28,205 nucleotides of DNA from a virus: IMG/VR virus record IMGVR_UViG_3300039412_000897, positions 1-28,205 of that record; one strand, 5' to 3'. Of this stretch, positions 1 to 28,205 are shown one piece after another; position 1 is the stretch's first letter; the number at the start of each line of letters is the position of its first letter. The notes beneath the pieces are model-generated. The model had not been told where the DNA came from. It made no database searches and saw only the letters and a list, made by a program, of their open reading frames with translations. The translations under genes were made by a program, and so were the position numbers.

Positions 1-85
1 TCATAGATTATTTGGTCAAATTTCATTTAATTATAATTATTTAATCCATTGAGATCTAAGTTAAATGATATAATATATTCAATAT

Positions 86-769
86 ATGTCAAAGCAAAGC
101 TTAATATTAAAGGGTAATTATAACGTTCCAAAAACAGAAACAGAGAAGGAGGAAATAATTAATAAGGCTGCAGAAAAATATGGTGAATTTCTTACAGCTC
201 TAGGTTTTGATTATAAAAATGATTTGCATATGAGCGGAACACCTTTGAGAGTGAGTAAGAGTATGGTAAGAGATTTAATTTGTGGGTGTTATAATGATCC
301 TCCTAATATAACTGCATTTGATAATACAAATAATGGTCAAGATGAAGAGTCTAATTCTTTCTATGAACCTTATTCAGGTTTAGTTTATTCTGGATTAATA
401 CCAGTAACAAGCTTATGTAGTCATCATTTTTTGTCATTCACCGGTGAAGCGCACGTTTGTTATATTCCCGCAGATAAAGGTAAAGTAGTAGGTTATAGTA
501 AGTTAGGCCGAGTTGTGGATTGGTTTAGTCGTCGCCCACAAGTGCAGGAAAATTTGACGAATCAAATATTTTCTTATTTAAATAAAGTATGTGTCAAAAA
601 CCAAGGAATTGCTGTTTATTTAGCTTGTAAACATCAATGCGCCTGCTCGAGGGGAGTGAAACAAAATTCTATAATGATGACATCAAAACTATCTGGTTCT
701 TTTCTCGATCCTAAAGATCAATCTCGTTTTGAATTTTATAAGTTTATTGAAATGGCTAAGAAATCTTAA
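86..769 (+). CDS. folE: GTP cyclohydrolase I (FolE)
   Basis: Converts GTP to 7,8-dihydroneopterin triphosphate, the first step of both folate and 7-deazaguanine (preQ0/queuosine) synthesis. The C-terminal half carries the family's core: SLCSHHF (C111, H114) and the HQCACSRGV block (C185) give the usual Cys-His-Cys zinc site, and SRRPQVQENLTNQI is the conserved helix around residues 148-161. At 227 aa it is normal for the family. The start has no Shine-Dalgarno sequence; TATAAT at 69-74 lies 11 nt upstream. It is convergent with the following protease gene and overlaps its end by 4 bp. With queC 20 kb away it suggests that the phage makes preQ0. A folate role cannot be excluded from this window alone. 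Confidence 0.95.
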   Translation: MSKQSLILKGNYNVPKTETEKEEIINKAAEKYGEFLTALGFDYKNDLHMSGTPLRVSKSMVRDLICGCYNDPPNITAFDNTNNGQDEESNSFYEPYSGLVYSGLIPVTSLCSHHFLSFTGEAHVCYIPADKGKVVGYSKLGRVVDWFSRRPQVQENLTNQIFSYLNKVCVKNQGIAVYLACKHQCACSRGVKQNSIMMTSKLSGSFLDPKDQSRFEFYKFIEMAKKS

Positions 770-1440
770 AGCATTGATTTTCTTATATTCTGAAAACCAA
801 AAGTTATCTTATAAGCTAGCCTATCTCTTTTAGATTTTAAATCTTGTAGTTCTTTATAATAAAAATTTAAAACTTTATTATATTCAGCAATTTTATTAAA
901 GGGAACATTAGGTAGACTATTTAATTCTTCTAATTCAGAAATTATAGGCTCCATCTTTACATAGAGACCTTCCATTTCTTGAATAGTTTCCTTTAACTGA
1001 TCTTGAAGAGGTAACATTCGAGCTTCATGTAGTTGCTCCTTAGAAACATCAATAACTGCGTCTATTTTCTTTAAAAACGGTTCTCCTATTAATACCTTTT
1101 CTTCATTCTTAGATCTATCTGCTACACTGAAAGGAATGTTTTGATAAAATTGACTACCTATCTTGAAATTAAGAAGGATAACTGGTCGTTTCTCTTCGAC
1201 AGAGCTACCTATATGAATGTCAATATCACCGTGTTTTTTAAATGAAACAGTTTTATTGTCAGCTGTTAAAAACTTAACTTTATTATCTGGTAATTCTTCA
1301 ATATTAGTTCCATGAATTACATTATAACCCTGATTTCCGCTATCCACTTTAGCTTTATATTGGCCAATTCCGTTAATATCAATTAACTCAATTAAGCCAA
1401 CAGAGGTCTGTTCCTTATAAAATTCATTAAATTTTTTCAT
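766..1440 (-). CDS. Retropepsin-like aspartic protease domain protein with head-targeting-like N-terminus
   Basis: Residues about 14-135 resemble the retropepsin-like fold of the RimK-associated protease family (PF05618): AKVDSGNQGYN holds a D33-S34-G35 active-site triad (DSG in place of DTG), and SVADRSKNEEKVLIGEPFL plus DAVID match the end of that domain, where a second conserved hydrophobic-G strand sits. Residues about 140-224 are charged and probably helical. The N-terminus MKKFNEFYKEQ resembles the T4 capsid-targeting sequence MKTYQEFIAEA, and LIE follows at 16-18. Function is unproven: it could be a protease packaged in the head or active in assembly. A CATAAATA late-promoter-like box lies about 105 bp upstream. 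Catalytic activity with DSG is plausible (many retropepsins use it) but not shown. Confidence 0.7.
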   Translation of the reverse strand: MKKFNEFYKEQTSVGLIELIDINGIGQYKAKVDSGNQGYNVIHGTNIEELPDNKVKFLTADNKTVSFKKHGDIDIHIGSSVEEKRPVILLNFKIGSQFYQNIPFSVADRSKNEEKVLIGEPFLKKIDAVIDVSKEQLHEARMLPLQDQLKETIQEMEGLYVKMEPIISELEELNSLPNVPFNKIAEYNKVLNFYYKELQDLKSKRDRLAYKITFGFQNIRKSML

Positions 1441-1540
1441 TTCGTGATAGTTTTAACCATATTTGAAACCATTCACTCTTAGTCCATTCGTCAGAATAAG
1501 ACATAGAGCTATATTGGTATGGATTAACATCTTTATCCAC
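1427..1540 (-). CDS. Possible small leader ORF, GTG start, 37 aa
   Basis: An open frame reads V-D-K-D-V-N-P-Y-Q-Y-S-S and so on to LKLSRNEKI, then TAA, overlapping the start of the protease gene. GTG at 1540 is the first plausible start after the CATAAATA box, which would make the mRNA nearly leaderless. The frame stays open further upstream (KYLIYSEDIN...) to about position 1600 without an in-frame ATG, but an out-of-frame ATG at 1580 precedes it by one base. It could therefore be a real small gene, a decayed gene that lost its start by a single-base change, or chance. No family was recognised. Confidence 0.25.
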   Translation of the reverse strand: MDKDVNPYQYSSMSYSDEWTKSEWFQIWLKLSRNEKI

Positions 1541-1545
1541 ATAGA

Positions 1546-1553
1546 TATTTATG
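1546..1553 (-). promoter_or_regulatory. Late-promoter-like box CATAAATA
   Basis: CATAAATA on the minus strand matches the T4 late consensus TATAAATA at 7 of 8 positions and would start transcription near 1540, upstream of the tagged protease gene. The presence of a gp55 homologue in the window supports such promoters. AT-richness makes chance matches common. Confidence 0.4.
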
Positions 1554-1578
1554 TCTTCAGAGTAGATTAAGTATTTGC

Positions 1579-1962
1579 ATGGCCTTTGATAAAGATTTTT
1601 ATGCTCTTAATGAGAAATATTCTAAACAATTACTCAATGAATTTGGATTAGGTCAAGCAGCTTGTGGGGAAGGTTTAGAGTCACCAATTCAAACGACAGT
1701 TGCTATTGAAGCTGAAGAAAAAATCAGCTCTACTCAATTACATGATAGATTAGAAACAATTTCTGAGTTGTCTAAATTATTGATTGGTATGACTCGAAGT
1801 TATAAAGTAGAACCATGGGTAGCAGAAAAAGTTTCGACTATTTATGTAAGTATATCTGAACTTTATAATAAGTTAGATTTAGAGTTAATTGAAAAAGAAA
1901 CACCTAAAGAAGAAAATGAAGATTCCCTTGAATCTGGTTATAGACCGGTTCGTCCAGGTTAA
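1579..1962 (+). CDS. Conserved small helical phage protein, function unknown
   Basis: A 127 aa protein. Residues about 53-100 form two predicted helices, with LHDRLETISELSKLL followed by VEPWVAEKVSTIYVSISELY. This 'W-x-x-x-K-(I/V)...' helical pattern recalls a segment I associate with small proteins of marine T4-like phages, but that is memory of a pattern and not a search result. The C-terminus is acidic (EKETPKEENEDSLESGY). There is no signal peptide or membrane segment. The gene is plus-stranded and convergent with the minus-strand tagged operon, overlapping its last gene by 4 bp. The start lacks an SD sequence. No function is assigned. Confidence 0.7.
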   Translation: MAFDKDFYALNEKYSKQLLNEFGLGQAACGEGLESPIQTTVAIEAEEKISSTQLHDRLETISELSKLLIGMTRSYKVEPWVAEKVSTIYVSISELYNKLDLELIEKETPKEENEDSLESGYRPVRPG

Positions 1963-2153
1963 TTACCAATACCAGTGTTGCTTGTAGTATTGCTCAAAGC
2001 ATTCGGAGGATTTCCATATGGAGGGGTATTAATATAATTTCGGGCTCCTGTGCAATCCTGAGAATTTACTGGTAAATTTTCCATAGAAATATGAAAAGGC
2101 TTTTTCTTTTTCTTCTTTTTCTGCTCTCTGTAAAAATCTCTAAATTTCTTCAT
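1959..2153 (-). CDS. Small lysine-patch protein with head-targeting-like N-terminus
   Basis: A 64 aa protein, last of the minus-strand run. It opens with MKKFRDFYREQ, nearly the same as the protease at 766-1440 and close to the T4 capsid-targeting sequence, and is followed directly by seven lysines (residues 12-18). The rest is Asn/Pro/Gly-rich and looks disordered. A short targeting peptide plus a polybasic patch would suit a DNA-contacting internal head protein; this is inference. Its start overlaps the stop of the upstream gene by one base. It lacks the DLL.I tail found in other members. Confidence 0.65.
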   Translation of the reverse strand: MKKFRDFYREQKKKKKKKPFHISMENLPVNSQDCTGARNYINTPPYGNPPNALSNTTSNTGIGN

Positions 2154-2545
2154 TAAACTGATCCTAGATCTAAATCAGGGCTATATTTTCTAATTATTGC
2201 AATAATTTTCTTTAATTGCTCATTAGCATTTTCAGGGTTAATATCACCTAAAGCTAAGATTTCTGAAGTATCTTCTGGTTTTGGTTTAACAACAAGAGCT
2301 TTAACTAAAAGTCTAATAAGCATAACTTCACCTTCTGAGGTTAGTTTTTTATTTTCTTGATCAGCATCTTTTGTTAAAGCTTCATCTCCACCAGTTCCGG
2401 GGGCAGCTGGTGTAGTTGCATCAGTTGCAGCAGGAGCTTCCGCAGTTTGTTGTCCACCAATACTATTGTTATTTGGAATAGCTGGTTGACTATCCTCAGA
2501 CAGCATTTTGTAAGCTCCTTTAATTAAAGTATCAAATTGTTTCAT
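2153..2545 (-). CDS. Putative internal head protein with targeting-like N-terminus
   Basis: A 130 aa protein in three parts. Residues 1-18 (MKQFDTLIKGAYKMLSED) are an amphipathic targeting-like helix with an L-S-E site. An Ala/Pro/Thr/Gly-rich linker follows to about residue 65. The C-terminal part, about 66-130, is helical, with EGEVMLIRLLVKAL and NPENANEQLKKIIAIIRKY. No enzyme motif is present. The layout suits a small head or core protein cleaved after its leader. It sits between an unknown gene 11 bp upstream and the lysine-patch gene, overlapping the latter by one base. The family was not otherwise identified. Confidence 0.65.
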   Translation of the reverse strand: MKQFDTLIKGAYKMLSEDSQPAIPNNNSIGGQQTAEAPAATDATTPAAPGTGGDEALTKDADQENKKLTSEGEVMLIRLLVKALVVKPKPEDTSEILALGDINPENANEQLKKIIAIIRKYSPDLDLGSV

Positions 2546-2556
2546 CTTATGAATAC

Positions 2557-3105
2557 TTAAGCAAATATCAATTGCCCTGTCTTAATATCATTAAAAAACT
2601 GCTGATTTAGAAATGTTAAATTGTGTTTATTAGAAAATTGTTTTATTCGACTAAATGTATGTTTTTCAAAATCATTAGATAAACTTTTTATACTGCTAAC
2701 TATTTCATCAAATTTTCCATCATTAATATCTTTCATATAATGAAGGGATTCAAAAGATATAGTTCCGTCGTAAATTCTGACAGGTAAATAAGTTTTTATA
2801 CTCTTGATAACTTTGTTAATAGTTTGAATAACTTCTTTCTCATTAAAATATTTGAATAATTCAAAATCTTCAAATACCTTTGTATAATAGAAAACTATTT
2901 TGTCATTCGTTCTCTTATATAAAAGATATTGACAAATACCTAAGATAATATGGTGATAGAAGAAAGATTTTTTTTCTGTATTAAGACTTCCTTGAAGTAG
3001 TTTATATCTTTCTAAGTCATTTATTATTTCTATTTCAATTTTCTGCTTAATAAACAATTCTAAATTAACTAGACAAAGTCGGTGTTGTGGTAAATTGAGA
3101 TACAT
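2557..3105 (-). CDS. Conserved hypothetical protein, mostly helical
   Basis: A 182 aa protein rich in Phe, Tyr, Ile and Lys, predicted to be alpha-helical and soluble. No catalytic motif was recognised. The ATG used overlaps the end of the upstream resolvase gene by 41 bp, longer than other overlaps here, so translation may begin later; no ATG occurs in the next 100 codons or so, and an alternative would need a TTG or ATT start near 3050. Unlike its neighbours it has neither the targeting-like N-terminus nor the DLL.I tail, so it is probably not packaged. Its place just after the resolvase suggests a linked job, but nothing more can be said. Confidence 0.6.
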   Translation of the reverse strand: MYLNLPQHRLCLVNLELFIKQKIEIEIINDLERYKLLQGSLNTEKKSFFYHHIILGICQYLLYKRTNDKIVFYYTKVFEDFELFKYFNEKEVIQTINKVIKSIKTYLPVRIYDGTISFESLHYMKDINDGKFDEIVSSIKSLSNDFEKHTFSRIKQFSNKHNLTFLNQQFFNDIKTGQLIFA

Positions 3106-3583
3106 TTAATTTAAGAATATTATCTTTATTTTTCTCAAAAAATCCATCTAGGTAAGTTATAATACAATCTTTGTAAAACATATAGTTTCCAGGAATTTCA
3201 TAAACTTTCTCTAACTTTCTATCAAATACAATATGAACTCCTAATCCATTAACCTTAAACATTAAAAACCAGATTTTCTGTGTTCCACGGGCTTGATTAA
3301 TCCAACCATCTAGTTGTTTATTATTTTGAAATAGACTTGAAAATGAGAAATCTTTATAAAATTTAGCCTCGATAGCAAATTTATCTAGTTCTGAAGGCAT
3401 AATTATATCTCCTGTTAGAAGTAATTGCTGGTTTTGGGTTAGCGTCTTACCTCTCACAGAGTTAACACCTCCAGTTATGCTCCCACTACAAGGAACTCTG
3501 CAGAATGTTACTCCAAATATTGGTTCTAAAAAATGACAAATATCTCTCTCAAAAGCCTTCCCTTTGTTTTTAGCCGCGTTCAT
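3065..3583 (-). CDS. PD-(D/E)XK nuclease, probable Holliday-junction resolvase
   Basis: Residues 1-130 show the small resolvase-type PD-(D/E)XK core: KGKAFERDICHFLEPI (helix with the conserved Glu), then TGDIIMP (metal-binding Asp of the GD strand) and FAIEAKFYKDFSF (the E-x-K strand), followed by a helix with WINQA. The 172 aa length is typical of phage or archaeal Hjc-like enzymes. It would cut branched DNA before or during packaging, the job T4 gives to endonuclease VII, which belongs to a different fold; this is inferred. It lies within the late-type minus-strand run, 15 bp after the preceding gene, which fits a packaging-time role. Confidence 0.8.
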   Translation of the reverse strand: MNAAKNKGKAFERDICHFLEPIFGVTFCRVPCSGSITGGVNSVRGKTLTQNQQLLLTGDIIMPSELDKFAIEAKFYKDFSFSSLFQNNKQLDGWINQARGTQKIWFLMFKVNGLGVHIVFDRKLEKVYEIPGNYMFYKDCIITYLDGFFEKNKDNILKLNVSQFTTTPTLSS

Positions 3584-3598
3584 TGAAAGTAATTAAGC

Positions 3599-4195
3599 TT
3601 ATATACCTAATAAATCAATCATTGCTCCTCTATCTTCAGGTTTATTAACTTTCTGAATAGCTAAGAATTCTTCATATGAGATTTGCTTTCCGTTAATCCA
3701 GTATTCATTATGTTTTCCATCTGGTCTTGTAATTGCTGGACCATCTTCTCTATGCAAAGTTCTACCTTTATCCTTAAAATATTCAGTAATACCATTACCC
3801 CCATTTGAAATAACCCAACCTTCTTTATATGGTTTAGCTATAAATTTCCACCCATAAATCTTAGTATTATGACTTAATAAGTTAAACCCTTCTTTTGTTT
3901 TCACAGCTGTCCACTGAGGAGGAAACCCATAATTATAATTATCATCCTCAACAGCCTCTACCAAATTTCTACGCTGAATTTTAATTTTCTTACTTTTCTT
4001 TTTCTTTTTTATCTTTCTACCAAAAATTGAATAAGGTAAACGAGCATCTCCAGGAGCATAAGCTTGGTCATTCTGAGAAGGAAATTGATTTCCATATTGA
4101 CCAGCTTGGATTTGGCCTGAATTAAATACAGATCCGATTCCACCTGCAATATTGTTTTCTAATATCTCTTTGTATAGTTTGTTAAATTTTTTCAT
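3599..4195 (-). CDS. Tagged protein with lysine patch, DGPA repeat and DLLGI tail
   Basis: A 198 aa mosaic. Residues 1-13 (MKKFNKLYKEILE) are targeting-like and contain I-L-E. A Gly/Gln/Asn-rich stretch with APGDARLPYSIFG follows. A strongly basic patch, IKKKKKSKKIKIQRR, lies near residue 62. The C-terminal half has LHREDGPAITRPDG and YWINGKQISYEEF, a short beta-type repeat also seen in two other genes here. It ends PEDRGAMIDLLGI. It is the only member combining the basic patch, repeat and tail. A packaged DNA-binding or injected protein is an inference. The start overlaps the upstream stop by 4 bp (ATGA type). Confidence 0.7.
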   Translation of the reverse strand: MKKFNKLYKEILENNIAGGIGSVFNSGQIQAGQYGNQFPSQNDQAYAPGDARLPYSIFGRKIKKKKKSKKIKIQRRNLVEAVEDDNYNYGFPPQWTAVKTKEGFNLLSHNTKIYGWKFIAKPYKEGWVISNGGNGITEYFKDKGRTLHREDGPAITRPDGKHNEYWINGKQISYEEFLAIQKVNKPEDRGAMIDLLGI

Positions 4196-4494
4196 ATGCT
4201 TAGTAAATCCTGAGCTTCTCCTGAATTTTCTTTAAACTTCTGAATAAACTGCCAATACTCTCTTTCTGTAAATTCTTTACCATTAATATAATAGTTATTA
4301 TCAATACCATCAGACCATTCAACAGCAGGACCATCTAATCTATGTAATGTTTTCATTGTTCTACATTCTGGACTATTACAATAATATGTAACATTACCGT
4401 TAGTTCGCTTCCAAATACCAGGAGCATATACGGTAATATTAGACATCCTATTATTAGGAGACATAACTGATTCAACTAGTTGACTAAATTTCAT
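4192..4494 (-). CDS. Tagged DGPA-repeat protein with DLLSI tail
   Basis: A 100 aa protein, first gene of the minus-strand run. It starts MKFSQLVESVM, a short targeting-like leader with L-V-E at residues 6-8. The middle has LHRLDGPAVEWSDG and YYINGKEFTEREYW, the same repeat unit as in the genes at 3599 and 27088. It ends EAQDLLSI. Such LHR.DGPA units are common in large phages, with unknown function. An ATTAAATA box about 30 bp upstream followed by CTATTAG resembles an extended T4 late promoter. No SD sequence is present. Confidence 0.7.
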   Translation of the reverse strand: MKFSQLVESVMSPNNRMSNITVYAPGIWKRTNGNVTYYCNSPECRTMKTLHRLDGPAVEWSDGIDNNYYINGKEFTEREYWQFIQKFKENSGEAQDLLSI

Positions 4495-4523
4495 TGCGTT
4501 GATTTTCTGATATTCTCTAATAG

Positions 4524-4531
4524 TATTTAAT
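4524..4531 (-). promoter_or_regulatory. Late-promoter-like box ATTAAATA before the six-gene minus run
   Basis: On the minus strand ATTAAATACTATTAG resembles the extended T4 late promoter (TATAAATA followed by CTATTA). It lies about 30 bp before the start at 4494 and could drive the run down to 1959. The same 40 bp also holds the start region of uvsY on the other strand. Confidence 0.45.
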
Positions 4532-4534
4532 GAT

Positions 4535-4930
4535 ATGTCTTTACTGGAGCAGTATATAAAAGAAATTGAAGAAGATTGTAAAGTAGACGAGTTTAACTTA
4601 AAATCTACCCAATTTAAGTTACCGTCAACTAAACATAAATGGGTAGGTAGATTTATTAGACATAAACAAGAATTACAAAAGCTCCAGAAAACTAAGGAAA
4701 AACAAAGTCATGAGTTAGCTCAAAAATTTATAGAAAGTGCTCCTGTCAAAATTACAATGGTTACAGCTCTAAAATCAGTCGAAGAAACTGAAACAATTAA
4801 GAAACTAATAGATGAAATTGATGAGCTGAAACTAATTATAGAACTCTTAGAAAAAGTAGAAAAAATATTTAGTTCAATGAGTTTTGATTTAAAAAATATT
4901 ACGGAAATCATGAAAGCTGAGACAATGTAA
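4535..4930 (+). CDS. uvsY: UvsY-like recombination mediator
   Basis: A 131 aa protein. UvsY loads the UvsX recombinase onto single-stranded DNA covered by gp32. The N-terminus (EQYIKEIEEDCKVDEFNL, then PSTKHKWVGRFIRHKQEL) follows the pattern of phage UvsY proteins: an opening helix with 'E-D-C-K-(I/V)-D', then 'H.K(Y/W)' and a charged helix. The C-terminal part, about residues 78-131, is a long helix with regular Leu/Ile spacing, suitable for the oligomer interface. It abuts uvsW with no gap (TAA then ATG), the same pairing as in T4, which strengthens the call. There is no SD sequence; TATTTAAT lies 4-11 nt upstream of the start. Confidence 0.8.
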   Translation: MSLLEQYIKEIEEDCKVDEFNLKSTQFKLPSTKHKWVGRFIRHKQELQKLQKTKEKQSHELAQKFIESAPVKITMVTALKSVEETETIKKLIDEIDELKLIIELLEKVEKIFSSMSFDLKNITEIMKAETM

Positions 4931-6358
4931 ATGATAAATTTTTCTATAGAAAAAAGTGGTAAAAAAGCTATAATTTATGGAGATTTTTTTAAAGAAATCC
5001 GTGAAAAATTTTCAATTTATAATGAAGGGGCTCGCTTTGCTCAGAAGGTAAACCGCTTTGTATCTAGTAGATTATATTCTATAACGCCTACTGGTCGTTT
5101 TGATGTTGGCCTCTTTCCTGAATTACTAAAAACCGCTTCAACTTATACTGATAAAATAGAAGTAGATCCTAACTTATTAGATCAATTCAAAGGATATAAC
5201 CTAGAACCTTATAATGATTTAACTCTAAAATTGCGAGATTATCAAAGTATATGTGTTAAAACTGCATTAGAAAAAGGTCGAGGTTGTATTATTCTGGCAA
5301 CCGCGGGTGGGAAGACACTCATCCTAGCTTCATTGTTAAGCTCTATTTTTTTACAAAAAAAATGCAGAGGAGTTATTATTGTTCCAAATAGAAGTTTAGT
5401 AACTCAAACCTATGGTGATCTTATAGAATATAAAGTTCCTTTTTCTTTATCTAAGTGGACAGGGGATGATCAGCTCAATCTAAATGCGGATTTTGTTATT
5501 ACTAATGTTGGAATTTTACAAAGTGAAAACAGTGACTTGTCTTGGATGGAAAATTTAGATGTTGTCGTAGTTGATGAGGTTCACGGCTTCCGCAAAACAA
5601 ATTCAGTCAACAAACTTCTAAAAGACATAGAAACACATCACAGATATGGATTAACAGGAACTCTACCGCCTAATCTAATAGATCAATGGAATATTATTGG
5701 TAAATTTGGTCCAATAATATATGAAAAGACAAGTGCCGAATTACGAGATGAGAAGTATATTGCTGATGTTGAAATACAATCTCTAAATTTATATTACAAT
5801 AACAAACCAAGTTATAACAAAGAGCACGATATACCTACATTAAACTATAGAATAGAGTTGGATTTCTTAATAGAAAACTCATTTAGAAATCAAAAAATTG
5901 CTTATCTTGCTAATAATGTTCAAAACAATTGCCTAATCTTAGTAGATTATATTAAACATGGACAAATATTATATGACGAATTGACAAAAAACAACTTAAA
6001 TAATAAAGAAGTTTACTACATTCGTGGTGAAGTTGAGATAGAGGATAGAGAAGAAATAAGAAGATTAGTAGAACTAAAGAAAAATGTAGTTATTATAGCT
6101 ATATCTAAGATTTTTAGTGTTGGAGTAAATATTAAGAATTTACATTATATTATTTTTGCTGGTGGAGGAAAGGCAAAAATAAAAACCCTGCAATCAATTG
6201 GTCGTGGATTACGGTTACATAAAGATAAAGATAAGCTAGTTATCTTTGATATTGTAGATCAACTAAGATATGGAAATAGACATTATGAACAAAGAAAGCA
6301 ATTATACGAAAATGAAAGAATTAAAAATTACGAAACAGAAATCAGAGAAAAAGCTTAA
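4931..6358 (+). CDS. uvsW: UvsW-like SF2 DNA/RNA helicase
   Basis: A recombination and repair helicase that remodels stalled forks and branch-migrates junctions, and that in T4 also unwinds R-loops to shut down early origins. Seen here: an N-terminal region (1-85) of the UvsW type, LRDYQ before the motor, Walker A TAGGKT (about 123-129), DEVH box in VVVDEVHGFRK (about 213), YGLTGTLPP (motif III), and QSIGRGLRLH (motif VI, about 420). The 475 aa length is close to T4 UvsW. It directly follows uvsY, and its 3' end overlaps the start of gene 55. The assignment is secure at family level. Confidence 0.92.
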   Translation: MINFSIEKSGKKAIIYGDFFKEIREKFSIYNEGARFAQKVNRFVSSRLYSITPTGRFDVGLFPELLKTASTYTDKIEVDPNLLDQFKGYNLEPYNDLTLKLRDYQSICVKTALEKGRGCIILATAGGKTLILASLLSSIFLQKKCRGVIIVPNRSLVTQTYGDLIEYKVPFSLSKWTGDDQLNLNADFVITNVGILQSENSDLSWMENLDVVVVDEVHGFRKTNSVNKLLKDIETHHRYGLTGTLPPNLIDQWNIIGKFGPIIYEKTSAELRDEKYIADVEIQSLNLYYNNKPSYNKEHDIPTLNYRIELDFLIENSFRNQKIAYLANNVQNNCLILVDYIKHGQILYDELTKNNLNNKEVYYIRGEVEIEDREEIRRLVELKKNVVIIAISKIFSVGVNIKNLHYIIFAGGGKAKIKTLQSIGRGLRLHKDKDKLVIFDIVDQLRYGNRHYEQRKQLYENERIKNYETEIREKA

Positions 6359-6767
6359 GCCTAGAGAAAAAGAGCATTACGTTAACGGAAAAGAGTTTGA
6401 GAATGAAATCCGCGAATACTATAAAACTAATATAGTTACAGATAAGTTAGCTGATTCTATCATGAAGATAGCTCACGGATTGTCGTATGCGCCGAATTTC
6501 ATCAACTACAGTTATAAGCCCGATATGGTCGGGGATGCTATTTTAAAGATGTATACTGCTCTTAAAAATAAGAAATTCCGAGTCGACTCAGGATTTAACC
6601 CTTTTTCTTATATGACTACCGTTTCGTTCCACGCATTTATCAATCGGATCAAGAAAGAGAAAAAACATCATGATACAATCAATGAATACAAAGAAAGAAT
6701 CTATACTGATGCTATGAAAGAAGAGAATGTCTATATAGATCCTACTCACGAAGAACAAGATTTTTAA
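6312..6767 (+). CDS. 55: Late-transcription sigma factor, gp55-like
   Basis: A small sigma-70-related factor that directs host RNA polymerase to TATAAATA late promoters. It shows HYVNGKEFENEIREYY (like the start of T4 gp55), then LSYAPNFINYSYKPDMVGD, DSGFNPFSYMTTVSFHAFI and NRIKKEKK, the region 2-like core with the conserved N-P-(F/H)-(S/A)-Y. In-frame ATGs also exist at 6270 and 6285; 6312 is preferred because it keeps the overlap with uvsW to 47 bp and starts near the conserved region. T4 gp55 ends in a clamp-binding SLDFLY motif; here the tail is HEEQDF, so clamp contact may differ. Its presence implies that late promoters of T4 type exist in this genome. Confidence 0.85.
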   Translation: MKELKITKQKSEKKLKPREKEHYVNGKEFENEIREYYKTNIVTDKLADSIMKIAHGLSYAPNFINYSYKPDMVGDAILKMYTALKNKKFRVDSGFNPFSYMTTVSFHAFINRIKKEKKHHDTINEYKERIYTDAMKEENVYIDPTHEEQDF

Positions 6768-6816
6768 ATTTTACTGTTGCTTTTATTATATCTTATATTA
6801 AATTATTGATATAAGC

Positions 6817-8535
6817 ATGACACCAGAACAAAAAGCTGCAAATAAAGCAAAAAGAATAGCTACTAACCTCAGAAAATACGGGGTAGAGTGGCCGCTTCAA
6901 CTAAAATCAGTCCAAGAAAGAAGAAAAAAAGCTATGCTTGCAAAGTATGGTGCTGAGAATTATCTTCAGTCTAAAAAAGGTAAAGAACATTTCAAAGAAG
7001 TTTGCTTAGAAAAATATGGGGTAGATAGCCACTTCAAAACAAAAGAAGTCCAAGATAAAATAAAAGCTACTAATATAGAAAGATATGGAGTAGATAATGT
7101 TTTTAAATCGGAAGAAATTTATAATAAAGGTGAAATTACTAGACTAGAAAAGTATGGTGATATATCAATGACTAAGACTGATCACTTCAAAGAAAAACGA
7201 AGTGAAACCTTAATTGAGAAATTTGGAACAGATAATATTTCATCTGTTGAAGAAATAAAAGATAAAAAGAAAGAAACATGGCTTAGTATATATGGAGTAG
7301 ATCATCCTTGGAAATCTGATGAAATAAGAGCTAAAAGTAAACAAACAATGTTTGAGCATTACGGTGTAACCCATCAAATGCAATCTGAAGAAATTGTAAA
7401 TAAAGTTAGAGATACATGCCTCGAAAGATATGGTGTAGATAATTACCTCAAAACATCAGAAATAAAAGAAAAAATAACAGAGCATAACGAAGAAAAAAGA
7501 ATATCTGCATATGCTAATTTATCAAGATTTAAAAATGTAAAACCTCTATTTACTATCGAAGAATATACAGGTCACGGAAAAGTGTATAAATGGCAAAAAA
7601 TTTCCACAGGAGAAGAGTTTGATACATCATACTGGGGTTACGAACCACAAGGTAAATTCTATTTTACATCTATTGAACAGTTTATAATAGATTATTTAAA
7701 TCAAAATAATATTGAATATGAAACTAAAAACCGAACTATAATTAAACCCTTAGAATTAGATTTTTATATACCAAAATTTAATTTAGCTATTGAAACTAAC
7801 GGTATATATTTTCATTCAACTGCTGTTTTGGATGATGATAATTATCACTTTAATAAATTTAATCTCTGCAAAGAAAAAGGAATTAGACTTATTCAAATAT
7901 TTGAAGATGAAATTTTACATAAACCCAGGATTATCTATAATAGATTAAATCATATATTACAACTCTGTAAATATAAAATTTATGGTAGAAATTGTGAAAT
8001 TAAACAGATAGAACCAAGTTTAAAAGATAAATTTCTAAATAAATATCATATACAAAAAACTTGTCAAAGCAAAATAAACTTAGGAGCTTTTTATAAAAAT
8101 AGGTTAGTAGCTGTTATGACATTTAGCCAAAACCGAATAGCTATTAAACAAGCTCCAAATACTTGGGAATTAACTCGGTTTGCTACTATTGGAAAATTTT
8201 CAATTATTGGTATAGCAGGTAAATTATATCAACATTTTTTACAAAATTATAATCATGGTAAATTAATCATCATTAGTTATTCAGATTTATGTTGGGGTGA
8301 AGGTAAATTATATGAAAAACTAGGATTTAAATTTGAAAGATATACTACACCTGGATATTTTTATTATAATTACAGAGCTAATTTCAGACAACATCGTTAT
8401 ACTTTTAGAAAATCAGAACTCAGTAAAATATTAGAAAACTTTGATTCTCTTAAATCAGAAGAAGAAAATATGGTAAGTAATGGATATCTAAAAATCTACA
8501 ATGCTGGAAATGCTAAGTATATTCATTCTTTTTAG
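6817..8535 (+). CDS. Free-standing homing endonuclease: KYGV repeats, VSR/EDxHD-like nuclease and GNAT-like C-terminus
   Basis: A 572 aa protein. Residues about 12-225 hold nine units of about 23 aa with the pattern (K/R)YGV(D/E)N..(K/Q)(S/T).E(I/V)..K.., known from large phages and probably DNA-contacting. Residues about 285-390 form a nuclease of the VSR/PD-(D/E)XK type, with SIEQFIIDYL, LELDFYIPKFNLAIETNG, YHFNKFNLCKEKG and LIQIFEDE, as in EDxHD homing enzymes. Residues about 400-540 include WELTRFATIG, SYSDLCWGEGKLYEKLGF and YFYYN, a GNAT-like module found with such nucleases. It lies between gene 55 and the yopX-like gene and is more AT-rich and lysine-rich than its neighbours, consistent with independent acquisition. 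An AT-rich 49 bp leader precedes it. Confidence 0.85.
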   Translation: MTPEQKAANKAKRIATNLRKYGVEWPLQLKSVQERRKKAMLAKYGAENYLQSKKGKEHFKEVCLEKYGVDSHFKTKEVQDKIKATNIERYGVDNVFKSEEIYNKGEITRLEKYGDISMTKTDHFKEKRSETLIEKFGTDNISSVEEIKDKKKETWLSIYGVDHPWKSDEIRAKSKQTMFEHYGVTHQMQSEEIVNKVRDTCLERYGVDNYLKTSEIKEKITEHNEEKRISAYANLSRFKNVKPLFTIEEYTGHGKVYKWQKISTGEEFDTSYWGYEPQGKFYFTSIEQFIIDYLNQNNIEYETKNRTIIKPLELDFYIPKFNLAIETNGIYFHSTAVLDDDNYHFNKFNLCKEKGIRLIQIFEDEILHKPRIIYNRLNHILQLCKYKIYGRNCEIKQIEPSLKDKFLNKYHIQKTCQSKINLGAFYKNRLVAVMTFSQNRIAIKQAPNTWELTRFATIGKFSIIGIAGKLYQHFLQNYNHGKLIIISYSDLCWGEGKLYEKLGFKFERYTTPGYFYYNYRANFRQHRYTFRKSELSKILENFDSLKSEEENMVSNGYLKIYNAGNAKYIHSF

Positions 8536-8592
8536 AATTTTCTTTATTTCTTAATTTTTTCGTATATTATTAAAATAGTATATTTAAGATAT

Positions 8593-8973
8593 ATGAGCAG
8601 AGAAATAATATTTAGAGTTTGGGACAGCAAAAAATTTATATATACGTTATTACCTACTAGAATTATGTATGATTCTGGTGGACATCCTTATATACCTTTT
8701 TATTTAACAGATTACCCTGAAATTGATTTCAATTTTAAAATTCAACAATATACAAGATTAAAAGATAAAAACGGAAAAGATATATATGAAGGAGATATTC
8801 TTAAATGTAAAGGTCATGATGATTGGTTTGATGAAAAGGGATTCTTTTATAACCTAAAAGTTGAATATAAGATAGTTGAATCAGGAGATTCAGAAATTTC
8901 TGGTTATACTTATATACCTAAGGATAGGGAAGTTATCGGCAACATCTTTGAAAATCCAGAATTACTAAAATGA
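8593..8973 (+). CDS. YopX-family protein
   Basis: A 126 aa protein matching the YopX pattern (PF09643) end to end: SREIIFRVWD at the start, QQYTRLKDKNGKDIYEGDIL in the middle and REVIGNIFENPELL at the end. The family is widespread in phages and forms small beta-rich oligomers; its function is not established. The start has GTATATTTAAGAT just upstream and no SD sequence. The stop overlaps the start of gene 47 (ATGA), so the two are probably translated together. Confidence 0.9.
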   Translation: MSREIIFRVWDSKKFIYTLLPTRIMYDSGGHPYIPFYLTDYPEIDFNFKIQQYTRLKDKNGKDIYEGDILKCKGHDDWFDEKGFFYNLKVEYKIVESGDSEISGYTYIPKDREVIGNIFENPELLK

Positions 8974-9989
8974 ATTTGTCTAATATTAAAAGGATAGCAG
9001 TAACAGGAGATCTTCACTGTGGAAAGCACCAAAATTCTACAATATGGCATAAAATTACCTTAGATTGGGCTAAGTGGTTTAAGGAGGAATTAGAATCTAA
9101 GGGTATTAATACAATACTATTTTTAGGAGATTTATTTGATGTCAGGTCCGAGGTTGCCGTCCCTACCCTTCAAATTGCTGCAGATATCTTTCATATCTGG
9201 AAAGATTTTAACATTGTTATAGTTATTGGAAATCACGATTCTGCTTTAAAGCATAGTTCTGAGATTAACTCAGTAGCAGTTTTTAGCGGGTGGCAAAATA
9301 TTAAAGTTATCAATAATATTGAATCCCTTAACATAGGCGGAAAGAAATGCACTTTTGCTAATTGGGGATTTGATTTAGAAAAATTACCTGAAAGTCAATA
9401 TCTCTTTGGTCATTTTGAAATTACTACATTCAAGATGAATAATTATAAAATCTGTGATAAAGGAGTAACTCCAGATGAACTCTTAAAGAAAGCTCCCTTA
9501 GTCTTTTCTGGACATTTCCATCATGAAAATAGTAGAAAATATGGTAAGAAATCTATAACTTATGTAGGTAATCCTTTTGAAATGGACTTTGGAGACTTAG
9601 GATGCAGAAAAGGATATTATATCGTAGATTTTTCTACTGATAAATTTGAATTCTTTCCAAATAATATCTCACCTATACATGTCAAAGTAAAATCTTCTGA
9701 ATTTACAGGTAAAGAAGATATTAAAGGTAAAATTGTAAAACTCTTAATAGATCAGAAAATATCTGTGGATGAAGTAGACAAGATAGTTTTTAAGATTTCT
9801 AATTTACAGCCTTTACAATTATCTATTGAATATACATATTTGGATAAAGCCTTAATAACTGATACAGCAGATTGCGATCTAAGCGGAATTGACAAAAAAC
9901 AAGCAATAGAAGATTTTATTAATTTACTTGATATTACTGATAAAAAACAATTAACTGAGTTATGCTTAGAAATTTATAATGCTATATGA
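8970..9989 (+). CDS. 47: Recombination nuclease subunit gp47 (SbcD/Mre11-like)
   Basis: The metallophosphoesterase subunit of the gp46/gp47 complex, which resects DNA ends for recombination-dependent replication and degrades host DNA. All calcineurin-type motifs are present in order: VTGDLHCGKH (D14, H16), FLGDLFDVR, VIGNHDS, FGHFEI and VFSGHFHHE. It is 339 aa, as in T4. It starts within the stop of the yopX-like gene (4 bp) and its stop overlaps the next small ORF, which bridges to gene 46. Confidence 0.95.
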   Translation: MNLSNIKRIAVTGDLHCGKHQNSTIWHKITLDWAKWFKEELESKGINTILFLGDLFDVRSEVAVPTLQIAADIFHIWKDFNIVIVIGNHDSALKHSSEINSVAVFSGWQNIKVINNIESLNIGGKKCTFANWGFDLEKLPESQYLFGHFEITTFKMNNYKICDKGVTPDELLKKAPLVFSGHFHHENSRKYGKKSITYVGNPFEMDFGDLGCRKGYYIVDFSTDKFEFFPNNISPIHVKVKSSEFTGKEDIKGKIVKLLIDQKISVDEVDKIVFKISNLQPLQLSIEYTYLDKALITDTADCDLSGIDKKQAIEDFINLLDITDKKQLTELCLEIYNAI

Positions 9990-10165
9990 AAACTTATTTT
10001 GAGTTATTACTTTTAGAAAATGGAGAGTGGATTAAAATAGATGATAAAATAGATACATTTGCTTCTCTTGAAAAATCAATACAATCAGTAGGAGATAGAG
10101 GTATACAACCAGGAATTCCAAAAATTAGGTTTATGTTACAAAAAAATGAAATCAATAATATTTGA
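9986..10165 (+). CDS. Small 59 aa gene between 47 and 46
   Basis: A 60-codon frame filling the 156 bp gap between genes 47 and 46. It starts MKTYFELLLLENGEWIKI, continues with DTFASLEKSI and GIPKIRFMLQ, and ends EINNI. ATGA overlap with the stop of 47 and a 20 bp overlap with the start of 46 are typical of translationally coupled phage genes, and the codons look coding. No family was recognised. It is a position-matched small ORF in the 47/46 region, not a demonstrated homologue of a T4 gene. The MKTYFELL opening superficially resembles a capsid-targeting leader but lies on the opposite strand from the others. Confidence 0.65.
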   Translation: MKTYFELLLLENGEWIKIDDKIDTFASLEKSIQSVGDRGIQPGIPKIRFMLQKNEINNI

Positions 10166-11966
10166 CAGCGTAGAAATAAAGAATTTCTTATCAATTGGTA
10201 ATGATCCTGTTGTAGTTAATTTTAAAACAGGGCTGAATATCATTACTGGTATAAACTTAGATCAAGAAGATCGCAGAAATGGCATAGGGAAAAGCGCAAT
10301 CCTAGATTCTGTCTACTTTTGTTTATACGGAGAAGCTCTTAGAGAAGTAGAACGCTTAGAGCAACTTAATAACTATAGAACTAAGAAATCTTGCGCAGTT
10401 AAATTAAAATTTCATATTGTAGAAAATACTAAGACTACTAATGTTGAAATTTGTAGATATTTAAAACCTTCCAAATGTGAAATTTTTATAGATAATGAGT
10501 TAAAAACCTTAGACTCTATAACAAATACAAATACTCTAATTGTTCAGCTTCTTCATTGTGATAAAGATGCTTTTAAGAATTGTGTCTCAATGTCTTTGAA
10601 TAATACAACTCCGTTTATGTTGAAGAAAAAGCAACAAAAGCGTGAATTTATTGAAAGTATTTTTAATTTAGGAACTTTCTCAGAAATGTTGGATATTGTT
10701 AAAAAGAGAATTTCTGCAGATAACAGAGAATTAGAAGTTGAAGCTGCTAAATTTGATGAAACAGGTAGAAATATTACTGCTTTTGAAAATCAAAAGAAAA
10801 ACTTTGAATCCGAGAAAATTCGCAAAAAACAAAATTTTAATGTCAGACTTGAACAGATAGATAAGGAAATATTACAAAATAATAAAGCTGCATCTGAATT
10901 AAAAGAAATAGATTTTATTACAAAATACAAGGAATTAAACACCAGAAAAACAGAAATTCAAAAAGGTATAGGCGGATATAGAAATAAGGCTGAATCTGTT
11001 AGTTCTTTAATTGTAGAAAGCACCACAAAAATAATAATCTTTAAGAAAAACTTAGAATCTATTTCAAAACAATTAGGATCTTGTCCAACCTGTAAGAGAC
11101 CATTCTTAGAACATGACAAAGAACTCTTAGAAAAAGAAAAGGTTTCTTTACAAGAGAATATTGATGCTGAGAAGACAAAATCATCTGGAAAACTAAAAGA
11201 AAAGGATGAATATCTGAGTGCTATTAGACAATTAGAAGAAGCTGTTGATACTATAGATTCTCAGATAAAAGCTTTTAATCGCTCAGAATCTCAAATAAGG
11301 TTATTAGACGAAAAAAATAACTCCTTAGAAAAGGAGAGAGAGCAAGTTAATCAGAATATCACAGAGATTAATAACTCGACAGCTCAGTTTGATAAACTTA
11401 TTGAAGATAATAAAAACAGACAAAAAGAATTAACCGCTATTATTGAAAAGAAAAAGAATAACTTAGCTCTTTTAGATAAGGCTAAGTTTGTATTTTCTGA
11501 GGAAGGTGTCAAAGCCTATTTAATTAAGAAAACCTTAGATTTATTCAATAACCGCTTAGCCTATTATTTGAAGCAACTAAATTCTAAGTATATGTGTTTA
11601 TTTAACGAATACTTTGAAGAAGAAATTCTTAATGATTTAGGAGAAACTTATTCATATAATAATCTAAGTGGAGCAGAAAGAAAATCAATAGATTTTGCAT
11701 GTTTATTTACATTTATGGATGTTCGTAGGCTGCAGGGAGATGTTAGTATAAATGTGAGTTTCTATGATGAGTTACTAGATACTAGCTTAGACGAAAAGGG
11801 TATTGAGTTAGTATTGAATATCCTAAAAGAACGAATTGAAAAATATAATGAATCTATGTTTGTAATTAGTCATAGAAAGGAAGCAGCTAAGTTTGCTACA
11901 GGAGAAGTGGTTTACATTGAGCTACGGTCAGGAATTTCAAGAAGAGTAGAATATTCAAATATCTAA
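10146..11966 (+). CDS. 46: Recombination nuclease subunit gp46 (SbcC/Rad50-like ATPase)
   Basis: The ATPase partner of gp47. It shows an extended Walker A ending RNGIGKSAILD (about 44-54), a coiled coil from about 175 to 435 interrupted by the zinc hook CPTCKRP (C313, C316), the ABC signature NLSGAERKS (about 505) and Walker B FYDELLD (about 539), followed by VISHR. At 606 aa it is near the T4 length. The 3' end overlaps a convergent minus-strand gene by 12 bp. Confidence 0.95.
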   Translation: MKSIIFDSVEIKNFLSIGNDPVVVNFKTGLNIITGINLDQEDRRNGIGKSAILDSVYFCLYGEALREVERLEQLNNYRTKKSCAVKLKFHIVENTKTTNVEICRYLKPSKCEIFIDNELKTLDSITNTNTLIVQLLHCDKDAFKNCVSMSLNNTTPFMLKKKQQKREFIESIFNLGTFSEMLDIVKKRISADNRELEVEAAKFDETGRNITAFENQKKNFESEKIRKKQNFNVRLEQIDKEILQNNKAASELKEIDFITKYKELNTRKTEIQKGIGGYRNKAESVSSLIVESTTKIIIFKKNLESISKQLGSCPTCKRPFLEHDKELLEKEKVSLQENIDAEKTKSSGKLKEKDEYLSAIRQLEEAVDTIDSQIKAFNRSESQIRLLDEKNNSLEKEREQVNQNITEINNSTAQFDKLIEDNKNRQKELTAIIEKKKNNLALLDKAKFVFSEEGVKAYLIKKTLDLFNNRLAYYLKQLNSKYMCLFNEYFEEEILNDLGETYSYNNLSGAERKSIDFACLFTFMDVRRLQGDVSINVSFYDELLDTSLDEKGIELVLNILKERIEKYNESMFVISHRKEAAKFATGEVVYIELRSGISRRVEYSNI

Positions 11967-12266
11967 GAGATCTGAAGCAGTATAATAATCTTTTTCCTTA
12001 TCTAATTTAGGGAGTAAATCAAATTGACTTCTAAAAATAATATAATAACCTAGTATCATTTCACCTTGATCTGGTTTTAAATGTATCCAATATTCAGGCC
12101 CCTTACTATGCCCGACATCCATTATTTTGTTAATTTCAGCTAATTTGTTTCGTATTTTAGGTATAACTTCATATGTATCATGTATTTTAATAATATCACC
12201 AACTTTAGGTTCTTGTTCTAAAGATTTTTTATAATCTTCAAAAATTAATTTGTCATCTTTTGTCAT
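11955..12266 (-). CDS. Tagged small protein with SH3-like core and DLLDI tail (paralogue 3 of 3)
   Basis: A 103 aa protein. N-terminus MTKDDKLIFEDYKKSLE belongs to the second targeting-like type (KD..LI(F/Y)E.Y) and contains I-F-E. Core residues about 19-85 begin PKVGDIIKI and look like a small beta barrel. The end is KLDKEKDYYTASDLLDI. Its start overlaps the upstream gene's stop by 4 bp. It is last of three genes of the same architecture, probably arisen by duplication and heavy divergence. The head-packaging role is inferred from the N-terminus only. Confidence 0.65.
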   Translation of the reverse strand: MTKDDKLIFEDYKKSLEQEPKVGDIIKIHDTYEVIPKIRNKLAEINKIMDVGHSKGPEYWIHLKPDQGEMILGYYIIFRSQFDLLPKLDKEKDYYTASDLLDI

Positions 12267-12646
12267 ATATCTAATAAGTCTAATCCCGTTTGTTTATCCT
12301 CTTTATTTTTGAGTTTTGTCAATAATAAATATTGTTCTTCAGAAATTTCATCTACTTCATAGTTTTGGTTTGACATACCAATTCTGTCATACACTCTACC
12401 TATTATACCATATCTTCTAACAGAGCCTGGTATTTTTCTTTTCCATGTAACAATATCACCTTTTTTCCAAGGAAAATTTACAAAACCTCCACCACCAACT
12501 ACATAATAGTTTGCAGTTAAGCGGGGTGGATGAGTTAGGATAATATAATCAGAAACATCAACAATTCCATGATCGTAGTAATCAAGAGTTAATATACGAT
12601 TATTTTCGTAATAAAGCTGATAAATTTGCTGACAGTCTTTATTCAT
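12263..12646 (-). CDS. Tagged small protein with SH3-like core and DLLDI tail (paralogue 2 of 3)
   Basis: A 127 aa protein. It starts MNKDCQQIYQLYYENN, a weaker version of the KDCQLIYE.Y leader. The core has WKKGDIVTWKRKIPGSV and RYGIIGRVYDRIG, the spacing of an SH3/KOW-like barrel: a G-D-I-V strand, then G-x-V. It ends KEDKQTGLDLLDI. The ATG overlaps the stop of the frameshifted gene upstream (ATGA), and its own stop overlaps the next start. Binding of nucleic acid or protein by the barrel is possible; nothing in the sequence decides between them. Confidence 0.65.
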   Translation of the reverse strand: MNKDCQQIYQLYYENNRILTLDYYDHGIVDVSDYIILTHPPRLTANYYVVGGGGFVNFPWKKGDIVTWKRKIPGSVRRYGIIGRVYDRIGMSNQNYEVDEISEEQYLLLTKLKNKEDKQTGLDLLDI

Positions 12647-12971
12647 ATATTCAACAAATCTCCAAAATCTACAGCATCCTTTTCATCTTCTAATTTGGTA
12701 GCAGAAATAAATTCAACACAGTTTTTATTTATTGCTATAGTAGAACAACTCCCACCATTTAATAATTTAAAACTATAAGAATCTTTGTTAATATGTGTTA
12801 TGACAGCTAATTTACCATTTAAAGAATGAAAACCTCCACATTTTCCTCATCCCAATATGGACTACTATACCAACTACTTCTCCGCACGTTTATTTTAACA
12901 ATACAACCAGGCTTAATCCTAGGATCAATTGTGTAAGCTTCGTATATTAATTGGCAATCTCTGTTAAACAT
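12643..12971 (-). pseudogene. Tagged small gene with an internal -1 frameshift (paralogue 1 of 3)
   Basis: The frame from ATG 12971 reads MFNRDCQLIYEAYTIDPRIK, then PGCIVKI... and stops after 50 codons at 12819. In the -1 frame the reading continues as CGGFHSLNGKLAVITHINKD through INKNCVEFISATKLEDEKD to FGDLLNI, then TGA at 12643-12645, overlapping the next ATG. The two halves together give a leader, barrel-like core and DLLNI tail, exactly the architecture of the two genes that follow. The frames join at an A-run (TTTT on the plus strand, 12841-12844): one more A would give a 109 aa protein reading DEEKCGG. It may be a real mutation, a homopolymer error in the assembly, or slippage at the A-run. 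Confidence 0.7.
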
Positions 12972-12985
12972 TTGATATTCTTAAT

Positions 12986-12993
12986 TATTTATC
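12986..12993 (-). promoter_or_regulatory. Late-promoter-like box GATAAATA
   Basis: GATAAATA on the minus strand, 7 of 8 matches to the T4 late box, lies 14 nt before the start of the frameshifted gene at 12971 and could drive the three-gene run to 11955. Confidence 0.5.
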
Positions 12994-12999
12994 TAAATA
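12992..12999 (+). promoter_or_regulatory. Late-promoter-like box TCTAAATA, divergent
   Basis: TCTAAATA on the plus strand, 7 of 8 to TATAAATA, lies 10 nt before the glycosyltransferase start at 13010. It overlaps the opposite-strand box, so the two genes would be fired back to back from one short palindrome-like AT block. Confidence 0.35.
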
Positions 13000-13009
13000 A
13001 ATTCTGAAT

Positions 13010-14230
13010 ATGTTTGTAAATCCATTTCCATCTCCGTATGCTAATCCATTCCCTGGTATGAATACGATTCAATCTCCACAACCTGTTCAGAATCAAATAC
13101 CTATGATGCCTGAGGCTAATTTACCACGAGCTTTGACGTGGGGAGCCGACCAAAGCGGGTGTTTTTGGTATCGGGTCGGGTTTCCTTCCTTTATTCTCAA
13201 TGCTCACATGAAAATGACTATTCATAACTCTACGATTATGAACTTTCATCCTCAATACTTTGCTCCTATAAAATCAGTCCGTATTCAAAGACAAGCAACA
13301 GAGCCACAACTACAATTCGTTAAATGGCTAAAGGATCTAAGTAAACAATTTGGATTTAGGATTATCTATGAAATAGATGATATTATTTTCTCAGAAGATA
13401 TTCCTTCATATAATAAGTATAAACCAGCTTTTGATGATCCAAATATTCGTAGAGTTGCTCAAGAAACAATGGCACTCTGTGATGAAATTACAGTAACTTG
13501 TAAGTTTATGAAGGATTATTACCACGAAAAAACTGGTAATAGTAACATAACAGTAGTTCCAAATTATCCTCCTAAGTTCTGGATGGGTCACTACTATAAT
13601 GAAAATAAACTAAGATTTAACTTTGACAAATATTGCACTGGTAAGAAAACTAAACCACGTATTCTTTATCCTGGTAGTGGTGCACATTTTGACGTAGATA
13701 ATCGAGTAGGTCAGAATGATGATTTTGCTCATGTCAGAGAAGTTATTGCTAAAACAGCTAGAGATTTTCAATGGGTTTTCATTGGAGCTTACCCACCACC
13801 TTTACATAACTTCATTAAAGATGGTCTTATTGAATTTCATCCATGGAAGAGATTCTTAGAATACCCTCAGATGATTTATGATCTAAATGTAAATGCTCTT
13901 ATCGCTCCGTTACAAGATAATAACTTTAATAAGGCCAAGAGTGATCTTAAATTTATCGAAGGTTGTTGTTACGGTATACCAGTGATTTGCCAAGATCTTT
14001 GCACATATGAAAATGCATTTTATAAGTTTAAGACAGGCCCTGAGATGATTGACCAAATAAAACTGGCTTTGAAATCAGGAACGGAGTATATGCAACATGC
14101 AAAGAAAGTAAGAAAAATTGCTGAATCTAGATTTTTAGAAAACGACGAGAATATTGACAAGTATGTTGAATTATATACATTACCTTACAAAGATTCTGGT
14201 AGAAAGCTATTAAATTCGATTAATTTATGA
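13010..14230 (+). CDS. Glycosyltransferase, GT4-like
   Basis: A 406 aa soluble protein. After a Pro/Phe/Asn-rich start (residues 1-35), GADQSGCFWYRVGFPSF begins a GT-B-type N-terminal domain with IIYEIDDIIF and VTVVPN-like ITVVPNYPP. The C-terminal domain starts at KPRILYPGSG and has EFHPWKRFLEYPQ, then LIAPLQDNNFNKAKSDLKF and IEGCCYGIPVICQD. The K-S-D-x-K-F-x-E...G-x-P-V-I stretch is the nucleotide-sugar site typical of GT4. Acceptor is unknown: phage DNA, virion proteins or host surface are all possible. It overlaps the next gene by 4 bp (ATGA). Confidence 0.85.
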   Translation: MFVNPFPSPYANPFPGMNTIQSPQPVQNQIPMMPEANLPRALTWGADQSGCFWYRVGFPSFILNAHMKMTIHNSTIMNFHPQYFAPIKSVRIQRQATEPQLQFVKWLKDLSKQFGFRIIYEIDDIIFSEDIPSYNKYKPAFDDPNIRRVAQETMALCDEITVTCKFMKDYYHEKTGNSNITVVPNYPPKFWMGHYYNENKLRFNFDKYCTGKKTKPRILYPGSGAHFDVDNRVGQNDDFAHVREVIAKTARDFQWVFIGAYPPPLHNFIKDGLIEFHPWKRFLEYPQMIYDLNVNALIAPLQDNNFNKAKSDLKFIEGCCYGIPVICQDLCTYENAFYKFKTGPEMIDQIKLALKSGTEYMQHAKKVRKIAESRFLENDENIDKYVELYTLPYKDSGRKLLNSINL

Positions 14231-14901
14231 AAATAGGTAAAAAATACGTAAGTGATCAGAAGAAGCTACAACTAATATATGAAAACCTGCAACTTCAACA
14301 TTTAGATTATCTTACTCTTGAAAATGTAGAAAATTTTAATTGGAAAGAGTTTTTTATTAGATTTTATCTTTTAGAAAATGACTACGGTGGGGGCATACTT
14401 TGCGAATCTGTTGAACTAATTAAATCAGATGAATCGGGTGATGAATATAAGATTACAGTAGGTAACGGGTCTATATTTAAATTCAGGATAAACTTTATTA
14501 GTAAACAAGATTTCAGTGATAAAATACTAGGACTTTTAACAACAAATCTAAGTAAAAGAAATCAAATTAATGATCTTATAAACACTCTTAAAGAAACTGT
14601 AAAACCTGTTATTCATCTTATATTTGAAGACGAGCTACATAATAAAGTTACTACAAATAGGCAATCAAATTATGCATATTCTGTTGTAAGTGGTGTACAT
14701 AAAGCCCTACAAATGCATATAACAAGTAGAATGTATTTTCCTGATATAGCTTTTTTTGAGATAATAAAAGGTGATGAAAGAAAAATAGAATTATATCAAC
14801 GTTTTTTTGAGGATTACATTAATCCGCATCTACCAAATAGACTTATTGATGATAAACATTCAGGTAAATCAGATATTTATTATTGGAGAACAATAGAATA
14901 A
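14227..14901 (+). CDS. Unknown protein, first of a tandem paralogous pair
   Basis: A 224 aa protein, paralogous to the next gene. Shared blocks in the same order: LIYENLQLQHLDYLTLENV, LCESVELIKSDESGD, VKPVIHLIFEDE and YFPDIAFFE. No membrane segment, signal peptide or known catalytic motif was seen. The opening KKLQLIYENLQ echoes the KDCQLIYE leader of the minus-strand proteins, but it lies about 12 residues in and on the other strand, so the likeness may be chance. It is coupled to the glycosyltransferase by ATGA, suggesting a linked function. Confidence 0.7.
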   Translation: MKIGKKYVSDQKKLQLIYENLQLQHLDYLTLENVENFNWKEFFIRFYLLENDYGGGILCESVELIKSDESGDEYKITVGNGSIFKFRINFISKQDFSDKILGLLTTNLSKRNQINDLINTLKETVKPVIHLIFEDELHNKVTTNRQSNYAYSVVSGVHKALQMHITSRMYFPDIAFFEIIKGDERKIELYQRFFEDYINPHLPNRLIDDKHSGKSDIYYWRTIE

Positions 14902-14905
14902 ATTT

Positions 14906-15574
14906 ATGAAAAAGAAAAGTAATGATAGACAACGATTAGAATTAATTTATAGTAATCTACATCATCCTCACTTAGATTATCTTCTTCTAGAAAATGTAGA
15001 TAATTTTGATTGGGATACATTCATGAAAGAATATTACATGTTTTGTAATGCTTATGGTAGTCCAATGTTATGTGAATCAGTAGAGTTATTAAAATCTGAT
15101 TCGGATGGAGATAAATATGTAATAATATTAAACAACAAATCTAAGTTTTTTTTAAATATTAATATAATTTCAAAAAAGAGTTTTTCAAGCGTAGTTTTTA
15201 ACACTCTCTGTGCTAACTTAACAGATCGAACAATAATAAAAGATATACAGAATACAGCTGAATTAACCGTAAAACCGATTATTCATATTGTTTTTGAAGA
15301 TGAAGAACATATGAAAACACTAACCGGAACTAAGGGTATTTTTAGCTGGTCATTAATGAGTGGGGTTATGACCGCATTTTCGTCTCATTGCTATGATAGA
15401 CAATATTTTCCAGATATTATCTTTTATGATACAATTGATGAACATGATAGAAGAAATAACTTATATGTTAATTTTTTTAAGCGAGATTGTAAGAGACCAT
15501 TAACAAATTTCTATACTGATAAAAAAAGTTTGAAGTATACATATTACTTCTGGCAAAGTTTACCCGCAGTTTAA
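14906..15574 (+). CDS. Unknown protein, second of a tandem paralogous pair
   Basis: A 222 aa protein, 4 bp after its paralogue. It keeps the same blocks: LELIYSNLHHPHLDYLLLENV-like start, PMLCESVELLKSDSDGDKY, LTVKPIIHIVFEDEEH and QYFPDIIFYDTID. Divergence is even along the length, as expected after an old tandem duplication. Conserved acidic and His positions in 'FEDE.H' could hint at metal binding, but that is a guess. The family was not recognised. It is followed by an intergenic 29 bp before the DNA polymerase start. Confidence 0.7.
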   Translation: MKKKSNDRQRLELIYSNLHHPHLDYLLLENVDNFDWDTFMKEYYMFCNAYGSPMLCESVELLKSDSDGDKYVIILNNKSKFFLNINIISKKSFSSVVFNTLCANLTDRTIIKDIQNTAELTVKPIIHIVFEDEEHMKTLTGTKGIFSWSLMSGVMTAFSSHCYDRQYFPDIIFYDTIDEHDRRNNLYVNFFKRDCKRPLTNFYTDKKSLKYTYYFWQSLPAV

Positions 15575-15603
15575 TATTTTTAGTTTTCATTTGAAAATAT
15601 ATA

Positions 15604-18234
15604 GTGTTCAATTATACTATATGGGTGAGTTATAGAAATATTTCATATTTATCTAAGAATCAGTTAGTTCGTCTATTTACTTGGGATGAAACTGGTAAGC
15701 GAATTCATATAGATACTGCATATAAACCTTATCTTTTCTTAGAAACAAATGGTGAACCTGATGCAATGAGTATTTTTAATACTAAGTTAAAGAAGCGCTT
15801 TTTTAATACTCAATTTGAAAGAAATCGGTTTATCAAAGATACCTCGACAATACGAATATTTGGTAATCTTCAAGTATCTCAGCAATTCTTAATTGATACA
15901 TTTTGGAGTGTAAATGAGACACCTGAGTTTATTAAACATCCTTTGAAAGTTGGCTCCATTGATATCGAAACTTACAGCAAGGAGAAATTTCCAAATATTC
16001 TTGATCCTGATCATGAAATAAACCTAATTACTATCCACGATAGTTTATCAGATATTTTTTATACTTGGGGAACTAAACCATATACTAAAGAGTATAAACC
16101 TAATTTTATATATGTTTATTGTAAAACAGAAAAAGAGCTCCTATTAAAGTTTATTGAACATGTTGAGAAAGATTATTACGACTTAATTTCCGGATGGAAT
16201 ATAGAATACTTTGATATACCTTATATTATTGGAAGAATGAATAAAATTCTAGGTGAAAATGAAACAGCTAGACTATCACCTGTTAATAAAATTTATAATA
16301 GAGTTTTTCGTGGAGATTATGGTAAAGACCAAATTAGATGGTATATTGACGGTGTTTCGTGTGTAGATTATATAGAACTCTATAAACGATTTAATCTTGA
16401 GAAGCGAGAATCTTATAAGCTAGATAATATAGGTGAAATAGAAGTTGGTGAAAATAAAGTTGATTACGGAACTCAAAATTTATCTAGCTTAGCAGATAAT
16501 GATTGGAATACTTTCGTCGATTATAACGTTCAAGATGTAAACATTGTTAAAAAACTTGATCAAAAACTTCAATATATAGGGCTGTTACGAATGTTAGCTT
16601 ATATGGGATTAACTACACTAGAAGCAGCATTAGGAACATTAAGTGTAACTACAGGGGCAGTAGCTATAAGAGCTTGTCATAAAAATCAGATAATTCCAAC
16701 CTTTATCAGAGATAATGATTCTCATAGGAACCCTGGTGCTTTCGTAGCGGAACCAGAGCGAGGCTTTCAAGAATGTATTGCTTCGTTTGACGCAAGTTCT
16801 CTATATCCAAATTTAATGATTAGCCTTAACATGTCTCCCGAAACTAAAATTGGAAAGATTATTGAGAGTAATGAAAAAGAAGTTAAATTACAACATGTTA
16901 ATGGTCAACAGTTTACATTAACCTTAGATAAGTTTGCTGCGTTTGTTAAACAAGAAGAGATAGCAATTTCAAAAGCTAAAATTTTATTTAGTCAAAAACA
17001 ACTGGGGTTATTTCCAGAAGTAGAACAATATTATTTTAATCAGCGTGTAAAAGTTTTACAAATTCTTAACAAAGTTCAACGAGAACTTGCTTCTATTGAT
17101 AAAAAACTTAAAAAGGAATCAAATACAGAATTAGAAGAAAGAAGAAAAGAATTGAAGGTGCAAGAGGTTCAGTTAGATACAAAACAGCAATGTCTTAAGA
17201 TAGCCATTAATGGAGCCTATGGATATTTCGGTAATAAGCACGCACCAATGGGTGATGATGATATAGCTTCTTCTATTACTCTTTGTGGCCAAGCAACAAT
17301 TAAACAAGCCCGAGAAATATCAAAACAATTCATAAAAGAGCAAAGTGGTATTACTGATGAAACTAAATTAGAAAAAGCTCTAATTGGGTCTGATACTGAC
17401 TCAGTTTATTTGTCATTAAAAGAAATATATCAAGCTAAGAATATACCATTTGCAGTAGATGGTGTTATTACACCTGAAACTTATAAATTAATAGAATTAC
17501 TAAATGAAACTCTTAATTCTAAGATAAAAGAATGGGTTAGTAATACCTTTAATTCAAAAGATGCTAGAATTACTTTTAAACGTGAAATTCTCTCAGATTC
17601 TGCTCTTTTCTTAATGAAGAAGCGTTATGTTGCACATATTCTAGATAATAAAGGTATACCTTGTGACAAATTTAAATATACTGGTGTTGATGTTGTTAGA
17701 ACAAACATGCCAAAAGTTATTAAGCCTCACGTCAAAAAGGTTATTGAAACAATGTTAATGACACGGGATTATACTAAAACTACAGAAATGTTTAATAAAG
17801 CTTATGAAGTCTTCAAATCTCTTTCAACTAAGGAAGTAGCATTTACAATGGGTATTACAGATTATGACAAATATGCTAGTCAATGCAAAGAATTTACAAC
17901 AGTAAAAAGAATGCCGATTCATGTAAAAGCAGCTTATTTTTATAATCTAATGCTTGAAAGATTTGGATTATCTGCAAAATATGAAAAAATAAACTCTGGA
18001 GATAAAGTCAGATATTTTTATATTTCTAAGCCTAATAAATTTGGTTTAGATGCAATTGCATTTAAGTATAATTTTCCTGAAGAATTCAAAGAAGCTTTTC
18101 AAGTTAACTATGAAAAAATGTTTGAAAAGATTGTTTATTCTGCAATTAACAGATTTTATGAATCAGTTAATTGGCAAATAAAAGATCCAAGTAATAATTC
18201 ACAAACAGATTTATTTGATCTTTTAAAATCATAG
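15604..18234 (+). CDS. 43: Family-B DNA polymerase, gp43-like
   Basis: The replicative polymerase with proofreading. Exonuclease motifs: SIDIETYS (D120, E122), WNIEYFDIPYI (about 198) and YNVQDVNIVKKLD (about 307). Polymerase motifs: FDASSLYPNLM (motif A, about 395), KIAINGAYGYFGN (motif B, about 533) and GSDTDS (motif C, D597 and D599). The C-terminus TDLFDLLKS resembles the clamp-binding tail of RB69/T4 polymerase (SLFDMFDF). It is 876 aa, near T4 length. The start is GTG; no in-frame ATG lies near, and the next ATG would remove the conserved N-terminal strand. It leads a run of six co-directional genes to queC. Confidence 0.97.
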   Translation: MFNYTIWVSYRNISYLSKNQLVRLFTWDETGKRIHIDTAYKPYLFLETNGEPDAMSIFNTKLKKRFFNTQFERNRFIKDTSTIRIFGNLQVSQQFLIDTFWSVNETPEFIKHPLKVGSIDIETYSKEKFPNILDPDHEINLITIHDSLSDIFYTWGTKPYTKEYKPNFIYVYCKTEKELLLKFIEHVEKDYYDLISGWNIEYFDIPYIIGRMNKILGENETARLSPVNKIYNRVFRGDYGKDQIRWYIDGVSCVDYIELYKRFNLEKRESYKLDNIGEIEVGENKVDYGTQNLSSLADNDWNTFVDYNVQDVNIVKKLDQKLQYIGLLRMLAYMGLTTLEAALGTLSVTTGAVAIRACHKNQIIPTFIRDNDSHRNPGAFVAEPERGFQECIASFDASSLYPNLMISLNMSPETKIGKIIESNEKEVKLQHVNGQQFTLTLDKFAAFVKQEEIAISKAKILFSQKQLGLFPEVEQYYFNQRVKVLQILNKVQRELASIDKKLKKESNTELEERRKELKVQEVQLDTKQQCLKIAINGAYGYFGNKHAPMGDDDIASSITLCGQATIKQAREISKQFIKEQSGITDETKLEKALIGSDTDSVYLSLKEIYQAKNIPFAVDGVITPETYKLIELLNETLNSKIKEWVSNTFNSKDARITFKREILSDSALFLMKKRYVAHILDNKGIPCDKFKYTGVDVVRTNMPKVIKPHVKKVIETMLMTRDYTKTTEMFNKAYEVFKSLSTKEVAFTMGITDYDKYASQCKEFTTVKRMPIHVKAAYFYNLMLERFGLSAKYEKINSGDKVRYFYISKPNKFGLDAIAFKYNFPEEFKEAFQVNYEKMFEKIVYSAINRFYESVNWQIKDPSNNSQTDLFDLLKS

Positions 18235-18242
18235 TATAAATT
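18235..18242 (+). promoter_or_regulatory. TATAAATT box before the gene at 18250
   Basis: TATAAATT matches the late box at 7 of 8 positions and lies 7 nt before ATG 18250, just after the polymerase stop. It could re-initiate transcription for the 18250-uvsX block or simply be AT-rich spacer. Confidence 0.3.
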
Positions 18243-18249
18243 ATCACAT

Positions 18250-18636
18250 ATGGAAAATAAATTAATCATCTTTATTGATAACATTGGAAGAACAATTGTA
18301 GGTGAACAAGTAAACTCTACATCAGATAAAAGTATTAAGGTAAAGAATCCGGCAATTATTTGGGCTCAGCCTAATCAGCAAAATGGGCAACTTAATATTC
18401 AAGTTATACCACTATTCTTTAGAGAGCTGTTAGCAGGTAAATCAAAGGAAGAAGGAGTTATCTGGGAATATCTAACTTCTAATATCACAATAGCTACTAA
18501 TCTCGAATTAGATACACGCTTAACCTCTCAGTATAGACAAATTACATCTGCTCAGCCTGTTATTCCTAGTGGTGCAGGAACCCCACCAAAGGTAATAAAG
18601 TTATTTGATTCTGACGAAGATGAAAAGAAAGCTTAA
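18250..18636 (+). CDS. Conserved phage protein of unknown function, acidic C-terminus
   Basis: A 128 aa protein. Residues 1-90 look like a small beta-rich domain: LIIFIDNIGRTIVGEQV, KVKNPAIIWAQPNQ and LNIQVIPLFFRELL. A Pro/Gly linker and an acidic end (FDSDEDEKKA) follow. I recall the 'KNPAII..QP...G.....VIPLFF' pattern from other large phages as a conserved hypothetical, from memory only. Position between polymerase and uvsX suggests replication, but no activity can be named. It is separated from the next gene by 3 bp. Confidence 0.75.
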   Translation: MENKLIIFIDNIGRTIVGEQVNSTSDKSIKVKNPAIIWAQPNQQNGQLNIQVIPLFFRELLAGKSKEEGVIWEYLTSNITIATNLELDTRLTSQYRQITSAQPVIPSGAGTPPKVIKLFDSDEDEKKA

Positions 18637-18639
18637 TTT

Positions 18640-18825
18640 ATGAATACATTTCTAAAAGCAAGGATAGAACAATCAATACAAAATGTGATTGATGATAATT
18701 GTGAAGATCCTGAATGGGATGGGTGGTTTCCTCCGACTTTAGTAAAGCAAATGACTAATGCTGCTGAGATAGTTTTTGATTCAGCCTTTGATTCACAGAA
18801 ATTTGCTAAATATCAAGAAGAATAA
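18640..18825 (+). CDS. Small acidic protein, unknown
   Basis: A 61 aa protein with many acidic residues (DDNCEDPEWDGWFPPTL) and one predicted helix at each end. It is packed between neighbours with 3 and 2 bp gaps, which supports expression. A few purines (AAGAAG) precede the next start, but no clear SD sequence is seen. No family was recognised. Confidence 0.65.
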   Translation: MNTFLKARIEQSIQNVIDDNCEDPEWDGWFPPTLVKQMTNAAEIVFDSAFDSQKFAKYQEE

Positions 18826-18827
18826 AT

Positions 18828-19934
18828 ATGCCAGAAATCGAAAAAAATCTTACTAAAATTCTAGATGAAATAGATAGTATAAACCCTTATGCTACTTACC
18901 TAGATAAATCTACATTATCTAATGTATCTCAGTGGATTGATACAAGTTCAATGCCTTTAAATGCAGTTATATCAGGTTCTCTTTATGGTGGTATTCCAAG
19001 AAATCGATTAACTATGATTTCAGGTGAGTCAATGACAGGAAAAACATTTATTATTTGTAAAATTCTTGCTAATGCTCAAAAGCAAGGTTTAATTCCAGTT
19101 ATTTTTGATACAGAAAATGCTATCGATAAACAAACTGCTGAAAATTTAGGCCTTGATATTAACAAGGTGAAGTATGTTCCTTGTGTTAGTATTGAGCAAA
19201 CACGTAATGCAATTTATAAGTTCTTAACAAAGGCAAAAGAAGATGGAGTATCTGATAAATTTATTGTAGCAATTGATAGTCTAGGTAATCTAGAAAACGA
19301 ACTTAGTATTAGTCGAATGGAGAAGGATGTAACTTCTATGGATATGGGAACTAGAGCTCGTGCTATTAAAACACTTCTTAGAACCTGTAGCATGCTTTCA
19401 TCTTATACAAAGACTACCTTTATTATCTCGAACCATTTGTATGATAATCCTGCTCAGATGTATGAATCAATTTTGAAGGAACAACCGGGTGGTAAAGCTG
19501 TTGCTTATATTCCTAGTGTTACAGTTCAATTAGCTCGTAAACCTGAAAAAGGTGATGAAGGAAAAACTATTGATAGTCAAGTAACTGTTGGTCAACGGAA
19601 TTATCCTGGTGCTATTCTTAGAGCTTTAACAGTAAAGAATCGTTTTATTCAACAATATTTACAAGTCGAGATGTATCTTAGTTTTAAGTCAGGTCTTGAT
19701 AAGTATTACGGGTTACTTGATTTAGCTGATGGGTTTGGAGTCATTGTAAAAGATGGTCATAGTTATAAGCTAGCTAAGACAGATGAAAATATTGGTAAAT
19801 ATTCAGCTTGGCGTAAAGATGATGCTGTCTGGAATAAAATTCTACCTGAATTGGAACAAAAAATCAAAGAAAACTGGGCATACGGTAAAGCAGCTCAAGA
19901 AGAAATTCCTGATGAATCTGAAGAAAAGTTATGA
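18828..19934 (+). CDS. uvsX: RecA-like recombinase UvsX
   Basis: Strand-exchange protein for recombination-dependent replication, loaded by the UvsY-like protein encoded at 4535. Walker A is GESMTGKTF (about 66-74), VIFDTENA carries the conserved Glu, and Walker B is FIVAIDSLGNL (about 146-156). The segment from FIISNHLYDN to EQPGGKAV is the L2/PGG region of UvsX. At 368 aa it is slightly shorter than T4 UvsX. Its C-terminus is acidic (EEIPDESEEKL). Its stop overlaps the next gene by 4 bp. Confidence 0.95.
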   Translation: MPEIEKNLTKILDEIDSINPYATYLDKSTLSNVSQWIDTSSMPLNAVISGSLYGGIPRNRLTMISGESMTGKTFIICKILANAQKQGLIPVIFDTENAIDKQTAENLGLDINKVKYVPCVSIEQTRNAIYKFLTKAKEDGVSDKFIVAIDSLGNLENELSISRMEKDVTSMDMGTRARAIKTLLRTCSMLSSYTKTTFIISNHLYDNPAQMYESILKEQPGGKAVAYIPSVTVQLARKPEKGDEGKTIDSQVTVGQRNYPGAILRALTVKNRFIQQYLQVEMYLSFKSGLDKYYGLLDLADGFGVIVKDGHSYKLAKTDENIGKYSAWRKDDAVWNKILPELEQKIKENWAYGKAAQEEIPDESEEKL

Positions 19935-20233
19935 TTAAAAAAGAAGAAATTATCGTAGGAACAAAAGAAGAGATTATTGAATATTATAAAGATGTAAAAC
20001 AACTTCAGCCAGTAACATTTAAAATTGGTGATAAGTTTGAAATGAAGGATTATCCAATGGATAAGCAGATAAATGATATAGATGCACAGAAAATAGGTAT
20101 GGGTATGATCTTTTACGTTGAAGTAACAGAATTGGAGCCTATACAAAAAATAACTTTTGATAAAAACTTTGTCTATATAAGAAAACCTATTCCTGCAAAT
20201 TTTCCTAATGATTCACTTGATATTAAAAAATAA
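19931..20233 (+). CDS. Small protein coupled to uvsX, unknown
   Basis: A 100 aa protein starting in the uvsX stop codon (ATGA). It has a short N-terminal helix (EEIIVGTKEEIIEYYKDV), then alternating strands including VTFKIGDKFEM, GMIFYVEVTEL and ITFDKNFVYIRKP. It is probably a small alpha/beta domain. No catalytic motif or family was recognised. The larger plus-strand coupling pattern supports it as a real gene. Confidence 0.65.
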   Translation: MIKKEEIIVGTKEEIIEYYKDVKQLQPVTFKIGDKFEMKDYPMDKQINDIDAQKIGMGMIFYVEVTELEPIQKITFDKNFVYIRKPIPANFPNDSLDIKK

Positions 20234-20251
20234 CCTACTAAATTAATATAT

Positions 20252-20470
20252 ATGTCACAACAACCACCAGAAAACAAACCAATCGAACTCGTCCGTAAAC
20301 CTAATCATCTAACACTGATCCTTACAGGAGCAGATCCTAAGAATGAACTTTATGCAAGTATCTCTCTAATGGATATTCAGAAACTCTCTGATTCCCATGG
20401 AGAAGATGCTGTAAAAAATTGCATCCATGGAATCTTTAAGCAATTAATTGAAAAATTAAAGAAACCCTAA
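20252..20470 (+). CDS. Small protein, unknown
   Basis: A 72 aa protein with a polar start (SQQPPENKPIEL), a strand LTLILTGADPK and two helices ending IFKQLIEKLKK. The start is preceded by TAATATAT and no SD sequence. It lies 18 bp after its neighbour and 13 bp before queC. No family was recognised. Confidence 0.6.
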   Translation: MSQQPPENKPIELVRKPNHLTLILTGADPKNELYASISLMDIQKLSDSHGEDAVKNCIHGIFKQLIEKLKKP

Positions 20471-20483
20471 TACACTTAGTATT

Positions 20484-21200
20484 ATGAATGATTCAGTGGT
20501 GCTTGCCTTTTCTGGAGGTGGAGATTCTACAGTTCTTCTTTATAAAGCTATTAAAGAATTTAGTAAAGTTTACACTATTTCTTTTGATTATGGTCAAAGA
20601 CATATTAGAGAATTACAATGCGTAGATTTCCATATTAAGAAAAATCCGACCGTAGATAATAAAATTGTAAAATTACCATTTCTTTCCTTATTCAAAGGAT
20701 GTTCATTGACAGATAAAACAATTGATGTTGCCCTTACAAAGAATATAATGGGGGATCCTCAGAACAATAACTACTTCCCAAACAGAAATACAATTTTCTT
20801 ATCTATTTTGACTGGTTATGCAGAGAGTATAGGTTGTAATACAGTTTGGTATGGTGCGGCTCAAGCGGATTCAGTCGCGGGCTTTTTCGATGGAAGCAAA
20901 GAGTTCCTACAAAAGATCAACGAAGTTAATGCATTAAATCGTAGGCATAAGATTCAAATAGGAGCTCCCTTAATCGAGATGAGTAAAAAACAGATTTTAC
21001 AGCAAGGTATACAATTAGGAGTTGACTTTAGCCATACAATAACTTGTTATTCCGGAGAAGAATTAGCTTGCGGAATTTGTCCCAGTTGCTCTTTAAGATT
21101 AGCAGGCTGGATTAGTCTAAAACTGTGTGATCCGTTGAAATATCAAATTCAAGACAAACTAGAAGAAGTTTACAAGAAAAATAACTGTAAAGCTATATAA
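20484..21200 (+). CDS. queC: 7-cyano-7-deazaguanine synthase QueC
   Basis: Makes preQ0 from 7-carboxy-7-deazaguanine using ATP and ammonia. The PP-loop SGGGDS is at residues 10-15, followed by SFDYGQRH (conserved after the loop), NYFPNRNTIFLS and the C-terminal zinc site TCYSGEELACGICPSCSLR. The 238 aa length is standard. PreQ0 feeds queuosine in tRNA or 7-deazaguanine bases in phage DNA. FolE is in the window; QueD, QueE and a DpdA-type transferase are not, so they would be elsewhere in the genome or supplied by the host. It is convergent with the next gene, overlapping by 8 bp. Confidence 0.95.
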   Translation: MNDSVVLAFSGGGDSTVLLYKAIKEFSKVYTISFDYGQRHIRELQCVDFHIKKNPTVDNKIVKLPFLSLFKGCSLTDKTIDVALTKNIMGDPQNNNYFPNRNTIFLSILTGYAESIGCNTVWYGAAQADSVAGFFDGSKEFLQKINEVNALNRRHKIQIGAPLIEMSKKQILQQGIQLGVDFSHTITCYSGEELACGICPSCSLRLAGWISLKLCDPLKYQIQDKLEEVYKKNNCKAI

Positions 21201-22689
21201 CGTCAATATTTGATTTCTTTAAAAGAGATCTTAGAGATGCTTCTGCCGCAGGTATATTACCTCTTTGCAATCTTACAATTGTATTAATTGTTTTATTAAA
21301 ATCAGCTCTGTCAATAATTGCAGGAGTTGATTGTGTAGATATATTGACTGCAGATGCTTTTGGTTGAGCTTGATTTGAGTTAGTTTTTGTTTGAATAAAC
21401 TGATTAGGTTGTGTTTTTCTGGTTGCTGCTTCACCATAACTAGCTCTTAAAATATTATTAAAAACTTCTTGCGGATTTTCAACTTTATTTGAATTGTTAA
21501 TATTTTGCGCTTCAGATAATGAAGGTATATTTTCATCAACATTCTTCTCAAGCCAACTAATCATAAAATTACCTGGAATCTTATGATTAAAAACACCAGT
21601 ATAACCGGCATGTGCAGCTTGTTGTAAAAATACTCTATAAAGAGAATTTGCTGATTTTTCTGCTTGTAACCTACCTTTTGCTGCTGATGAACCTAGATTT
21701 GTTAAAGCTCTGTTTCCTAGACGGGTAAAGAAATTCTCATTAACTGCTTTAGCTTTATTACCTAATCCTAATCCAAAGGTTTTATTAACAATCTTAATAT
21801 TCTTAGCATTTTTATAAACTTCATAAATTAGATTTTCATCTTTTTTATACATAGATTTTTCAGGTGTTAACTGTCTTTCTTCTCTCTTTTGTTGAGAATA
21901 TGCAGGCAACTCATCAGTTTCAACATCAAACTGATAACCACCTACTGGTTGAATAGCATTCTTCTTAATTAAAGTTTCAACTAATGCATGAATTTCTTTA
22001 ATTGATTTAGTCTTAAATCTGCGAGCAGCATGTAGTTTTTCGATAATCGTTGATCCAGTATCATTATCACCAAAAATGTCAAGAGCATCTTGTTCCTCCT
22101 CTGTTAGACTATCTTCTTTAAACTTATCACCATATTTTTCATACTTTTCGTTTGCATTAAATGGTGGTCTAATCCACCCTTCATCTTCAGGTTCTAAGAA
22201 ATCTTCATCATCACCTTCTAAAGCTTCTAAGTCATGTTCTTTATCTGTATGTTTAATTTTGTCTAAAACAGGAGCTAAGGATTTTTCAATTTTCTTAGCA
22301 ACTTCTATAGTCTTAATTGGATGATCTACTCTGAATCCTGTTCTCTCATCAGTTAAAATTTTTGAATCTATTAGATAATCTTGGATTTTTCTAGCACAGT
22401 AACCTGCATCAGCAGAACCTATAACTGGAAATGTTTCTTTTACAATTCGAGCTACTTCATCTCTAAAAGATTTGTAGTCTAGAGGATATATTTTATTAGG
22501 ATTAGAAAGAAGAAACTTTTTAACATTAACAATAATTTCTGCAGCTTTATTCAACCTATCAGAATCCCCTGGAAGTTTATTTTTTAAATAGAAATCTTTA
22601 TATTTATCACTAGGAATATACTTAGGCTCCAGATCTTTAGTAAACTCTGGTCCTTCACCTGTAGGAGCCTCTAAAATGAAGTTTTTCAT
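21193..22689 (-). CDS. Large tagged protein with duplicated FRDEVA domain
   Basis: A 498 aa protein. The short leader MKNFILEAP has I-L-E at residues 5-7. Residues about 46-122 form a domain (VNVKKFLLSNP, YKSFRDEVARIVKETFP, AGYCARKIQDYL, ILTDERTG) also found in the neighbour at 22696. An acidic stretch follows at about 150-200, then basic helices near 300-345, an Asn/Gln-rich low-complexity stretch (about 395-450) and a C-terminal helix. No enzyme motif was seen. The layout suggests an abundant structural or internal head protein. It lies 6 bp after the upstream gene's stop, so the two form one transcript. Confidence 0.7.
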   Translation of the reverse strand: MKNFILEAPTGEGPEFTKDLEPKYIPSDKYKDFYLKNKLPGDSDRLNKAAEIIVNVKKFLLSNPNKIYPLDYKSFRDEVARIVKETFPVIGSADAGYCARKIQDYLIDSKILTDERTGFRVDHPIKTIEVAKKIEKSLAPVLDKIKHTDKEHDLEALEGDDEDFLEPEDEGWIRPPFNANEKYEKYGDKFKEDSLTEEEQDALDIFGDNDTGSTIIEKLHAARRFKTKSIKEIHALVETLIKKNAIQPVGGYQFDVETDELPAYSQQKREERQLTPEKSMYKKDENLIYEVYKNAKNIKIVNKTFGLGLGNKAKAVNENFFTRLGNRALTNLGSSAAKGRLQAEKSANSLYRVFLQQAAHAGYTGVFNHKIPGNFMISWLEKNVDENIPSLSEAQNINNSNKVENPQEVFNNILRASYGEAATRKTQPNQFIQTKTNSNQAQPKASAVNISTQSTPAIIDRADFNKTINTIVRLQRGNIPAAEASLRSLLKKSNIDVI

Positions 22690-22695
22690 TATAAA

Positions 22696-23319
22696 TTAAA
22701 TTTTCTTTCTACTAAATTTCTTAGCAACTTTTGATCCACCAGCAATTTTTGGAGCACCAGCATCTCTTAGAGTAGAAGATACATTTTCAGATTTAGGTTC
22801 TGTTTCCGTCTTAGGTATTTCTGCTTCAGGTTTACCAGAAACCTCTTTAAACTTAGCTTCAATATCTTCAGGGCTTACAAGAGCAGCTGCTTTTGAAACA
22901 CGCAACTTACCATTTCTTTCATCTTTAAGAATTTCAGCACTTGTAAGAACTTCTTGAATTTTACGAGCAGTATACCCAGCATTTGCTTTGTCAATATTTG
23001 GAAATTCTTTTCGAATAATATTAGCTACTTCATCACGAAATGCTTTAAAATCACCAGGAAATATACAATCAGGCTGAGACTTTAAAAACTCCTTTACTTT
23101 CTTAATTACGACATAAGCAGTTTTACCGCGTAGTTCACCTTCCGGGATTTGTTTCATATACTTGGTCGTATCAGGATTAATTTCGGTGTGAGGTATATCC
23201 TTTTCAAAGTTTTCACCAGACTCTGTTGGTGGACTCTCAGTAAGAAGCTGCTTCTGGTGAATTTGTTTATATGCTTCTGAAAGCATATCTCTGTCTTTTT
23301 GAAAGTAAAATGAACTCAT
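22696..23319 (-). CDS. Tagged protein with FRDEVA domain
   Basis: A 207 aa protein. KDRDMLSEAYKQIH at residues 8-21 matches the second leader type (KD..L..EAY) and contains L-S-E; a second site L-T-E follows at 26-28. Residues about 62-141 carry the domain shared with the next gene: IKKVKEFLKSQP, FKAFRDEVANIIRKEFP, AGYTARKIQEVL and ILKDERNG. The remainder is charged and Pro-rich, ending basic (KVAKKFSRKKI). An AATAAATA late-like box lies 7 nt upstream of the start. It may be a head or core protein; binding partner unknown. Confidence 0.7.
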   Translation of the reverse strand: MSSFYFQKDRDMLSEAYKQIHQKQLLTESPPTESGENFEKDIPHTEINPDTTKYMKQIPEGELRGKTAYVVIKKVKEFLKSQPDCIFPGDFKAFRDEVANIIRKEFPNIDKANAGYTARKIQEVLTSAEILKDERNGKLRVSKAAALVSPEDIEAKFKEVSGKPEAEIPKTETEPKSENVSSTLRDAGAPKIAGGSKVAKKFSRKKI

Positions 23320-23326
23320 ATATGAT

Positions 23327-23334
23327 TATTTATT
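23327..23334 (-). promoter_or_regulatory. Late-promoter-like box AATAAATA
   Basis: AATAAATA, 7 of 8 to the late box, lies 7 nt before ATG 23319 on the minus strand. Initiation about 6-7 nt downstream would make the transcript almost leaderless. It overlaps the -35 element of the divergent promoter at 23333. Confidence 0.5.
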
Positions 23335-23360
23335 GAATTTTGTTGTAATTATTGTATAAT
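23333..23360 (+). promoter_or_regulatory. Sigma-70-like promoter TTGAAT-16-TATAAT, nearly leaderless
   Basis: TTGAAT at 23333-23338, a 16 bp spacer and a perfect TATAAT at 23355-23360. The ATG follows 7 nt after the -10 box, so transcription would start at or next to the start codon. The same layout occurs before the helicase gene. Confidence 0.5.
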
Positions 23361-23367
23361 TTAATAA

Positions 23368-24039
23368 ATGTGTGCTATACTTGGAACATTTGACTATAAT
23401 CGATATCAGTATCTTTATAAAGAAAATCTTAGTCGAGGTGATTTTGCTTATGGTGAAATTTATTTGAATAAAGATCATTATCTCTTAACTAAGAAACCAG
23501 GAATAAAAGATTTTTCTGAGGTAGATGAAAGAAGTGCTAAAGTATTTGATTACTTTCTTTGTCATGTCCAAGCCCCAACTTCTTCTGTTAGAGAATTTCA
23601 TATAGAAACATCTCACCCATTTCAATTAGGCTCATTTCTCGTTTCGCATAATGGGGTATTAACAAATGACAAATTACTTAAATCTCAGACAAAAGAATAT
23701 TATAATGAAGTTGATAGTTCAGTAATTCCCGCTCTTTTAATTGAAGAGGTAAAATTATGTGGATTAAAACCTGTGAATAAAAGAGAAATAATCTCAAGCG
23801 TTTTATCTAGATTAGAAGGAACTTATAGTCTATGGATTTATAATTCTTGGTCACATAATGTTTATATTGCTCGATCAGGTAGCACTTTATTTATGAATAG
23901 AAAGACTAGAGAATTTTCGTCTATTAAATTACCTGATATTGAAGAAGAAGTTCCTGAAGGAAAACTATTTGAGATAACTGACAAAGAAATCGTAGAAGTA
24001 GGAGAATTTAAAGCTAACTCACCATTTTTTGTAATATGA
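23368..24039 (+). CDS. Class II glutamine amidotransferase (Ntn-type), free-standing
   Basis: A 223 aa protein. MCAILGTFD places the nucleophile Cys at position 2, exposed after Met removal, as in GlmS, PurF, AsnB and Gat proteins. SHNGVLTND is the conserved 'NG' oxyanion region, DSSVIPALL a helix with the conserved Asp, and EGTYSLWIYN the end of the core. It would release ammonia from glutamine and pass it to a partner; no synthetase domain is fused to it. Partners could be the coupled glycosyltransferase (ATGA overlap), an amino-sugar pathway, or, by analogy with Gat-QueC of Crenarchaea and phage 9g, the preQ0 pathway. The sequence does not decide between them. Confidence 0.88.
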   Translation: MCAILGTFDYNRYQYLYKENLSRGDFAYGEIYLNKDHYLLTKKPGIKDFSEVDERSAKVFDYFLCHVQAPTSSVREFHIETSHPFQLGSFLVSHNGVLTNDKLLKSQTKEYYNEVDSSVIPALLIEEVKLCGLKPVNKREIISSVLSRLEGTYSLWIYNSWSHNVYIARSGSTLFMNRKTREFSSIKLPDIEEEVPEGKLFEITDKEIVEVGEFKANSPFFVI

Positions 24040-24701
24040 AATATCGAATTATAACTTGTTGTAAAAACAAGTTTGAAAATACACCACTCCAATTAAGTTT
24101 AGCAAAACTTAAAATTAATCCAATACATATAACACCATTTGAAAATAATAATGAAGGGTTAAGTTATTGTTATAACCTAACATTAGAAACATGGAAAAAA
24201 GTTAATTATGATTGCTTAATATTTATTCATGAGGATGTGGAAATAATACAATCTAACTTTATTGAAGAAATACAGGAAGCTTTTAATCAATTTGATATTG
24301 TAGGTTTAGCTGGTGGATTAGAACCAGAAATTAAAGTTCCGAGTTTGTGGCATCGAATGTGTAAAAGACAAAATTGGCGAGGCCGAGTAGGCCATTTTGA
24401 TGAGAAAGGAAATAAGTTTATTACAGATTTTGGAGAAACACCTTCAAGAGTGTGTGTTTTAGATGGTTTATTTTTAGCTGTTAATCTCAAAAAAATAAAA
24501 AAAACTAATTGGAAGTTTAATGAAACTGACTGCGGTAAATTTCATCATTATGATATAGCTAGTAGCTTAGATGCAAATACTGCTGGATTAAAACTGGGTG
24601 TGTGGCCAATCTTAGTTTATCACCATTCTCCAGGCCTTCGAGATATAAATGATCCCACTTTTCAAGAAAGTCAAAGAAAATTCTTAGCAAAATATAGTTA
24701 A
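24036..24701 (+). CDS. Glycosyltransferase, GT2-like (Glyco_tranf_2_5 type)
   Basis: A 221 aa GT-A-type protein: YRIITCCKN at the start, GLSYCYNLTLETW, LIFIHEDVEII (the D-x-D-like 'H-E-D-V' metal/sugar site), VGLAGG, VCVLDGLFLAVNLKKI and HHYDIASS. This order matches the PF13712-like StrF-type family. There is no membrane segment, so it is probably cytosolic. Donor and acceptor are unknown. It starts in the stop of the amidotransferase gene and ends 3 bp from the convergent endonuclease gene. Confidence 0.85.
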   Translation: MKYRIITCCKNKFENTPLQLSLAKLKINPIHITPFENNNEGLSYCYNLTLETWKKVNYDCLIFIHEDVEIIQSNFIEEIQEAFNQFDIVGLAGGLEPEIKVPSLWHRMCKRQNWRGRVGHFDEKGNKFITDFGETPSRVCVLDGLFLAVNLKKIKKTNWKFNETDCGKFHHYDIASSLDANTAGLKLGVWPILVYHHSPGLRDINDPTFQESQRKFLAKYS

Positions 24702-24704
24702 AAA

Positions 24705-25700
24705 TTACCAAGTTTTGGTAGATTCTTGTAGATATGTAATTATCTCAGGTATAGCTTCTAATCTAAAACATTCTGATCTGAACCCATTATTAATCTTTTC
24801 CGGTAAATAATAGTAATGTTTAAATTTATTTTTATTTTTTTGTTCTAAGACTAAACAATTAAATATAATATTTTCTGCTTCAAATAGAGATCTAAATTTA
24901 TATGTATTTACATCTTTAAATCTAAATTTGACTGAATTTACAGTAATACCAACTTTGATAAATTTTTCCTTCTTATTCCAGAATTTTACTAAATATATTC
25001 TACCAAGACGGTTATTAAATCTATTAGAATAATTTTGTCTTAATAATCCACTATTTATATGATATTTATTTAGGTTCTTTTTAGCTTGTGCAATTAAATT
25101 AGCTTCTTTAATTATTTTTGTAAGAGTAAAATGATTTATATTAAGTTTTTTACAAATTTGTGTCTTTACCATACCTTCGTTAAGTAACTCTTTTATTATT
25201 GGTAAATGTTTATCTCTTTTTTCTTTACAGCATCTTCTTATATTGTCACCAAATTCTCTTGATCTCTTTATACCCTTATATTTATTAGGCCATGGATATT
25301 TCTTACCTCTTGCAATACCACCACATAATTTGACCCTGTATTTTATAAAATTTAATCCTGTTTTCTGTTTTATATAATGAGATAATGTAGGGTCTGTTAT
25401 ATTAAAATGTTTGCATATTTCAACTTGAGTCTTTTTTTCTTTGAGCAGTTTATTTAATATATCAAAATCTAAAATAATTTTCTTTCTACCTTCGCATAGT
25501 TTACAAAATTTTTTCTTCCATTCTTTCATCTTTATTGTCTCTTTTGTATTTGTATGTTTTAATCTAAACTCTAAAAAGTTTTTATAACCATTTTTTTGTA
25601 AAAAACTAGTAATTGTTGTAGGTGTAAGATAATATTTCTGAGCTATTTCATTTATAGATATACCCTGTTTTACGTAGTTAATTATTTCCTGTAATACCAT
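24705..25700 (-). CDS. GIY-YIG-like homing endonuclease with three helix-turn-helix units
   Basis: A 331 aa basic protein. Three HTH blocks lie near residues 5-35 (ISINEIAQKYYLTPTTITSF), 78-105 (KTQVEICKHFNITDPTLSHY) and 168-195 (VKTQICKKLNINHFTLTKII). Residues about 230-331 look like the GIY-YIG/T5orf172 type: GRIYLVKF, FIKVGITVNSVKFRF (degenerate 'YIG' and Arg), EAENIIFNCLVLEQ (Glu) and SECF near the end. Catalysis is probable but the 'KVG' form is divergent. It is a free-standing mobile gene between the glycosyltransferase and the helicase, with very high A+T. An AATAAATA box sits 5 nt before the start. Confidence 0.75.
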   Translation of the reverse strand: MVLQEIINYVKQGISINEIAQKYYLTPTTITSFLQKNGYKNFLEFRLKHTNTKETIKMKEWKKKFCKLCEGRKKIILDFDILNKLLKEKKTQVEICKHFNITDPTLSHYIKQKTGLNFIKYRVKLCGGIARGKKYPWPNKYKGIKRSREFGDNIRRCCKEKRDKHLPIIKELLNEGMVKTQICKKLNINHFTLTKIIKEANLIAQAKKNLNKYHINSGLLRQNYSNRFNNRLGRIYLVKFWNKKEKFIKVGITVNSVKFRFKDVNTYKFRSLFEAENIIFNCLVLEQKNKNKFKHYYYLPEKINNGFRSECFRLEAIPEIITYLQESTKTW

Positions 25701-25705
25701 ATAAT

Positions 25706-25713
25706 TATTTATT
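25706..25713 (-). promoter_or_regulatory. Late-promoter-like box AATAAATA before the endonuclease
   Basis: AATAAATA, same 8-mer as at 23327, lies 5 nt before ATG 25700; the transcript would be leaderless or nearly so. Confidence 0.45.
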
Positions 25714-25733
25714 CAAAATATGTTGTATCTAAC

Positions 25734-25761
25734 TTGTTTTAAATTGTTTTTTTAATATAAT
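25734..25761 (+). promoter_or_regulatory. Sigma-70-like promoter TTGTTT-16-TATAAT, nearly leaderless
   Basis: TTGTTT at 25734-25739, a 16 bp spacer and TATAAT at 25756-25761, then 7 nt to the helicase ATG. Spacing is identical to the promoter at 23333. The upstream region is T-rich, which weakens the -35 call. Confidence 0.45.
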
Positions 25762-25768
25762 TTTAATA

Positions 25769-27091
25769 ATGCGTATAGACCCGGATTTTGTCGAGACAAT
25801 TATTTGTTACCAATGTTTGACTGACGAGATTTATTTAGCTTCTGTAATAGACAATCTAAAACCTGAATATTTCAGGAATAAAGATATTAAGAATATCTTT
25901 GAAATTATTGTTGAATACTTTACAAAGCGAAATAAACCACCCACTCTTACTGAAATAAAATCTTACCTTATCTCAGATGAATTAAAAAAATCATTCAAGA
26001 ATGTAGTTGCTCAGTTTACTGGAATAGATCAGAACTTAGACAAAGATGAACTTTATGCTAATACTGAAATATTTTTAAAAGAGAAAGCGGTTTATCATAC
26101 CCTAATGGAAGTTATAGGAATACATGAAGGTGGTAAAGAGATTGATACTTCTCTAATTCTTAATAAATTTGAAAAAGCTTGTAGCATAAATCTACATAAC
26201 GATATTGGTTTAGATTTGTTTAATAATATTGACGAGTTAGTAAAATTTCTAAAACTAGAACAACCATTTATTAAGTCAGGCTGGAAGTGGTTAGATGAAA
26301 AACTCGGAGGAGGATTCTTTGAAAATGGTAGAGCTTTATATGTTTTTGCAGGTGAAACTAATATTGGTAAAAGTATTTTCTTAGGTAACATTGCAGATAA
26401 TATAGCATCTCAAGGTAAAACTGTATTGTTAATAACTCTAGAAATGCCTGAGATGATATATGCTCAGAGAATCTGCACTAAGACAACAAAAATACCAATT
26501 TCTGATTTAAGAACAGAAGCAGAAACTCTAAGAACTGCTATTAATCAATATAAAACTGAGATACCTGGAGCGCGGATATTAATTAAGGAATTTCCTCCAA
26601 GCACAATTACCCCAAATCAGTTAAAAGCTTATATTAAGAAAATTACTTCAAGCGGAATAAAAATAGATGCAATTGTCTTAGATTATATAAACCTACTAAC
26701 AACTACAGTAGGAACTAATAGCTACGAAAGAATTAAGCATATTGCTGAACAACTAAGAGCTTTATCCTATGTATTTAGTTGTCCAATTATTTCAGCGACC
26801 CAATTATCAAGAGCAGCAATCGGCCAATCAGATCCAGGATTAGAAACAGTGTCTGAGAGTTTGGGAACAGCTATGACTTGCGATGTCATGTGTAGTATTT
26901 ATCAAGATGAATCTGATAAAGAATTAGGATTAATTTCTCTCGGATTAATGAAAAACAGATTTGGTATTAGAAATGTAACTCGTAAAATGCGGATTGACTA
27001 CAAAACATTATCTATTACAGAAGATGAACATGTAAATGACACTGAAGCAGGTATTTCTTCGATTAATATATTGAACACTTTAGCTAATTAG
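25769..27091 (+). CDS. 41: Replicative DNA helicase, DnaB/gp41-like
   Basis: Unwinds the fork ahead of the polymerase. The N-terminal domain (1-165) has the helical DnaB-type layout. The RecA-like motor shows Walker A GETNIGKS (about 195-202), VLLITLEMPEMIYAQRI (catalytic Glu strand), Walker B DAIVLDYINLL (about 300-310) and CPIISATQLSRA. At 440 aa it is near T4 gp41 (475). No primase gene is seen beside it. Its stop overlaps the convergent tagged gene by 4 bp. Confidence 0.92.
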   Translation: MRIDPDFVETIICYQCLTDEIYLASVIDNLKPEYFRNKDIKNIFEIIVEYFTKRNKPPTLTEIKSYLISDELKKSFKNVVAQFTGIDQNLDKDELYANTEIFLKEKAVYHTLMEVIGIHEGGKEIDTSLILNKFEKACSINLHNDIGLDLFNNIDELVKFLKLEQPFIKSGWKWLDEKLGGGFFENGRALYVFAGETNIGKSIFLGNIADNIASQGKTVLLITLEMPEMIYAQRICTKTTKIPISDLRTEAETLRTAINQYKTEIPGARILIKEFPPSTITPNQLKAYIKKITSSGIKIDAIVLDYINLLTTTVGTNSYERIKHIAEQLRALSYVFSCPIISATQLSRAAIGQSDPGLETVSESLGTAMTCDVMCSIYQDESDKELGLISLGLMKNRFGIRNVTRKMRIDYKTLSITEDEHVNDTEAGISSINILNTLAN

Positions 27092-27477
27092 ATATCTAAG
27101 AGATCTGTAGCAGCGCCTCTATCTTCTGGTTTAAACTTTTTGACTAAATTCCAATATTCTTCTTCATTATATAACTTACCGTTAATATAGTATTTTTTAT
27201 CTAATCCTCCGTCTCTTATAACAGCAGGCCCATCTAATCTATGTAATATATTATGAACTAAATAAGTTTTGCTCCCATTTTTCCACTCTATAGCTGGTCC
27301 ATCTAATCTATGTAAGATAGTTTTCTCTCTATCAGAATAATATTCAGTATATTTTAAGGTTTTATTCAAATAAAGTATAGCATCATCAGAGTCGATATAA
27401 GTTTCTAAGCAATTACCTTTTCTGTAATGACCTACTCGCTTATACACTTCAAATATTAGTTGACAATCTCTATTCAC
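27088..27477 (-). CDS. Tagged DGPA-repeat protein with DLLDI tail, GTG start
   Basis: A 129 aa protein with both tags. It starts MNRDCQLIFEVYKRVG (from GTG; I-F-E present). Two repeat units follow, LHRLDGPAIEWKNGSKTYLV and LHRLDGPAVIRDGG, then KKYYINGKLYNEEEYW, and it ends KPEDRGAATDLLDI, almost the same tail as the gene at 3599. It therefore links the two leader types through the same core and tail. ATTAAATA lies a few bases upstream. Function is unknown; a packaged late protein is the favoured inference. Confidence 0.72.
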   Translation of the reverse strand: MNRDCQLIFEVYKRVGHYRKGNCLETYIDSDDAILYLNKTLKYTEYYSDREKTILHRLDGPAIEWKNGSKTYLVHNILHRLDGPAVIRDGGLDKKYYINGKLYNEEEYWNLVKKFKPEDRGAATDLLDI

Positions 27478-27483
27478 TACAAT

Positions 27484-27491
27484 TATTTAAT
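27484..27491 (-). promoter_or_regulatory. Late-promoter-like box ATTAAATA
   Basis: Same 8-mer as at 4524 (6 of 8 to TATAAATA), 6 nt before the GTG start at 27477. Confidence 0.35.
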
Positions 27492-27540
27492 ATGTTGGTA
27501 TTGTGGATAATTAAACTTCCTCCTCTAAATCCTTTTATAA

Positions 27541-27828
27541 ATGAACACATTCTCTGAGACAGAATCCTTAGAAACAATTGAGCTAAACCATCTTTTTCTT
27601 AGTTTTTGTAGTTATGTCACCCTAACCCAAGGAAAGCGGCTTAATATTGCAAACATATTTCTACTAGTTCTTCAAAATCGAAATCTCCGAGAATTGTTTA
27701 AGACATTTATGGAACTCGAGACAGATTATTTAGTTGTCGAAACATTTTTAAAATTTGACAACTCTTTGTATAAGAGTAAATATATTACGAAGTATCTGAA
27801 TGCTGCCGGGAAAAATAAGATTAGATAA
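27541..27828 (+). CDS. Hypothetical protein after the helicase
   Basis: A 95 aa, predicted helical, soluble protein with LETIELNHLFLSFCSYV, LNIANIFLLVLQN and LRELFKTFMELETDY. The hydrophobic segment near residue 42 is too short for a membrane helix. No SD sequence; the 60 bp upstream are AT-rich with CTCCTC on the coding strand, which is not an SD. No family was recognised. It is kept as a gene because no better frame covers the region and the codons look ordinary. Confidence 0.55.
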   Translation: MNTFSETESLETIELNHLFLSFCSYVTLTQGKRLNIANIFLLVLQNRNLRELFKTFMELETDYLVVETFLKFDNSLYKSKYITKYLNAAGKNKIR

Positions 27829-27829
27829 G

Positions 27830-28205
27830 TTATTCAGAATCTGCATATCTTTCTTTACGGTCAGCATAATGTTGATCTAAATCAGTTAGTTTACCAGTTA
27901 GTTTACCAGTTAGTTTATTATAAGTTGTCTTAAATGGTTCCTCATTTTTTAGATTTAATATAGTTGCAATAAACGTAGAGCTTACATTTCTATTTTCTTT
28001 ATTTAGACGAGATATTAATACATTAAGATGTTCTGAGTCTAACTGATTCATAGCTTCGCATACCTCTGCAATTCTCTGTTGATTAAGAGAATCAGGATCA
28101 GAATTTAGCATATTTCGAACAATATTTAAAATACCTGCATATACTGCAGATGTTTGGTGTATATCTTTATAATTTTCGTAAATTAGTTGACAATCTTTTG
28201 TTTCT
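27830..28205 (-). CDS. Tagged protein, 5' end outside the window
   Basis: An ATG at 28111 exists, but the frame stays open upstream to the window edge and reads ETKDCQLIYENYKDIHQTSA, the same leader as at 27088 and 12971, so the true start is beyond 28205. At least 124 residues are present. The body is helical (NQQRIAEVCEAMNQLDSEHL, ISRLNKENRNVSS), then a KLTG repeat and an ADRKERYAD end. It lacks the DLL.I tail. I-Y-E lies within the leader. Function unknown. Confidence 0.7.
   Translation of the reverse strand, partial: ETKDCQLIYENYKDIHQTSAVYAGILNIVRNMLNSDPDSLNQQRIAEVCEAMNQLDSEHLNVLISRLNKENRNVSSTFIATILNLKNEEPFKTTYNKLTGKLTGKLTDLDQHYADRKERYADSE
27883..27917. repeat. 12-bp direct repeat, three copies
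   Basis: The unit cagttagtttac occurs twice in full and once as 11 bases, in frame, encoding KLTGKLTGKLT in the minus-strand protein. It probably arose by replication slippage and may vary between strains. Confidence 0.85.

Follow-up and report, generated by a model that had tools for sequence, protein, structure and literature searches.

The question raised by this locus is why twelve proteins of a phage known from metagenomic DNA, which differ over the rest of their length, should begin alike. The stretch analysed here (the window) is the whole of a 28,205-base fragment, IMGVR_UViG_3300039412_000897, which encodes a DNA polymerase, UvsX, UvsY, UvsW, gp46/47-type proteins and a DnaB-type helicase, all on the plus strand, and is therefore assigned to a T4-like phage. 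Its DNA polymerase shares only about 29% identity with those of the nearest deposited phages, and the nearest records for its UvsX are other metagenomic contigs (72-79%). The original prediction held that twelve minus-strand proteins with two types of N-terminal leader, A and B, are addressed to the prohead, cleaved, packaged and perhaps injected. All 12 ORFs with the quoted N-termini are present in the window (the positions first attached to them are those of their stop-codon ends). They are listed below with a possible further leader and a gene related to late transcription; a slash marks the putative cleavage point.

766 to 1440, minus strand: leader gene, type A (MKKFNEFYKE/Q), with a retropepsin/RimB-like aspartic-protease domain (DSG motif) and a helical C-terminus
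1579 to 1962, plus strand: possible 13th, weaker leader-like start (LNEKYSKQLLNE; MAFDKDFYALNEKYSKQLLNEFGLG), from a weak reading of the sequence
1959 to 2153, minus strand: leader gene, type A (MKKFRDFYRE/Q), with a lysine patch; homologue in a related record (G001:35161)
2153 to 2545, minus strand: leader gene, A/B intermediate (MKQFDTLIKGAYKMLSE/D); homologues in G001 and G037
3599 to 4195, minus strand: leader gene, type A (MKKFNKLYKEILE/N), with a capsid-protein-like segment (AYAPGDARLP), a basic stretch, an HRxDGPA domain and a C-terminal DLLGI
4192 to 4494, minus strand: leader gene, short type A (MKFSQLVE/S), with an HRLDGPA repeat and a C-terminal DLLSI
6270 to 6767, plus strand: gp55-type late sigma factor, expected reader of TATAAAT-like late promoters; the orthologue profile matches T4 gp55 (E 3.5e-14)
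11955 to 12266, minus strand: leader gene, type B (MTKDDKLIFE/DY), with a C-terminal DLLDI
12263 to 12646, minus strand: leader gene, type B variant without E10 (MNKDCQQIYQLYYE), with a C-terminal DLLDI
12643 to 12971, minus strand: leader gene, type B (MFNRDCQLIYE/AY), frame-shifted; the front is ORF 12819-12971 and the tail, KLEDEKDAVDFGDLLNI, lies in the other frame
21193 to 22689, minus strand: leader gene, short type A (MKNFILE/A), with a domain paralogous to the 22696 gene
22696 to 23319, minus strand: leader gene, type B (KDRDMLSE/AYKQI), with a second site LLTE/S; paralogue of 21193
27088 to 27477, minus strand: leader gene, type B (MNRDCQLIFE/VY), with HRLDGPA repeats and a C-terminal DLLDI
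27830 to 28204, minus strand: leader gene cut by the window edge, type B (..TKDCQLIYE/NYK)

Enrichment over shuffled genomes had been proposed as a check on the leaders, and an excess over shuffled N-termini was observed with a pattern anchored in the T4 register (type A: hydrophobic residues at positions 4, 7 and 8, glutamate at 10). Of 40 window genes 4 fit this pattern, where shuffling gives 0.13, and none of 2000 shuffles reaches four. Three of these four are genes of the original type A set, and the fourth, the plus-strand UvsY gene, is a false positive. The type B core stands at four window N-termini, with 0.08 expected from internal positions. Within the window all 12 leaders are on the minus strand, as originally described (P = 1.7e-7, given that 15 of 38 genes are minus), and the three minus-strand genes without a leader are those at 2557, 3065 (a PDDEXK endonuclease) and 24705 (an HTH protein). 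As a rule the strand split did not hold: in relatives, 31 leader genes lie on the same strand as the replication genes and 36 on the opposite one, and strand was rejected as evidence for the leader set, being a local feature. On the plus strand, two tandem paralogues of unassigned function (14227-15574) carry L(Q/E)LIYxNL near the start, a superficial likeness to type B.

Over 17 records of T4-like relatives, 54 copies of the type B core are N-terminal and 31 lie within proteins, a 22.5-fold enrichment at N-termini (p 1e-52), and the looser type A core showed a 2.9-fold N-terminal enrichment over 17 records. Since the regular expression used for type B fixes L, E and Y by construction, only N-terminal confinement and positions +5 and +7, which stood outside the selection, count as independent. 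The search of related phages with a leader profile, suggested at the outset, gave 53 N-terminal and 2 internal matches (62 leaders of the KDQxLLEEAY form, PSSM >= 10), and a scan of IMG/VR located DQxLLEEAY in 63 stretches, nearly always at the protein start. The exact DCQLI[YF]E had three matches in IMG/VR, including a record (L147) in which the leader is at the protein start. In an alignment of 104 leader proteins the consensus is limited to MKxKDQxLLEEAY and the proteins align over the leader alone, bearing out the claim that the bodies behind the leaders differ; these are aspartic-protease-like, nudix, nucleotidyltransferase and HTH proteins as well as many without known identity. One record of 66.5 kb (G021) holds 15 leader genes and another of 78 kb holds 8. 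Leader and body also appear to be exchangeable modules: HRxDGPA bodies have leader and tail in the window and are bare, with no leader, in G015, and a lysine patch like that of 1959 is also found behind a type B leader in L174. Among 13 leader copies in G021, six leucine codons are used at one position; since synonymous codons vary freely, the constraint acts on the peptide, and a DNA-level signal was rejected as the source of the shared leader. A leader-like protein of another relative, G002 (L094:15587-16219), shows an HExxH metalloprotease-like motif.

The division into two leader types survived in part, as both forms are present and no clean separation exists between them, with MKQFDTLIKGAYKMLSE (window 2153) and MKTYKQFLNEAY (G037) as intermediates. 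The tandem paralogues 21193 and 22696 carry an A-like leader on one and a B leader on the other, and judged by sequence the two types seem to be variants of a single leader. PHROG 2667, ‘internal head protein’, aligns from position 1 to the G037 intermediate, a protein that matches HTH families better. Type B was not seen in T4 itself, and as such it is thus distinct from the T4 sequence. Short leader queries against deposited phages (50,697 records) returned nothing convincing for type B, and the T4-like phage Mosig has hardly any leaders. Two other possibilities were rejected: in bacterial genomes the matches to DQxLLEEAY were internal or due to chance, and gp23, whose N-terminal helix might have been copied, scores at background.

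The presence of (L/I)-x-E in nearly every leader was confirmed, as 10 of the 12 have a strict [LI]xE among their first 25 residues; those without it are 1959 (YRE) and 12263 (YYE). The leaders of the 2153 homologues in G001 and G037 differ, and each ends in an [IL]xE-type site. Type B shows a second site, with frequencies of 0.82 for [LIVM] at +5 and 0.37 for E at +7, the latter 5.8 times the background. No S77 prohead protease is encoded in the 28 kb window, itself a fragment; of 40 related records, 15 have a gene for this enzyme, some of them alongside several leaders. The gp23 of the relatives lacks a T4-like cut site at the corresponding position of the alignment, and we infer for it a cut site of the form WC[LI]xE.

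With regard to expression, 44 of 81 leader genes have TAAATA within 30 nt of the start, as do 41 of 83 late orthologues and 4 of 139 early orthologues, and none of the other permutations, 15 in all, was as enriched as TAAATA and ATAAAT. Late promoters of T4 are known to have TATAAAT as their core (PMC3037559), and in the window ATAAATA lies close upstream of the start of the 22696 and 12643-12971 genes. As far as the promoter core indicates, the leader genes would be expressed late, along with the head genes.

A connection with the capsid is provided by the 3599 protein. Among all ORFs of 18 records, [YF]AxGDxRxP occurs only in 9 gp23 proteins, where it is placed behind the propeptide region, and in 6 small leader proteins, of which those checked adjoin uvsY. 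In IMG/VR, the matches listed for YAPGDARxP comprise gp23 proteins and at least 48 others, mostly small basic proteins; [LIVM]xE[DNSEMA] precedes the segment in 38 of 48 among the matches listed, against 6.3 in shuffles (maximum 15). The small YAPGDARxP proteins tested had no match in Pfam, PHROGs or deposited phages. Together with the window gene 3599-4195, L332-L411 make up an undescribed family of small basic proteins with a major-capsid segment behind a leader.

A further feature was found at the opposite end. Five window proteins (3599, 4192, 11955, 12263 and 27088) terminate in D-L-L-[DGSN]-I, as does the frame-shifted 12643-12971 (DLLNI, in the other frame), and all six carry leaders (p 3e-4). 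The tail was absent from every other record searched, and EDRGAxxDLLxI had no C-terminal match in IMG/VR. It resembles the end of the window DNA polymerase (TDLFDLLKS) and, more loosely, the LDFL-type ends of T4 gp43, gp33 and gp55. LDFL-type C-terminal peptides are a class known to bind the sliding clamp, and the D-L-L-x-I tail may possibly be a second address or a clamp-binding peptide.

Capsid targeting followed by cleavage is the best reading of these data because it explains the position of the leader, the motif, the promoter, the protease and the capsid link together. The leaders are thus likely to be short propeptides at the N-terminus which direct late proteins into the T4-like head as it forms and are removed at (L/I)-x-E, and this part of the original prediction is the best supported at the level of sequence. 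The leader, probably a short amphipathic helix, would dock on the prohead core; after assembly a gp21-type (S77) protease would cut behind the glutamate of (L/I)-x-E, which would free the body inside the head, and some bodies would then probably be delivered with the DNA. Several observations count against this explanation, namely the lack of a protease in the window, bodies that as a set are not basic (mean net charge -0.015 per residue), the missing strict site in 12263 and 1959, the near-leaderless Mosig and a gp23 without a T4-like site. Type B counts against it as well: not found in T4, it keeps hydrophobic residues near 7-8 with no aromatic at 4, where type A has F4/F7 (family A3), so that it may dock on something else.

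An unlikely alternative is that the leader proteins belong to the prohead core or scaffold (like gp67/gp68) and are cut up and lost at maturation. Late promoters and the cleavage motif would be identical in that case, the 3599 family resembles an assembly factor that binds the capsid, and some gp22 scaffolds (G026, G010) hold an EEAF helix whose score against the leader profile is among the top 1%; the enzyme-like bodies (aspartic protease, nudix, nucleotidyltransferase, HTH) argue against it, and a set of up to 15 proteins per record that varies between relatives suits cargo better. The capsid-protein-like segment of the 3599 family, the intermediates with the T4 sequence (MKTYKQFLNEAY), the conservation of F4/F7 in the 766 orthologues and the enriched second cleavage site all speak against a still less probable view, in which the leader serves to dock the protein on some other late structure (tail, baseplate, membrane, or replisome via the sliding clamp) and (L/I)-x-E is incidental. 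This view draws on the polymerase-like D-L-L-x-I ends of six leader proteins and on the difference between type B and the T4 targeting sequence. It is very improbable, and already largely refuted, that the shared starts are a trace of gene duplication or a nucleotide-level translation signal with no targeting role; some of the genes are indeed tandem paralogues (21193/22696), but leaders are fixed while bodies are unrelated, synonymous codons vary, and the leader is almost never internal.

Under capsid targeting with cleavage, the closest known system is the capsid-targeting sequence (CTS) of T4 (IPI, IPII, IPIII and Alt, cut by gp21). The modular cargo address, presented in the original prediction as new, is already known, since the internal proteins of T-even phages are diverse proteins that have only the capsid-targeting sequence in common (PMC3012670; PMC9026906), with residues 4 and 7 carrying the targeting in IPIII (PMC9026906). 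The anchored pattern picks out IPII, IPIII, gp24 and 61.1 among 257 ORFs of T4 (first 150 kb), and annotated Alt fits too. Shared with T4 are the N-terminal propeptide of about 10 residues with an (L/I)-x-E cut, the type A hydrophobics at 4, 7 and 8 with E10, diverse bodies with the leader alone in common, and a T4-like phage as carrier. In contrast to T4, the second residue behind the glutamate in type B (KDQxLLEEAYxx[IV]xE, DCQLIYEAY) is Tyr and position 4 is not aromatic, each phage has many more cargo genes, the window proteins have an extra C-terminal tail, and the bodies are not basic, whereas T4 internal proteins are small and basic (a typical trait, not a defining one). The start of T4 gp24 (MAKINELLRES) also fits the anchored pattern and T4 gp22 begins MLKEQLIAEAQKI; these are, however, shell and scaffold proteins and no cargo. 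In the SPN3US/phiKZ group, ejection proteins are cleaved by the prohead protease after glutamate and gp53 and gp54 have an identical N-terminus (PMC5694885), so that glutamate cleavage and an N-terminus common to different proteins are shared; their inner-body propeptides differ in being mostly much longer, with an A-x-E or S/A-x-E motif, and belong to another phage group.

Novelty lies in the type B form, in how many and how varied the tagged proteins are, in the small capsid-like family and in the C-terminal tail. More tentatively, and at a little short of an even chance, uncultured T4-like phages may have a general system of head-cargo delivery, with a non-T4 leader class on up to 15 or more unrelated late proteins per genome, including enzymes, an undescribed small capsid-segment family and a C-terminal D-L-L-x-I tag on half of the set in the window lineage. 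If so, these phages would carry far larger protein payloads than T4, a simple sequence tag would let the payload be listed from a phage genome, and a direct route would be given to the proteins of the first moments of infection, most of them without known fold or function. In T4, IPI blocks a restriction enzyme and IPIII is required on one E. coli strain (PMC9391042).

Among the individual genes, the 766 protein matches PF05618 at E 7e-5, under the curated cut-off, and PDB 9g58 by profile search (E 4e-7). In its AF2 model residues 1-15 have pLDDT below 50 and the folded domain begins at about residue 17; Foldseek gave no match to this model at E <= 0.001, only weak aspartic-protease and coiled-coil matches, and the sequence profile (PDB 9g58) offers stronger evidence than Foldseek. 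In this family (A3), Phe is invariant at positions 4 and 7 in 8 orthologues. The sole relative found in a deposited phage is an ATP-grasp and retropepsin fusion of Pelagibacter phage Mosig (L329:3351-4742), with a targeting-like start, PFKNYLEEA. The 22696 protein is 46% identical to that of 21193 over 110 aa, and its AF2 model was too weak for use. The latter has an internal type B motif at residue 282 (KKDENLIYEVYK) and is probably a fusion of two cargo modules, as if the prohead protease could part them. Close relatives of 27088 and 22696 were searched for and none were found. The frame shift in 12643-12971 reflects either a real pseudogene or an assembly error.

Elsewhere in the window, 6817-8535 encodes a DUF7487 protein that has repeats in its N-terminal part and resembles an endonuclease in its second half, and genes for GTP cyclohydrolase I and QueC (86-769 and 20484-21200) belong to the queuosine/preQ0 pathway, with a possible role in DNA modification.
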